A stretch of DNA of 64,000 nucleotides from Aureococcus anophagefferens (Eukaryota > Sar > Pelagophyceae > Pelagomonadales > Pelagomonadaceae), in NCBI RefSeq assembly GCF_000186865.1, contig NW_008705568.1, forward strand, positions 1,339,506-1,403,505, given 5' to 3'. The notes beneath the pieces were generated by a model that was not told the origin of the DNA, did not search any database, and worked only from the letters and a program-made list of their open reading frames with translations. Of the stretch, positions 1-64,000 are shown in pieces (within the stretch, counting starts at the first letter, position 1; the number at the start of each line of letters is the position of its first letter). The position numbers and the translations under genes are program-made.

Positions 1-3000
1 GTCCGTACTCCGACCGAGCTTGTTGTTCTCGTAGGTGACGCGCACCGGGAAGCGCGCCTGGCTGTTGCCGTCCGGGTCGCAGGAGATGAACGAGGGTACG
101 GGGGTCGGCTGGATGGAGGGGAGCGGCGTGGGAAACCCGGTCGGAGATGCCGACGGAAGCGCCGACGGGCTCGGAGTGGGGGTGGGCGACGCGGACGGCG
201 TCGACGACGGCGCGAAGCTGCGGCTCGGCGTGGGAGCGTGTGTCGGGACCTGCAAGGGGAGCCGCGGTAAGAATAGGATGCCTCTCGAATGAATTTTGCG
301 CGAGACGCCGGTCCGCGCCGACGCGGGAATAGGCGTGGGAGATCCAGTCGGCATCCGGGTAGGACTGGCGCTCGGACTCGACGACGGAGCGCTCGTGGGA
401 GATCCAGTCGGCGTCCCACTGGGACTCGCGCTGGGACTCGCACTCGGCGTATTCGTCGGCAGGAAGCTCGGCGCGGCCGTCGGGGCGTGCGTGGGAACCT
501 ACCGAAATGAGTCAACGCTGCGTCAGTGAGATGCGCTACGCTCACCGATGCGGGTATGCGGGTAGGACCCGGCGACGGGAACAAGCTAGGATAGCTTGTG
601 GGAGCCGCTTTCGGCTCGGCCGTCGGACACGCAGACGGACTCGCCGACGGACTCGACGACGGAGCACCGCTGGGCTCGGCGGTCGTCGGCGAGCGCGTCG
701 GCGCCGGCGTGTGGCTCACCTCAAAGTCCGCGGAATCGCCGACTTCCGGAGCGTCCTCGCAGACGACATCGAGCGTGTAATCGTCGACCTGCGCCGCGTC
801 CGCGACGTTGACCTCGCTGTCGCCGTCGTTGGCCACGCCCGTCTGCGTCGCGACGACTTCGCCGTCGCGCAGCGCGACCGTCACCTGGACCGTCGCGCAG
901 GCGTCGGCGCTGCCGCGGTACGTCCACGTCGTCTCGCATGCGAGGCCCGCGACGCACGTCCAGCCCGTGCCGATGCTCTCGATCTGGATGAAGGTCGCGG
1001 TCGGCGCGCTGGAGGGCAGGGCGCTGGGGCTGCTCGACGGATGCGGGCTCGGCGCGCCGGAGGGCGGGGAGCTCGGGGACGAGGACGGCGCGGGCGTTGG
1101 GTGGGCCGAAGGTGTCGCGGAGGGAGTCGCCGAAGGCGGTGGAGACGGCGCACCGGTTGGGTGCGCGGACGGACGCGAGCTGGGGAGCGTGGTGGGACAA
1201 CCAGAAGGCGCGCTCGAAGGGATCCCGCTCGGTGCCGCCGTCGTAGGCGTCTCCGAGGGCGCCGGACTGGGCGCCCCCGACGGCGCGCTCGACGGCCCCG
1301 CCGACGGAGGCGAAGTCGGCGCGGCCGAGGGACACGCGCTGGGTGCTGCTGTCGTTGGCGTTTCCGTAGGAGCGCTGAATGGCTGCGCGCTGGGCGCGCT
1401 CGACGGCGCGCCGCTCGGCGTTGCTGACGGAATCGAGGAAGGCGCCGCCGACGGCGCGGGCAGCGGTTGGACGGTGGGAAGCGGAACCGGCTCGGCCGAC
1501 GGCGGCGACGTCGGCGCGTAGGACGGCGCGGGACTCCTCGGGACGATCGTCGGCTGCGGCAACCTAGAGAGACGGGATGCGTTGGCCTGCCCGGGCGCGG
1601 GACGCCGGAGCTCGCGGCGCGTCGGTGGGCTCCTCGGACGGCGCCGGCGTCGGAAAGTACGACGGCGAGCTCGTGGGTGCCCCCGAAGGCGGCAGCGAGG
1701 GACTCGGCGACGGGTGGGGCGTCGGCAGCGGCGTCGGCAGCGGCGTCGGCTGCGGCGTCGGCTGCGGCGTCGGCTGCGGCGTCGGAGCCGGCGTCGGGAC
1801 CGGCGTCGGGACCTGGGCGCGCCGGTCACCGAAAGCAGTCCGCGTCCGAAGGCGCGGGGCGCGCGCGGGCGTCGGCGCGGGCGTCGGGAGCGGCGTGGGC
1901 CGGGGCGTCGGCGCCGTCGACGGCGCGGGCGTCGTCGGCGCGGCCGTCGACGGCCGCCGCGTCGCCGTCGGCGAGAGGCTCGGCGCGGCCGTCGGGTACT
2001 TGGACCAGGGCGCGCAGACGTTCTCGTACCAGAGCAGCGTGTCGTCCTTCGACGCCGCGGTGAGGACGTCGACGTCGCCGTCGCCGTCGACGTCCTCGCC
2101 AAAGACGAACGCGGGCCCGTCCTTGCCGTCGGCGACGACGTGCTCGGCGAAGGACATGGCGCCGTCGTTCTCGTACCAGGCGACCGCGTCGTCGGTGTAG
2201 AGCGCGAGCGCGACCTGGGCAGCACAAGGGTGATTCAACGTCGCTTCAACGTGAGTGTTCCGCGCGCGCGCGTAACGAAAAACACATCCACGCTTCGAGA
2301 CCGTTCCGAGAGATGATCGCTCGTCCAAAAATCAGCCGAAACGAGTGGAAAACGGCCGAGATATGAGCCTTTGAAGTTGGGAATTTCGCTCTCTTGTGCT
2401 GCCCCGAGCGCGACGTCGACGTCGCCGTCGCCGTCGAAGTCCGCGGGGAAGAGGAACCGCGCGCCCGGCGCGTGCGCGTCGATGACCCGCTCCGCGAGGC
2501 CGACGGGCGCGCCGCCGTCGTTCTCGTACCAGGACGCCGTGTCGCCCTGCATGCACGCGGAGAGCACGTCCACGTCGCCGTCGCCGTCCTGGTCGCGGCC
2601 GTAGACCTGCGGCGCGCGGCGCGTTCCCCCCCCCGGCCGAGGATCCCTCGAGCCCCGGGGCGCGGCCGCGGACGAAGCGCGCGCCGCCGCAGAGCGTCGT
2701 GACGACGCGCTCCGCGAAGGACTGGGCCCCGTCGTTCTCGTACCACGCGACCGTGTCGTCGTCGGTGGACGCCGACAGCACGTCGACGTCGCCGTCGCCG
2801 TCGACGTCGACGGCGAAGACGGCGTAGACGCCGTCGGCCGCCGCCTCGACGACGGCCTTGGAGAAGGCCTCGGCGTCGTTCGCGTACCAGGCGACGGCGT
2901 CGTCGTCCATGTTCGCGGCGAGCGCGTCGACGTCGCCGTCGCCGTCGACGTCGACGGCGTAGATCTGCTTCACGCCCGCCGCGGCGCCGTCGATGGCCCG

Positions 3001-6000
3001 GCCGCAGGCGAAGCTCAGCTGGCCGTCGTTGGCGCACCAGGCGACCTCGTCGCCGTTCGTCGCTCCGTAGACGAGGTCCCAGTCGCCGTCGCCGTCGACG
3101 TCGGCGGCCCAGATGGACGCGGGCTTGGCGACGCCCGCGTCGACGACGACGCGCTCCGTGAAGGACTCGGCGCCGTCGTTCTCCCACCAGGCGATGACGT
3201 CGTCGCTCTGCTCAGCGACGACGAAGTCGACGTCGCCGTCGCCGTCCGCGTCGAACGCGAACCTGGCGGCCGACGGGTGCGCCCGACGTCCGAGGCCCGC
3301 GCCTCCGTCGGTTCCCACTCGGTTCGGCCCGGTTGTGGACGAGCGATCGTCTCTCGACGCGCGGGCGCTCGCTCCGGAACGAACGCGCGCGGAGCGCTCG
3401 CGTCGAATCACCCCTCGTCGGCCCCGGCGGCGAACGCGAACGCGGAATTGTCGCACGCGTCGTCGACGAGGTGCTCGGCGAAGGCGACCTCGCCGCAGAG
3501 CGCCATCGTCGGCCGCGCGCTCGGCGGCGCCGTCGCGCAGTCGTTCTCGTACCACGCGACCGTGTCGTCGTTGTAGGACGCCGAGAGTGCGTCGATGTCG
3601 CCGTCGCCGTCGACGTCGATGGCGTAGACGGAGCGGGCACCGTCCGCCGAGTCGGCGATGACGCGCTCCGTGAAAGACTGCGAGCCGTCGTTCTCGTACC
3701 ACGCGACCGTGTCGTCGCCGATGGACGCCGAGAGCGCGTCGACGTCGCCGTCGCCGTCGACGTCGATCGCGAGGACGGAGAGGGCGTAGTCGGCGAGCGT
3801 CGTGATGATGCGCTCGGTGAAAGACTGGGACCCGTCGTTCTCGTACCACGCGACGGTGTCGTCGAGGCCGGAGGCCGAGAGCGCGTCGACGTCGCCGTCG
3901 CCGTCGACGTCGATCGCGAAGACGGAGTAGGCGCCGTCCGCCGAGTTTGTAATGACACGCTGCGTGAAGGACTGGGAGCCGCCGTTCTCGTACCACGCGA
4001 CCGTGTCGTCGTTGTAGGACGCCGACAGCGCGTCGACGTCGCCGTCACCGTCGAGATCGATCGCGAAGACGGAGAGGGCGTTGTCGGGTGTGCCGACGAC
4101 GTACTCCGTGAAGGACTCGGACCCGTCGTTCTCGTACCACGCGACCGTGTCGTCGAGGCCGGAGGCCGACAGCGCGTCCGCGTCGCCGTCGCCGTCGACG
4201 TCGATCGCGAAGACGGAGTAGGCGCCGTCCGCCGAGTTTGTAATGACACGCTGCGTGAAGGACTGGGAGCCGTCGTTCTCGTACCACGCGACCGTGTCGT
4301 CGTTGTAGGACGCCGAGAGCGCGTCGACGTCGCCGTCGCCGTCGAGATCGATCGCGAAGACGGAGAGGGCGTTGTCGGGTGTGCCGACGACGTACTCCGT
4401 GAAGGACTCGGACCCGTCGTTCTCGTACCACGCGACCGTGTCGTCGAGGCCGGAGGCCGACAGCGCGTCCGCGTCGCCGTCGCCGTCGACGTCGATCGCG
4501 AAGACTGAGATGGTGCCGTCCGCCGAGTTCGTGATGACGCGCCCGGAGAACGAGACGCTCGCGCAGTTGGCCGTCGGCCGCGGCGTCGGCGTCGCCGTCG
4601 GCGCGTGCGTGCCGCAGTCGTTCTCGTACCACGCGACCGTGTCGTCGTCGATGGACGCCGACAGCGCGTCGACGTCGCCGTCGCCGTCGACGTCGATGGC
4701 GTAGACGGCGATGGCACCGTCCGCCGAGTTCGTGATCTCACGCTCAGTGAAGGACTCGGACCCGTCGTTCTCGTACCAGGCGACCGTGTTGTCGAAGTAG
4801 GACGCCGACAGCGCGTCGACGCCGCCGTTGCCGTCGACGTCGATCGCGAAGACGGAGTAGGCGTAGTCCGCCGAGTTCGTGATGACGCGCTCGGTGAAAG
4901 CCTCGGACCCGTCGTTCTCGTACCACGCGACAGTATCGTCCAAGGCGGACGCCGACAGCGCGTCGACGTCGCCGTCGCCGTCGACGTCCATCGCGTAGAC
5001 GGAGACGGCGCCGTCCGCCGTGTTCGTGATGACGCGCTGCGTGAAGGACTGGGACCCGTCGTTCTCGTACCACGCGACCGTGTCGTCGTCCCAGATCGCG
5101 GAAAGCGCGTCCGTGTCGCCGTCGCCGTCGACGTCGATGGCGAAGACCCAGATGGTGGCGTCCGCCGAGTCCGTGATCACGCGCGCGGTGAAGGACTCGG
5201 ACCCGTCGTTCTGGTACCACGCGACCGTGTCGTCATACTGCACTGCCGCGAGCGCGTCGACGTCGCCGTCGCCGTCGACGTCGATCGCGAAGACGCAGCG
5301 GACGCCGTCCGCCGCGTTCTTGATGACGCGCGCCGCGAACGCTTGCGATCCGTCGTTCTCGTGCCACCTGACCGTGTCGTCGTAGGAGGACGCCGACAGC
5401 ACGTCGACGTCGCCGTCGCCGTCGACGTCGATCGCGAAGACGGAGAAGGCGCCATCCGCCGAGTTCGTGATGACGCGCTTCGTGAAGGACTCGGACCCGT
5501 CGTTCTCGTACCACGCGACGGTGTCGTCGTCGCGGGACGCCGACAGCACGTCGACGTCGCCGTCGCCGTCGACGTCGAACGCGAAGACTTGTCTCACGAC
5601 GTCCGCCAGCGTCGTTATGACGGTCTTCGTGAACGAGACGCTCGCGCAGTTGGCCGTCGGCCGCGGCGTCGGCGTCGCCGTCGGCGCGTGCGTGCCGCAG
5701 TCGTTCTCGTACCACGCGACCGTGTCGTCGTCGCCCGACGCCGACAGCGCGTCGACGTCGCCGTCGCCGTCGACGTCGAGCGCGAAGACGGATTTGGCGC
5801 CATTTGCCAGCGTCGTGATGATGTGTTCGGTGAAGGACTGGGAGCCGTCGTTCTCGTACCACGCGACCGTGTCGTCGTCGCCCGACGCCGACAGCGCGTC
5901 GACGTCGCCGTCGCCGTCGACGTCGAGCGCGAAGACGGAGTAGGCGGCGTCCGCCGAGTTTGTGATGACGCGCTCGGTGAAGGACTCGGTCCCGTCGTTC

Positions 6001-7055
6001 TCGTACCACGCGACCGTGTCGTCGAGCTGGGACGCCGAGAGCGCGTCGACGTCGCCGTCGCCGTCGACGTCGAGCGCGAAGACGGAGCGGGCGAAGTCCG
6101 CGAGTGCCGTGATGATGCGCTGCGTGAAGGACTGGGACCCGTCGTTCTCGTACCAGGCGACCGTGTCGTCGACCCCGGACGCCGAGAGCGCGTCGACGTC
6201 GCCGTCGCCGTCGACGTCGATCGCGAAGACGGAGTGGGCGGCGTCGGCGGCGGCGCTGATGACGTGCGCCGCGAAGACGGAGGAGGCGCCGCAGTCCTCG
6301 GAGCCGCCGTAGAAGGTCGCCCCGCTGTCGTACGCGTCGTCGTGCGCGACGCACGCGAGCTCGAGCGTCGCGCAGTCCCAGCTCCCGCCGCTCCCGTAAG
6401 CGGCGACGCCGGCCGAGCTCGGGTCGTCGAGGCACCAGTACGAGCCGTCCACGGTCCCGTCGCAGTAGGTCTGGACCTGGGCGAGGCTGTTGCAGTCGGC
6501 GCCGCCGAGCGTCACGGCGCACGAGCACGCCTCCGCCGGGCCGCTCTCGTACCACTCGACGTCGTCGCCGACGTACGTCGCCGACAGCGCGTCGACGTCG
6601 CCGTCGCCGTCGACGTCGACGGCGTAGACGGAGCGGGCGCCGTCCGCCGAGTTCGTGATGACGCGCTCCGTGAAGGACTGGGAGCCGTCGTTCTCGTACC
6701 ACGCGACGGTGTCGTCGCTGTAGGACGCCGACAGCGCGTCGACGTCGCCGTCGCCGTCGACGTCGATCGCGAAGACGGAGCCGGCGTTGTCCGCCGAGTC
6801 GGTGATGACGCGCTCGGCGAAGGACTGGGAGCCGTCGTTGTCGTACCACGCGACCGTGTCGTCGTTGGTAGACGCCGACAGCACGTCGACGTCGCCGTCG
6901 CCGTCGACGTCGATGGCGAAGACGGCATGGGCGTAGTCCGCCGAGTCGGTGACGACGCGCTCGGCGAACGCGACGCTCGCGCAGGTCTGGGCCGCGGCGC
7001 CGGCGGCGAACCAGAGGAGCGCGCCGAGCGGCTGGAACCGCCCCCGGCGCGCCAT
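1..7055 (-). CDS. Secreted multi-propeller FG-GAP/VCBS repeat protein (3' end beyond window)
   Basis: Starts at 7055 with a hydrophobic signal peptide ([19 protein letters not shown]...AQT). It then carries 28 blades of about 49 residues with the signature [15 protein letters not shown]; the D-x-D-x-D-G loops resemble calcium-binding FG-GAP/VCBS blades. Cys/Pro/Thr linkers at about 5645-5701, 4562-4618 and 3473-3540 divide them into four blocks of seven, as expected for four seven-blade beta-propellers. An 84-residue Cys-rich insert (about 6290-6540) interrupts block 1. Downstream of about 2030 the protein becomes a Ser/Thr/Pro stalk that also holds an Ig-like segment (about 720-1000). Introns: 3441-3263 and 2414-2215 (introners), 2673-2607 (GT-AG), and less certain ones near 1563-1610, 510-590 and 250-300. 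Probably an extracellular adhesion or cell-surface protein; ligand unknown. The plus-strand [15 protein letters not shown] ORFs are antisense shadows. Confidence 0.85.
2215..2406 (-). mobile_element. Introner element, family A (192 bp)
   Basis: TIRs related to CTGGGCAGCACAAG at both ends. The 8-bp target duplication, GTCGCGCT in gene sense, is at 2407-2414 and 2207-2214. Spliced as 2414-2215 (GT donor from the target copy, CAG acceptor from the TIR) it removes exactly 200 nt and restores ...[12 protein letters not shown] in frame. Confidence 0.93.
2607..2673 (-). other. Short GT-AG intron (67 nt)
   Basis: Needed to join ...GGARF to [13 protein letters not shown] in the propeller gene. The donor GTCCGCGGCCGC and the exon start GTCTACGGCCGC are nearly identical (10 of 12), so it may be an old introner that has lost its interior; this last point is inference. 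Confidence 0.7.
3263..3433 (+). mobile_element. Decayed, GC-enriched family A introner
   Basis: The core (gttcggcccggttgtggacg) is a diverged copy of the family A centre. A perfect 8-bp duplication ACGCGAAC (gene sense GTTCGCGT) flanks it at 3255-3262 and 3434-3441. Splicing 3441-3263 on the minus strand restores [18 protein letters not shown]. The TIRs have drifted strongly and the element is 171 bp instead of 192. It lies in reverse orientation relative to the gene. Confidence 0.85.
3941..4522. repeat. Tandem duplication of a two-blade unit (period 291 bp)
   Basis: Sequence around 4080 (gttgtcgggtgtgccgac) recurs 291 bp later at 4371 with long near-identical flanks. 291 bp is 97 codons, exactly two blades, so blades 15-16 were copied into 17-18 of propeller 3. 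The near-identity suggests a recent event. Outer limits are approximate. Confidence 0.8.
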
Positions 7056-7176
7056 CGTCTGCGCTTCTTATTGGAGTTTCATCCAATGGTTTCATCGAAG
7101 GTTGATCACGCAGATTCGGGGTTGTGGGTGACGTGCTGAACCTCGAACTTCGACAACAGTGACGCTCTTGAACAAA
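7056..7176. promoter_or_regulatory. Short divergent intergenic region (putative bidirectional promoter)
   Basis: About 120 bp separate the start codons of the propeller gene (-) and the plastid translocator (+). It is AT-richer than its surroundings. No recognisable TATA or other element; the promoter role is inferred only from the head-to-head layout. Confidence 0.4.
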
Positions 7177-8379
7177 ATGAGCACAATGCGAACCATCCTG
7201 TGCAGCGCGGCGCTGCTCACTGCAGCCAATGCCTTCACAGCACCGGCGCGACGCCTGTCGACCGTGGCGCGGCGTGCGACCGTCGCCGAGTGGCGCGACG
7301 CCTGCGGCGACGGCGTCGTGAGCTACGCGGACTTTGGGCTGAGGCTCACGCCCTACCTGTCGAGCGCCTCGGCGGCGGACGTGGGCCGCGAGCCGGGCTC
7401 CTGCGACCCCTGGGACCCGAAGTCGCCCGAGTACTGCAGCCCGACGGCGCCGGCGAAGGAAAAAAAGACGCTCCGCCTCTTCGCGCTCTTCACTTTGTGG
7501 TACGCGCTCAACACGGGCTACAACATCGGCAACAAGATGGTCCTCAACGCCCTCCCCATCCCCTGGACGTCGGCGACCATCGAGCTCTTCTTCGGCCTGC
7601 CCTACGTGGGCCTGCTCTGGGCGAGCGGCCTCCGGAAGGCGCCGTCGCTCTCCGCGGCGAACGTGCGGACGCTCTGCCCGTCCGCGTTCTTCCTCGCGTG
7701 CACGCACGTCGCCGGCGTCATCTCCTTCGGCGCCGGCGCGATCTCCTTCACGCACATCCTCAAGGCGACGGAGCCCGTCTGGTCCGCGCTCATCTCCGCG
7801 GTCGTCTTCCGCGAGGTGCTCCCGCTGCCGGTGCTCGCGACGCTCGTGCCCATCATCGGCGGCGTCGGCCTCGCGTCGCTCAAGGAGCTGTCCTTCACGA
7901 CCGTGGGCTTCGTCGCCGGCACGCTGTCCGCGGTGACGTCCGCGTCCAAGGCCATCTTCTCGAAGAAGGTCCTCGACGGCAAGCCCCTCGGCAAGAACCT
8001 CACGCCGGCGAACATGTTCGCCGTGCTGACGATCCTCGGCTTCCTCATGATCCTGCCCGCGTCCCTCGCCGTCGAGGGCCCGGGGACCGTCGCGGCGGCC
8101 TGGGCCGCCGCGCGCGCGGACGGCCACTCGGCGCTCGAGCTCTGGGGCCTCCTCGGCGCGAGCGGCTTCCTCTACTACCTCTACAACGAGGTCGCCTTCC
8201 TCGCGCTCTCCGAGGTCGGCCCGCTCACGCACGCCGTGACGAACACGGTGAAGCGCGTCGTCATCATCCTCGCGTCCGTCGTCGTCTTCCAGACGCCCAT
8301 CACGCCGCTCGGCTGCCTCGGGTCCGGCGTCGCCATCGCCGGCGCGCTCCTCTACTCCCTCGCCAAGCGCAAGTACTAG
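7177..8379 (+). CDS. Plastid triose-phosphate/phosphate translocator family protein
   Basis: 400 residues, intronless. The N-terminus is a signal peptide ending in AANAF|TAPARR, the Phe-containing cleavage motif of stramenopile bipartite plastid targeting, followed by a basic transit segment. From about residue 105 there are eight to ten hydrophobic segments typical of the TPT/NST drug-metabolite-transporter superfamily (starting LFALFTLWYALNTGYNIGNK; later SFTHILKATEPVWSALIS and the C-terminal Lys/Arg motif in TNTVKRVVIILASVVVF). It probably exchanges triose phosphate or a related C3/C6 phosphate for inorganic phosphate across a plastid membrane; substrate and membrane cannot be read from sequence. 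Start chosen at the ATG at 7177; a second in-frame ATG lies at 7186. Confidence 0.93.
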   Translation: MSTMRTILCSAALLTAANAFTAPARRLSTVARRATVAEWRDACGDGVVSYADFGLRLTPYLSSASAADVGREPGSCDPWDPKSPEYCSPTAPAKEKKTLRLFALFTLWYALNTGYNIGNKMVLNALPIPWTSATIELFFGLPYVGLLWASGLRKAPSLSAANVRTLCPSAFFLACTHVAGVISFGAGAISFTHILKATEPVWSALISAVVFREVLPLPVLATLVPIIGGVGLASLKELSFTTVGFVAGTLSAVTSASKAIFSKKVLDGKPLGKNLTPANMFAVLTILGFLMILPASLAVEGPGTVAAAWAAARADGHSALELWGLLGASGFLYYLYNEVAFLALSEVGPLTHAVTNTVKRVVIILASVVVFQTPITPLGCLGSGVAIAGALLYSLAKRKY

Positions 8380-8402
8380 CCGCCCCCCCGCCTAACTCCC
8401 CG

Positions 8403-9022
8403 CTAGGGCCGCGACGCGACGTGCGCGATGATCGCGTGGCAGAAGTCGACGAGGTCCGCGGGCGTGCGGCTCGACACGAGCGGGCCGTCGACGACGACGG
8501 CCGCGTCGACGAAGGTCGCGCCGGCGTTGACGACGTCGTCCTTGATGGCCGCGAAGGCCGTGCAGCGCCGGCCCTTGGCCACGGGGTCGCCCGTCGGAGT
8601 GGCGCGCGGAGGCAGATCGCCGCGACGCACTTGCCCGCCTCGACGCAGGCGACGACGGCCCGGAGCATGCCCGCGCTCCGCCGCATGTAGTCCGGCGCGA
8701 AGCCGCCGGGCAGCACGAGGCCGTCGAGCGCGGCGACGTCGAGGTCGTCGATCGCGACGTGCGACTTGACGGGGTAGCCGTACTTGCCCGTGTACTTCGT
8801 GCCGGCCGGGTGCGCGCCGACGACGAGCACCTCGGCGCCCTCCTCCTCGAGGCGCAGCTTCGGGAACGTGACCTCGAGGTCCTCGAAGGCGTAGTCGACG
8901 AAGATGGCGACGCGCTTCCCGAGCAGGCGCTGCGGGAACTCCATGACGAGGCTCGTCGGCACCGGCGGCGGCGCCGGCTCCTTGGCTCGAGCGAGGGGAA
9001 GGCCGTAAAAGTCGCCAGCCAT
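8403..9022 (-). CDS. DJ-1/PfpI family protein, frameshifted near the active site
   Basis: N-terminal two thirds reads as a PfpI/DJ-1 domain (KRVAIFVDYAFEDLEVTFP; DGLVLPGGFAPDYMRR; VEAGKCVAAIC, containing the nucleophile Cys). After AIC, which starts at 8620 on the minus strand, the frame runs into Arg-rich noise. The family-typical C-terminus (AKGRRCTAFAAIKDDVVNAG..VVVDGPLVSSRTPADLVDFCHAII) continues in another frame. The His-Gly-Pro segment that normally follows the nucleophile is missing, so this is a small deletion plus frameshift or an assembly error. No introner is present. It ends 24 bp from the convergent translocator gene. Confidence 0.8.
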
Positions 9023-9186
9023 GCAAGGAGCGTCGAGAGAAGCGGCGCGGTGCGAGCGCAGCAGTGCGAGCCTCGCGCCCAGCCTTTGCTGACCAAATTT
9101 TAGGTCGGCGTTGCACCGCGTATGGCGACGGTGCAGCCGCAGCCCAGCGTTGGGCACCCCTCCAGCCCCCCCTGCGCGCCACCGCC

Positions 9187-10574
9187 ATGCCGCCGAAGAA
9201 GAAGAAGAAGGGCCGCAAGTCGCGGTCGTCGACGCCCGGGGGCCAGGACACGGTGGGCGCGACGCTCAAGGCGCGCCTCGAGGAGGTGACCGCGGAGTAC
9301 GAGGCCGGCGTCGCCCGGCGCGAGGCGCTCGGCAAGGCGCGCCTCGAGCGCATGGAGGTCCTGGCGGCGCTGGAGGCGGAGGCGGAGCTGCGGCGGCGCG
9401 GGCAGGACGACGCCGGCGAGCGGGCGCTGGAGCGGCACGAGGAGGCGGTCTCCGACTTGGAGGGGAGAATCGACGAGCTGTCCGCGGAGCGCGCGACGCT
9501 CGAGGTCGAGCTCGGCGCGCTCGACCTCGCCGTGGGCACGAACGAGCGCCTGCGGCACGAGGTCTTCGACGCGCGGCGCGCCTTCGAGAAGGAGGACGGC
9601 CTCATGGGCGGCGAGGAGGCGCGCGTCAAGGAGGCGTCGTTCGAGATGCGGATGCAGATCGAGGGCCTGAGCCGCCGCACGCTCCGCGACCTGGACAGCG
9701 ACTACAAGGCGTCGGCGGAGCAGAACATCGAGCTCGAGGCGCGCACCGCCGCGGAGCACAACCGGGAGCTGAGCAAGCGCCTGGAGGCGCGGAGTTTGGA
9801 GGCCGTCGAGCTGCTGGCGGCGCAGTCGGGCCGCGCGAAGCGGCTCCGGGACACGCGCGTCGTCCGCGAGATGCTCGCCGACGCGAAGCGCGAGCACGAC
9901 GCGCGCATCGACAAGATCACGCGCCAGAAGGCGCGCGCGGAGTCGACGGCAGGGCAGGAAAAGAGAGCGAAATTCCCAACTTCAAAGGCTCCTATCTCGG
10001 CCGTTTTCCACTCGTTTCGGCTGATTTTTGGACGAGCGATCATCTCTTGGAACGGTCTCGAAGCGTGGATGCTTTTTCCGGAACGCGCGCGCGCGGAACA
10101 CCCACGTTGAAGCGAACTTGAATCTCTCTTTTCCTGCCCAGGTCGACGGCCATCGAGAAGAACGCGGACATCGCGGACGCGCACGCGGCGCTCCGCGCGG
10201 CGCAGCGCCAGCGCGACGTCGCCGTCGAGGCCGCGAAGCGCCTCGCTTATTTACACGCGAAGCTCGACCAGACGCGCGCGTCGACGGTGCGGCGGCGGTC
10301 GCGCGCGCTCGCGCTCGCGCGCGCGCTCGACAAGTGCGCGGTCGACTTCGAGGCGCGCGCGGCGCTCGGCGCGCCGCCGCCGACCATCGCCGTCGACGCC
10401 GACTACCCGCGCCTCGTCGACACGCCCACGCGCGCGCCGCGCGCGCTCGGCGACGACGAGGGCGACGCGTCCGCGACGACGGCGGACGACGACGACGACG
10501 ACGGCGGCGGCCTCGGCGGGGACCACTTCTCGAACCTCGCCTGCATCCGCATGTGGAACTCGCGCCTCGCGTAA
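9187..10574 (+). CDS. Coiled-coil protein with Lys-rich N-terminus
   Basis: Exons 9187-9941 and 10142-10574 give 395 residues. It begins MPPKKKKKGRKS, then about 250 residues of charged heptad-like sequence (ARLEEVTAEYEAGVARRE, EEARVKEASFEMRMQIEGLS), then an acidic Asp run and the end SNLACIRMWNSRLA. The layout resembles ciliary/basal-body coiled-coil proteins with a Lys-rich start, but no family can be assigned safely. The single intron is a family A introner; with it removed the reading is AEST|AIEKNADIADAHAALR. Confidence 0.8.
9950..10141 (+). mobile_element. Introner element, family A (192 bp)
   Basis: TIRs CAGGGCAGGAAAAG and CTTTTCCTGCCCAG. Target duplication GTCGACGG at 9942-9949 and 10142-10149. 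Intron 9942-10141 is GT-AG, 200 nt, phase 2. Best-preserved family A copy in the window. Confidence 0.96.
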
Positions 10575-10685
10575 AAGGACTCGGCGTGGACCGCGGGACA
10601 TGGTGCTGCCAAATTGACCTCGAATTGAAGTGCACTTTGAAGTTGCAAGAGTGGCAGAGCACTATCTGACTCCAGGAGCACTTGG

Positions 10686-11780
10686 ATGGCAAAGCACAAT
10701 CTGCGGCGCGCGCCGCTCGTGCTCGCATGGATGGCCTTGCAAGCCCGGGGCCTCGCGGAGCGGCGGCGCGTGCTGCAGGGCGGCGGCTGCGCAGCGGCCG
10801 CATCGCTCTGGCCCGGCGGCGCCGCCGCCGCCGCGCCGCTGCCGACCTGGGACCTGGGCAACGGCGTCGCGATGCCGACGCTGGCCCTGAACACCGTCGG
10901 GCTCACCGTCGAGTCGACGGAGCGCGCGGTGCTCGCGGCGCTCGACGCCGGCGTCTCGCACGTCGACTTCCACCCGGGCGTCGAGCGCGACGGCGTCGCG
11001 CGCGCGCTCCGGCGGGCGCCGCGGGGCTCGCTCTTCCTCACGACGAAGGTGCAGTCGCAGCAGGGGAACCCGGGCGTCAGTCCCGCGGCGGCCGCGGACC
11101 TGTGCCGCCGGCAGATCGACGCCGACCGGCGCGCGCTCGGCGTCGACGCATTGGACATGTGGCTCGTCCGCGATTCTCCGAACTGCGACGTCGTGCGGAG
11201 CCAGTGGGCCGTGCTCGAGGACGCGCGGCGGCGGGGGGCCGTGCGGGCCATCGGCACGGTCAACTTCTGCGAAGCGCAGCTCGACTGCCTCCTCGCGACG
11301 GCGGACGTCGCGCCCGCGGTCAACTACTACATGCTGCACGTGGGCATGGGCGCCGACGCGCACGGGCTCCGGTCCCACGGCGAGGCGCGCGGCGTCCGGA
11401 CCTTCGCCTACGGCGCGCTGGGGGAACCGGGGCCGAGCGCCGACCTCCTCGCGGACGGCCCCCTCGCGCGCGTCGGTGCCAAGTACGGCAAATCGCCCGA
11501 GGAGGTCGCGGTGCGCTGGCTCACGCAGATCGGCGTCGCCGTGTCCGCGCGGCCGACGACGCGCTTCGGCCTCGGCGTCAGCGCCTGCGACGGCGACGGC
11601 TCCTGCGCGGCCGGGCTCCGCAAGCGCGCGGCGACCTTCGACTGGACCCTGTCCAAGGCCGACGTCGCGGCGCTCTCGAAGCTCGCGGCGCCGGACTCGC
11701 CGACGCCCGCGCTCTTCTCCAAGGCCTGCAACCCGGACCTGGGCACGGGCAGCGCCAGGGACCCGCTCCGCGTGCTCTAA
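10686..11780 (+). CDS. Aldo/keto-reductase-like protein with degraded catalytic tetrad
   Basis: 364 residues. N-terminal hydrophobic/basic stretch with RR (possible targeting peptide), then an AKR barrel: LGNGVAMPTLALNTVG, SHVDFHPGVERDGVARAL, GSLFLTTKV, a 'VLEDARRRGAVRAIGTVNF' helix-strand, and KYGKSPEEVAVRWLTQIGVAV near the C-terminus. The catalytic Asp and Lys positions are present. The Tyr normally found a few residues after the Asp is replaced (FHPGV), and the motif around the fourth residue reads RDSPN instead of His-x-Pro. It may be a non-catalytic or altered AKR. Convergent with the GT31-sulfotransferase gene, stops 10 bp apart. Confidence 0.75.
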   Translation: MAKHNLRRAPLVLAWMALQARGLAERRRVLQGGGCAAAASLWPGGAAAAAPLPTWDLGNGVAMPTLALNTVGLTVESTERAVLAALDAGVSHVDFHPGVERDGVARALRRAPRGSLFLTTKVQSQQGNPGVSPAAAADLCRRQIDADRRALGVDALDMWLVRDSPNCDVVRSQWAVLEDARRRGAVRAIGTVNFCEAQLDCLLATADVAPAVNYYMLHVGMGADAHGLRSHGEARGVRTFAYGALGEPGPSADLLADGPLARVGAKYGKSPEEVAVRWLTQIGVAVSARPTTRFGLGVSACDGDGSCAAGLRKRAATFDWTLSKADVAALSKLAAPDSPTPALFSKACNPDLGTGSARDPLRVL

Positions 11781-11790
11781 AAAGCGGCGA

Positions 11791-14202
11791 TTACCCGCCG
11801 AGGCACCGATCGCACGCGGGCCAGGACGCGTTCGCGCACCACGGCTCCGCGCAGGTCCGCCGCCAGGGCTCGGGCGGCAGCGCGAGCCCCGCGGCGGCGA
11901 GGATGCGCGCCGACGCGTTGGCGACGTCGGCGACGTAGGCGTCGAAGGGCAGCTCGAGCCGGGGCCGGCCCGCGCGGTCGAGCGCCTCGCGCGCGAAGCG
12001 GAAGCGCGCGGCGACCCTGCGCTCGTAGTCGCGCGTCGCCGCGTCGGGCCGGCAGGCGTCCTTCGCCGCCGCGTGGGCGTCCGGCGTGTGGCCCCAGTCG
12101 CCGTGGGCCCGCGCGTTGTCGAGGGAGCAGCGCGCGGCCGCGGCGTCGCGCTCGAGGAGCACCGCGGCGACGCCCGGCGCCGTCACGAGCTCCGCGAACT
12201 TGGGGTCGCGGTCGCCCTCGACGAAGTTGTCGACGTGGAGCTTCAACGCGACGACGCAGGTGTCGCCGCAGGCGTCGCGCACGACGGCGGGCCGCGATTC
12301 GCAGAACTTGGCCCGCGCGGCCGTCGCGTCGCCGAGCCAGTCGTCGTGGCCGAGGCCCTTCTTCGGCCGCCCGCGTTTCAGCACCGTCGGCAGGTCCAGG
12401 AAGTCGCTCGGGTGGCTGCCCTTGGCGTACTTGGGGAAGCCGGACGGGAACTTGTCGTAGTGGAGCAGCTCGTTGAACGACGCGCCGCACGGGTGGTCGC
12501 CGACGACCTCGGCCGCCTCCGTGGACGCGGACCGCCGCGTGGAGACGACGACGACGAGCTCGGCGGCCGCGCCGCCCAGGGTCCAGGGCGCCCCGGCGGC
12601 CCGCGCGACGCCGCCGGCGGACGCGAGGCGCCGCCGCGGTGGCCCGTCGGCGCCGCGGGGCCGGTCGAGCTCTCTGAGCAGCGCCGCGTAGGGCCCGCCG
12701 CTCCGGATGCCCGCCGCCGCCGCCCCGAGCACGCGCCGGCAGTCCGGCTCGTCGAGCACGGTGCGGTCGTCCGCGCGGGGCAGCGCGCCCGCGAGGTCGC
12801 CGGTCGCGGCCTCCTCCGCGTGCAATTTTCGGAAGACGTCGCCCGGCTTCGCGTTCTTCGGCGCCTGCGTGGCAATCAAATCTTCAACCCGACTTCAATG
12901 TGCGCGTATGCGACATCTTCGACGCAAGATCTTGAGCAGCGCTTCGAGAACTCGACGAGAGCAATCGATCCGTCCAAAAATCAGCCGAATCGACTTCGAT
13001 GTGACCGAGCTCGAGAGGTTTGAAGTTTTCGCTGGACGGGGCGTTCCACTGGTTGATTTCCACACAGTTCGGCGCGTGCGCGGTCACGGGCCCCGGCGGC
13101 GGCACGCCGCAGGGCCGGTCCCGCCGCAGGAAGCCCAGGGCCTTTTGTTTCCGCGCGACCTTGGTCAGCGGCGCGCCGCCGACCTGGGCAGCAAAAGGGT
13201 GATTCAACGTCGCTTCAACGTGAGTGTTCCGCGCGCGCGCGTTCCGAGAGAAGCATCCACGCTTCGAGACCGTTCCGAGAGATGATCGCTCGTCCAAAAA
13301 TCAGCCGAAACGAGTGAAAAATGGCCGAGATCGAAGCCTTTGAAGTTGGGAATTTCGCTCTCTTTTGCTGCCCTGCCGCCGACGGCGTTGTTCCGCACGT
13401 CGTCGTAGGCCACGTAGAACGACGGCGGCAGGGGCAGGAAGTTCGGCGACGCGCGGAACTCGACGCCGTCCTCGGCGAGGCAGTGGGGCAGCAGCTTGTC
13501 GCTCTGCGGGAAGGCCTCGCTGAACTCGCCGCGGCGCTGGAGGCACCGCGTCGGGCACGCGCCGCCCGCGAGCAGGCCCCGGCGGCCGAAGAGCCAGCCG
13601 CCGCCGCCGCAGAGCCGCGCGCCGAGGTCGCTGCGGCCGTGGACCTCGGCGCAGGGCGCGCCCCAGTAGGCCCGCGCGTCCGGCAGGGCCGCGACGTAGC
13701 GCCGCAGGGCGCCCGCCGCGAGGTACGCGTCGTCGTCGAGCGTCAGCGCCCATCGGAAGGGCCGCCGCGCGGCGAGCCAGGCGGCGAACTGCAGCCCCAC
13801 GGGCCAGCGGAGCTGGGCGAGCTCGTAGCCGTTGGCTTTCGACGCCTCGTAGCGGGCCTGCCGCGGGAAGGCGCCCCACGCGCCCGGGGGCAGCCCTGCG
13901 AGCCGTAATGTCACCGTGGGGACCGTACCGTCGCTGCCGCAGGCGTCGGAGAGCAGCACGAGCGACGCGGACACGCGGCGGCCCCAGGTCGGCAGGATCA
14001 TGGCGCCGACGCGCTTCTTCCACGTCGCCTGGCCCGTGACGACCATGACGAGCAGCTCGCTCGCGTCGAGGCGGCCCGTCCAGGCTTCGACGTCGCCGCC
14101 GCAGGCGCTCCAGAGCCGCGGGCACGTGCCGTTCGTCCCCGCGTCCCAGTCGTCCGCCGCGGACGCGAGCGCGAAGGCCGCGAGAACGGATGCGCGAAGC
14201 AT
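11791..14202 (-). CDS. GT31/fringe-like glycosyltransferase fused to a sulfotransferase-like domain
   Basis: Exons 14202-13384, 13183-13076 and 12864-11791 give 666 residues, every exon a whole number of codons. Signal peptide MLRASVLAAFALASA. The N-half resembles fringe/core-1 type beta-1,3-glycosyltransferases: WKKRVGAMILPTWGRR, metal-binding DDDAY in FRWALTLDDDAYLAAGAL, WGAPC, GGGGWLFGRRGLLAGG, EDGVEFRASPNFLPLPP. The C-half carries a PAPS-type pattern: VVVVSTRRSAS (phosphate loop), VVALKLHVDNF, and a VLLERDAAAARCSLDNARAHGDW 3'-phosphate region. Probably a Golgi enzyme making and sulfating a glycan; acceptor unknown. Both introns are introners, one of each family. Confidence 0.8.
12865..13067 (-). 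mobile_element. Introner element, family B (203 bp)
   Basis: Ends CTGCGTGGCAATC / GATTTCCACACAG. Perfect target duplication TTCGGCGC (gene sense GCGCCGAA) at 12857-12864 and 13068-13075. Intron 13075-12865 uses a GC donor. Joins ...PVTAH|APKNAKPGD. Confidence 0.93.
13184..13375 (-). mobile_element. Introner element, family A (192 bp)
   Basis: Ends CTGGGCAGCAAAAG / CTTTTGCTGCCCTG. Target duplication CCGCCGAC (gene sense GTCGGCGG) at 13176-13183 and 13376-13383. GT-AG intron 13383-13184, 200 nt, phase 0, joining VRNNA|VGGAPLTK. Confidence 0.95.
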
Positions 14203-14329
14203 TGCTATTCACGGCGCCATCGCGATGGGATGCCAGTTGTGAAGTTCACGAAAAATGGTTTGACTTTCAAGCTGCATATCGATCCGTATGGGCCCGGACC
14301 TGCGCGCCTAGCTCGTAGGGCTAGGCACG

Positions 14330-17300
14330 ATGGACGCGGCGACGCTCGTGCTCGAGCCGCTGAAACGCGCGTCGACGAGCTCGTCGCGCCACACGGACGA
14401 CGGTTCGTCGCCCGCCGACGCCGTCGCCGTCGACGGGAGCCGCTGCGTGCTGGGCCGCGCCGGCGGCGACTCCGTCGTGGCCGGCGTGACGACGCTCAAC
14501 GTGTCGCGGGAGCAGGTCGCGCTCGAGCGGTGCGAGGGCGGCTGGCGCGCGACGCAGCGGGGCATGAACCCGTCCTGCGTGATCGCGGACGACGGCGTCC
14601 ACGTGCTGCGCCGCGGCGAGTCGCGGCTCCTCCAGGACGGCGACGACGTCGTCCTCGACGGCAACTCGCTCATGGGCCGCGTGCGCAAGCAGGGCGGCTT
14701 CTGCGACGGCTTCCGCGTGCGGACGCGCGCGCCCGAGCCCGCGAGCCTCCTCGCGGCGAAGGACGCGGAGATCCGCGAACTGAAGCGGAAGCTCGAGGAG
14801 GCCGCGCGGCGGCCGCCGCGGCCCACGGTCATCCCGCGCGACGAGACGCCGCCGCCCGCCGTGGCCGTCCGGGCGACGGTCGTCGGCGGCGCGGACGCGT
14901 CGGTCGAGGCGCGGCCCCTCGCGGGCGAGACCGTCGGCGACCTCCGGCGGTCGCTCGCGGCCACGACGGGGCTCGCGCCGCCCTTCAAGGTCATCTTCCG
15001 CCAGCGCGTGCTCGACGACGACGCCGCGACGCTCGAGGGCGTCGGGCTCGTCGAGGACGCGGCCGTCGTCGTCGTCGCGGCGCCCTTCAGGGTCCGCGCG
15101 AGGGTCGTCGGCGGCGCCGAAGTCGCGGTCGACGCGCAGCGGACGCACGCCGTCGCGGCGCTCAAGGCGGCCATCGCCGGCGCGGCGGCGCTGACCGCGC
15201 CCTTCACGGTCATCTTCCGCCAGCGGCCGCTCGCCGACGACGCCGCGACGCTCGCCGACGAGGGCTTCGACGGCGACGCGGACGTCGTCGTCGTCGCCGC
15301 GCGCGCGGCGCCGCGGCCCGCGCGCTTCCGCTTCGCGGCGACGAACGCCGCGGTCGACGCCGACGCGCGCGCCGGCGCGACGGTCCGCGACGTCCTCGCG
15401 GCGACGCCGGGCTGCGCGGGCCACGCCGCGTCCTTCGGAGGGCGGCCGCTCGACCCCGACGCGCGCTGGGCCGACCTCGGCCTCGCCGGCGGCGCGGTCG
15501 TCGACCTCGCGGCGGCCCCGGCGGCGCCCTTCGCGGTCACGGTGAGGACGGCCGCGGGCGACGTCCGCGTCGAAACCGCGGCGGACGACGCCGTCGACGC
15601 CGTCGTCGCCCGCGTCGACGGCTGCGCGGGCCTCGTCTTCGCGGGCGCGCGCCTCGACGGGGCCGCGCCCCTGTCGCACTACAACGTCCAGAAGGGCCAC
15701 GTGCTCCTCGCCGTGCCCGCGGCGGCGCCGGCCGACGCGCGGCGCGGCCTCCTCGACAGCTCCGACGACGACGACGACGGCGCCGCCGCCGCCGACGGCG
15801 CCGACGACGCCGACGACGCCGCGGCCGCCGCGCCGCCGCCCGCGGCCGCCGCGCCGCCGCCGGCCGCGCCGCCGCCGGCCGCGCCGCCACCGGCCGCGCC
15901 GTCGCGCTGGCCCCTCGCGGGCGCGCGCAAGGTCTTCGCCGTGTTCTCGCGGAACTGCCCGCCGAAGCTCTGCGCGATCCTCGGCGAGCTCCCGTGTGGA
16001 ATTCAAATCTTCAACCCGACTTCAATGTGAGATTGTTCGACGGTTTGGACACAAGCTCTTCGGCTGCGCTTCGAGAGCTCAGCGAAAGCCATCGGTTCGT
16101 CCAAAAATCAGCCGAATCGACTTCGATTCGACCGAGCTAGAGAGGTGTGAAGTTTGGTCAGGACCGCCCACACCAGTGGTTGCATTCCTCACAGGCAAGC
16201 TCGTCGAGGACCTCGGCGGGTCCGTGGACTGCGCCGTCAGCGGCGACCGCTACGACGCCGCGCGCATCGGGCGGGACCGCGGCGGCTGCGGCGTCTCGCG
16301 GCGGACGACGCACGTCATCGTGAGCGACGACGAGGCGCGGCGCCAGCTCCGGTGCCGCGACGGCGGCCCGGGGCGGCGCCGGGAGCTGCTGGCCTACCTC
16401 GGCTTCGACCCGGCGGGCGGCGACGCCGGCGACCGGCTCTGGTTCGTGTCCCAGGGCTGGGCGCACGCGTCGCGCGGCGGCCGCGCCGACCTGTGTGGAA
16501 ATCAACCACTGGTTTGGGGGGTCCCAACCGAACTTCAGAACTCTCTATCTCGGTCAAATCGAAGTCGATTCGGCTGATTTTTGGACGAATCGATTGCTCT
16601 CATCGAGTTCTCGAAGCACAGCAGAAAGCCTCGCGTCGAAACGGTCGCATACGCGCACATTGAAGTCGGGTTGAAGATTTGATTTCCACACAGGCGCCGA
16701 CGAGCGCGACTTCCTCGCGACGCCGGGCCTCGCGCCGTCGGCGCTGCCGGAGCCCGTCGCCGCGGACGCACCGCCGCCGGCGGCGGCGCCCGCGGAGGTC
16801 GGCGCGGCGACGAAGCACGCGCTGGCCGCGATCCGGCGCGACGCGGAGGAGGCGGCCGGCGACGTTGAAGCGCGGCGCGCGGCGCGCGACGCGGGCGCGG
16901 CGACGCTCGAGGAGCTCCGGCCGTCGGCGCGCTACACGGGCCTGCGGCGCCTCGAGGGGCCGGCCAAGGCCTGGCGACCGGACGGCGACCGGCCGCGCGC
17001 GCACCGGCCGGCGAATACGAGGGCTTTGGACGCGTCCTTGGGCGACGCCGCGCGGCTCGAGGTCGACGTCGGCGGCGAGGCCGCGCTGCTCCGGGGCCCG
17101 TCGGTGCGCCTCGCGGACTACCTCGCGCTCTGCGCGCACGTCCGGGGCCTCGGCGGCGCGCCGCCGAGCGACCGCGTCGCCCCCGTCTTCGTCTTCTCGC
17201 GCGGCCGCGCCGAGTCGCCCTACGTGGACCAGGACCGGCCCCTGGCGCTGGGCGGCCACGCGCCGGGCCGGCTGCGCCACGTCTGGGTCGTCGTCGTGGA

Positions 17301-19592
17301 CCCGGAGGAGCTCGAGGCGTACGCGTCGCGGCACCCGGACGCGCTCTTTCTGGCGCTCCCGCGAGCCGGCCGCGCGGTCGGCTACGCGCGGTCCGTCGCC
17401 CAGCGCGTCTGCTCCGTCGGCGCCACGGCCTGCGGCTTCTACTGGAGCGTCGACGACAACGTCGTGCGCTTCCAGAAGTGGGTCGCGACGCGCCAGGGGG
17501 GACGGGCCGAGGAGCGGCCGTCGGCCGACTTCTCCAAGTATCTCGAGGCGCTCCTCTACGCGCAGAACCTGCCCGACGCCGCCGAGTACGCGGAGATCGG
17601 CTTCCTGCGGCAGCGCGGCACGGCGGTCTGCGTGCGCCAGGCCCACGCGACGAACGTGCTCTCCGTCTACAAGTGCCTCTTGTTGAACAACGGCCTCTTA
17701 AGAAGCAAGTCCGTCGCCTACAACCCCGTGCTCAGCCGCTTCGAGGACATCGCTCTATCGCACGCCGCCGTCGCCGCGGGCCTGAAGACGCTCAAGTGCT
17801 ACGGCTACTCCTACACGGCGGCGAACCTGCAGCGCGGCGGCTGCCAGGGCGGGACGAGAGCGCGACATGCCCGACTTCAAAGGCTCCGATCTCGGCCGTG
17901 TTCCACTCGTTTCGGCTGATTTTTGGACGAGCGATCATCTCTCGGAACGGTCTCGAAGCGTGGCTGCTTTTTCCGGAACGCGCGCGCGCGGCACACGCAC
18001 GTTGAAGCGACGTTGAATCTCCCAGGCGGCTGCGCGAGCCTCCGGTTCCACCTCCGCGGCGACCACGGGCTGACGCGCGACGACGTCGCGGAGCCCCTCG
18101 CGCGCACGGGGCCCGTCGCGCCGGACGTCGAGCGCGAGGTGCGGACCATCGTCGACTGGGTCCAGTCCTGGGTCGACCGGGAGAGCTCCGACGTCGCCGG
18201 CGGCGAGCTCGTCGAGGCCGGCCGCGACGCCGTCGAGCTCGGCGACTCCGCCTTCGCGCTCGCGGACTGGGCGCCGGCGAGGCGCTGCGGCGGCGTCGAC
18301 CTGGCCAAAACGACGTTCCGCAGCGAGCTCCTGCCCCACCAGTGGCGCGCGCTCGAGTTCCTCCGCGCCGCGGAGACGGACGCGGCGTTTCGGAGCCGGT
18401 GCCGCGCAGGGCGGGACAAGAGAGATTCAACGTCGCTTCAACATGAGTGTTCCGCGCGCGCGCGTTCCGGAAACAGCACCCACGCTTCGAGAGCGCTCCG
18501 AGGGATGATCGCTCGTCCAAAAATCAGCCGAAACGAGCGGAACACGACCGAGATAGGAGCCTTTGAAGTTGGGAATTTCGCACCCTTTTCCTGCCCAGGT
18601 GCCGCGGCGCCGTCTTAGGCGACGAGCCGGGCCTGGGCAAGACCGTCGTGACGCTCGCCGTGCTCGCGCTCCAGGACGGGGGGTCGAAGACGCTCGTCGT
18701 CGCGCCCAAGTCCATCGTGCTCCAGTGGATCGCGGAGGCGGAGAAGCACCTCGCCGTGTGGAAACCAACCGCTGGTTTGGGTGGTCCTGACCAACTTGAG
18801 AATTCTCTCGCTCGGTCACATCGAAGTCGATTCGGCTGATTTTTGGACGAATCGATTGCCCTTGTCGAGCTCTCGAAGTCCGGCCGAAGAGCTTGTGTCA
18901 AAACATTCGAATACGCGCACGTTGAAGTCGGGTGGAAGATTTGGTTTCCACGCAGGCACCTCGGCGACGCCGACGCGCGGCCGCTCGACGACGCGGCGGA
19001 CTGCGGCTTCTGGGGCGCCGCGGGCCGGCGGCACGTGTTACGGGTGGCGACCTACGCCTTCGCGACGCGCCACGCGGCGCGGCTCCGCGGCCTCTTCGAC
19101 CGCGTCGTCTTCGACGAGGCGCACTGCCTGCGGAACGAGAAGACGCGGCGCCACGCGGCGCTCCTCGACGTGGCCAGGCACGCGCCCGTCGTCCACTGCC
19201 TCACGGGCACGCCCGTGGTCAACGCGTCGACGGACGTGCTGAGCCTCTTCCGGGTCCTGGGCTACGGCGGCCCGCGGCCCGGCCGCGCGGCGCTCCGGGG
19301 GCTCTCGGCGCGGCTCATGCTGCGGCGGCGGCGCTGCGACCCGGCGCCCGACGGCGGGCCGCTCGTGCGGCTCCCGGAGAAGCGCGAGGAGGACGTCGTC
19401 GTGCCCTTCGCGACGGCGCGGGAGCGGCGGCGCTACGACCGGCTCCTCGACGACGCGCGGCGCGAGCTCACGCGCGAGCGGGCCGACGCGGGCGCGGCGC
19501 GCGCGGCCGCGCTCGTCTACCTGCAGAAGCTCTGCCTCGCCTGCCTCTTCGACGCCGACGACGTCGCCGGCGAGGAGGAGGTCGACGCGGAG

Positions 19593-19627
<35 letters not shown>

Positions 19628-20273
19628 CGCGCGCGGGAAGCGGCGGCGGCCCGACGCGGCGCCCGCGCGGTCGACCAAGGTCGGGGCGCTCCTCGCCGTG
19701 CTCCGGCGGCCCCGCGTCGAGCGCGCCCTCGTCTTCTCGCGCTTCGCGTCCTTCCTGCGGGCCGCGGAGGCCGCCGCCGCCGCCGCGGGCCTCCGGACGC
19801 TGCGCATCGACGGCGCCGTGTCGCTGGCCGCGCGCCAGGCCGCGTGCGAGCGCTTCCAGCGCCGCGACGCGCGGGGCAACGTGGCGCTCTTCATCACCAT
19901 CGGCGCCGGCGGCGAGGGGCTCAACCTCACGGCCGCGGACGCGGTCGTCCTCTGCGAGCCCTACTGGAACGAGCCCGTCGAGGACCAGGCGGTCGCGCGC
20001 GCGCACCGCATCGGCCGCGCGCGGCCCCTGGACGTCGTCCGCCTCCACATCGAGAAGACCGTCGAGGTGCCCATCGCCAAGCTGAAGCGCGACAAGGCCG
20101 CCGACGCCGCGCGGTTCCTCGACGCGGACGACGACGACGACGGCGCCGCGGACCGCCGCGCCAAGTCCCGGTCGCTCTCCATCGCCCAGCTGCGCGTCCT
20201 CTTCGACCTCGACGACGCCATGGACGAGTCGCCGGACCCCGTCGCGAGCCTCGAGAGCGCGGCGAGCGCCTAA
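14330..20273 (+). CDS. FHA - 4x ubiquitin-like - BRCT - GREB1/JGT-like glycosyltransferase - SNF2 helicase fusion
   Basis: Exons 14330-15983, 16195-16482, 16694-17836, 18026-18398, 18599-18745 and 18956-20273 total 4,923 nt (1,640 residues). FHA at about residues 35-125 (CVLGRAGG..LNVSREQVALE). Four ubiquitin-like units lie at about 183-470, the last reading LVFAGARLDGAAPLSHYNVQ. An acidic/Pro-Ala linker is followed by BRCT (KVFAVFSRN..LGKLVEDLGGSVDCAVS..THVIVSDDEA) spanning intron 1. A GT-A-like domain lies at about 805-1010 (APVFVFSRGRAESP, HVWVVVVDPEELEAY, RAVGYARSVAQ, YWSVDDNVVRFQKW), resembling the glycosyltransferases of GREB1 and base-J synthesis. SNF2 motor from about 1125: LLPHQWRALEFL, LGDEPGLGKTV, FDEAH, AGGEGLNLTAAD, QAVARAHRIGR. 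Likely a nuclear chromatin or repair factor. The glycosyltransferase assignment is inference; FHA, Ub-like, BRCT and SNF2 are clear. All five introns are introners. Confidence 0.88.
15992..16194 (+). mobile_element. Introner element, family B, reverse orientation (203 bp)
   Basis: Ends CCGTGTGGAATTCAA / TTGCATTCCTCACAG. Target copies GCGAGCTC (15984-15991) and GCAAGCTC (16195-16202), one mismatch. GC-AG intron within the BRCT coding region, restoring CAILG|KLVEDLGG. Confidence 0.92.
16491..16693 (+). mobile_element. Introner element, family B (203 bp), archetype
   Basis: Perfect 15-bp TIRs CTGTGTGGAAATCAA / TTGATTTCCACACAG and a perfect 8-bp target duplication GCGCCGAC at 16483-16490 and 16694-16701. 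GC-AG intron of 211 nt, phase 1, restoring SRGGRADERDFL. Confidence 0.96.
17845..18025 (+). mobile_element. Introner element, family A with truncated right TIR (181 bp)
   Basis: Left end CAGGGCGGGACGAGAG. The right end is shortened to ATCTCCCAG, about 11 bp of the TIR lost, but the CAG acceptor survives. Target duplication GCGGCTGC at 17837-17844 and 18026-18033. GC-AG intron between the glycosyltransferase-like and SNF2 regions. Confidence 0.93.
18407..18598 (+). mobile_element. Introner element, family A, reverse orientation (192 bp)
   Basis: Ends CAGGGCGGGACAAGAG / CCTTTTCCTGCCCAG. Target duplication GTGCCGCG at 18399-18406 and 18599-18606. GT-AG intron of 200 nt. The splice restores RSRCRGAVLGDEPGLGKT, the SNF2 Walker A region. 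Confidence 0.95.
18754..18955 (+). mobile_element. Introner element, family B (202 bp)
   Basis: Ends CCGTGTGGAAACCAA / TTGGTTTCCACGCAG. Target duplication GCACCTCG at 18746-18753 and 18956-18963. GC-AG intron, joining EAEKHL|GDADARPLDD. The exon between this and the preceding introner is 147 nt. Confidence 0.95.
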
Positions 20274-20726
20274 CTTGCGTGTTGTGTGGCTCCGACGCGC
20301 GCTTCCGACGAGTCGCGGGCCCGCGCGCGCGGCGCGAAGCTCGGAGGCGGCGCGAGACCGGCCACTTGTGCAGAGCTTACGATAATTCTCCACAGCTTCA
20401 CCCTACTTGAGTAGCGCATTCCCAGGTAGGCGACACCCCCCCAGGCGCACCCCGCCTACAGCTTTGTATTATTATTATTATTATGGGTTTGTAAGCGCTC
20501 CGCGCGCGCGTCGCCGGGCTCGACGACGCCGCCGCGACGGTCAAGCTCCGGTCGTAGGACGCGGATCTACGACCCCTTTCCTCACACATCGTTCCTCCGA
20601 AGTCCCGGCCCCTTTGGAGGCCAGCACCCAGCGCCGACGCGTGCGGTAGTACGAGTGTATATACACTTGGGGGGCACGCGGGAGTCGATTTATCGAATTT
20701 ATCGAGTCCATAGCCTAGGTAGTAGG
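20274..20726. other. Intergenic region with (ATT)n microsatellite
   Basis: About 450 bp between two convergent genes. It holds a short (ATT)n run at about 20465-20483 and an AT-rich segment (gtgtatatacactt) near 20655. No ORF, RNA gene or repeat family could be supported. Confidence 0.6.
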
Positions 20727-22657
20727 CTAAACACCAAGCGGCTCGTGGAAGAGCCAGAGCGTCAGCGCGTATCGTCTGCGCTTCGACGGCAGCACCTCGT
20801 GGCCGTGGAACGAGTCGAAGACGACGGCCGTGCCCGCCTCCGGCGACACCGCGAGCGCGCCGCGGCGGCCGAGCTTGGGCCGCTTCGAGTGCTTGTCGTC
20901 GTAGAAGCGGAGCGCGCCGCCGTCGTCGTCGTCCCAGTCCGGGTTCAGGTAGACGATCACCGTCAGCGCCCGCGGGTTCGACGGCGTCGCGTCGACGATC
21001 TCGTTGTCGCGGTGCCAGCCGTAGCCCCCGGCGCCCGCGGGGTAGCACGCGAGCCTGTGCCGGAAACAACCAGTGGAACGCCCTGTCCAGCAAAAGCTTC
21101 GAATCTCTCTCTCTCGGTCCAAATCGAAGTCGATTCGGCTGATTTTTGGACGGATCGTGTTCTCTCGGCGAGTTCTTTCCGGGGAGCCGAGCTCTCGTGT
21201 CGAACCTGTTCGATGCACAGCCTATTGAAGCCGTGTTGCACATGTTTGTTTCCTGCCCAGGCGCGAGCATCGCGGCCTCCGGGCTCTCGAGCCGCCGCCC
21301 GAGCCAGCCGCCGTGGCGCGCGTTCAGCGCGTGGGCGAGCCCCCGCTGCCAGGCGATGGCCCGCCTCAGCGCCGGCGGCGCGTGGGCCTCCGCGAGCCAG
21401 ACGACGCGGTCGTCGCGCGTCCCCGCGACGTTCTGCGCCGTCTCCTCGAGCGCGCCCGCGGCGTCGAGCCTGTGCCGAATTCAACCACCGGTTTGGGACG
21501 TCCCGACCAAACTTCAGAATTCTCTCGCTCGGTCACATCGAAGTCGATTCGGCTGACCTTTGGACGAATCGATTGCTCTCGTCGAGGTCTCGAAGCAAAG
21601 CCGAAGAGGGTGCGTCGAAACTGTCGCATGCGCTCACATTGAAGTCGGGTCGAAGATTTGAATGCGGCACGGCGTCGAGCGCCGACGCCTCGCGCTCCAT
21701 GGCCCCGGCCTCCTCGGCGGAGAACGCGTCGGGCGCGACGGCGATGCCCCGGTCCCGGAGCGCCGCGTGGACGGCGCGGTCGCGGACGAAGTCGTCCGAC
21801 CGCTCGCAGGGGCACGTCGCGGCCGCGGGCGCGCGCTGGTGCCTGGGACGGGCGATGCGACGCCGCTTCGACGCGAGCGTCCCGCGCGCGCGCGTTCCGG
21901 AAACAGAAGCATCCGCGCGTCGAGAGCGCTCCGAGAGAGGATCGCTCGTCCAAAAAGCAGCCCGGAGCGAGTGGCACCCGGCCGAGATCGGAGCCCGCGG
22001 GACCGTCGCGCGCGTTCGCGGCCCCGGCCGGCGCCGCGTCGTTTCGTGGTGGAAGCGCGAGAACTCCTCGAACTCGTCGAGGAGGGGCTCGCGCCGCCGC
22101 GCCTCGCGCTGGCGGCGCAGGATCTCCCGCAGGTCCGGCGCGTCGTCGCCCCGCCGCGCGGCCGCGGCCGGCGGCGGCGGCCGCGCGCGCGTCGACGCCG
22201 CGAGCTCCGGCGGGTCCTCCGGCGGCGGCCGCGGCGCGACGCAGCGCAGGGGCTCGAGCATCTTCGCCGACAGCCAGCCCGCGGCGGGCTCGACGATCCG
22301 CACCCGCGCGGCGCCCGACGGCAGCACGACGCGGCGGTCGCAGCGCGCGGCCGTCGCCGCGGGCAGGATTCCGACCTTGGGCGAGTCCATGGCCGCGCCC
22401 GCGCGCACCTGGGCGGCGCTCCGCAGGCGCGCGACGACCTCGACCGTCGCGAGCTCCTCGACCTCGAAGCCGTCGACGATCGTCGGGGCCTCGACGGCCG
22501 GCAGCGCGGCGAAGGCCTCCGCGGCCGCGGCCGCGGCCGCCGCGTCGCGCCTGCGGTGCCGGTCCTCGACGTCGTCGCGGTGCAGCCGCAGCGACGACGC
22601 GCCGTCGCGCAGGGATCGCGTCTCGAAGCGGTGGAGCGGCGCGTGGAATGCGGCCAT
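20727..22657 (-). CDS. 2-oxoglutarate/Fe(II) oxygenase, prolyl-4-hydroxylase-like, with novel N-terminal extension
   Basis: Exons 22657-22020, 21842-21681, 21469-21269 and 21054-20727 (phases agree; 442 residues). The C-terminal third is a P4Hc-type double-stranded beta-helix: YGWHRDNEI (HxD iron ligands), LTVIVYLNPDWDDDDGGALRFY, FDSFHGHEVLPSKRRRYALTLWLF (distal His and the Arg that binds 2-oxoglutarate). The preceding segment (RDRAVHAALRDRGIAVAPDAF..) is the usual N-terminal part of the oxygenase. The first about 210 residues contain a charged helix (LREILRRQREARRREPLLDEFEEFSRF) and no recognised domain. Target could be a protein or a small molecule. All three introns are introners, the first strongly decayed so that its donor (GC at 22019) is tentative. 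Confidence 0.82.
21055..21260 (-). mobile_element. Chimeric introner (family B left end, family A-like right end, 206 bp)
   Basis: Left end CTGTGCCGGAAACAACCAG is B-like and right end GTTTCCTGCCCAG is A-like. Target copies ACGCGAGC (21047-21054) and GCGCGAGC (21261-21268); gene sense GCTCGCGY. GC-AG intron 21268-21055, joining EAAML|ACYPAGAGGYGWH. Confidence 0.9.
21470..21672 (-). mobile_element. Introner element, family B, reverse orientation (203 bp)
   Basis: Ends CTGTGCCGAATTCAA / TTTGAATGCGGCACGG. Target duplication CGTCGAGC (gene sense GCTCGACG) at 21462-21469 and 21673-21680. GC-AG intron 21680-21470, phase 2. Confidence 0.92.
21843..22011 (-). mobile_element. Decayed, GC-shifted family A introner
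   Basis: The interior still matches family A (CGCGCGCGCGTTCCGGAAACAG; CGCTCGTCCAAAAAGCAGCC), but nearly all A/T positions have drifted to G/C and the TIRs are barely visible. Acceptor side GTCCCAG then GCACCAGC is clear. The best phase-consistent donor is GCGAACGC at 22012-22019, sharing only 4 of 8 bases with the acceptor-side copy. Element limits approximate. Confidence 0.75.
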
Positions 22658-22814
22658 GCTCTCCTAAACTCGGGCTGCTCCCTTCAATGAAGCTTCAGCA
22701 CCAACCCGGCAGGAATGTGATATTGATCAGTTATGGGCTCAAGGACTCCTCGTGCGTGACGACGTTCAGCGCGGCCCTCGTCCTCGTCGACGATCAAGAC
22801 AAGCTCCTCAAGGG

Positions 22815-24001
22815 ATGGCTTTGCTCCTGCTCGTCGCCCTCCTCCCAATAACACAGGGCCTGAGTCCGTCGGCGACGCTCTGGGCGTCGAACCGCGGCGA
22901 GCTGCTCAACCTCCTGAACCACCCGCTCCAGATCCAGCTCGCGACCGGCGACCTGCCCTACGGCTCGTTCCTGCGCCTCTGCGAGGACCGGGCGACGATC
23001 CTCGACGGCCTCGTCGCCGCCGCGGGGACGTCGCCCGCGGCGGCGGGCCTCGCCGCGGCGCGAACGGCGAACGGCGACGCCGTCGCGGCGCTCCGGTCCG
23101 CGGCCGCGGCCGCGGGCAAGAGCATCGAGGCCGACGGCGTCGCGTGCTACGGCTGCGGGGGCCCGCACCTGAACATGGACTGCCCGGACGAGCTGGCGCC
23201 GTCGAACGCGGCGCGCGCCAGGGCAGGACAAGAGAGCGAAATTCCCAACTTCAAAGCCTCATATCTCGGCCGTTTTCCACTCGTTTCGGCTGATTTTTGG
23301 ACGAGCGATCATCTCTTGGAACGGTCTCGAAGCGTGGATGCTTTTTCCGGGACGCGCGCGCGCGGAACACTCACGTTGAAGCGACGTTGAATCACTCTTG
23401 TCCTGCCCAGGCGCGCGCGCTCGCGGCCGTCGTGCGGACGAGCGGCGGCGCGGCGTCCTTGGCGGGCGTGGGCGACTACCCCTCGTCCCTCGCGGCCGTC
23501 GCGGCCGTGACGCGGGCCTACGGCTGGGCCTGCGCGACGGCGCTCGACGCGGAGCTCGGGCCGAGCGCCTACGACGGCTGGCTCGAGGCGCACGGCGACG
23601 CGTTCTCGGCCGCCGGCGCGGCCGCGGAGCGCGCGCTCGACGGCGCGTGCGACGACGCCGAGGCCGCGCGGCCGGCCTACGTCGCCGCGCTGTCGGCGCT
23701 CTACAACTACGTCGACGCCGAGGCGTCGACGGCGGGGCTCAAGGGCTCCGGCGCGGCGCTCGAAGCCGCGCGGCGGAGGCTCGACGCGGTCGAGCCGGGC
23801 TTCCTCGCGGCCCAGGACCGCAACGCGAACTTCGTCAGCGACCTGAAGCGGGAGCTCGTCGGCGGCGCCGACGCGCGCGAGAAGGCCGCGGGCGACAAGA
23901 TGGCCGCGGCGGCGGCGTACCTCGCGAAGCAGGGCGGCGCCGCGGGCGACGCGCGCGCCAAGGCCGCGGCGTACCTCGCGGCGAAGAAGCAGGCGCCTTA
24001 G
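22815..24001 (+). CDS. TenA/heme-oxygenase-fold protein with zinc-knuckle-like insert
   Basis: Exons 22815-23210 and 23411-24001 give 328 residues. Signal-like start MALLLLVALLPITQG. Then a helical TenA-type opening (LLNLLNHPLQIQLATGDLPYGSFLRL..LDGL) and a central CYGCGGPHLNMDC motif (C-x2-C-x3-H-x4-C). The second exon continues the helical bundle (VGDYPSSLAAVAAVTRAYGWACATAL, AYDGWLEAHGDAFSAAGAAAERA), and the tail has Ala/Lys repeats (AAYLAKQGG, AAYLAAKKQAP). TenA proteins act on pyrimidine or thiamin breakdown products; activity is not assured here. The stop codon (TAG 23999-24001) overlaps the stop of the convergent gene by 2 bp. Confidence 0.65.
23219..23410 (+). mobile_element. Introner element, family A (192 bp)
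   Basis: Ends CAGGGCAGGACAAG / CTTGTCCTGCCCAG. Target duplication GCGCGCGC at 23211-23218 and 23411-23418. GC-AG intron of 200 nt; the alternating CG target makes the exact register ambiguous by 2 bp. Confidence 0.93.
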
Positions 24002-25135
24002 AATCGCGTCGACCGGGGGCCGCGCCGCGCCGGGGACGCGCCGCGCGGCGACGCGAGGGGCAGGTTCCAGGCCTCCGTGTCGCTGAGGCCGACGCGGTCG
24101 AGCGCGGCCCGTCGGTCGTCGCCCCCGAGCCGCCGGAGCAGCACCTTGAGGACGTCGCCGCGGACCATGGGCTGGCAGGCCCCCGCGGCGGCGACGACGC
24201 CGTCGACGCCGAGGGCGCCGCGCCACGCGGGCGGCAGCTCGCCCGCGGACTCCGCGACGGCGAGCGCCTCCGCGAGCCCCTTGGCGACGTCCGCGGCGTA
24301 GAACGAGAGCCGCAGGCCTGTGCCGGAGACAACCAGTGGAACGCCGGTCCAGCAAAAACTTCAAACCTCGCTAGCTCGGTCACATCGGAGTCGATTCGAC
24401 TGATTTTTGGACGGATCGTTTTCTCTCGGCGAGTTCTTCTTACACAGTGAGAAAAGTACGTCAAATCCGTTCGAATACATGAATGTTGAAGTATTGTTGA
24501 ATAGTTTTGTTTCCTGCCCAGGCGCAGGCTCGCGAAGAGCGTCGCGAGCTGGGGCGGCGTCGGCGGGAGCGACCCGGGCGCGCGCGCGAGCGCGGCGACG
24601 AAGCCCGCGGTGCGCCTGCGCGGACGTCATCTTCGACCCGACTTCGACGCGCGCGTCTTCGAAATTGCTCAAGACCCCCCGAGACGTTTCCGCGCGGCGG
24701 CGCGCTCGGCGATCGACGTCGCGCCGTCCCTGCGCAGGGCGGCGAGCAGGCCCTCGACGTCGAAGGGCGGCGGCAGGAAGGCGTGCGCCTCGGGCGTCGC
24801 GCGGCGCCTAGGCGACGCGGGGTCGCGCGTCCGCCGGACGGGGCGCGGCGCGGCGCGGCGTTTCGCGGGCTGCCCCCGAACTCGACGAGCCGCGCGCGGA
24901 CGACGAGGCCGTCCGGGTTCCGCAGCTCCAGCTCGTCGCCCGGCGCGGCGTCCTGCGGCACGTGCGCCGAGTAGGTCGCCATCTCCATGGCCGCCTCGAG
25001 CGCGTCGAGGTCCGTCGCGCTCGCGTAGACCGTCTGCTCCAGGGCGTCGAGGTCCAGCTCCCGGGCCTTTTGCTCGTCGCGCCGGCCCGGCCGGCCGCCG
25101 CCGCCGGGGTGGACCTTCACGGAGTGGGAGAACAT
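23998..25135 (-). CDS. Protein of unknown function, introner-split
   Basis: Starts MFSHSVKVHPGGGGRPGRRDEQKARELDLDALEQ; the next segment has DELELRNPDGLVVRARLVEFGG. The middle (24676-24870) changes frame once, so a small intron or indel is missing from my model. Supported later exons: ...FDVEGLLAALRRDGATSIAERA (ending near 24676), 24615-24530 (RTAGFVAALARAPGSLPPTP) and 24317-23998 (LRLSFYAADVAKGLAEALAVAE..PMVRGDVLKVLLRRLGGDDR). No family recognised. The stop (TAA, 24000-23998) overlaps the TenA-like gene's stop. Confidence 0.55.
24318..24521 (-). mobile_element. Chimeric introner (B-like left, A-like right, 204 bp)
   Basis: Ends CTGTGCCGGAGACAACCAG / GTTTCCTGCCCAG, same composite as the copy at 21055-21260 but with a different right half (AT-rich, gaatgttgaagtattgttga). 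Target copies CCGCAGGC (24310-24317) and GCGCAGGC (24522-24529). GC-AG intron joining LATLFAS|LRLSFYAAD. Confidence 0.9.
24616..24675 (-). mobile_element. Shrunken remnant of a family B introner (60-nt intron)
   Basis: The plus strand reads CTGCGCGGACGTCATCTTC then GACCCGACTTCGACGCGCG, alignable with the family B end (CTGTGTGGAAATCAAATCTTC, AACCCGACTTCAATGTGCG). The rest of the element is gone. The acceptor CGCGCAG is retained and a new donor (GTCTTGAG at 24675) keeps phase 2, giving RLGG|RTAGFVAAL. Confidence 0.65.
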
Positions 25136-25269
25136 TACTCGTCGGCTCCCGCAGACCTTAGAGCATCATCACGCTGCCCCAATGCTCATGCTCATGCATC
25201 GTTCGTTCGGGAGGCCGATGCTTCCTCTCACAGACTGAGAGCCGCGAGCTGTGGCAGAAGAAGCGCGGC

Positions 25270-26582
25270 ATGCGTCGAGCGGCGACCGCGCTGGGACGGC
25301 CGCTGTCGTCGCTCGCGCGGCGGCCGCAGTCGCATCTCCAGCCGGAGACGCGGGAGGTGCTCGACGGCGTGCTCGCCGGGTCGCGGGCCGCCCTCGCGCG
25401 CGCCGTCACCCTCGTGGAGTCGTCGCGCGCCGACGACTGCGCCGAGGCCGAGGCGCTCCTCGCCGCGCTGCCGGCGCCGAGCCTGCGCACGCTCCGCCTG
25501 GGCGTCTGCGGCCCGCCGGGCGTCGGCAAGTCGTCCTTCGTCGAGGCGCTCGGCGCGCGGCTCCTCGACGGCGGGCTCGGCGTCGCGGTAATAGCGATCG
25601 ACCCGTCGTCGCGGCGGCTCGGCGGCTCCATCCTGGGCGACCGCACGCGCATGCCGGAGCTCGGGCGGCGGACCTTCGTGCGGCCGTCGCCGGCGAAGGG
25701 CCACCTCGGCGGCGTCGCGGCGCACACGCACGCGGCCGTCGCGCTCTGCGAATCCGCGGGCCACGACGTCGTCATCGTCGAGAGCGTCGGCGTGGGCCAG
25801 TCGGAGCTCGCCATCGACGACGTCGCGGACGTCGTCGTCCTGCTCCTGCCGCCGGCGGGCGGCGACGATTTGCAGGGCGTCAAGGCGGGCATCATGCTGT
25901 GTGGAAATCAACCAGTGGAACGCCCCGTCCAGCAAAAACTTCAAACCTCTCTATCTCGATCACATCGAAGTCGATTCGGCTGATTCTTGGACGCATCGAT
26001 TGCCCTCGTCGAGTTCTCGAAGCGAAGCCGAAGAGCTTGCATCGAAACTGTCGCATACGCGCACATTGAAGTCGTTGATTTGATTTCCACACAGGCATCA
26101 TGGAGATCGCGGACGTCGTCGCGGTCACGAAGGACGACGGCTCGACGGCGGCCGCGGCGACGCGCGCGTTGGGGGACGTGCGGCGCGCCCTGCGCGGGGC
26201 GTCGGCGAGCCGCGCGAAGCACGGCGACGCCTGGCGGCCCGTCGCGCTCAAGTGCTCCGCGGCGCGCGCGCCGGAGACCGTCGGCGGCGTCTGGGCCGCC
26301 GCGCTGGACTGCCGCGCGGCCCTCGGCGGCGGCGCCCTGGGCGGCGACGGGCGGCTCTCCGCCCTCGACGGCCCGCTGCTCGCGCGGCGCCGGGGCCAGC
26401 GCGCGGCGTCCACGTGGGACCTCGCGCGGCGGAGCCTCCTCGACGCGTTCGAGCGCGACGCCGACGTCCGGGCGCTCTTCGACGGCGTCCTCGGCGCGGA
26501 CCTCGACGCCGCGCGCGCGACGCCGCGCGACGCCGCGCGCGCGCTCGTCGACGCGTTTCTGGCGACGCGAAGGGTAACTTGA
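25270..26582 (+). CDS. MMAA: Methylmalonyl-CoA mutase-associated GTPase (MMAA/MeaB/ArgK family)
   Basis: Exons 25270-25888 and 26095-26582 give 368 residues. P-loop GVCGPPGVGKSSFVEALG, then AVIAIDPSSRRLGGSILGDRTRM (base-specific MeaB signature), HDVVIVESVGVGQSE (Walker B region), [32 protein letters not shown] (G4-like TKDD). The C-terminal helical dimerisation arm (RRGQRAASTWDLARRSLLDAFERD) ends RRVT. It loads or protects adenosylcobalamin on methylmalonyl-CoA mutase, normally in mitochondria; the N-terminus MRRAATALGRPLSSLARR could be a presequence. The intron sits inside the most conserved block, and only the spliced form has the family sequence. Confidence 0.93.
25897..26094 (+). mobile_element. 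Introner element, family B, subtype with 'aaccagtggaacgcc' arm (198 bp)
   Basis: TIRs CTGTGTGGAAATCAA / TTGATTTCCACACAG. Perfect target duplication GCATCATG at 25889-25896 and 26095-26102. GC-AG intron restoring [12 protein letters not shown], the conserved MeaB segment. Confidence 0.96.
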
Positions 26583-26640
26583 GGTCGCCGTTGAGGTCGC
26601 CGTTGCCCCCTTCGTTGAGGAACCCACCCGAAGGCGCACG
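26583..26640. repeat. Short tandem repeat in the intergenic spacer
   Basis: The 12-bp unit ttgaggtcgccg occurs in about 2.5 tandem copies between the MMAA stop and the next ATG, followed by a partial copy (cgttgagg). Confidence 0.6.
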
Positions 26641-27888
26641 ATGATTCGTCCGATGGCGGGCTGGCTTCCGGCGGTCGTGATGGCGGGCTGGCTTCTGGCG
26701 GCCGCCGCGCTGGCCGCCGATGACGTCGGCCGCGCGTGGCAGCGCGTGCCCGGCGCGTCCTACCGCGGCGAGGACCTGCCAATGGCGGCAACGATCCTCA
26801 ACCGCTTCCTCCTCGACGCCTACGGCCACGCCGCGGTCCCCTGCGACGCGCTCGACCTCGGCGACCTCGACGCGATGCGCCGGGAGCTGCTCGCCGTCCG
26901 CGACGACGCCTTGGACCTCATTTACCGCGAAAATTTCGACAAGCGCGCTTTGCGCACGTCCGACTGGGCCGCGTCGCGCGCCGAGGAGCGAACGCTCGCA
27001 GCAGCCAGCACCGCGGCGCGCGACGCGCTCCGCGACGCCATCGCCATCTACACGCACCACCTCGCGGCGGGGGCGCGCGCCGACGTCGCGCGCGCGATGA
27101 CCCTGCCGCTGCTGCCGACGGCGCGCGGCGCGCCGCTCGCGCCCGGCCGCCTCCGGGACAGGGTCGCGGCCATGACGACCTGCAGCGGCTGCCACACGAC
27201 CGAGGTCCCCGACGGCACGCCGCCGAACCCGCCGGACCTGGCCGGGTCGCCGCGGCTCCTGCCCGAGGCCTGGCGCGCGTTCTCGACGGTCCACGCGGCG
27301 TTGAGCGCGAACGTGACGAACACGCACGACAACGTCTACCGCTACGCCGCCGACCAGGCGCTCTACGTGCACCACACGGACCCGGAGTGCTTCGTGCTCC
27401 TGGAAAACTACTCCACGTGGGGCTGGATCCCCGCGGAGAAGAAGTGCGCCAAAATCTTCCACGGCCGCGGCCGGCGTCCGAGCGACTTTGACGATAGCTC
27501 ATCGCCATGCTTCGTAGGCCACGGCGCGCCGCCGCGCGACTGGATCAAGACGACGTACTACAACTACAGTGGCGTCGTGAACATCACCGACGACGACGGT
27601 GTCGCGCGCGAAGCGAAGGAGTGGTGTGGAGCGTTCGAGGACGGCGAGGTCGACGACAACATCTGCTGGTGGGAGGACCTCGAGACGGGCCTGCCGCGGG
27701 CCCACCGCTTCAAGGTCTTCCACGGCCTCTCGAAACAGAACTACGACATGGAGTTCTACTACAACGTGACCGTGGAGGGCGCGGACGTGAGCCCGATCGT
27801 CCGGCCCGACTACTGCCCGCCCGAGGACGCGCCGCCGCTCTACGCCGAGGGCTACCCGAATTTCCAGCACCTCTGCAGCTTCGAGTAA
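26641..27888 (+). CDS. Secreted protein with a CxxCH heme-attachment-like motif
   Basis: 415 residues, intronless. Two start Mets (MIRPM) precede a signal peptide (AVVMAGWLLAAAALAA). An all-helical N-half (LAVRDDALDLIYRENFDKRAL; ARDALRDAIAIYTHHLAAG) leads to MTTCSGCHTTEVPDG, a perfect C-S-G-C-H motif as in c-type cytochromes. The C-half is rich in Cys, Trp and Tyr (ICWWEDLETG, NYDMEFYYNVTVEG) with several N-glycosylation sequons. No match to a known family from memory. The CxxCH could bind heme c or simply be chance in a disulfide-rich secreted protein. It ends 4 bp before the stop of the convergent DUF924-GST gene. Confidence 0.7.
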   Translation: MIRPMAGWLPAVVMAGWLLAAAALAADDVGRAWQRVPGASYRGEDLPMAATILNRFLLDAYGHAAVPCDALDLGDLDAMRRELLAVRDDALDLIYRENFDKRALRTSDWAASRAEERTLAAASTAARDALRDAIAIYTHHLAAGARADVARAMTLPLLPTARGAPLAPGRLRDRVAAMTTCSGCHTTEVPDGTPPNPPDLAGSPRLLPEAWRAFSTVHAALSANVTNTHDNVYRYAADQALYVHHTDPECFVLLENYSTWGWIPAEKKCAKIFHGRGRRPSDFDDSSSPCFVGHGAPPRDWIKTTYYNYSGVVNITDDDGVAREAKEWCGAFEDGEVDDNICWWEDLETGLPRAHRFKVFHGLSKQNYDMEFYYNVTVEGADVSPIVRPDYCPPEDAPPLYAEGYPNFQHLCSFE

Positions 27889-27892
27889 GGCT

Positions 27893-30850
27893 CTACTGCT
27901 GGGCGCAGCCCTTGCCCTTGGCGTCGGCGGGGGCGGCCGCGTCGCCGGGGGGGAGCGAGCCGTCGCCGGCGTCGGAGAAGCCCGGCGACGCCGCGGAGGG
28001 GAACGCGGTGTTCCGGCGCGGCGGCGTCGCGCGCGGCGCCGTCGCCGGCACGTCGGGCGCGTCCGTGACGTCGTCGAGCTCCGGCTCCGGCGCGGCCGCG
28101 GCCTCCGGCGCCGTCGTAGCCGCGGCCTCCGGCGCCGGCGCGGCCGCGGGCTCCGGCGCCGGCGCGGCCGCGGCCTCCGGCTCGCGCTCCGGCTCCGGGT
28201 GCGCCGCCGCGCCGGGGAAGGCCGTCTCCGGCTCCGGGAGCGCCCCGGGCGTGTCCGGCGTCTCCGGCTCCGGCGCGGGCTCGGGCTCCGGCTCGCGCCG
28301 GCGCAGCGCGAGCGCGTTTCGCGCGCGCGGGCTGAGCTCCGCGACGCCCTTGGTCGCGACGCTCGCGGCGAGCTCGCGGGCCGCCGCGGGCGCGAGGGGG
28401 AGCCCCAGGGACGACGTGAAGGGGTCGAGCAGGTAGTCCGGGATCTTGAGGCCCAGGATGCCGCAGACCTGTGCCGGAAATCAACGAGTGGAACGCCCTC
28501 TCCAGCAAGAACTTCAAACCTCGCTATCTCGGTCACATCCAAGTCGATTCGGCTGATTTTTGGACGCATCGATTGCCCTCGTCGAGTTCTCGAAGCGAAG
28601 CCGAAGAGGTCGCGTCGAAACGGCCGCATACGCGCACATTGAAGTCGGGTTGAAGGTTTGAATTCGGCACGGCCGCGGACCATGCGGACGTAGGCGTCCG
28701 TCGGCGGCGGCGCGCGCGCGGGCGACCGGAGGTACTCGCGGAAGGGCGCGAGCGCGCGGAGCGCGCCCCGCAACGCGAAGAGTTTCGGGAACTCCGGCGC
28801 GACGCGGTCCAGGTCCTCGGCGCCGCACTCGTCCGCCGCGTACTCGAGGACCTCGAGGACGACGGCGTCCGCGTACGTCGGCGTGGGCCCGCCGGCGACG
28901 AAGGCCGGCCGCGCGCGGCGGCCCAGGAGCCGCTCGAGGCGCGCGAGGAGCCGCTTCAGGGGGCCCAGGGCGAAGGCCGCGAGCGCCTGGTCCGGGTCGT
29001 CGCCGAACCGCGCGGTCACCTGGGCAGCAAAAGGGTGATTCAAGTTCTCTTCAACATGAGTGTTTCCGCGCGCGCGCGTTCCGGAAAAAGCATCCACGCT
29101 TCGAGACCGTTCCGAGAGATGATCGCTCGTCCAAAAATCAGCCGAAACGAGTGGAAAACGGCCGAGATAGGAGCCTTTGAAGTTGGGAATTTCGCGCCCT
29201 TTTGCTGCCCTGGCGGTCGCGAGCGCGCCGCGCGCGGCGGCGACGGCCGACGCGACGGCGCCCGCGGCCGTGCGCTCGGCCTCGTCGGCGCCGTCGAGGT
29301 GGAAGCGCCGCGCGAGGTGCTGGCAGATGGCCGCGGACTCGGCGACGGCGTCGCCCGCCTCCAAACGCCGGCAGACGGCGTCGGCGTCGAGCGCGTCGCC
29401 CGCGTCGACGTCGAAGAGCACGGGCACGGCGTCGAAGGGGAGCCCCCCCGTCGCCCGGAACTTGTGGAACTTGTTCTTCGACGCGATGGGCGCGTCGACG
29501 AGGGGCCGCATGGCCAGCGCGAGCACGAAGCGGATCGGGTCCGCTAAACCCCGCCCGCCGGCCCAGTAGAGCACCGCGTGGGCCCGCGGCGGCGCCGCCC
29601 AGGCCGGGCGCGTCGGCGACGCGAGGAAGGCCTCCTCCTCCGCCGTGGACGCGCGACCCAGCACCTTGTTCCGCTGCGGGAAGCGGCCGAACGTCAGCAC
29701 GCAGTCGTGGTGCTCGTTCGGGAAGCCCGGCAGGTGCTCGAAGAAGTCGCGCGCGCTCGCGGGCACGAGGGGCCCTTCGCAGAGGCCCCGGGCCAGGGCC
29801 ACGTGCGACGCGTTGCGGCCGACGTCCTCGCTGTGCGACAGCGCGAGGCAGACCCAGAACCGCTCGCCCGGGGCCTGTGTGGATTCCAAATCTTCAACCC
29901 GACTTCAATGTGCGCGTATTCCACGGTTTCGACGCGAGGCTTTCTGCCGTGCTTCGAGAACTCGACAAGAGCAATCGATTCGTCCAAAAATCAGCCGAAT
30001 CGACGTCGATTTGACCGAGCTAGAGAGTTCTGAAGTTTGGTGGGGACCCCCCAAACCAGTGGGTGGAATCCGCACTGCCCGGGGCCAGCGTCTCCTCGTA
30101 CCAGCGGCCCGACGCCTCGTCCTTGCCGAAGCGCGTCATCGACGCCGCGAGGGCGCAGGCCGCGCCGTCGTTGGCGAAGGCCTTCGGCGAGCCGCGGTAG
30201 GCGACGCGCGGGAACTGGTCGAGGAGGAGCAGCCTCGCCAACGCGCCGCGGGGGCCACCCCAGCGCGCGTCGCCGTCGAGCGCCCCCGACGCCGCGGCGT
30301 CGATGAGGGGCCCCGCGTTGAGCTGCGCGGCGTCGAAGAGCGTCGACAGGCGCGAGCCGCCGCCGAACCAGAGCGGCATGCGGTTTTGGAAATAATCGCC
30401 CGCCGCGGCGAACGGGCTCCCCGGGCCGCTGTAGAACTGGCGGCCGAACCAGAAGAGGAGCAGCTGCGCCGCGCTCGTGAAGGTCTGGGCGCCCGCGAGC
30501 GCGAGGGCGTCGAGGTCCCGGTGGCCGAGGCGCCGGCACGACTCGCAAAACGCGGAGAGCTCGCCCGCGTCGCGCTCCGCTCTCACTCGCCGCGCGCGCG
30601 TCGCCCGGTCCTCGGTCTCGCGCTTCTCGGCGGACTTGGTCGCTTCTTTGTCGACGTCGAGGACTCGGAGCGACACCCAGCCTTCCACGTCCTCCGTGCG
30701 CACCTTGACGCGCCGCGTGCCGTCGCTCGCCGTCGCCTCGCGTTCGGCGACGACGCGCGTGCCGGGCTCGATGATGCCGGCGATGGACGACTGGAGCTCG
30801 ACGCCCTTGCGCACGACGGCGCCCTTCCGCGCGGACACGTAGTAGTACAT
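27893..30850 (-). CDS. SH3b - DUF924 - glutathione S-transferase fusion
   Basis: Exons 30850-30086, 29874-29221, 29019-28681 and 28468-27893, all phase 0, give 777 residues. N-terminal SH3b-like domain (YYVSARKGAVVRKG..VEGWVSLRVLDV). DUF924 domain follows (LLLFWFGRQFYSG, LLLLDQFPRVAYRGSPKAFANDG, LTFGRFPQRNKVLGRAST). Then a GST: N-domain VLYWAGGRGLADPIRFVLAL, with VAESAAICQHLARR as the glutathione gamma-Glu contact region, and an all-helical C-domain (RPAFVAGGPTPTYADAVVLEVLEY). The tail is low-complexity Glu/Pro/Ala. A later in-frame upstream Met at 31048 would add 66 residues, but the SH3b domain begins cleanly at 30850. All three introns are introners. Confidence 0.88.
28469..28672 (-). mobile_element. 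Introner element, family B, reverse orientation (204 bp)
   Basis: Ends CTGTGCCGGAAATCAA / TTTGAATTCGGCACGG. Target copies CCGCAGAC (28461-28468) and CCGCGGAC (28673-28680), one mismatch; gene sense GTCCGCGG donor. GT-AG intron 28680-28469, phase 0. Confidence 0.92.
29020..29212 (-). mobile_element. Introner element, family A (193 bp)
   Basis: Ends CTGGGCAGCAAAAG / CTTTTGCTGCCCTG. Target copies GCGGTCAC (29012-29019) and GCGGTCGC (29213-29220). In gene sense the donor copy is GCGACCGC and the acceptor-side copy GTGACCGC, so one copy changed at the second donor base after insertion. Phase 0, joining RGAL|VTARFGDD. Confidence 0.92.
29875..30077 (-). mobile_element. Introner element, family B (203 bp)
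   Basis: Ends CTGTGTGGATTCCAA / GTGGAATCCGCACTG. Target duplication CCCGGGGC (gene sense GCCCCGGG) at 29867-29874 and 30078-30085. GC-AG intron 30085-29875, phase 0, inside the DUF924 domain. Confidence 0.94.
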
Positions 30851-31210
30851 CGTCGCGGACGCCGAAAGGCGACCTCCAGCAGTGGAGATTGGACGGCGCG
30901 GGGCTGCTTGAAAGGAGTTGTAGTTGATATTGAACAGCATCGCCAAGTAGTTGAACCGCCTAATTGAAGACGGCGCTCGAATTGCACGATCTCGACGCAC
31001 TAGCACCGGTGCTACCTCAGAAACCTCGCTTGTTGCCGCTGCAACCATGGCATTCCGCAGTGTCCGCGGCGCGTCGGTGCCTTCGTGGGCGCCTCCGAGG
31101 CTAGGGAGCCTCGGCTCGCGCCTCGGCGCCTCCGTCGGCGCCGCTTGTTCACGTTCGACGTATCGTCCGCATATGCGACGCGCCCGTTGACCGACGCGCC
31201 CGCGCAGGTG

Positions 31211-31300
31211 ATGCTCCGCAACCTCGCGCTCCTCGCCGCGTCCGCGCAGGGCCTGCGCCGCCCGCGCGCCATCCGCGCCCTCGCCGTCCGCGGCGGCGGC

Positions 31301-31334
<34 letters not shown>

Positions 31335-31817
31335 AGACGAGCTTACACCAAGTCGATCACCGCCGACGACATCGCGCGGGCCCAGAAGGAGTGGGGCGAC
31401 CGCCTCATCGCCATCGGCAAGATCTACACGGACGGCGGCGACTACGTCACCGCGGGCCAGGACACGCTCGACGACTTGTACGGCTACCAGAGCGGCCTCC
31501 AGGTGCTCTTCAAGCCCACCAAGGCGTCGAACAAGGCGATCCGCCTCGTCGAGGCCGAGGCCGCGTCCTACTTCGTGGGCAACGGCTGCGAGAAGGAGGA
31601 CCACGGCTTCGCGATCACGCCCTTCACGGCCGTCGAGTGGGACAACAAGGGCTGCATCTTCTACGGAGAGACCGCGACGGCCATGGGCGAGTACTACTTC
31701 ACGGACGCCGGCGGCGGCGTGACCAAGGCCGAGTACACCTTCCAGTACACCAAGGTCGCCGACGGCTCCCTGAAGATCGTCGTCCACCACAGCAGCCTGC
31801 CCTACGCGCCCCACTAG
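31211..31817 (+). CDS. SnoaL/NTF2-like protein, N-terminus uncertain
   Basis: The C-terminal frame (to 31817) reads ITADDIARAQKEWGDRLIAIGKIYTDGGDYVTAG, LFKPTKASNK, GFAITPFTAVEWDNKGCIFYG, TAMGEYYFTDAGGG and LKIVVHHSSLPYAPH, a small NTF2-like fold common in marine microbes with no firm activity. Upstream, an ATG at 31211 gives a leader-like MLRNLALLAASAQGLRRPRAIRALAV, then an (ACG)n run (31301-31332). The leader and the domain are in different frames, switching near 31340, so there is an indel at the microsatellite or an unseen tiny intron. Confidence 0.65.
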
Positions 31818-31984
31818 GGCCGGACGACCGCCGCGCCCCGCCGGAGCGAGGGGGCCGCGCCGGAAGACCGAAGCATCGTAACCAGAGCAGGTTAGCGGGG
31901 GCGGGGGGGGGAGGATGGGGTGCTTGGGGATGGTCCGCGCGGCCCCTGCTGGTCCAGGCGCGCCGGTATGGCGGCGTCGGCGGC

Positions 31985-34900
31985 CTAGGTGATGACCGTG
32001 GGCGACTCGCGGCCCGTGAATTTGGCGAGGTCGCTGAGGTCGAGGGCGATGGCGACGAGGTCGCCGACGACGTTGGAGACGACGTCGTGGAGGGAGCCGG
32101 ACGGGGGCACGTACTTCTCGATGTAGAGGCGCACCGTCGCGCCGGAGCCCGCGGTGCCCGAGAGGCGGAAGATGACGCGGCTGCCGTCGGCCATGAGGAA
32201 GCGGACGCCCTGGTTCTTGGACACGGAGCCGTCGACGGGGTCCTCGTAGGCGAAGACGTCGGCCGTCGCGATGGTGTAGGCGCCGCACACCTTGCCCGTG
32301 TTCGCGGCGGCGTCCGCGGTCATCTTGGCCATCATTTTGGTGGCTTCGGCCTTGTCGACGCCCTCGTAGTCGTAGCGGCAGTAGTAGTTGCGGCCGTAGG
32401 TCGCCCAGTGCTTCTTGACGATGGTCTCCACGGTCACCAACGGCGCCGAGGCGTCGGAGTTGTAGGACGCGAGCACGGAGAGCCACGCGAGGACCGCCCA
32501 GAGCCCGTCCTTCTCGCGGACGTGGTCGGACCCCGTGCCGAAGGACTCCTCGCCGCAGAGGAAGGGCGTGTAGTCGACGCCGCCGAAGAGCGCCTTCGAG
32601 TCCATCAAGTTGCCGAAGAACTTCCAGCCCGTCGGCGTCTCGAAGAGCGCCAAATTCAGCGCTTCCGCGACGCGGTCGACGGCGCCCGACGTCGGCATCG
32701 ACCGCGCGACGGCCTTGAGGCCGCCCTGGTTCGCCACGAAGGGAATCACGTCGGCGTGGGCCGCGAGGATCGCCAGGGAATCGGACGGCGTCACGAAGAA
32801 GCGCGACCCGAGGATCATGTTGCGGTCGCCGTCGCCGTCGGACGCGGCCCCGAACGAGGGCACGTCGCCACCGGGCACCGGCGCGCCCGTCTTGTCGACG
32901 CCCATCTTCTTCGTGAGGTCCACGGCGTAGGTCAGGTTCGGGTCCGCGTGGTGGCCCCCAAAGTCGTCCTTGGGGACCGCGTTGATGAGCGCCGACGCGG
33001 GCACGCCGAGCTGGTCGCAGAAGAGCGCCTTCGCGTAGGGCCCCGTGACGCCGTGCATGGCGTCGAAGCAGATGGAGAAGTCGGGCCGGTTGAGCAGGGC
33101 CTGGATGGCGCCCATGTCGAAGATGGTCTTGAGGAGGTCGAGGTGCGCCGAGACGCCGTCGACGACTTCCACGCACGCGCGGCACGAGCCGTCGCGCGCC
33201 TCGACGACGGTCTCGCCGAGCTTCGACACGTCGATGGCCGGCACGCCCTCGGCGATCTTGACCGTGGAGATGGAGCACGTGTTCGCGTAGATCAAATCCG
33301 TGAGCTTCTCGGGCGCGGGGCCGCCGTTTTCGCAGTTGTACTTGATGCCGAAGTCCTCCGTCGGGCCGCCCGGGTTGTGGGACGCCGTGAGGATGAAGGC
33401 GCCGAAGACTTTTTTCCACATGGGCCCGCCCTCGCGGATCAGCGCGGAGACGGCGGGCGTCGACGCGAGGCCGTCCTTGGCGACCCAGACGCGCTTCACG
33501 CCGTTGGCCACGGCGATCTTGACGATGGTCTGGATCGCGACGTCGTTGTAGTAGCGGCCGTCGCCGCCGACGAGGAGCGTCTGGGACGTGAGGTCGCTGC
33601 CGCAGGCCTTGACGGCGTCGAGCGTCGCCTGGACGAAGTTGTGGAGGTAGAGGCCCTCCATGAAGACCGCCGTCTTCTTGCGGACGCCCGACGTGCCCGG
33701 CTTCTGGCCCGCGATGGGCTTCGTCTTCAGGTGCGTCACGGCCATGGGGCCGAGGCCCGGCGCGGCGCTTAAATCCACGGTCGTGTTCTCGTACTTGCCC
33801 GGCGGCAGCGTCTTGGGCTCGCCCGACTCGTTTTTCACCGTCACGGAGCCGACGAAGACGTTCTTCGACGAGAGGCGCACGTCGCCCTTGACGACGAGCT
33901 TGGCGCAGGCCTTCAACGACGGGCAGCCGCCCTCGAGCAGGTTCGCCTCGAGCTGCTGCACGAGCTTGTACTTCTTCGAGTCGAGGTCGACGGTGGGGGC
34001 CGCGGCGACGCCCGGCGCGAGGACGGGCACGTCGTCGACGGTCGCGTAGGCGTCGGAGCGCAGCGTCAGCAGGTCGTTGCACTTCTTCACGGGCGCGAAG
34101 CGCGTCCGGGGCACGACGATGGCCGCCGCGCCCTTGAAGCACTCGATCGCCGCGCCCATGGCCGTTTCCAATTGGAAGCAGGGCGTCGACGCGTCGTCCT
34201 TGGGGTCCACGGTCTTCTTGTTCTTGATCATGGGCAGGGGCACGAGGCCGCCCGACGCGTCCATCGTGGCCTTGAGCGCCTCGAGGTCGATCCACAAATT
34301 GTTCGTGTTGAAGTACTTGTGCTTGTTGATGTCCTGGAAGGCGGCCTCGTCGTCGTCGGGGCACTGGGCCGCCTCGCGGAGGATGAGCTGGCCGTCGGCG
34401 GACCGCACGGCGAGGTGGCCGCCCTTCTTGTCGTTGGCCGTGCGCTCGCAGCACTCCATCATGAAGGGGAATTTGGAAGAAGCAAAGTACTGCAACAGCT
34501 TCGTGTCGAGCGTCGCGCCGAGGTTGTCGGAGTTGGACACGAACATGTACTTGGCGCCGCCGGCCAATAACGCGTCGAGCTTGCCCGAGCCGAGGAGCGC
34601 CGCGTAGAGGTCGCCGTGGCCCGGCGGGCACCACTCGACGGACGGCTTCGCGGGCCAGAGCGCGGGCGCGAGCGTGTCGCGCGCGATCTTGGGCACCTTG
34701 TTCTGGACGAACTCGAGGTTCGGGTCCGCGTAGAGCGCCGGGTACTTGGCCTTGAAGAAGGCCATCGTGTCCTCGGACGTCGCGAACGAGTTCATGAGCA
34801 CGAACTTGACCTGGCTCTTCAACTTCTCGCGCATGCCCATGATCTGCTTCGCCGTGAGGTCCAGGAACGTGTCCTTGCCCTTGACGAGGAGGAGCGACTT

Positions 34901-35231
34901 GGCGTAGTCGAGGCCCATGGACGTGCCGAGGCCGCCGTTGAGCTTCAGGACGACGGTTTTGGCGAGGAGCGCGGGGTCCACGGCGCCCGGGTCGGCCATG
35001 GCGTCGAGGCTCGGCACGGACGCCGCCGGCGTGAGCTCCGCCTCGGGGATCATGCCCGTCGCGCCGCTGCAGAGCGCCTCGTAGCTGTTCTTGAACGCCG
35101 CGACGGCGGCGTCGCCGAGGCCGTCGGCGCGCATCTTCGCCTACGAGGATGTTTGGTGTGTGGGTTGCGCGGGCGTCTCGGCGCGCGGCGACGCTGGCGC
35201 GCACCTCATAGGGCGCGAAGTCGCCGCCCAT
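31985..35231 (-). CDS. UTP-glucose-1-phosphate uridylyltransferase / phosphoglucomutase fusion
   Basis: Exons 35231-35205 (MGGDFAPYE) and 35140-31985 give 1,060 residues. N-half is UGP: KTVVLKLNGGLGTSMGLDYAKSLL (nucleotide loop with the activating Lys), VEWCPPGHGDLYAALLGSG, YMFVSNSDNLGATLD, LPMIKNKKTVDPKD. C-half is phosphoglucomutase: GTSGVRKKT, FILTASHNPGG with the phospho-Ser, DGDGDRNMILG metal loop, GEESFGTGSDHVREKDGLWAVLAWLS sugar loop, and FRLSGTAGSGATVRLYIEKY phosphate site. The fusion channels glucose-6-P through glucose-1-P to UDP-glucose and is known from stramenopiles, where it feeds chrysolaminarin and glycan synthesis. The first intron (35204-35141, GAG|GTGCGC...CTCGTAG) is ordinary GT-AG. 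If it is not used, Met 35134 starts the protein. Confidence 0.95.
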
Positions 35232-35404
35232 GGTGCACAATCGCAGAGGCTCGGTCTTGGCCTCGTCACAGATCCGGGGGGAGATGCGCAACGTGGCTTG
35301 TGCGATTGAGCTCTCGCCGACGGTGAATCTCAGGTGAAGTGCACCTCGGGCCTCGCAGCGAAGTACTGGCAGCCCTGCTAAGTGCCCTCCTCTACCCAGT
35401 CCCC

Positions 35405-37043
35405 TTACCCCGGCAGCCGCGTGCCCCACGCCCGCCCCCCCTTCCCGCGGCCGTTGGAGTTGCGGACGGCCTCGACGAGGTCGTCGCAGGACTTGATCTT
35501 GCGGAGCCGGTTGTCGACCCAGTGGTCCTTGGAGCCGCGGTGGGGCCACACCGTCGTCTCGACGAGGCCGTGGCAGTCGACCTTGCGGAGGAGCTCCGCC
35601 GTCGCGTTCTCGTCGTCGAGGTGGACGTGCTGGCGCCCGTGGGCCCGGAGCGCGTCGACGACGGCGCGCACGTAGCGCGAGAGCGCCGCGGGCGACAGGA
35701 GCTCGTCCTGCACGGCCGCCGCGCCCGCGACGAGCTTCACGAAGGCCCAGGGCCGCGCCTCCAGAAAGTCCACGACGCCCGGCGCCGTCGACGCGTTCAC
35801 GGCCGCGTGCGTGGCGCCGTGGCGGAGCGCGGGGTAGTACCACTCGACGAAGCCCGCGTCCCACAAAAGCCTGTGTGGAAATCAAATATTCAACCCGACT
35901 TCAATGTGAGCGTATTCGAATGTTTTGGCACAAGCTCTTCGGCTGGGCTTCGAGAACTCGACGAGAGCAATCGATCCGTCCAAAAATCAGCCGAATCGAC
36001 TTCGATTTGACGGAGCTAGAGAGTTCTCAAGTTTGGTGGGGACCACCCAAACCAGTGGTTGGTTTCCACACAGACAAAAGCAGCGCGGACCCGACGGCCC
36101 ACAGATGGTTCAGGTTCCGCGAGTAGGACCCCGCCGTCTCGCCCGGCAGATTCAGCAAATACTTGAAGCCCGCGTAGTCCTTCGCCTCGAACCACCGCAG
36201 GTCGAAGATCGGCGACGGGTCGCGCGCGAGCGCGCGGAATTCGTCCGTGAACGGCAGCTCCGCCGCGCAGTCGGACGCGTTCCGCGGGTGGAACTTGTGG
36301 CACTTGACGTCGAAGGCGTCCGGCCGCGATACGGTCAGCGCCATGGCCTGGAAGCGCGCGTAGTTGCCGTCGTCGCGCGCGCAGTTCTGCGGCGTGCAGA
36401 CGTCGCCCGCGCAGAGCTCCTTGTGGTTGCCGAGCGTGCCCCGCCAGAAGGCCACGGGCCTTTTCCGCTCCAGCGGGATCTTCGCCGCGCGGCCTTTGAG
36501 CTCGGAGACGAACCAGGCCCACTCGTCCGCGGTGTCGCCGCGGCCGTAGTAGGGGTTGGGCACCAAAACGCCGCACTGGCCGTAGCCGCCCTTTTTCGCG
36601 ATGACCGTCGTCGCCAAGGTGCGCCCCTCCTTCGTGCGGTGGCAGTTGCCGTCGGACGCCGAGTCGTGGAGCATGAGGACGTTGGGGAGCGGCTCGTGGC
36701 GCCGGATCGCCGCCGCGAGCATGCGGAGGTGCATCGCGTTTTTGGAGACGTGCGCAAAGGCCTTGGACGTGAAGATGCGCCCGTCGAGCACTAAAACGAC
36801 GTGGTCGCGGTGCCGCGGGTCGCGCAGCGCGCGCCGCAGCAGGTCCTTGGCGTCGGACCGCGACGCCGCCGGCTCGAAGGCGCCGAGGCTCCGGCGCAGC
36901 TCGGCGAGCAGGGCAGCGTGGTGCGCGTGACTGTTGTTCAACGCCGCCTGCTCGCGCTGCGGCGGCCAGCGCAGCGACGCGAACCAGCCGTCGTCGACGG
37001 CTGCCGCCGCGCAGGCCCAGAGGGAGAGCGCCGCGCGCAGCAT
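35405..37043 (-). CDS. Glycosyltransferase family 90 (CAP10-like) protein
   Basis: Exons 37043-36082 and 35870-35405 give 475 residues. Signal peptide MLRAALSLWACAAAA. Family features: PVAFWRGTLGNHKELC (nucleotide-sugar region), LPFTDEFRAL..IFDLRWFEAKDYAGFKYLLNLPG, and YSRNLNHLWAVGSALLLS|LLWDAGFVEWYYPALRHGATH, the most conserved GT90 block, cut by the intron. GT90 enzymes add xylose or glucose to proteins or polysaccharides in the secretory pathway; the acceptor here is unknown. The tail is Lys/Arg-rich (KSCDDLVEAVRNSNGRGKGG). Confidence 0.88.
35871..36073 (-). mobile_element. Introner element, family B (203 bp)
   Basis: Ends CTGTGTGGAAATCAAA / TTGGTTTCCACACAG. Perfect, AT-rich target duplication ACAAAAGC (gene sense GCTTTTGT) at 35863-35870 and 36074-36081. 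GC-AG intron 36081-35871. Confidence 0.95.
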
Positions 37044-37161
37044 TCCAAGCTAAAATTTGTCCATCGTGTGCGAGCTCGCCTGTTCAAGGTCGACGCTTCC
37101 CTTAGATTTCCCTTCTCGAGCTCGTGAAAGGGCGCGGCAATGGCTCTCAAGATCCCTTTTC

Positions 37162-38032
37162 ATGAGTGATGCCACCGCCGATCTGGCGGCCGCCGGGCGC
37201 CTCGACGCCGCCAGCGCGCGCCACGTCGCCGCCGCACACGCCGCCCGCGCATTGCGCTCCGAGCCCGCCGCGGTCGCCGTCGCGCCGCGCCCGGCTGCCC
37301 GTGCACCCCTGGGTGGAAGCGCGACAGTGGCAGGACGGGGTTCTGCCAACACGCGGACGGCGCGCGACGCCTCGGGCCGCGCGCCGGGACCCGCCGAGGA
37401 CAGCGCCAGCGGCTCGCGAGACGCCGCCGCGCGCCGAGGCGCCGCGGCGCGTCGCCTCGTCGGAGCCGAGGCGGCCCGTCGCCTCGTCGGAGCCGAGACG
37501 GCCCGTCGCCTCGTCGGAGCCAAGGCGGCCCGTCGCCTCGTCGGAGCCAAGACGGCGCGTCGCCTCGTCGGAGCCAAGGCGCCGCGCTCCGTACGACGAC
37601 GACGCCTCGGAGCGACGGCGCGGCGCCTCGGAGCCGCGGCGCCGATCGCTCGGCGACGACGGCGCCGCGGAACGCGCCCCGCGAGCCGCCGCGGCGCCTC
37701 GAAGCGAGGCCGCGTCGACGCGCGCGGTCGCGACGGAGACCATCGTCGTCGCGGACGCGGCCGTCGCCGTGCCTCTCAAGGCCGACGTCGCGCCTCCTCC
37801 GAAAGCCGGAAAGGGCTCCCTGCTGCTGCTCCTGTCGCTGCTCTGCAACGCGCTCCTCCTGTGCGCCCTGCTCCTCGACGCGTCGCGCATCGACGACGAT
37901 GACGCGCGGGGCGACGACGACGGCGTCGCCTGGGAGGCGGCCGCGCCCGCGCGCCCGGAGTCCGACGGCGCGCTCGCGCCCGCGCTCGCGGCGCTCCTCT
38001 CGCTCCGGGCCCTCCGGCGGCTCGCGCGCTAA
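37162..38032 (+). CDS. Small single-pass membrane protein with 9-residue tandem repeats
   Basis: The C-terminal frame has a clear hydrophobic segment KGSLLLLLSLLCNALLLCALLL followed by an acidic loop (DDDDARGDDDG) and ends LRALRRLAR. Before it lies a basic repeat region (RRPVASSEP units). The ATG at 37162 is in a different frame (MSDATADLAAAGRLDAAS..); the C-terminal frame has its own ATG at 37169. Either the latter is the start, or a small intron around 37310-37345 joins the frames. No family recognised. It ends 10 bp from the convergent CobW-SAP stop. Confidence 0.5.
37450..37584. repeat. 27-bp minisatellite, five units
   Basis: Units start cgtcgcctcgtcggagcc and differ by one or two bases (gaggcggcc, gagacggcc, caaggcggcc, caagacggcg). 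All are multiples of three, so the array expands without frame change and encodes VASSEPRRP. Confidence 0.9.
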
Positions 38033-38041
38033 CAACCGCCC

Positions 38042-40288
38042 TTAGCGGATCGCGTCGAGGAGCCGCTGCTTCAGCTCGGCCTTGAGGCCCTTTTTCGAGA
38101 GGCCCCGCGCGTCGAGCTCCTTCTTCAGCAAAACGACGGTCATCTTGTTGACCTGAGCCACGGTGAGCGTCTCCTCGTCGGGCTCCGGCGCCGGCGCGAT
38201 GGCCTCGGGCTCCGGCGCGGCCTCGGGCTCCGGCGCCGGCGCGACGGGCTCCTCCGGCATGACGTCGTCGTCGTCGTCGCGCGCGCGCTCCTCGGCCGGC
38301 GGCGGCGGCGGCGGCGACGCCTTCCGGGGCCGCCGGTTGCCCTTCGCGGGCGCCTTCTCGGCCGGCGGCGCGGGCGGCGGGCTCGGCGCGGGCGGGCTCG
38401 GCGGCGCGGGCGCCGGGCTCGGCCCCGGGTCCCCGGCGCGCATGCGGTCGATGGCCGCGCGGACGTCCGCCTCCGTGGCGCCCGCGCGGGCCATCTCGAT
38501 GGCCGTGCAGATCTCCTCGAGCGTCGGCTGCGGGGCGCCGTCCTCGAGCTCGAGCTCCGGCTCCTTCCAGGGCTCCGGCTCCGGCTCCGGCGCGCCATCC
38601 CGCTTGAGCTCGTCGCCGAAGCCGAGCGCCTCGATGTCCGCGACGGCCTCCATCATGTCGCGGCCCGCGTCGCGCGCGGCGACGTAGGCGTCGTAGCACC
38701 GCTTGCCCCGGCCCTCGACGCCCGGCCCCCGCCGGCCGAAGGGGTCGTAGCCGGGCGGCTGGGGCCCGTCCTTGTCCTCGTCGACGGTGACGCCCGCCCA
38801 GTTGAACACCCGGAACTCGGGCATCTTCGGCTCGGGTCGAACCTCGGGGCCCGAGAGCTTGGCGTAGATGGCGCCGTCCTCGCCGACGTGGACGGGCACG
38901 CAGCTGCCGTCGTTCTGTTTGATGGGGATCTCCTTTTTGTGTTTTTCGCAGACGCAGCGCCACGTCTTCAATTCCCCCGTCGCCTCGTCGAGGTCCTCGA
39001 GCACCGTCGCTTTGGCGAGGTCGCAGCCCGGCCCGTGGGGGCAGGCCGCGAGCCGCGCGTAGAACGTCTCCGTGTAGTAGCGGAAGAAGACCGCGAGCTT
39101 CGCGCCGCTTTTGGGATGGGTCGCGGACGCGACGCGCGCGCCGTTGCGGAAGTCGAGCTCCTCGTCGGCCATCCAGCCGTAGCCGTCGGGCGCGGCGCAG
39201 TTCTTGAGGCGCGCCTCGAGGCTCGACGCCGTCGCCTGGGCGTCGTTCCGCAGCAGCACGAAGAGCCGCGACGGGTCCCGGATCTCGAAGTCGCCCAGGG
39301 GCGTGTTCCGGTGCCGGAGCTTCTTCCGGGACACGCCCCGCCCGAAGGGCCGCGAGAGCTCGCCGAAGACGGCCGTGTGGGGCTCGCCCTCGAAGGTGCG
39401 GCAGGCGACCTTGGCCCGGTAGACCAGGGGGTCCTTCTCGAGCTCTTTCAGGTACGTTTCGACCTTTTTCCCGTCGAGCGGCGCGTCGACGAGGACGACG
39501 CAGGACCGGCACTTGGCGTCGTGGGTCCCCCGCGGCGCCGGGTCGACGAGCACGGCCTCCATGTCGCGCTCCTTGGGCGGCTTCGTCTCTTTTCGTTTCG
39601 GGTCCGCGCGTTTTAAAGCGACCAGCGTCGCGTCGACGGCTTCGTCGGCCGTCGCCGCGACGTCCCGGCTTCCGTAGAACGGGCCCGCTTTGCCCGTGCA
39701 ATAGACGACCTGGGCCAGGTCGCGCTGGGCCCGGGAGATGTTCTCGAGCCCCGCCGGCGGGTCGGCCCCGTCCGCGACCACCACCACCGCGCCCCTCCGG
39801 CCGAACGCGCGGCGGCACACGCCCTCGAAGAGCGGCACGTCGGCGACGCCCGTCGTCTCGAGCACGAGCGTGTCCAGGGCGACCTTGGCCTTGCCCGCCT
39901 CCTCCAGGAAGCCCCGGACCGCGCGCTCGACGTCGCCGCGCGGCGAGCAGCAGACGCACCCCGAGCCGAAATCGAAGACCGACGCGAACGCGACGGGCCG
40001 GCTCGCGTCGTCCCACTCGTCGCTCCCCCAGGACAGGCCGAACTCCTGGGCGAACTTGTGCTGGAGCAACGCCGCGCGCCGCCCGGCCTTGTGGAGCCGC
40101 GGCAGCAGCGACGACCGGATGAACGTGCTCTTGCCGCCGCCCGGCGGGCCCGCGACGACGATGACGCAGCGGTTCGCCGCCGCGCGCCGCAGGGCCTGCT
40201 CTTTGGCGACGAAGGCGTCCTCCGCGTCGACGTCCGTCTTCGAGGCAGGCGCCTCAGACGTGGGCTTGGAGGCGCCCGCGGGCGCCAT
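38042..40288 (-). CDS. CobW/COG0523-type GTPase with C-terminal SAP domain
   Basis: 748 residues, intronless. G3E GTPase domain: Walker A AGPPGGGKSTF (about 46-56), GSGCVCCSPRGDV (about 109-119) with the CxCC metal-binding motif of COG0523 metallochaperones, LDTLVLETTG, and VVVVADGADP. The usual NKxD is altered (VVYCTGKAGP). The middle holds a Cys/His-containing region (CPHGPGCDLAKATV..WRCVCEKHK) that could bind metal. A long Pro/Ala/Glu linker leads to VNKMTVVLLKKELDARGLSKKGLKAELKQRLLDAI, a SAP nucleic-acid-binding domain. Known COG0523 proteins insert zinc or other metals; a SAP tail suggests a nuclear or DNA-associated client. Confidence 0.87.
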   Translation of the reverse strand: MAPAGASKPTSEAPASKTDVDAEDAFVAKEQALRRAAANRCVIVVAGPPGGGKSTFIRSSLLPRLHKAGRRAALLQHKFAQEFGLSWGSDEWDDASRPVAFASVFDFGSGCVCCSPRGDVERAVRGFLEEAGKAKVALDTLVLETTGVADVPLFEGVCRRAFGRRGAVVVVADGADPPAGLENISRAQRDLAQVVYCTGKAGPFYGSRDVAATADEAVDATLVALKRADPKRKETKPPKERDMEAVLVDPAPRGTHDAKCRSCVVLVDAPLDGKKVETYLKELEKDPLVYRAKVACRTFEGEPHTAVFGELSRPFGRGVSRKKLRHRNTPLGDFEIRDPSRLFVLLRNDAQATASSLEARLKNCAAPDGYGWMADEELDFRNGARVASATHPKSGAKLAVFFRYYTETFYARLAACPHGPGCDLAKATVLEDLDEATGELKTWRCVCEKHKKEIPIKQNDGSCVPVHVGEDGAIYAKLSGPEVRPEPKMPEFRVFNWAGVTVDEDKDGPQPPGYDPFGRRGPGVEGRGKRCYDAYVAARDAGRDMMEAVADIEALGFGDELKRDGAPEPEPEPWKEPELELEDGAPQPTLEEICTAIEMARAGATEADVRAAIDRMRAGDPGPSPAPAPPSPPAPSPPPAPPAEKAPAKGNRRPRKASPPPPPPAEERARDDDDDVMPEEPVAPAPEPEAAPEPEAIAPAPEPDEETLTVAQVNKMTVVLLKKELDARGLSKKGLKAELKQRLLDAIR

Positions 40289-40376
40289 CTCGATTCGAAG
40301 ACACAGATGTTCAACGAGACTTCAAGACATCGACGATAAGTTCAATAACGCGCCCGGCAGACGCAGAACACACAAG

Positions 40377-42632
40377 TTACTCCGCCGGCCGAGGCGTCCC
40401 GCAGATCGCGCACGCGAGGAACAGCGCCTCGTGCGGCTCGTGGAGGTAGGTGCAGATCTTGCAATCCCACCGTGCCGGCGGCGCCGGCGGCGGCGGCGGC
40501 GCGGGCGCGGGCGGCGGCGCGGGCGGCGGCGCGGGCGCGGCGCGGGGCCGCTTCGCGGGGCGCGCGTCGCCGCCGCGATCGCCGGCGACGTCCGCGAAGA
40601 GCGCGTCGACGAGCGCCGCGTCCTTCGCGTCGTCGAGCGTCGCGCGCAGGACCTCGTCGAAGCCCTCGGACGGCGCGATCGGCCGCCACTTCTTCTCGAG
40701 GGCGCCGACGACTCGTGAGATCTGCTGCGCGCCGCCGGCGGTGCGGCCGTCGAGCCCGCCGTCGTGGTCCCGCCGCGCCAGGCACCGCTCGACGCAGAGG
40801 GCCTTGCTCGACGAAAAGAGGAGCGCGACGCAACGGGCGCCTTTCGCGCGCGCGATGCGGAGCCAGTGGCCGCGCTGCGTCGGCTCGACGTCCGTGCGGT
40901 CGACGTAGGCGACGACGCCGCCGTCGAGCGCGGCCTCGACCGCGGCCGCGACCTTCTCCCGCCGCCCGAGCAGGTCCTGGCAGCACCGCGCCGCGCCGCG
41001 CGCCTCGAGGTGACGTTCGAAGAACGTCGACTTGCCCGCGCCCGGCAACCCGACGGCGACGACGACGAGCCCGCGCGGCCGCGGCGGCTTCGGCGGCGAG
41101 CTCTTGAAGTAGCGCGTGATCTTCTCCGCCTCCCTCACGGGCGCCGCGCCGTCGTCGAGCAGCAGCGACACGCCGAAGCCCCGGTAGTCGCCCGGCGCGA
41201 CGCCCGCCGCGGCGACGGCGCGGCGCACGGCGGTCTCCGGCTTTTCGCCGCGCTCGAGCGCCGCCGCGCGGTGGACGCGGTCGCAGCGGCCGTGGCCGAC
41301 GCCGCCCTTGCAGGACGCGTCGAAGGTCTCGCCGGGCCGCTTCGTGACCCAGATCTTGACGCCGACCTTGGCCACGCGCGCCGCGACGCCGAGCTTGGCC
41401 GCGCGCGCCTCGGCCGTCGCGCACATTTCCGCGGCGAGCTCGTCCAAGTGCGCCGCGTCGCGGCAGCGGAAGCCCCAGGAGCACTGCGCGCCGACGCTCT
41501 TCCGCGGCGGCCGCGGCTCCCAGGGCGCGTCGTCGTTGCCGTTCGCGCGCGCGCGCGTCGCCGCCGCGAGCTTGCCCCGGCCGAGCGCCTTCTCCAGAGT
41601 CGCCAGATCCGCGTCCGCGACGTCCGCGACCGTCGCCAACCCCACCGCCTCGAGCGCGGCGCCGTTTTTCGGGCCGATGCCCGGGAGCTTCCTAACCGGG
41701 AGCGTCCGAAACGTCGCCAGGGCGTCGTCGTCGCTCAGGTGCAAATGGGAGTCCGGGCCGTCGGTGGCCTTGGAGAGGTCCGTCGCGATTTTGGCGAACA
41801 TCATCGACGACGCGGAGCCCACGGAGCAGGTGCAGCCGCCCGTCGCGTCGGCCACGGCCCGGCGGATCGCGGCGGCGACGATGGCCGCGCCCGCGTCGTC
41901 GTCGTCGGACGCCGCGGCGACGGCGGCCGTGACGTCGGCGTAGCACTCGTCGATGGACTTGGCGACGACGTGCTTCGTGACCTTCAGCACGCAGGAGTGC
42001 GCGGCGACGGCGGCCTCCGCGAAGGCCTCGAAGTCGTAGGGCACGGTCACGAGCTCCGGGCAGAGGCGCGTCGCCTCGCCCAGCCACATGTTCGCGCGGA
42101 CGCCTCGCGCGCGCGCCTCGTAGGACGCGCTGCTGATCTCGCTCTGCGAGCTGTCGCCGCCGCCGCTCCAGCAGACCGCGACGGGGCGCTTCTTGAGCTC
42201 CGGGCGGTCCCGCACGGCGACGGACGCGAAGAAGCAGTCGAGGTCGACGTGGAAGATCGTCCGCCGCCGCCCCGGCCGCGGCGGCTCCGGCGGCGCCACT
42301 TCGGCGCCGTCGTCGGCCTCGTCGAGCACGTCGCTCCAGACCTCGTCCCAGCGCCCGATGAAGGCCAGCCGGCTCGCGCGGTGGAACGTCTCGATGAACG
42401 TGTCGTCGTCGAGCGTCGTCCGCGGCGCGCCGCCGGACCGCGGCGGGCCGCCGAGCAGCGGCTCCGCCGCGCGCAGGGCCGCGGCGGTGCGCCGCGCGTC
42501 GGACGTCGTCGCGACCGGCGCGGTCGGCGCGCCCGGGGCCTCCATGAGCGCGGCCGACGGCCGGGTCAGGCGGAGGCTTCGCGTCCAGCACCTGGGTCCT
42601 GCAGCATCTCGGCGGCACGGTTCACCTTGCAA
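40377..42632 (-). CDS. REV1-like Y-family DNA polymerase fused to polynucleotide kinase and RanBP2-type zinc finger
   Basis: 751 residues from Met 42632; a second Met at 42543 (MEAPGAPTAP) is an equally good start. Catalytic palm: TIFHVDLDCFFASVAVRDRP, ISSASYEARARGVRANMW, LCPELVTVPYDFEAF, SIDECYADV (catalytic Asp-Glu). Helix-hairpin-helix PVRKLPGIGPKNGAALEAVG. Little finger ending FDASCKGGVGHGRCD, a pattern typical of REV1. The N-terminal BRCT of REV1 is absent. Then a PNKP-type kinase: VVAVGLPGAGKSTFFERHL (P-loop), DLLGRREKV, VAYVDRTDVEPTQRGHW. C-terminus WDCKICTYLHEPHEALFLACAICGTPRP is a C4 RanBP2/NZF finger. Likely a nuclear repair enzyme joining lesion bypass and end repair. Confidence 0.9.
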   Translation of the reverse strand: MQGEPCRRDAAGPRCWTRSLRLTRPSAALMEAPGAPTAPVATTSDARRTAAALRAAEPLLGGPPRSGGAPRTTLDDDTFIETFHRASRLAFIGRWDEVWSDVLDEADDGAEVAPPEPPRPGRRRTIFHVDLDCFFASVAVRDRPELKKRPVAVCWSGGGDSSQSEISSASYEARARGVRANMWLGEATRLCPELVTVPYDFEAFAEAAVAAHSCVLKVTKHVVAKSIDECYADVTAAVAAASDDDDAGAAIVAAAIRRAVADATGGCTCSVGSASSMMFAKIATDLSKATDGPDSHLHLSDDDALATFRTLPVRKLPGIGPKNGAALEAVGLATVADVADADLATLEKALGRGKLAAATRARANGNDDAPWEPRPPRKSVGAQCSWGFRCRDAAHLDELAAEMCATAEARAAKLGVAARVAKVGVKIWVTKRPGETFDASCKGGVGHGRCDRVHRAAALERGEKPETAVRRAVAAAGVAPGDYRGFGVSLLLDDGAAPVREAEKITRYFKSSPPKPPRPRGLVVVAVGLPGAGKSTFFERHLEARGAARCCQDLLGRREKVAAAVEAALDGGVVAYVDRTDVEPTQRGHWLRIARAKGARCVALLFSSSKALCVERCLARRDHDGGLDGRTAGGAQQISRVVGALEKKWRPIAPSEGFDEVLRATLDDAKDAALVDALFADVAGDRGGDARPAKRPRAAPAPPPAPPPAPAPPPPPAPPARWDCKICTYLHEPHEALFLACAICGTPRPAE

Positions 42633-42717
42633 GCATTTACCGGCCTGCGCCGATTTTGGCTGGCTGCGGGCTGCCCAAACACATCAGCCGCAGCCTTCCT
42701 CGTCGCCTAACGCAGCG

Positions 42718-43883
42718 ATGGACTTCATCAGCGACGTGGAGAAGAAGATGGGCGACATGCTCGGCGGCAGCGCCATGCTCTGCCAGAAGGGCGACGAGAC
42801 GCCCCACGAGGTCCTCTATTTCCCGATAACGGCCCTGGGCGAGCCCATCCGCCTCGCCCTCGCCGTCGGCGGCTTCCCCTTCACGGACACGAACCCGCGC
42901 AACTGCGAGACCTTCCAGGAGCGCAAGAAGGAGCTGTCGCCGCTGGGCGAGGCGGGGCAGGTGCCCATCCTCGTGCTCCCAAACGGCAAGACGATGTGCC
43001 AGTGCCGCGCGATCCTGCGGTACCTGGGCAAGGTCTGCAAGTTCGAGGGCGCGCCCCTCTACCCGACGGACCCCATCGCCGCCTACGAGGCCGACGCGCT
43101 CATCGAGCTCTGCGAGGACATGCGCTCGCCGCTCGGGGCCACGTTCGCGATCTCGGACCAGGCGGAGAAGGAGGCCGCGCACGCGGCTGTGTGGAATTCA
43201 AATCTTCAATGTGCGCATATGCGACAGTTTCGACGCAAGCTCTTCGGCTGTGCTTCGAGAACTCCACGAGAGCGATCGATTCGTCCAAAAATCAGCCGAA
43301 TCGACTTCGATTTGATCGAGCTAGAGAATTCTGAAGTTTGGTCAGGACCACCCAAACCAGTGGTTGAATTCCACACAGGCGCGCGGCGCTCTGGGCCGAG
43401 GGCGGCAAGCAGAAGAAGTGGGCCGCGGCGCTCGACGCCACGCTCGCGAAGGATCCGATGACGACTTTGACCATCGGCAACATCTACGCGTTCTGCATCG
43501 TGAACATGTTCCGGACGCCGACGTTTCTCGACGGCGTGCCGCCGGGCGTCTTCGACGAGCACCCGGCCATCCAGAAGCACCACGACTGGGTCGCGAACCT
43601 CGCGCCCGTGCTCGAGTACTACAAGGAGAAGGACGGCATCCGCGTCGCCTTCCAGCCCCTCCCGAAGCCCGAGCCCGAGCCCGAGGCGCCGTTCGCGCTC
43701 GAGGCGAGCCAGATCGTCCGCCAGGAAGGCAAGATCAAGCAGCTCGAGGAGGTGGGGGCGCCCGACGGGGCCATCGACGCCGCCAAGGACATCCTCAAGG
43801 CCATGAAGGACAAGTACCAGGAGGTCCACGGCAAAGAGTACGTCGCCGAGCCCGAGGCCGAGGCGCCCGCGCCGGCGGCCTAG
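42718..43883 (+). CDS. Glutathione S-transferase with C-terminal WHEP domain
   Basis: Exons 42718-43178 and 43379-43883 give 321 residues. Thioredoxin-fold N-domain: EVLYFPITALGEPIRLALAVGGF, GQVPILVLPNGKTMCQCRAILRYLGK. Helical C-domain: ALIELCEDMRSPLGATF, then AALWAEGGKQKKWAAAL and IGNIYAFCIVNMFRTPTFLDGVPPG. The last 60 residues (EASQIVRQEGKIKQLEEVGA, IDAAKDILKAMKDKYQEVHG) match the helix-turn-helix WHEP-TRS domain otherwise found on aminoacyl-tRNA synthetases. GST and WHEP domains both occur in multi-synthetase complexes, so a translation-related role is possible besides detoxification. Confidence 0.9.
43187..43378 (+). mobile_element. Introner element, family B, reverse orientation with internal 11-bp deletion (192 bp)
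   Basis: Perfect TIRs CTGTGTGGAATTCAA / TTGAATTCCACACAG. Target copies GCACGCGG (43179-43186) and GCGCGCGG (43379-43386), one mismatch. Lacks the 'cccgacttcaa' segment present in other B copies. GC-AG intron restoring KEAARAALWAEGG. Confidence 0.94.
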
Positions 43884-44173
43884 GTACCGGACCGACGCGC
43901 GAAGGCGCTCGAGTTTAATGAGGGCAGGTGAACGACAGCAGCACGGTCCTCGGCGTTGGAGAGCGCACTTTTTCGGTGTTCTTGATGCACTTCAACAAGC
44001 CCGTTGCCTCATCAAGGTCCTCGGGTTACGTTTGGAGTACGGCAGCTTTTTCGGTCTTCCTTGAAGCACTTCAACAAGCCTCGTTGACGTCTTCCTGCCA
44101 CTGGCAGAGCATGACCGTGAGCACTCTTTGCAATCCGCGCTCGCAGATGAGCACTGCGGTCTGGCGCTCGCAG
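43884..44173. promoter_or_regulatory. Intergenic region with imperfect direct repeats
   Basis: Contains two copies, about 78 bp apart, of a T-rich segment ending gcacttcaacaagcc (about 43970-44006 and 44046-44083), then two copies of cgctcgcagatga (about 44143 and 44166). It lies just upstream of a secreted-protein gene, so promoter function is plausible but unproven. Confidence 0.5.
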
Positions 44174-45345
44174 ATGATCGCTGCGCTCCGCATCTGGCTC
44201 GTCGCCACCGTCGCCGCAGCGACGCCCCAGCCGAAGGGCACGGTGACCTGGCCGCGCGGCCCGAAGCTGCGCTGCGCCTGGGACGCGGCGACGCACGCGC
44301 TGCGGGTGTCCTGGCCGCGGGCCGTGGCGCCGGACCCCGCGGCCCTCGCCGCGGACGTCTACGAGATCAACATCGCCGCGGCGTCGCTGGGCCGCGCGCT
44401 CGCCGTGCACACCACGGGCGAGCTCGGCGCGGAGCTCGGGCTCGACGTCCTGCTCCCGGAGACGACGTACTACCTCAGCCTGCGCGCGCACGCGGGCTGG
44501 GCGTTCGGGTCCGGCCGTCTGATGGGCGCCGACACCTGGGGCATGCTCGGCCCCGAGACGGCCTGCGACACGGGCGCCGCGCCGGACGTCGCGCCCCGCG
44601 GCGCCGCGCCGGACGTCGCGCCCCGCGCCTCGACGAGCGACGGACGGTCGACGTTCAACATCGAGTCGTGGCGCATCAGCGAATACTCGGGCGCGACGGA
44701 CTACCTGCTGAACCACGACGGCGCGGACCTCGCCGGCTCGTCGCTCCTCGTGACCGTCTTCGCGCAGATCGAGTTCTACGAGGGCGAGCTCGCGCTGCGG
44801 AGCACGTGGACCGGCGGCTCGACGGCGGACATGGTCGTGAGCGTCTACTGCGTCGACGCGCTGCCGCCGCCGACGCGGGCCAACGACACGACCGGCGATC
44901 CGCGCTTCGCGGACTACGCCTCCTGCAACAACCAGGCGGACCCGTCGACGTCGCGGTGCGCCTGCGCCGTGCCCATGGATCGGCTCGNNNNNNNNNNNNN
45001 NNNNNNNNNNNNNNNNNNNNNNNNNNNNNNNNNNNNNNNNNNNNNNNNGCGGCGCCCGTCGGCAGATGGTACAGCCATCCCGCGGCGGCGGCGTGCCCCG
45101 AAAAGCGAACGCCCGGCGACGGCTGCACCTGGAGCATGGGCGCGAACACGGCGCGCGTCGTCCGCGGGTCCCAGCTCTACGAGCTCGGCCTCAACGCGTC
45201 GGCCCTGACGTGCGATCTCGGCGACCTCCCGGACGGGCAGGTCGGACCGAGCTGCGCGCCGGAGGCAGCGCAGATCGCGCAGAACGCCGCCGTCATGCGG
45301 CGCGCGCTCGCCGCCGCGCCGCTCGCGCCCTGGACCTGCGGCTAG
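44174..45345 (+). CDS. Secreted protein with fibronectin-III-like domain, interrupted by assembly gap
   Basis: Start chosen at MIAALRIWLVATVAAATPQPKG (signal peptide); upstream in-frame Mets exist to 43928 but lie in repeat DNA. Residues about 25-120 form an FN3-like domain (LRCAWDAATHALRVSWPRAV..YEINIAAASLG..PETTYYLSLRAHAG). A duplicated PDVAPRGAA linker follows, then a Cys-rich beta-sandwich-like part (STFNIESWRISEYSGATDYL; VSVYCVDALPPP; CNNQADPSTSRCAC). After the gap the frame changes (gap length is nominal) and continues CTWSMGANTARVVRGSQLYELG to a stop at 45345. Function unknown. Confidence 0.65.
44988..45048. other. Assembly gap (61 N)
   Basis: Run of unknown bases inside the FN3-like gene. 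The reading frame differs on the two sides, so the true gap length is not 61 or an intron lies within it. Confidence 0.99.
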
Positions 45346-45416
45346 GCTTGGAACTTAGACGGCGCGATGGGGGGGGGGGGGGCGTGGGATGCTTGGCTTT
45401 CGGAGGGCGCCGCCGT

Positions 45417-45832
45417 CTACTTGGCGGCGGCGTCGCGCTTCTTGGAGGCCTTGAGGCGCGTGGACAGGGTCTGGATGAAGCCCGTGGAGTTCTGGGGCAC
45501 GAAGCCGCCCTCCTCGTCCATGGACACGATCTTCATGTCGTAGAGGCTGTGGGGGCTCGACCGGCCCCGGGGCATGACGTGGCCCTTGTGGAGCTCGAGC
45601 GCGACGGTCCCCGACACGGGCTTCTGCGCGTGCTGCATGGCCGCGTCGATGAACTCCATCTCCGGCGAGAACCAGTAGCCGTTGTAGACGAGCTCCGCGA
45701 ACTTGAGGCTCAGGGAGTCGCGGAGCCGCATGACCTCGCGGTCGATTGTCAGCGTCTCGAGGTCGAGGTGCGCCGCGGCGAGCACCGTGCCCCCGGGCGT
45801 CTCGTAGCAGCCGCGCGACTTCATGCCCACGT

Positions 45833-45869
<37 letters not shown>

Positions 45870-46296
45870 GACGCCCGCGAGCTCGTTGAGCCGCGCGAAC
45901 AAGGGCAGCGGGTCGGCGCCGAGCGACGCCGTCACGGTTTTGCCCGCGGCGTCGAACTCGCGGAGCGCGACGGGCGCGCCGGCCTCGAAGTCGAGCTCGA
46001 TCTTCGCGGGCGCGTCGGGCGTGTCCTTGAGGTCGCGCGTCTTCTTCTTGAGCACGAGGCCCGGGTACTCGTTCGCGACGCCCGGGAACGCCGGGTCCTC
46101 CAGCTCGCCCGACTCGTAGGAGATGTGCATGATGTTCTCGTCCTCGGAGTAGGAGTGCTTCTTCGTCTGCGACACGGGGATGCCGTGGAGCGCCGCGTAA
46201 TCCAGCAAATCCTGGCGGCCCTCGAATTTCGCGAGGTACTCGGGCTCGCGCCACAACGTCACGCACTGGAGGTTCGCGTCCATGCCGAGGTAGCAG

Positions 46297-46333
<37 letters not shown>

Positions 46334-46814
46334 ACCCGTGGCTCACGTACTCCGCGCCCTCGCGCCACGCGAGCTCGACCTGCTTCTTGGCGATGCACGG
46401 CCGCGCCATCGCCGTGCCCAGCAGGTAGCGGCCCTCGTAGAGGCAGTTGGCCTTGATGCACTCGTAGACGTAGTCCCGGATGAACTCGCGGCGGAGGTCG
46501 ACGCACTCGAAGGCGTAGGCGCCCGACGCCTCCGCCTTGGCCTTGATCTCCTCGATCGCGCCGGCGTCGACGACGTCGTCCTGGCCCAAATCCGCGATGT
46601 AGGCGCAGACCTCGTAGCCCTTCTCGTGGGCGAGGTAGGCGAGCTGCGTCGACGTGTCGAGGCCGCCGCTGTAGGCGAGGACGATCTTGGGCTTGCTCGG
46701 GTCCGGCTCGCGGAAGCGCGCGCTCACGGACGTGTCGCCGAGGTTGACGCTCGACAGGCAGCGTTTCTGCGCCGACGCACGGGCGATGACGGATGCGCGG
46801 CGGAGTGCGAGCAT
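45417..46814 (-). CDS. ASS1: Argininosuccinate synthase
   Basis: 465 residues, intronless. N-terminal presequence-like MLALRRASVIARASAQKRCLSS, then IVLAYSGGLDTSTQLAYLAHEKGYEV (PP-loop), DLRREFIRDYVY, RYLLGTAMARPCIAKKQVE, YVSHGSTGKGNDQVRFEL (SHGxTGKGNDQ signature), and [27 protein letters not shown]. Joins citrulline and aspartate with ATP in arginine synthesis or the urea cycle; mitochondrial or plastid targeting is inferred from the leader. A poly-G run (about 45370-45381) lies just past the stop. Confidence 0.97.
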
Positions 46815-46951
46815 GCTCTCGACTTTGCAGCTCGTCAAGGCGAGGTGCTGCTCGAGGCCGAGGTCGCCAACAAGACGACGACGCAATCTTCACCACGCTT
46901 CACCATTGGCCTCGAAGCCTCCAGTACTCTCAGAAGGCTCTCAGTCGTCGG

Positions 46952-48424
46952 TTACTCCAGGGCGACGCGCGCGACGTCGGCGTTCGTCGGCGCGAACCAG
47001 GCTCCCGGGTCGCGCCGGCTCCGCTCGCGGAGGACGTCCGCCTCCGGCGGCGACGGGAGCCGGTACGCGAGCGGCGAGAGCGGCGCGCCGAGGTGCTCGC
47101 CGCGGACGTCGCGGCGCTCGTCGACCTTGAAGTCCGTGAGCTTGCCCGCGTACCACGTCTTGAAGGCGTCGCCCCGGACGCAGTAGGCGTCCGCGTCGTC
47201 CTCGAACTCGCGGCGCTGGTGCCGCACCTCCTCCTCGGCGCAGCGCCGGACCCATCGCAGGTCGTCGTCGAAGCCCGGCGCGTCCTCCGGCGGCGCCGGC
47301 GGCTCGTCCGCGGGGTCGTAGAAGCGCTGCTTCAGGCGCTCGTGCTCCATGGACAGCGCGTAGGCCGCGGAGATGAGGCCGGCCGACGAGCACGCGCGCG
47401 CCTCCCGCGCGAGACGCGCGAGGACGCCGGGCCCCAGCGACGCGTGCGCGACGCCCTGGACCCGCTCCAGCGTCGCCAGGCCGCCGACGGAACACGAGAT
47501 CCAGCCCGCGACGTCGTCGGCGAGGACCTTCCACGGCGCGTCCGCGTCCGGACCCCGGAGGATCGCCGTGACCATGGCCCAGCCGTCGACGACCGCCGCG
47601 ACGACGGCGCGCTCGCCGTGTCGCAAACACCCGAGCGACCGCGACCGCGTGGACCGGCGGTTTCGGACGTGGACGCCTTTGGGCGATCGTTCGAGGAACG
47701 CCGCCGTCAACGCGTAGAGCCCGCCGACGCGCTCGCCCACGCGCACGCGGCCGGGCGCCTGCTCCGGCGCGACGTCGTCGTCGTCGTCCGCCTCGGGCTC
47801 CGGCGACGCGCGCAACACGACGTCGACGCCGGTCGCGACGCCGTCGACGACCTTGACGGGCGTCGCGCCGGGCACGAGCTCCACGGAAGACGACCCGGCC
47901 TCCGACGCCGACTCGGACGCGTCGGAGCGGCGGGCGTCGTCCCGCAGGCCGTCGACGCTCCGCGGCGACGGCGGCGCGCCGCGCGGCGCGCGGCGCCGCG
48001 GCCCCGGCGCCCGGTCCCAGGGCGCGAGCTCGACGAGCACGGCCATGATCTCGTCCTCGGGCCGGCCGTGGTACGCGGCCATCGTCGCCAACGGCACGCC
48101 GTTGTCGTGCTCGCGGACGAGCCGCGCCTCCTCGCGCTGGCTCCAGCGGGACCCGCGGCGCGACAGGCTCCGGTCGGAGGCCCAGGGCTGGAGCCGCGCG
48201 AGCCGCTCGCGGACGTCGCGCGCGCTCCGCTCGTGGCCCGCGCACATAGTTCCAAAGGGGACGCCCGCCGCGTGCTCCCGGCAGAGCCGCGCGTCCTCGT
48301 CGGCGGTCCAGGCGCCGCCCTGGCGCGACGTCAAATGGAGGTTCTCCTGGGCGCGCGCCTGCGCCGACCGCCGGCGCAGGCGGCTCGCGACGACGGGCTC
48401 GGGCTTCGGGGCGACGAGGACCAT
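46952..48424 (-). CDS. Protein with two Myb/SANT-like N-terminal repeats
   Basis: 490 residues, intronless. Two helix-turn-helix-like repeats: GGAWTADEDARLCREHAAGV..HERSARDVRERLARLQPW and GSRWSQREEARLVREHDNGV..HGRPEDEIMAVLVELAPW, each with the Trp spacing and acidic first helix of Myb-like domains. A Ser/Asp linker is followed by a conserved-looking C-terminal part (WKVLADDVAGWISCSVGGLATLERV; ARACSSAGLISAAYALSMEHERLKQRFYDP; FEDDADAYCVRGDAFKTWYAG) without an assigned family. A DNA-binding regulator is plausible. Confidence 0.7.
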   Translation of the reverse strand: MVLVAPKPEPVVASRLRRRSAQARAQENLHLTSRQGGAWTADEDARLCREHAAGVPFGTMCAGHERSARDVRERLARLQPWASDRSLSRRGSRWSQREEARLVREHDNGVPLATMAAYHGRPEDEIMAVLVELAPWDRAPGPRRRAPRGAPPSPRSVDGLRDDARRSDASESASEAGSSSVELVPGATPVKVVDGVATGVDVVLRASPEPEADDDDDVAPEQAPGRVRVGERVGGLYALTAAFLERSPKGVHVRNRRSTRSRSLGCLRHGERAVVAAVVDGWAMVTAILRGPDADAPWKVLADDVAGWISCSVGGLATLERVQGVAHASLGPGVLARLAREARACSSAGLISAAYALSMEHERLKQRFYDPADEPPAPPEDAPGFDDDLRWVRRCAEEEVRHQRREFEDDADAYCVRGDAFKTWYAGKLTDFKVDERRDVRGEHLGAPLSPLAYRLPSPPEADVLRERSRRDPGAWFAPTNADVARVALE

Positions 48425-48776
48425 CGCGTGAGTGGAGTGCCGACGGGCCGCGCGCTGATCTTACGAGACGCTAGTGTCGTGCCGACGGGCCACGCGCTGA
48501 TCTTACGAGGCGCTCTCACGCTTTGGAGAGCATCGATGAGCAGCCCCAATAACCGATGAAATAGGCGCTAGTTGAACCGGTGCTTTCCCGCTTGTTGAAC
48601 TCGCTGCTCGACGGCGGCAGGCGCGGCGTCTGAGGCCTCGTTGGAAGCGCCGCATACACAGCCCGGACCGATTCGATCCCGCCATCGTGGTCGTCGTCGC
48701 GCACCTGTGACGCGCGCAACGCGCCAAAGCTTCCGCTTCCGCGCGTCCGCCGGCCGCGCCGCCGACGGACGAGAGC
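48425..48776. promoter_or_regulatory. Divergent intergenic region with tandem 43-bp repeat
   Basis: Between the Myb-repeat gene (-) and APC11 (+). Two copies of a unit beginning gtgccgacgggccrcgcgct and containing gatcttacgag lie at about 48436 and 48478. A shared regulatory role for the two cell-cycle/DNA-binding genes is speculation. No RNA gene seen. Confidence 0.5.
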
Positions 48777-49139
48777 ATGGCCGAGCTCGTGAGCGAGGCG
48801 GAGACGAAGCGGCCGCCCGGCCGCCTCAAGGTGAACATCCTCAAGTGGCACGCCGTCGCCCGCTGGACCTGGGGCGACGACGTCGACGGCGACGTCTGCG
48901 GCATCTGCCAGATGCCCTTCGAGGGGTGCCCTCCCGGCGTGCTCTATCCCGGCGACGGCGCGCCCGTCGTCTGGGGCAAGTGCGGCCACGCCTTCCACCT
49001 CCAGTGCGTGAGCCAGTGGCTGAGCTCGAAGAACTCGTGCCCCATCTGCCGCCGCGAGTGGGAGTTCGAGTCGAACAGCGCGGTCACGGCGGCCAACGCC
49101 GCGCCCGCGCCCGCCGCCGCCGCGCCCGCGCCGAGCTAG
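48777..49139 (+). CDS. APC11: Anaphase-promoting complex RING subunit APC11
   Basis: 120 residues. RLKVNILKWHAVARWTWGDD is the family-specific start. RING-H2: CGICQMPFEGCPPGVLYPGD..CGHAFHLQCVSQWL..NSCPICRREWEF, with the extra spacer seen in APC11/RBX1. Recruits E2 enzymes to the APC/C and catalyses ubiquitin transfer to mitotic cyclins and securin. Length is slightly above the usual about 85-110 because of an Ala/Pro tail. The stop lies 20 bp from the convergent gene. Confidence 0.96.
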   Translation: MAELVSEAETKRPPGRLKVNILKWHAVARWTWGDDVDGDVCGICQMPFEGCPPGVLYPGDGAPVVWGKCGHAFHLQCVSQWLSSKNSCPICRREWEFESNSAVTAANAAPAPAAAAPAPS

Positions 49140-49158
49140 GGGGTTTTAGGACGTCGTT

Positions 49159-50505
49159 TTACGTGTCCGCGGCGTCCGCCTCGGGCGCCTCGTCGCCGCC
49201 CTCGTCGAGCGTGGCGTAGTCGGCCTCGAGCTCCGCGAGCCGCGCGTGCGCCTTCCGTTGGCCGACGGCGCAGAGCTCGAGCACGCCCGCGAGCGTCTTC
49301 TCGTCGCGCGCGTGCGTCGCAAGCTGCGCGTCGAGGCGCCGGAGGCGGCCCTCGAGCTCGAGGGCCTCGAGCCGCGCGTCCTCCCACGCGCGGAGGTCGC
49401 CGTCGAGCGCCGACGGCCCGCGGTCCGGCCCGTGGTCCGCGCAGTAGACGCGGTCCGGGTGCTCCACGAGGGGCGACAGGCCCAGGCGCACGTCGCGGGG
49501 CACGCCGACCTCGCGGCCGACGCGGTACGCGACGCCCGCCGGGCCCTCGCCGTCGCCGCCGGCGCGCTGTTTCTGGTCCTCGCGCTCGCGGTGCTGGCCC
49601 GCGTTCGCGCGCGCCGTCCGCCGCGCGCGCTTCGGCGGGCCCTGGTCGCCGTCGTCGTCGCCGGCCGGCTCGTCGTCCGGCGCCGACGCCGGGTCGAGCG
49701 CCCTGCGCCACGCCTTCGCGGCCGCGTCGCGCGAGCAGCCCAGGGGCGGCGCGTCGGACGCCCGCCGGTCCAGGAGCGCCGCGGCGAGGTCCGCCGTGAG
49801 GCCCGCCCGGCGCCAGGCCTCGACGACGGCCGCGCCCTCGGCGCGGCAGTTGCCCCGGAGCGCCTCCAGAACGTCGCGCCACTCGCTCTTCGACGCCGCC
49901 GCCTCGCGGTCGTGGCGCGCCCGCGCGCGCTCGAGGGCCGCGCGCTGCGCCTCGAGGGCCTCCAGAGCCTTCTCCGCCGCGGCGACGAGCCGCGTGTTCG
50001 GAAGCGTCGGAAGCGTCCCGTCGTCGTTCGGCGCGGCCGCGGGCCGCGGCGGCGGCGCCTTGCGCTTCGGCGGCGCCCGGGGCTTGGGCGCCCGGGGCCG
50101 CGGCGCCGGCGGCCGCGCGAGGGGCGGCGGCAGCGGCGGCGGCGCGGCCGCGGCCGCCGGCGCGGAGGCCGCGAGCGGCGGCGGCGGCGGCGGCGCGGGC
50201 AGCTGGAAGTGGGCGAGGTGCTGCGGCGGGAGCGGCAGGGGCACGGGCGGCGGCGGCATCATGCCCGCGAGGCACCGGGGCGCCCCGGCGGGCGCGTAGG
50301 CCGCCATCTGCGGCATGAAGTGGCGCGGGAACGCGTACCCGGGCGGCGGCCGCGGCAGCGGCGGCATGCCCCGGAGCACCGCCGGCGGGCGCTCGAGGCC
50401 CGCGGTCGTCGCGAGCGGCTGGGTCGTGCCCACGAGCGCGTAGGGCGGCGGCGGCATCAGCGTCGGCGGAGGCACGACCTGGGGGCCGTTCTGAGGGACT
50501 TCCAT
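49159..50505 (-). CDS. Proline-rich protein with coiled-coil C-terminal half
   Basis: 448 residues. The first about 160 residues are proline-rich tracts (MPPPPYALVG, PPLPPPLARPPAP). Then a Lys/Arg-Pro segment (PRAPKPRAPPKRKAPPPRP) and coiled coil (AAEKALEALEAQRAALERARARHDREAAASKSEW). A basic nuclear-signal-like PPKRARRTARAN, the motif YRVGREVGVPRDVRLGLSPLVEHPDRVYCADHG, and a second coiled coil near the end follow. No family recognised; nuclear scaffold is a guess. Confidence 0.65.
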   Translation of the reverse strand: MEVPQNGPQVVPPPTLMPPPPYALVGTTQPLATTAGLERPPAVLRGMPPLPRPPPGYAFPRHFMPQMAAYAPAGAPRCLAGMMPPPPVPLPLPPQHLAHFQLPAPPPPPPLAASAPAAAAAPPPLPPPLARPPAPRPRAPKPRAPPKRKAPPPRPAAAPNDDGTLPTLPNTRLVAAAEKALEALEAQRAALERARARHDREAAASKSEWRDVLEALRGNCRAEGAAVVEAWRRAGLTADLAAALLDRRASDAPPLGCSRDAAAKAWRRALDPASAPDDEPAGDDDGDQGPPKRARRTARANAGQHREREDQKQRAGGDGEGPAGVAYRVGREVGVPRDVRLGLSPLVEHPDRVYCADHGPDRGPSALDGDLRAWEDARLEALELEGRLRRLDAQLATHARDEKTLAGVLELCAVGQRKAHARLAELEADYATLDEGGDEAPEADAADT

Positions 50506-50885
50506 AATCGCCGTCGGCGCTCCGTCGAAGCTCGTTTTTGCCGGTCGTGGAGGAGACCTTCTTAGGACTGAGGATGTGGAGGAGCGGGGTGCTGAGGACT
50601 TGTACGAGGTCAGTTGTTGGCACGCCGAGTTGGCCGGGCTTGTCTACGCCCAGATTTGGCCACTCAGCAACCCTGATCTCTCTCTCTCTCTTCACACACC
50701 TGCAACATGCTCCCCGGACGGACGCAGTCGGGCGCGCATCCCCTTCAATAACTTGGTCAACATGCAGACGATGGGCGCTCGGTAGCAGCCCATGAGAGCC
50801 ATCCCTGGTGACGCAATGCATGCCTCTCCCACGCAGCGATCGCTTTCCGATCGATAGGCATAGTGCGGCCGACTAGCATGCCGTG
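50506..50885. other. Intergenic region between divergent genes
   Basis: About 380 bp, AT-richer than coding DNA, with a (CT)n run (ctctctctctctc, about 50680-50692). Presumably promoters for both neighbours; no specific element recognised. Confidence 0.5.
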
Positions 50886-51335
50886 ATGGACGCCAAGGAC
50901 GAGGGCAAGGACGACGCCTTTGACGCCAAGGGCTGCAAGGCCGACGGCAAGGCCGAGCGCGAGGACGGCGGCCTCGTCGAGGCCGTCTGCGAGTACTACG
51001 CCTCGAGCCCGCGCCTCGACGCGGCGCTCCGCGACTTCGTCTTCGACGCGGCGCGCGCCGCGCCGCCCATCGCGCGCGGCGACGAGTACGCCCACGAGCA
51101 CGCGGCGCTCCACGAGCGCTACGTCGCGCTCGTCGACGCGCAGCTCGAGGACTTCCTCGCCGCCCGCGGCGCGACGGCCGCCGCGTTCCGCGCCGCCGTT
51201 GTGGCCGACGAGCTCGGCGGCGAGGCCGCGGCCGCGTTCCTTGTCGCGGCCGCGTCCTTCGACACGTTCGCGGACCTCCTCGCGGACGCGCAGCGGGGCG
51301 AATGGGCCGGCGCGGGCTGCGTGACCTACGCGTAA
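50886..51335 (+). CDS. BART-domain protein (ARL2BP/CFAP36-like)
   Basis: 149 residues. After a Lys/Asp-rich start, LVEAVCEYYASSPRLDAALRDFVFDAARA, YAHEHAALHERYVALVDAQLEDFLAARGA and AAFLVAAASFDTFADLLADAQR reproduce the helical BART pattern (acidic exit before a central pair of helices and a final phenylalanine-rich helix). BART proteins bind ARL2/ARL3 GTPases and occur in ciliary and mitochondrial trafficking. Match is by pattern only. Confidence 0.65.
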   Translation: MDAKDEGKDDAFDAKGCKADGKAEREDGGLVEAVCEYYASSPRLDAALRDFVFDAARAAPPIARGDEYAHEHAALHERYVALVDAQLEDFLAARGATAAAFRAAVVADELGGEAAAAFLVAAASFDTFADLLADAQRGEWAGAGCVTYA

Positions 51336-51398
51336 GACATGCGCGACCTCCGCGTAACGTCCGCCCGCGAAGCGAGGGGTGGTTAGCCGCGACTTCGC

Positions 51399-53353
51399 CT
51401 AGAGCGCGGAGCAGGCGACGGCGATGGCGAGCGCGGACAGCGAGGCGACGGCGGCGACCTTCTCCGTCTGGAACTTGGACTCGCAGGCGAGGAGCGCGTC
51501 CGGGAGGAGCTCCGTGAGCGCGATCCACAGCATCTTCTCCGCCGCGAAGCCGACGAAGGCGAAGGACGCCGTGCCGAGGCTCGCGGAGAAGAGGAAGGCC
51601 AGCGGCGCGGTCAGCGCCTGGGGCGCCGTCGCCGCGAAGGCGACGAAGACGGCCGCGAGCGGCGCCTTGCCGCGGCCCCGGAGCACCGTCGCCGTCGCCA
51701 AGCCCCTCGGGCACGTTGTGCGCGAGGATGGACACGAGGGCCGCCCGGCCCGCGCGGATGGAGTTGCCGTAGGCCGCGCCGAGGACGACGCCCTCGGCCG
51801 CCGCGTGCGTCGCGAGCGCGAAGGCCAAGCGCGGCGACCGTCGAGTGGCCCGCCGCCGCCGCGGCGGGCGCCTGCGCCGCGGACCACTTGGACTTGGACC
51901 GCGTCCGCGGCGCGCGCGTCGCGTCCTCCGGGTGCTCCACGCCCAGGAGCCGCGGCAGGACCACGGACGTCAGGATGCCGATCACGAAGCCCGCCGCGCA
52001 CGCCAATTCCGAATCTTTCGCGGCGTCGACGGCCAGAGCCACGGCGATGGACAGCACGGCCCCGCCCGCCGCCGCGTTCGAGTACTTCGTGAGCGACGGC
52101 GAGTGGGCGAGGAAGACGCAGGGCAGCGCGCCCACGGCCGCGAACGACGCCGCGCACAGCGCCTCGCCCGCGACGAGGCCCACGGACGCCGTCTCCGCGG
52201 ACACGCCCAGCGACCCGAAGACCGTCGACATGAGCGACGGCGCGGCGTCATTGATGCAATCGCCGCTCGCGCACGTGTCCTCCCGCGGCGGCCGGGGCCT
52301 GGGGGATGATACGGCGCCGTCGTCGTGCTGGAAGCCCTCGAGCACATGCCCTATGACGTACGCGGCGAGCGCCGCCGCGCCGCCGTTGACGACCATGCCC
52401 AGGGCTGAATCCCAGGCGGGCTGCGCCGTCAGGCGGGCCTTGGCCGCGCCGAGGGCCACGAGCGTGAACGTCGTCACCTGGGCAGGAAAAGGGTGCGAAA
52501 TTCCCAACTTCAAAGGCTCCTATCTCGGTCGTTTTCCGCTCGTTTCGGCTGATTTTTGGACGAGCGATCATTTCTCGGAGCGCTCTCGAAGCGTGGGTGC
52601 TGTTTCCGAAACACGCGCGCGCGGAAAACTCACGTTGAAGCGACGTTGAATCACCCTTTTCCTGCCCTGGTCGTCACGAGACAGGACGCGCCGAACATGA
52701 GCTCCGGCGTCGGCGCGGCGGCGAGGGACACCGTCGCGTAGTAGGCCACGAGGGGCGTCGCGCCGAAGATGGCGAAGGACGCGGCCGTGGTGACGCCCTT
52801 CTTCGCCGCCAGACTCAGGCCCTCCTCGGGTGCCGCCTCCTCGGCGGCCGCGTCCGTCCACTCGTCGGGAGGAATGAGCTGCAGCCGCGTCATCATCGTG
52901 TGCGCGACCAGCACGTCGTCGACGGTGGCCAGCGCGTCGACGCACCGCGTCGCGTCGGCCCGCGCGAGGCCCGCGCGCGCGTAGGACTCGACGAGCGCGG
53001 CCTTCTTGGCCTCGGCGCCGCCGTCTTTGAGCTCGTCCTTCTCCCGTCGCCACTCCGACGTGACGTACTCGTCCTCGGCGCGCTCGCTCAGGTAGTCGCC
53101 GATGCCCATGGAGAGCGCGTCGGCGACGAGGTTCGCCGCGCCCATGAGGAGCACGAGGCCCGGGTGCGCGCGCGCGCCCGCGACCGTCGCGACTATCGCG
53201 AACGTCGTGATCTGCGGAGGGGGGGGGGGGGACGGTCCGGCGCAGGTGCGCGCGCGGAAAACGGTGCGGGCGCGGGCGTCGCGCGATGCCGTCGAGGCCG
53301 CCGAAGACGAGGGACTTGACGTAGGTGCCCGCGGTGTTGGCCTCGTCGGCCAT
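51399..53353 (-). CDS. VIT1/CCC1 iron transporter fused to ZIP-type metal transporter, with apparent frameshifts
   Basis: Exon 1 53353-53285 (VKSLVFGGLDGI), intron 53284-53210 (GC donor, poly-C then CTCCGCAG), then ITTFAIVATVAGAR and GLVLLMGAANLVADALSMGIGDYLSERAEDEYV, the VIT/CCC1 signature, with the cytosolic Glu-rich metal-binding helices. After the introner (52677-52478) the VIT part ends and a ZIP-like transporter follows: TASVGLVAGEALCAASFAAVG, LTKYSNAAAGGAVLSIAVAL, LAFALATHAAAEGVVLGAAYG and AHNVPEGLATATVLRGRG (His/Glu metal sites), and a final helix LSALAIAVACSAL. Frame breaks lie in a CG run near 53170, at about 51829 and about 51700. Whether sequencing error or decay is undecided. Probably a vacuolar or plasma-membrane iron/manganese/zinc mover. 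Confidence 0.78.
52478..52669 (-). mobile_element. Introner element, family A, reverse orientation (192 bp)
   Basis: Ends CTGGGCAGGAAAAG / CTTTTCCTGCCCTG. Perfect target duplication GTCGTCAC (gene sense GTGACGAC) at 52470-52477 and 52670-52677. GT-AG intron of 200 nt, phase 0, joining GASCL|VTTFTLVALG. Confidence 0.95.
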
Positions 53354-53706
53354 ATCGCCGTCCGCGCGCCGGCGCCGAGCCGCGCGCGGTGGTTGGTGCG
53401 GTCGCGCGCCGGCGCCCGCGGGTTCCCGCGCGCGCGCTGGCGGTGGCGCGCGGCGCGACGAGCTCGGCCGGCGAGCGTCGCCGGCGCGTCGTCGGCGCGC
53501 GAGGAGTCGAGCGACGCAGCGTGGGCCGAGGCGAGATCAAGGCCGCGGGTGCGACTGCAAGGACAATAAAAACTTACGTGTCAGCACCACCGCCATCTAA
53601 AGGCTCTGCTTGCCGCTTAAAAAAACACGCTGCGATCCAAAGCGTCACATCCTCAGCTTAAAAGCGATCGTAGTCCGTCGCCTGTGGATTGAAAAAAGTG
53701 CAGAAA
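53354..53706. other. Divergent intergenic region
   Basis: GC-rich half next to the VIT-ZIP gene, then an AT-richer 120 bp (aataaaaacttacgtg, cttaaaaaaacacgctg) directly upstream of the carbonic anhydrase ATG. Likely the carbonic anhydrase promoter/leader. Nothing else recognisable. Confidence 0.5.
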
Positions 53707-54982
53707 ATGCAGCTCGCCCAGCTCGTCCTCGCCTGCGCCCTCGCCACGTCCTCGGCCGCCGAGTCCACGTCCTCGACCGCCGACAGCTGGTACAAGAAGG
53801 TGCGCGCCCTCCCTTCAATCCCCGCGCTGCCCGCCGTCCGCGCTGCCCGACCCCCGCGCCTTTCCCTAGGGCAACCCCAGCAAGGACTGCGACTGGGTCG
53901 CCAAGTACAGCGAGAAGCGCTGCTCCGTCAAGGGCTACGTCGGCGACTCCACGGAGAAGGTCACGGCGGAGGAGGGCTGCCCCGACGCGTGCGGCTTCGG
54001 CGCGAACCCCTGCATCGACCCGGACCTCGGCTACGCGCCGCTCCGCGACGACCTGCCCAACGTGCCCTGCGCCGACGCCGACGCCCAGTCGGCCTACGAC
54101 GTCACGGAGGGCTCCGTGGGCCTCATGGACCCGGCGCTCGACCCCATCCCGGACTACAACGCCGCGGGCATGTGCACGGTGAACGTGCACTGGCACATCG
54201 GCGCGGAGCACCGCTCCGAGGGCCAGTACACGGAGGAGTACGCCTTCGACCACCCGGGCCTCGCGACCTACGAGCGCCGCCTCCAGAGCGAGGACGACCT
54301 CGAGGGCCTCACGGACGCGCAGAAGGAGGCGCGCAAGCTCGCGTCCGGCAGCCTCCGCGTGGGCCACATGTGCAAGAACGCCTACGACCTCAACAACGAC
54401 GACCCGGACGGCATCGTCGCCAACGAGTACGACTGGCAGTACTGCCACGACATGCACGTCGGCCTCACGTACGAGTTCCACTGGCCCCACTCGTCCATCG
54501 GCGCGTGCCAGACCGAGTGGCAGTACCAGTACCACTTCCTCGACGGCGTCCTCTGCGGCGCCACCATCGGCGGCCTCGACATCGCCACGGCCGCCGACGC
54601 CCTCATGTCGCGCGCCGTCGGCATCGGCGTCGAGGGCCAGGTCTTCACCATCGTCAACTCCGACGACCCGAGCTCGTCGCCGTACCTCCGCCCGACGTGG
54701 GACGCGCTCAACTCCTGGGACACGGAGCTCGCGACGGACTACGCCTACTACCAGGGCTCGACGACGGGCGACGCCGCCGACAACGAGATCTGCCGCGGCA
54801 CGGGCGGCCTCGTCACCTGGCACACGGACCGCGAGTGCCACCTCGTCGAGGCGAAGACGATCGACAACCTCTGCCGCCTCATGGTCGTCGTCTCCGCCGA
54901 CGACATGACGCCGGACACGTACCCGCACGGCGCGCGCGAGACGACGACCGCCGAGCTCTCGGACACGCCCTACACGCCCTAG
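53707..54982 (+). CDS. Delta-class carbonic anhydrase, secreted
   Basis: Exons 53707-53799 and 53870-54982 give 401 residues. Signal peptide MQLAQLVLACALATSSA. Delta-CA features: CTVNVHWHIGAEHRSEGQY (zinc His pair and proton-relay region), VGHMCKNAYDLN, YCHDMHVGLTYEFHWPHSSIG (third His and neighbours), QYQYHFLDGVLCG. Hydrates CO2 to bicarbonate outside the cell or in an endomembrane compartment as part of the carbon-concentrating mechanism. The intron (AAG|GTGCGC...TTTCCCTAG) is ordinary GT-AG and not an introner. The ATG at 53707 is preferred because the longer frame has no upstream ATG. Confidence 0.93.
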
Positions 54983-55265
54983 GACGGCGCCGACCGCGCG
55001 CGCGCAACCGCGCCGCCGCCCCGCCCCCGACGCTCGACGCTCGACACTCGACACGGACCGACGACCGCGCCGCCCTCGACCGAGACAATTATAGAATATA
55101 GTATGACCTGCAACGCACCGCAGCGAGCCGTCGGTGTTACGCGGGCCTACGAAGAGCGGCCGCCGGCGGCCCGAGAGGCGGCGGAAGATCGCCGCGGCGG
55201 CGCGCCGCCCGGGGGGGATCAAGGGTGGGGGGAAAGGGGGGGTCGAGGAAAATGTGAGGCCGCGC
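54983..55265. other. Intergenic region between convergent genes
   Basis: About 280 bp with poly-C/poly-G tracts (cgccgccccgcccccgacgc; ggggggatcaagggtgggggg) and a small AT island (attatagaatatagtatg). No gene found; the AT island could belong to a 3'-end signal. Confidence 0.45.
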
Positions 55266-58200
55266 TCAGCGCTGGCGCCCCGTGAACTCCGTCGTGCCCG
55301 GTCGGCGCTCGGGCTGGTAGACCTTGCGCTCCTCCTCGGCGTAGTTGCGCTGGTTCTCGTGGCCCGCGGACGTCTGCGGCCGGTTCACGTTGACCGCGGA
55401 GACCGCGTGGGGTCCCAATGAACTGCCGTCGTCGTCGAAGTCGTCGTCCACTAGCGGGTGGGGCCCCTGGATGGACGTCGCCTGGCTGCTCTCCTCGTAG
55501 CGCGGGTGGATGGACCGCTGGTCGTCCAAGAGCTGCTCGAGCTTCGACACGACGAGCGAGATCGAGCCCTCGAGGCGGTCGATGCGGGCCGCGAGGCGCG
55601 CCTCCGTGCGCTGGTGCTGCTCGAAGGTGACGCCCGGCAGCGCGAGGCCGTCGCCGGCGTGGCCGGGCACGCCGGAGTGGTCGCTGAGGCGCCGCTGGCC
55701 GTCGTCGCTGAGGTGGTCCGACGCCGTGCCCGGCCGGAAGCTCGGGTCGTCGCCGAGACCCTCCTCGCCGAGCGTCGCGTCGTCGTCGGGCGCGTAGGTG
55801 CGCTCGTCGTGGTCCAGCACGAGGATGTCCGCCTTGGGCTTGCCCTGGCGGTTCGCCGCGGGCTCGGACGATCCCCGCGGCGGCGACCCCGGGGCCAGCG
55901 ACGCGCCGTCGTTGAACGCGAGCACCTCCGCGCCGTCGCCGCCGGCGGACGGGTTCTCCGCGGGCCGCGGCGCGACGACGACGGGGCCCAGGCCCTTGAC
56001 GACCTTGGGCGGCTTCTGCACGGGCGCTAACCGGTGCTTGCCCGTGTCGACGAAGCCGCCGGCGGGCGCGACGGCGCCGGACCCGTAGCCGCCGCCGCCG
56101 CCGGAGTCGGGCGTGCCCGCGCGCTGGCCGAACAAAGCCGCGCCCCGCTCGTCGAGCGTGCCGCCGTTGCCGTAGGCGGGCAGGCCGTGGCTCGCCTGGA
56201 AGCCCGCGGAGGAGCCAAAGTTCTTCTTCCGCTCGCGCTGCTGCTCGAAGATCGTGCCCTTCCCGAAGCCCTTGCCGCCCTGGGGCTGGTAGTTCGCCGT
56301 CTTCCGCATCGTGCGCCGGCGGTTGCCGTCCTTGGCGTCCGCGGAGTCGTCGTAATTGCCGCCGTGGGGCATCGCGTGCGCGAGCGGCGCCATGCGCGCG
56401 TAGTAGGGCGACTGGCGCTCGTCGAACTGCTTCGGCTCGACGTAGTTGCCCTCGAGGAGGTCCAGGAGCTTGCCGTCGCGCCAGGCGCGCTTCATGTTGT
56501 GCTTGAGGAGCATCCAGTGGCCGAACGCGCGCACGCCCGACGACAGCGTCCGGTAGTGCGCCGACTCGAGGATGGACACGAACTCCTCGGCCTGCATGGA
56601 GTAGACCAACGAATGGGTCAGCGTCTTCGCCGTGTAGTGGCGCACGCGCCGCCGGCCGTCGACGAGCAGGGTGCAGACGTCCTTGCCGACGATGTTGTTG
56701 TGGCGGTCCGTGATGATCTCCTTCGACTCGATGCTCGAGTCGTCCTGGTCGAAGACGACGGCCTTGCCCTCGACCATGATGAAGAGCACGTCGTTCCAGG
56801 AGATGTCCTGGTGGACCATGGTCTCGTTGGCCATGAAGGAGATGCAGGACACGTGGAGCGACAGCTCGCGGACCATCATCTCCACCTCCCGCATGCACAA
56901 CAACGCGTCCTTGCCGCGCGCGCAGACGATGCGCTCGTGCTCGACCATGGTCTCCGTCTCGGGGCTGAAGTCGTCGGTGTAGCGGATGTCGTAGGACATG
57001 CAGTCCTTGCCCACGGCCTCGATGACCGCGGGTCGTAAAAACAAATCCTTCTTGTACTGCTTCGACGCGTACTTCTGCTTGATCTTGCACTCCGTGCCCT
57101 TCTTGATGTCGAGCGTGCGGAAGATGGCGTAGCGAAAAAAGGGGATGGCCGTGATATACCGGCCGATCTCCTCCTTGGCGATGGTCTGCTGCAGGCCCGG
57201 CGATAAAGCCAGCAGCATCTTCCGGTGGTAGACGTTGCGGAACATGCCCGCGGCGGAGACGAAGAACTCGCGGAGCTTCACGCGCATCTCCGTGGGGAAC
57301 TTCTTCTCCACGGCGAAGGCGTTCAAATTGTCCACCGTGTTCTTGTACTCCATGGACGCCGGGTCGCTGTTGCCCAGGATGTGCGCGACCTCGCCGATCA
57401 TGAACGACGTCACGATGTTGCCCGCGAGGCCCGCGATGACCGCTAAGATCATGATCCCCAGGTTCGGCGCGTCGGCGTCGCCCGTCAGCGCGCGCATGGA
57501 CCAGTGGAGCGCCGAGAAGTACTCGACGGACTTGCCCCGGTCCGCCCGAATGATCTCGAACTCGAGGCACGCGTGGTCCTCGCGGTGCGATTTGTGCCAG
57601 TCTTTCGAGTGCGTGTAGTCGTCGCCCAGGACGCCCGTGACCGCGTCGGCCTCGAGGCACGGGCGGATGAGCATGCGCGCCGCGCAGGCGAACCAGTGGA
57701 GCACGACCACAATAATGAAGACGAAGCGGAGCACGGACAGCGACTTGAACGAGAGCTGGAGCCGCGACGCCCACCAGTTCAGCAGCCGGCCGATGCGGAC
57801 GACGCGCAGGAGCTTCAACAACTTCAACACCTTGAGCGTCCGCAGGAGCCGGAACCGGTTGAAGGACTTGGACACGGAGAGCACGTCGTAGGGCAGGATG
57901 GAGACGACGTCGACCGCGAACCAGTTCTCCGCGTAGCCTGTGCCGAAACCAAATCTTCAACCCGACTTCAATATGAGCGTATTCGAATGTTTTGACACAA
58001 GCTCTTCGGCTGAGCTTCGAGAACTCGACGAGAGCGATCGATCCGTCCAAAAATCAGCCGAATCGACTTCGATTTGACCGAGCTAGAGAATTCTCAAGTT
58101 TGGTCAGGACCACCCAAACCAGTGGTTGGTTTCGGCACAGCATGTAGCGCTCCGCGATGACGCGCCGGTCCGTGATCCAGCAGCCGCTCTTCGCGTCGAA

Positions 58201-58893
58201 GACGGCCGTGTTGAAGTTGATGATCATGTCCGCGAGGAAGTAGCCGTCCACGAGCCGGTTCAGCACGAACATGGACCACATGAACGAGTTCCACCGCTTC
58301 ACGCCGCGGACGGGCCAGAAGGGCACGACGTCCGCGTAGAACGCGAGTTCCGTGGGCGTGACGATGGCCGCGAAGGCGATGAAGGGCAGCATCAGACCCT
58401 CCCAGACCGTGAAGAAGAATCCTTCCGGGTTGATGACGGGGAACCAGCGGCTCGTCTGCACCGGGAAGTTCTCGTAGCCCCCGAAGTGCATGCCGCCGTA
58501 CGAGCCCTTGCCGCGTTTCCGCTTCTCCCTCTTCTTGCCCGCGCTCACCTCCTTGAAGTTGTGCAGCATGTCGTCGGCCTTCGTCTTCTGGAGGCGCTCG
58601 ATGCCCCCGATCTGCGTCTGGCGGCTCAGGATCTGCGAGAAGCGCTGCTTCTTCACGCGATTCACGCCGACGAAGTTGAGCGCCATGGCCGTGAGGCCCC
58701 GGGCGCGCGGCTCGCCCTTGACGTGCTTGCCGTGGGCGCCGCCGCCGCCCATGGCGATGCCGCCGCGGTGCGCCATGGGGTCCGCCGCGTCCTCCGTCTT
58801 GACCTCGCTGTCGGTCGCGTACTTGTCCTCCGGTCGCGGCGACACGCGGCTGAAGCGCTCCCGCGTCGGGTCCCGGTCCAGCGTGTAGGCCAT
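55266..58893 (-). CDS. Voltage-sensor ion channel with cyclic-nucleotide-like C-linker and non-GYG pore
   Basis: Exons 58893-58149 and 57937-55266 give 1,138 residues. S1-S3: FFFTVWEGLMLPFIAFAAIV, WSMFVLNRLVDGYFLADMII, NWFAVDVVSILPYDVL. S4: FRLLRTLKVLKLLKLLRVVR, a repeated basic every-third-residue pattern. S5 LRFVFIIVVVLHWFACAARM, pore YFSALHWSMRALTGDADAPN, S6 LAVIAGLAGNIVTSFMIGEV. C-linker (AVEKKFPTEMRVKLREFF) and a degenerate cNMP-binding-like fold follow, then about 450 residues of disordered Gly/Pro/Asp-rich tail with a late helix (ARIDRLEGSISLVVSKLEQL). The topology is EAG/HCN/CNG-like, but the pore lacks the K+ signature TVGYG. Selectivity is therefore uncertain (non-selective, Ca2+/Na+ or non-conducting). 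Confidence 0.85.
57938..58140 (-). mobile_element. Introner element, family B (203 bp)
   Basis: TIRs CTGTGCCGAAACCAAA / TTGGTTTCGGCACAG. Target copies CGCGTAGC (57930-57937) and CATGTAGC (58141-58148) differ at two positions, consistent with exon drift after insertion. GC-AG intron 58148-57938, joining RRVIAER|YAENWFAVDV just before S3. Confidence 0.9.
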
Positions 58894-59275
58894 GGCGTCC
58901 GTCGGGGCGCGCACACGGCGCTTCTCGAGCGGCGGCCGCGGTGCCGCGCCGCGGCCGGGGCGCGGCGCCGCCGGTCCCGACCGAGGCGCGAGCGCCGCCG
59001 CCGGCGGCGGAGCGCCGGGAGCGGCGCCGGGTACGCGGCCGCGGAGCGGCGGGGCGACGGGCGAGCGGTCGCGGTCTGCCGGGCCCGGGTCCCTAGGCCG
59101 ACGAGGTCCGGGGGCGCCGCTGGACCATCTTCGACCGGCCAGAGAGGGCGCTGCCCACACCGGAAGTTGTTTTATTGCAACACATAAGATCTTGCTGTGC
59201 ATCTGCTGTGCAAGGCAGCCCGCGTGCACCCAGCGCACGATGATGCGCGGAGCCTGACGGGCCCCTCGGCCGCCC
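58894..59275. other. Divergent intergenic region
   Basis: Very GC-rich next to the channel gene, then an AT-richer stretch (gttttattgcaacacataag, about 59169-59188) near the C2-PGAM start. Likely leaders/promoters; no element recognised. Confidence 0.45.
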
Positions 59276-60696
59276 ATGGGCGGCGCCGGCTCCGTCGCGC
59301 GGCCGCCGGCGCCCGCGGCCTGGGGCGCCGGCGGCGACGTGCTCTGCGTCGAGCTCCGCGCGGCCACGGGCTTCCCGGCGGCGCCGCCGGCCGGCGGCGG
59401 CCTGCCCTTCGTCGCGCTGCGCGTCGGCGCGAGCGACGACGCGCCCGTCGCCGCGCGCTGGCCCCACGCGCGCCGCGCGGAGACGGCGCCCGTCTGGCGC
59501 GGCTGGCGGCCCCTGGGCGAGCCGGAGGGCTGCGCGGCGATTACCGTCGAGCTCTTCGAGGGCGGCGCGAGAGCGACGCTGGACCTCGTCGGCGCCGACG
59601 GCGCCGTCGCGCCCGGCGACGTCACCGCGTCCGTCGGCGGCTGCGCGCTCGTCTTCGCCGCGCGCGTCGCGACCTGTGTGCAAATCATCCAGTGAGCTGG
59701 GACGTCCCGACCAAACTTTGAAATTCTCTAGCTCGGTCAAATCGAAGTCGATTCGGCTGACTTTTGGACGGATCGATTGCTCTCATCGAGTTCTCGAAGA
59801 ACGGCGGAAGTGCTCGGGTCAAAACATTCGAATACGCACACATTGAAGTCGGGTTGAAGATTTGATTTCCACACAGGTCGCGACAGCGGCGCCCAAGTGG
59901 TGCTTCGCGGTCCGCCACGCGGAGTCGGGCCGGAACCGGCGCGGGACCGGGGCGATTCGACGTCGCTTCAACGTGAGTGTGCCGCGCGCGCGCGTTCCGG
60001 AAACAGCATCCGCGCTTCGAGAGCGCTCCGAGATATGATCGCTCGTCCGAGCATCAGCCGAAACGAGCGGAAAAGCGGCCGAGAGCGGAGCCTCTGGGAA
60101 CGTCTCACCCGTGTCCCGCCCAGGCTGGAACCGCGCGCTCGCGACGGGCGACGTCGTCGCGCTGCTGGGGACCATCGACCACGGCCTCACGCGCGCGGGC
60201 GTCGCCCAGGCGCGGGGCCTCGCGGACGAAATCGCCGCCGCGCGGTGCTCCGCGCGCGCGGGGTCGCTCGAGCGCGCGTTCGTCGACGCGTCNNNNNNNN
60301 NNNNNNNNNNNNNNNNNNNNNNNNNNNNNNNNNNNNNNNNNNNNNNNNNNNNNNNNNNNNNNNNNNNNNNNNNNNNNNNNNNNNNNNNNNNNNNNNNNNN
60401 NNNNNNNNNNNNNNNNNNNNNNNNNNNNNNNNNNNNNNNNNNNNNNNNNNNNNNNNNNNNNNNNNNNNNNNNNNNNNNNNNNNNNNNNNNNNNNNNNNNN
60501 NNNNNNNNNNNNNNNNNNNNNNNNNNNNNNNNNNNNNNNNNNNNNNNNNNNNNNNNNNNNNNNNNNNNNNNNNNNNNNNNNNNNNNNCGCGACGCTGCTG
60601 TTCGGCTCGGCGCTCGCCGGCGACGACGCGAGCGCGCGGCGCGCCGCCGTCTTGGCTGACGTGCGCGACCAGGCCCCCGTTAAAGAACTTTCTTAA
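59276..60696 (+). CDS. C2-like domain fused to histidine phosphatase (phosphoglycerate mutase superfamily), gapped
   Basis: Exons 59276-59665, 59877-59928 and 60124 onward, interrupted by a gap. The N-domain (DVLCVELRAATGFPA..WPHARRAETAPVWRGWRPLG..ITVELFEGG) has the beta-sandwich spacing of a C2 domain. The introners lie directly before and inside the catalytic motif: exon 2 plus exon 3 give CFAVRHAESGWNRALATGDV (RHxExxWN, catalytic His and phosphate pocket), then GTIDHGLTRAGVAQARGLADEI. After the gap a short C-terminus ends RDQAPVKELS. Could be a phosphatase or a regulatory protein. The stop overlaps that of the convergent PH-domain gene. Confidence 0.8.
59674..59876 (+). mobile_element. Introner element, family B (203 bp)
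   Basis: Left end CTGTGTGCAAATCATCC (slightly diverged), right end GATTTCCACACAG. Perfect target duplication GTCGCGAC at 59666-59673 and 59877-59884. GT-AG intron of 211 nt. Confidence 0.94.
59937..60123 (+). mobile_element. Introner element, family A, reverse orientation, diverged (187 bp)
   Basis: Interior gattcgacgtcgcttcaacg...cgctcgtccgagcatcagcc; right end GTGTCCCGCCCAG. Target copies GCCGGAAC (59929-59936) and GCTGGAAC (60124-60131), one mismatch. GC-AG intron; the splice creates the RHAESGWN catalytic motif. The exon between it and the preceding introner is only 52 nt. Confidence 0.9.
60293..60587. other. Assembly gap (295 N)
   Basis: Run of unknown bases inside the histidine-phosphatase domain; the middle of that protein cannot be read. 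Confidence 0.99.
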
Positions 60697-63600
60697 GGGT
60701 TCTCCTCGTCGTCCGCGCGCGCGCGCATGTCCTCGACGTCCGCGCGGACGCCGGCCAAATCGAGCCGCAGCCGCAGGAGCTCCTCCTCGCTCCGCGCGAG
60801 CGCGTGGACGCGGTCCTGGAACGTCGCGGCGTCGAGGAGGCCGCGCGCGTAGGCCGCGCGGTCGCGGTCGCCGCCATCGGCCGCGCGCGCGGCCGACGCC
60901 GCGCGGCGGCGCCGCGCGATCGCCGCGTCGCGGACCGCGGCGGACGTCGGCGGCGCCTCGCCGTCGAGCGCCGCGAGGAGCCGCCCGTGGCGCGCGATGG
61001 CGCCGCGGAGCTCCGCGACCCAGCGGTCCCGCGCACCCGCCGACGCCGCGGCGAAGGCCTCGCGGCGGCGGCCGGCTAAAAGCTCGAAGCCCGCGGCGCC
61101 GCTCTCGGCCACCGCCGCGCCGTCGAGGAGGCACTCGCGGCCGCCGCCCCAGCGCAGGCTCGGGCCCACGTAGACGCCGTCGTCGAAGGCCGCGGACCGG
61201 AGTTCCACCCGCAACTCCGCGCCGCCGCGGCGGAGCGCGCCCGCGAACGCGACGACCCTCTCCAGCGCGTCGCGGCGCTCGGGCGCGTCGCGGCCGACCC
61301 ACTCGACGGCGGCGACGGCCGCTGCGGTGACGTCCGGGGGCGACGGCGTCTCGGACCGCGGGCCCGACGCGGCCTCGACGTCCTCGAGCGGGAGCTCGAG
61401 CGGCGGCGGCCGCGGCGGCCGCCGCCGGCCCGCGCCGCCCGGCGCGCGCGCCGGCGCGCCGCCGGGCGACGGCTCGCGGCGGATCCAGTGGAAGCGGCGC
61501 GTCGCGAGCGCGGCCGCGGCGTCGCCGTCCCGGCGGTCCGCCACGCGCCGGGGCTCGGGCGAGCCCCGGCGGCCGCCCGCGCGACGCTCGGGCGAGCCCC
61601 GGAGCAGGTCCCAGCCGCGCCGGAGGAACGACGGTCGACCGCGGCGCGGCCGCGGCGGCCCGGCGCGCGGCCGCGCGGTCCCGCGGGTGCCGCGGCCGCG
61701 CCGGCGGCGACGCCGGCGGCGCCGGGTCCGCCGCGCGCCGATCCGCGGCGCGCGCCGGCGGCCGCGGCTCCGCGCCGGGCGACGCCGCGCCGCGCGACGC
61801 CGCGAGGACGTCCGCGCGGAGGCCGCGCACGGCCTCCTGGAGGCCGCCGTCCCCCGGCGACGCCGCGGCGCGCCGCAGCAGGTCCGCGACGGACGCGCGG
61901 AGCGCCGCGGCGTCGGTCGCCGGCGCGGCGGCGTCCCCCGCGCGCGCCTCGTCGGCGAAGTCGAGGCGCCGGCCCGCGTCGGGCCGCGCGGCCCGCGGCG
62001 GCGCGCGCTTCACGAAGGACTTGAGCGCCTCGCGGACGTCGACGGCGACGCGCGGCGGCGACCGCGCGGCGGCCGGCGGCGCGGCCGCGCGCGCGGCGGC
62101 CGCGGCGACGATCGCCGCGGTCCACGCGTCGCGGTCCTCGGCCGTCTCCGCGCAGAGCGACGTGGGCTCGCCGCCGCCGGCGAACGTGAGGTCGAAGCAG
62201 GCGCCCGTGCGTCCCCCGCCGTCGACGGAGACGACGTCGGCCAGGTCCCGGAGGAAGCACTCGCCGAGCACGCGCGCGTCGCCGTTCCGGTAGACCAGAC
62301 GCGTGCGCCGGCCGTCGAGGACGAGCGACGCGTGCCGCTTCTTCCAGGGCGTCGCCGCGCCCCGGCGCCAGAGCAGGCCCTCCATGGCGACGTCCGGCGC
62401 GGACCGCCGCAGCTCGCACGCGAGGTCGTAGGGCGACGGGCCCCGGTGTTCCGGTTCCTCGGCGGACGGCGCGCTCGACGCCGTCGACGGCGCGTCGCCG
62501 ACGTCGGGCGCCTCCGGCCGCGGCGGCGACCGCCCGAGGAACCGCGCGAGCTCGTAGGGCGACGACGCCGCCGACGGCGGCGGCGCCGCGGGCTCCGGCT
62601 GCGCCGGCGGCGCCGCGGCGGCCGCCGGCGGGTCCGGCGACTCGCGCGCCTCGATCTCGTAGAGGAGGCCCGCGGGCGGCGCCGGGGGCCGCGCGGCGCC
62701 CCCGCGCCGCAGCGCGACGACGGCGTCGCGGCGGCGCCGCGGCTTGTGGCCGAGCCCCCCGTCGCGCAGCGCCGCGCCGACGTCGTAGTGGCGGTCGATG
62801 ACGGCGCGGCAGCGGACCGCCCAGGTCTCCGCGTCCGCCGCGGAGCACGCGCGGAAGACGAGCGTTTCGGCGACGGCCGGCGGGAAGTCGACGCGGAACG
62901 CGTCGCCGTCGGCCGCGACGGCGACGCAGCCGTCGAGGAGGTGCGCGTCGACGACGGCGCGCGGCGAGTTCGGATCGCCGCGGTCGTAGCGGCGGATGGC
63001 GGGGCCGACGTAGACGCCGTCGTCGTCGAACGTCGTCGGCGCGAGGCCGTAGAAGCCCCGCTCGCCGTTTTGCTCGAGGAAGCCCAGCTTGACGACGGCG
63101 CCCGCGAGCGTCGCCTCGGCCGCGGCGTCGAGCGTCCACTCGACGGCCGCGATCGCCCGCGCGGCCTCGGCCGCGGGCGGCGGCGCGGCCGCGGCGCCGA
63201 GCGCCGCGAGCCAGCCGTCGGCGGCGGCCTCCGACGGCGCGACGAGCGTCGTCCCCGCGACGGCAAAGGCCCGCGGCCCCGCGCGCGACACGTCGCGCAC
63301 GGGCAGCTCGCGCGCGGCCTCGCCCGCGCGGTCGTCGCAGACGCGGAGCGCCGTCGACCGCGCCGTCGCGACCAGCAAACCGAAGACCGCGGCGCCGCCG
63401 AGCTCCAGGGCCCCGCCCTTGAGGAGCCGCTCGCCGTCGCCGCGGACGAAGAAGTCGCTGTCGCTGTCGAGGTCCTCGACGATCGTCGCCGGCGACGACG
63501 TCGCGAGGCGGCGACGGTGCGTCGGCGTCTCCGCGCGCGTCGGCGTCGCCGCGCGCGCGAGGCCCGGCGACGGCGGCCGGGGGAAGAGGCCCCGCGCGAC

Positions 63601-63816
63601 GGGGGAAGCGCGGCCCGTCGGCGTCGCCGACCGCGGGATCTGCCGCCGGAGCGGCGTCCCGATGGAGTAGCCCGACGAGTCGAGGCCCGTCGACGAGCCC
63701 GTCTCCGGCGACTCGCCGTTCACGCAGCGCATCGAGAGCTCCGTCGAGCCGGCGGCCGAAAGTTTTGATGGCGCGTCGAACGACGCCACGATGGCCTCGC
63801 GCGTTGTGATCACCAT
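60693..63816 (-). CDS. Multi-PH-domain protein
   Basis: Starts MVITTREAIVASFDAPSKL, then a Ser/Thr/Pro segment with TPTR repeats. A first PH-like region follows (GGALELGGAAVFGLLVATA..DGWLAALG), then LGFLEQNGERGFYGLAPTTFDDDGVYVGP. A clear PH domain: AMEGLLWRRGAATPWKKRHA (start), CFDLTFAGGGEPTSLCAE, and a C-terminal helix DRDAWTAAIVAAAAARA with the invariant Trp. A third PH-like unit (ELRSAAFDDGVYVGPSLRWGG..RDRWVAELRGAIARHGR) and coiled coil end the protein. Between about 61620 and 61760 the frame shifts by two, so a short intron or indel lies there. PH domains suggest binding to phosphoinositides at membranes. Confidence 0.72.
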
Positions 63817-64000
63817 CTGCGACGTCGACGTTTAGACGCTCGGTTCACGCTCGCCGAGCAGCCTCCGAGCAGGCCCTCGACGAGTCCATGTACGAGTCCT
63901 TCGTGCGCCGAAGGCTCGCCGAGTCCTTCCTCGCCGGCGTCGACCATTAGTAACCTAGAGCTCGACCCCCCCTAGCAGCCGTACTGCTGGCTGAGGGCCT
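63817..64000. other. Right-edge region, no supported gene
   Basis: Upstream of the PH-domain gene. A short plus-strand frame ending ESFVRRRLAESFLAGVDH* (stop about 63949) is visible but too short to call a gene. Confidence 0.4.

Follow-up and report, generated by a model that had tools for sequence, protein, structure and literature searches.

New introns, whose source is an old question in eukaryotic genome evolution, can be supplied by introners. A stretch of 64,000 nucleotides from the genome of the brown-tide alga Aureococcus anophagefferens, hereafter the window, carries many copies of short, related repeats inside coding regions. The question raised by this locus is whether these copies interrupt the genes or are removed from their messages as introns, and by which route they have spread. 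Here, we delimited the elements, compared the genes before and after their predicted removal, and searched for further copies in the genome. Judged from the sequence, the elements are almost certainly introners, that is, short DNA transposons, non-autonomous and bounded by terminal inverted repeats (TIRs), which were inserted in coding exons and are excised as introns.

In the proposed mechanism, an element would insert into a coding exon and 8 bp of the target would be duplicated. The upstream copy of the target, starting with GC or GT, would become the 5' splice donor, and the downstream end of the element would provide a pyrimidine-rich tract followed by a CAG acceptor. Splicing would then take out the element together with one 8-bp copy, so that the message would be unchanged. 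We infer that excision is carried out by the spliceosome, that mobility is of the cut-and-paste type and that a transposase acts in trans.

Two families of elements

A scan for a common 19-nt core and for flanking duplications delimited 23 elements in the window. Automatic delimiting, which allowed at most one mismatch in the target site duplication (TSD), placed 22 of them. The remaining element, 57938-58140, has two mismatches in its TSD, and its ends were placed manually with the help of the family alignment. With its length fixed at 8 bp, the TSD is present on all 23 elements, as a previous sequence-only reading had claimed for the well-preserved copies. It is perfect in 15 and has one mismatch in seven, which makes 22 of the 23 with one mismatch or none. 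The same reading had recognized two TIR families, A of about 192 bp and B of about 203 bp, and related elements of those sizes were indeed delimited. Family A has nine members in the window, six of which are 192 bp long, and family B has fourteen, with a length of 203 bp in eight. The TIRs that a DNA-transposon introner requires are found in both families. The A and B consensus sequences have the core in common, with 23 of 24 bases identical, and their subterminal motifs also look alike by eye in the alignment; the two families probably form one lineage.

Two elements of the B type, 21055-21260 (206 bp) and 24318-24521 (204 bp), are hybrids, in which the left part is B-like and the right end is A-like (CTGCCCAG). 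They possibly represent a third subfamily. In addition, BLAST found two decayed A copies that have no clear TSD, at 3303-3407 on the plus strand (about 70% identity over 116 columns) and at 21850-21995 on the minus strand (84% identity over 146 columns). Of the 26 copies originally counted, 25 were confirmed, 23 with a TSD and 2 decayed; the one that we did not recover is decayed as well. A search of the whole window against Rfam, at gathering thresholds, gave zero matches.

Predicted splicing and reading frames

Read on one strand or on both, each of the 23 elements follows a single splice rule: one target copy opens with GY, and the element terminates in AG beside the other target copy. By sequence, one splice site is thus carried by the element and the other comes from the duplicated target in every case. 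The predicted donor on the gene strand is GC in 16 of the 23 and GT in seven. The predicted intron has the length of the element plus 8 nt, as had been proposed from the sequence, and mostly measures 200 nt for family A and 211 nt for family B. Below, the strand of the core is given before the stroke and that of the predicted intron after it; the TSD is 8/8 and the intron is GC-AG unless stated otherwise.

In the frame test, the coding frames on either side of each element were picked independently, and frames are expected to join by chance in about one case in three, a figure that was reasoned and not simulated. Once the element and 8 nt were removed, the frames were in register for 21 of the 23. 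One of the two exceptions is the hybrid 24318-24521 (+/-, TSD 7/8), where the upstream coding signal is weak. The other is the B element 59674-59876 (203 bp, core +, GT-AG), which fits the splice rule on both strands and was taken as plus; it is discordant on the plus strand and concordant on the minus strand, and another element lies 60 nt downstream, within the tested stretch. The rule is satisfied on both strands by one more element, 16491-16693. One stop each was seen in the upstream test stretch of 18754-18955 and of 59937-60123, the latter a diverged mirror form of family A (187 bp, -/+, TSD 7/8).

The remaining elements whose genes are not taken up below are the A elements 9950-10141 (192 bp, +/+, GT-AG) and 23219-23410 (192 bp, +/+), the B elements 21470-21672 (203 bp, +/-) and 43187-43378 (192 bp, -/+, TSD 7/8), and the other hybrid, 21055-21260 (+/-, TSD 7/8). 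For the element-bearing genes that were not rebuilt, the support is that of the frame test.

Since TIRs and target duplications are shared with plain MITEs, the elements could be ordinary MITEs lying in genes, which they would disrupt without being spliced. We regard this as very unlikely, because the GY...AG rule has no exception among the 23 elements, all frames but two join, and protein domains are rebuilt over the junctions tested.

Genes rebuilt across the junctions

The richest gene, 14330-20273 on the plus strand, carries five elements. These are the B element 15992-16194 (203 bp, -/+, against the direction of the core; TSD 7/8), the B element 16491-16693 (203 bp, +/+), an A element of 181 bp at 17845-18025 (+/+), the mirror-form A element 18407-18598 (192 bp, -/+, GT-AG) and a B element of 202 bp at 18754-18955 (+/+). 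The spliced frame has 4,923 nt, or 1,641 codons including the stop. The third of the five junctions, that of 17845-18025, lies where a TAGT (TET-associated glycosyltransferase) domain ends; the SNF2 domain found with Pfam spans two junctions, as the last two elements lie inside it. The product combines TAGT with an SNF2 helicase, and by eye there are ubiquitin-like repeats before both; the protein may have a role in the modification of DNA bases.

The gene 27893-30850, of the DUF924/GST type, has three elements: 28469-28672 (B, 204 bp, +/-, GT-AG, TSD 7/8), 29020-29212 (A, 193 bp, -/-, TSD 7/8) and 29875-30077 (B, 203 bp, -/-). The last of these lies inside DUF924, which extends across one junction. 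Splicing gives 777 codons plus stop, or 2,334 nt, and the coding lengths that the sequence-only reading had calculated for this gene and for 14330-20273 are both right. Predicted junctions are likewise crossed by the VIT1 domain, which contains the mirror-form A element 52478-52669 (192 bp, +/-, GT-AG), and by the Ion_trans domain, an ion-channel domain that contains the B element 57938-58140 (203 bp, -/-, TSD 6/8). Six spliced proteins were searched, and one of them, from the two-element gene 11791-14208, gave no Pfam family; its elements are 12865-13067 (B, 203 bp, -/-) and 13184-13375 (A, 192 bp, -/-, GT-AG). The gene of a MeaB-type GTPase contains the B element 25897-26094 (198 bp, +/+), and the spliced protein aligns to human MMAA (2www) over the junction without a gap. 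The comparison of frames and proteins predicts that the message is unchanged after splicing.

On the minus strand, 1985-7100 of the window is a gene made of many 49-residue FG-GAP-like repeats with a period of 147 nt. The A element 2215-2406 (192 bp, -/-, GT-AG) lies inside one of these units. Only when the element and 8 nt are taken out does this unit return to the fixed spacing seen in its sister units. The sister units have no insert.

The similarity in sequence of these introns would also be expected if they were old, conserved introns that gene conversion has homogenized. However, the elements lie in different genes, each site has its own 8-bp duplicate, and the sister units of the FG-GAP-type gene are empty. 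Furthermore, the mean divergence from the consensus is 4.6% for family A (17 copies) and 11.6% for family B (9 copies). We consider homogenization to have a negligible probability. Insertion of DNA-transposon introners is the reading that we retain. The sequence-only reading had proposed the same model, and the sequence-level predictions of it that we tested were borne out in the TIRs, the TSDs, the origin of the splice sites, the joining of the frames and the rebuilt domains.

Database proteins with and without the element

Two database proteins represent the MeaB gene. One, P0241, from an ENA contig of 1,596 bases, is an uninterrupted MeaB with 97% identity. The other, P0243, from an ENA contig of 2,035 bases, continues from this gene into the B element, where translation terminates at the first in-frame stop, and its element part differs from the window at one position. 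One of the two may stem from a spliced message; alternatively, the contigs are alleles that differ by the insertion. Each case is compatible with the introner model. As a protein sequence, the uninterrupted P0241 is the nearest evidence for splicing, and it could be an empty allele.

The A. anophagefferens protein P0129 (NCBI) maps onto a gene resembling glycosyltransferase family 90, which contains the B element 35871-36073 (203 bp, -/-). The identity is 98.9% over residues 1-265 and 97% over residues 265-417, and P0129 matches the start of a UDP-glucose pyrophosphorylase in the window at 148 of 150 residues. For another protein of the window, the best match is at 93% and the 120 hits listed include none named Aureococcus, so that an origin from a near relative is improbable but conceivable. 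Its other blocks have 75-92% identity, largely because the P0129 model is without exon stretches that are found in the window. In this model, the exon restarts at the CAG of the element and the donor is placed upstream, so that 57 residues which the GC donor would keep are missing. The loss was presumably caused by the lack of a rule for GC donors. With the 57 residues restored, a weak match to glycosyltransferase family 90 appears (21.9 bits, cut-off 24), while P0129 itself has no match. A GC donor, the more frequent type here, can thus accompany a public gene model from which exon sequence has been lost. At 35870-36249 on the minus strand, P0129 apparently fuses two adjacent genes, and it is there, beside the GC-donor introner, that it lacks the 57 residues.

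Copies in the genome

The genome-wide search that had been suggested with the sequence-only reading was made with the 19-nt core. It is found in 2,184 exact copies in the assembly (49.05 Mb, 86 contigs) and the reversed control pattern in 0, which excludes chance. Exact patterns gave 776 + 348 = 1,124 left ends of family A, the 348 being of the CTG form, and a pattern with up to two mismatches gave 1,397 right ends of family B. Among the 30 exact-core copies listed first, 26 were resolved; the TSD is perfect in 22, 25 are compatible with splicing and 23 of these 25 are concordant in frame. The single resolved copy without a GY donor is L057. Among the best 30 matches to family A, 28 were resolved, all of which follow the splice rule, and 26 are concordant in frame.

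The window has 18 exact cores in 64 kb, compared with 2.8 expected from the genome average. Among the 100 contig-1 places that were listed first, no 64 kb has more than 8, and the 10-kb flanks of the window have 0 and 1, the flank with 0 consisting partly of N. The window appears to be an introner hot spot of unexplained cause, although the excess is post hoc, as the window was chosen for its copies.

Horizontal or viral copies were also sought. One exact core each was found in viral (IMG/VR) and in prokaryotic (GTDB) contigs, with no visible element around either, and such copies were rejected at that sensitivity.

Direction of insertion

In the window, the predicted splicing of family B runs with the direction of the core in 8 of 14 elements and against it in 6, and in family A three of nine cores are antisense to the gene. 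These figures bear on whether the elements have spread by an RNA route, through reverse splicing or retro-insertion, as has been proposed for fungal introner-like elements. The copies do coincide with predicted introns, as such a route would have it. However, cores antisense to the gene are not expected from reverse splicing of one sense intron, and 8-bp target duplications and TIRs are present. We therefore consider an RNA route to be extremely unlikely, and prefer insertion of the elements as DNA.

The two families appear to differ in their ends. Of the nine genome copies of family B that were resolved, eight have an acceptor at each end. In family A, exactly one TIR arm ends in AG in all 51 copies, of which 45 have one form and 6 the mirror form. 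This set comprises 28 copies found via one major-form query, 17 first-listed copies and 6 from the window; it omits 17845-18025 and 59937-60123, whose ends are damaged, and counts 9950-10141 once, as L001. The 348 CTG-form copies are known from their left ends alone. At positions 9 and 11, the two arms match in 45 and 43 of the 51 copies, respectively, an agreement that relatedness alone can yield, and at positions 15 and 17 the association in the 51 copies is not significant. That family A obeys a one-acceptor rule is a suggestion that we make tentatively and hold to be rather doubtful. Position 2 might be kept mismatched because a second acceptor, in antisense, is selected against, or through rewriting of the ends during transposition. 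If the rule were true genome-wide, one transposon lineage would contain both one-way (A) and two-way (B) introners. The pattern is possibly new. The parts consulted of several papers (PMC9860276, PMC9481584, PMC10228655, PMC7789003, PMC12768974, PMC11237714) contain no mention of it, although it may be in print elsewhere.

Search for a transposase

Profile searches of the genome identified no transposase that mobilizes families A and B. The hAT dimerisation domain, PF05699, has no match in the genome, and the control genomes gave none either. PF18758, PF10551, PF21789 and PF21788 also have no match; the controls matched for PF10551 and, below the cut-off, PF21789 only. P-type transposons have an 8-bp TSD. 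The P-element-type transposase PF21787 was found in one copy, L065 (contig C25 of the assembly, G000), at about 1482-2863, and a DNA search showed that it is single in the genome. The copy is apparently truncated. Over about 1.4 kb, its frame contains seven TAG codons but neither TAA nor TGA; the TAG codons are either decayed CAG codons or a sign of a foreign code. On its 3' side, the copy borders on a diverged introner relic, and a search of the 10-kb stretch around it, part of which is N, revealed no ends of the A or B type. We read this copy as a lead and not as the autonomous partner.

Comparison with known introners

Huff, Zilberman and Roy reportedly described introner elements in Aureococcus anophagefferens in 2016. 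As P0129 maps to the window in blocks up to 99% identical, the elements are very probably those same introners, from which we know of no essential difference. Elements of this kind have thus been described before, very probably from A. anophagefferens itself, and our findings leave the known introner model unchanged. The window provides a clean and dense example of it, with five insertions in one gene, a repeat array that serves as an empty-site control and a pair of database proteins with and without the element.

In the portion of PMC10228655 that we used, Huff et al. are credited with the co-option of splice sites and with insertion in both orientations, so the two-way insertion seen here is not new. 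Passages of PMC9481584 and PMC10228655 cite about 210 bp as characteristic of Aureococcus introners, to be compared with the 200 and 211 nt that predominate among our predicted introns. The remaining comparisons draw on sections of Gozashti et al. 2022 (PMC9860276). The Symbiodinium introner shown there has TIRs and a TSD, with a donor from the TSD and an acceptor from the element, as in the window, but its TSD is 4 bp long instead of 8 bp. Family 4 of Aureococcus sp. (TARA) adds 12 nt to the message, whereas the window elements are predicted to add none (PMC9860276). Fungal introner-like elements resemble the window elements in being near-identical introns spread across many genes; they are described in those sections without TSDs and TIRs (PMC9860276), whereas the elements of the window have both.
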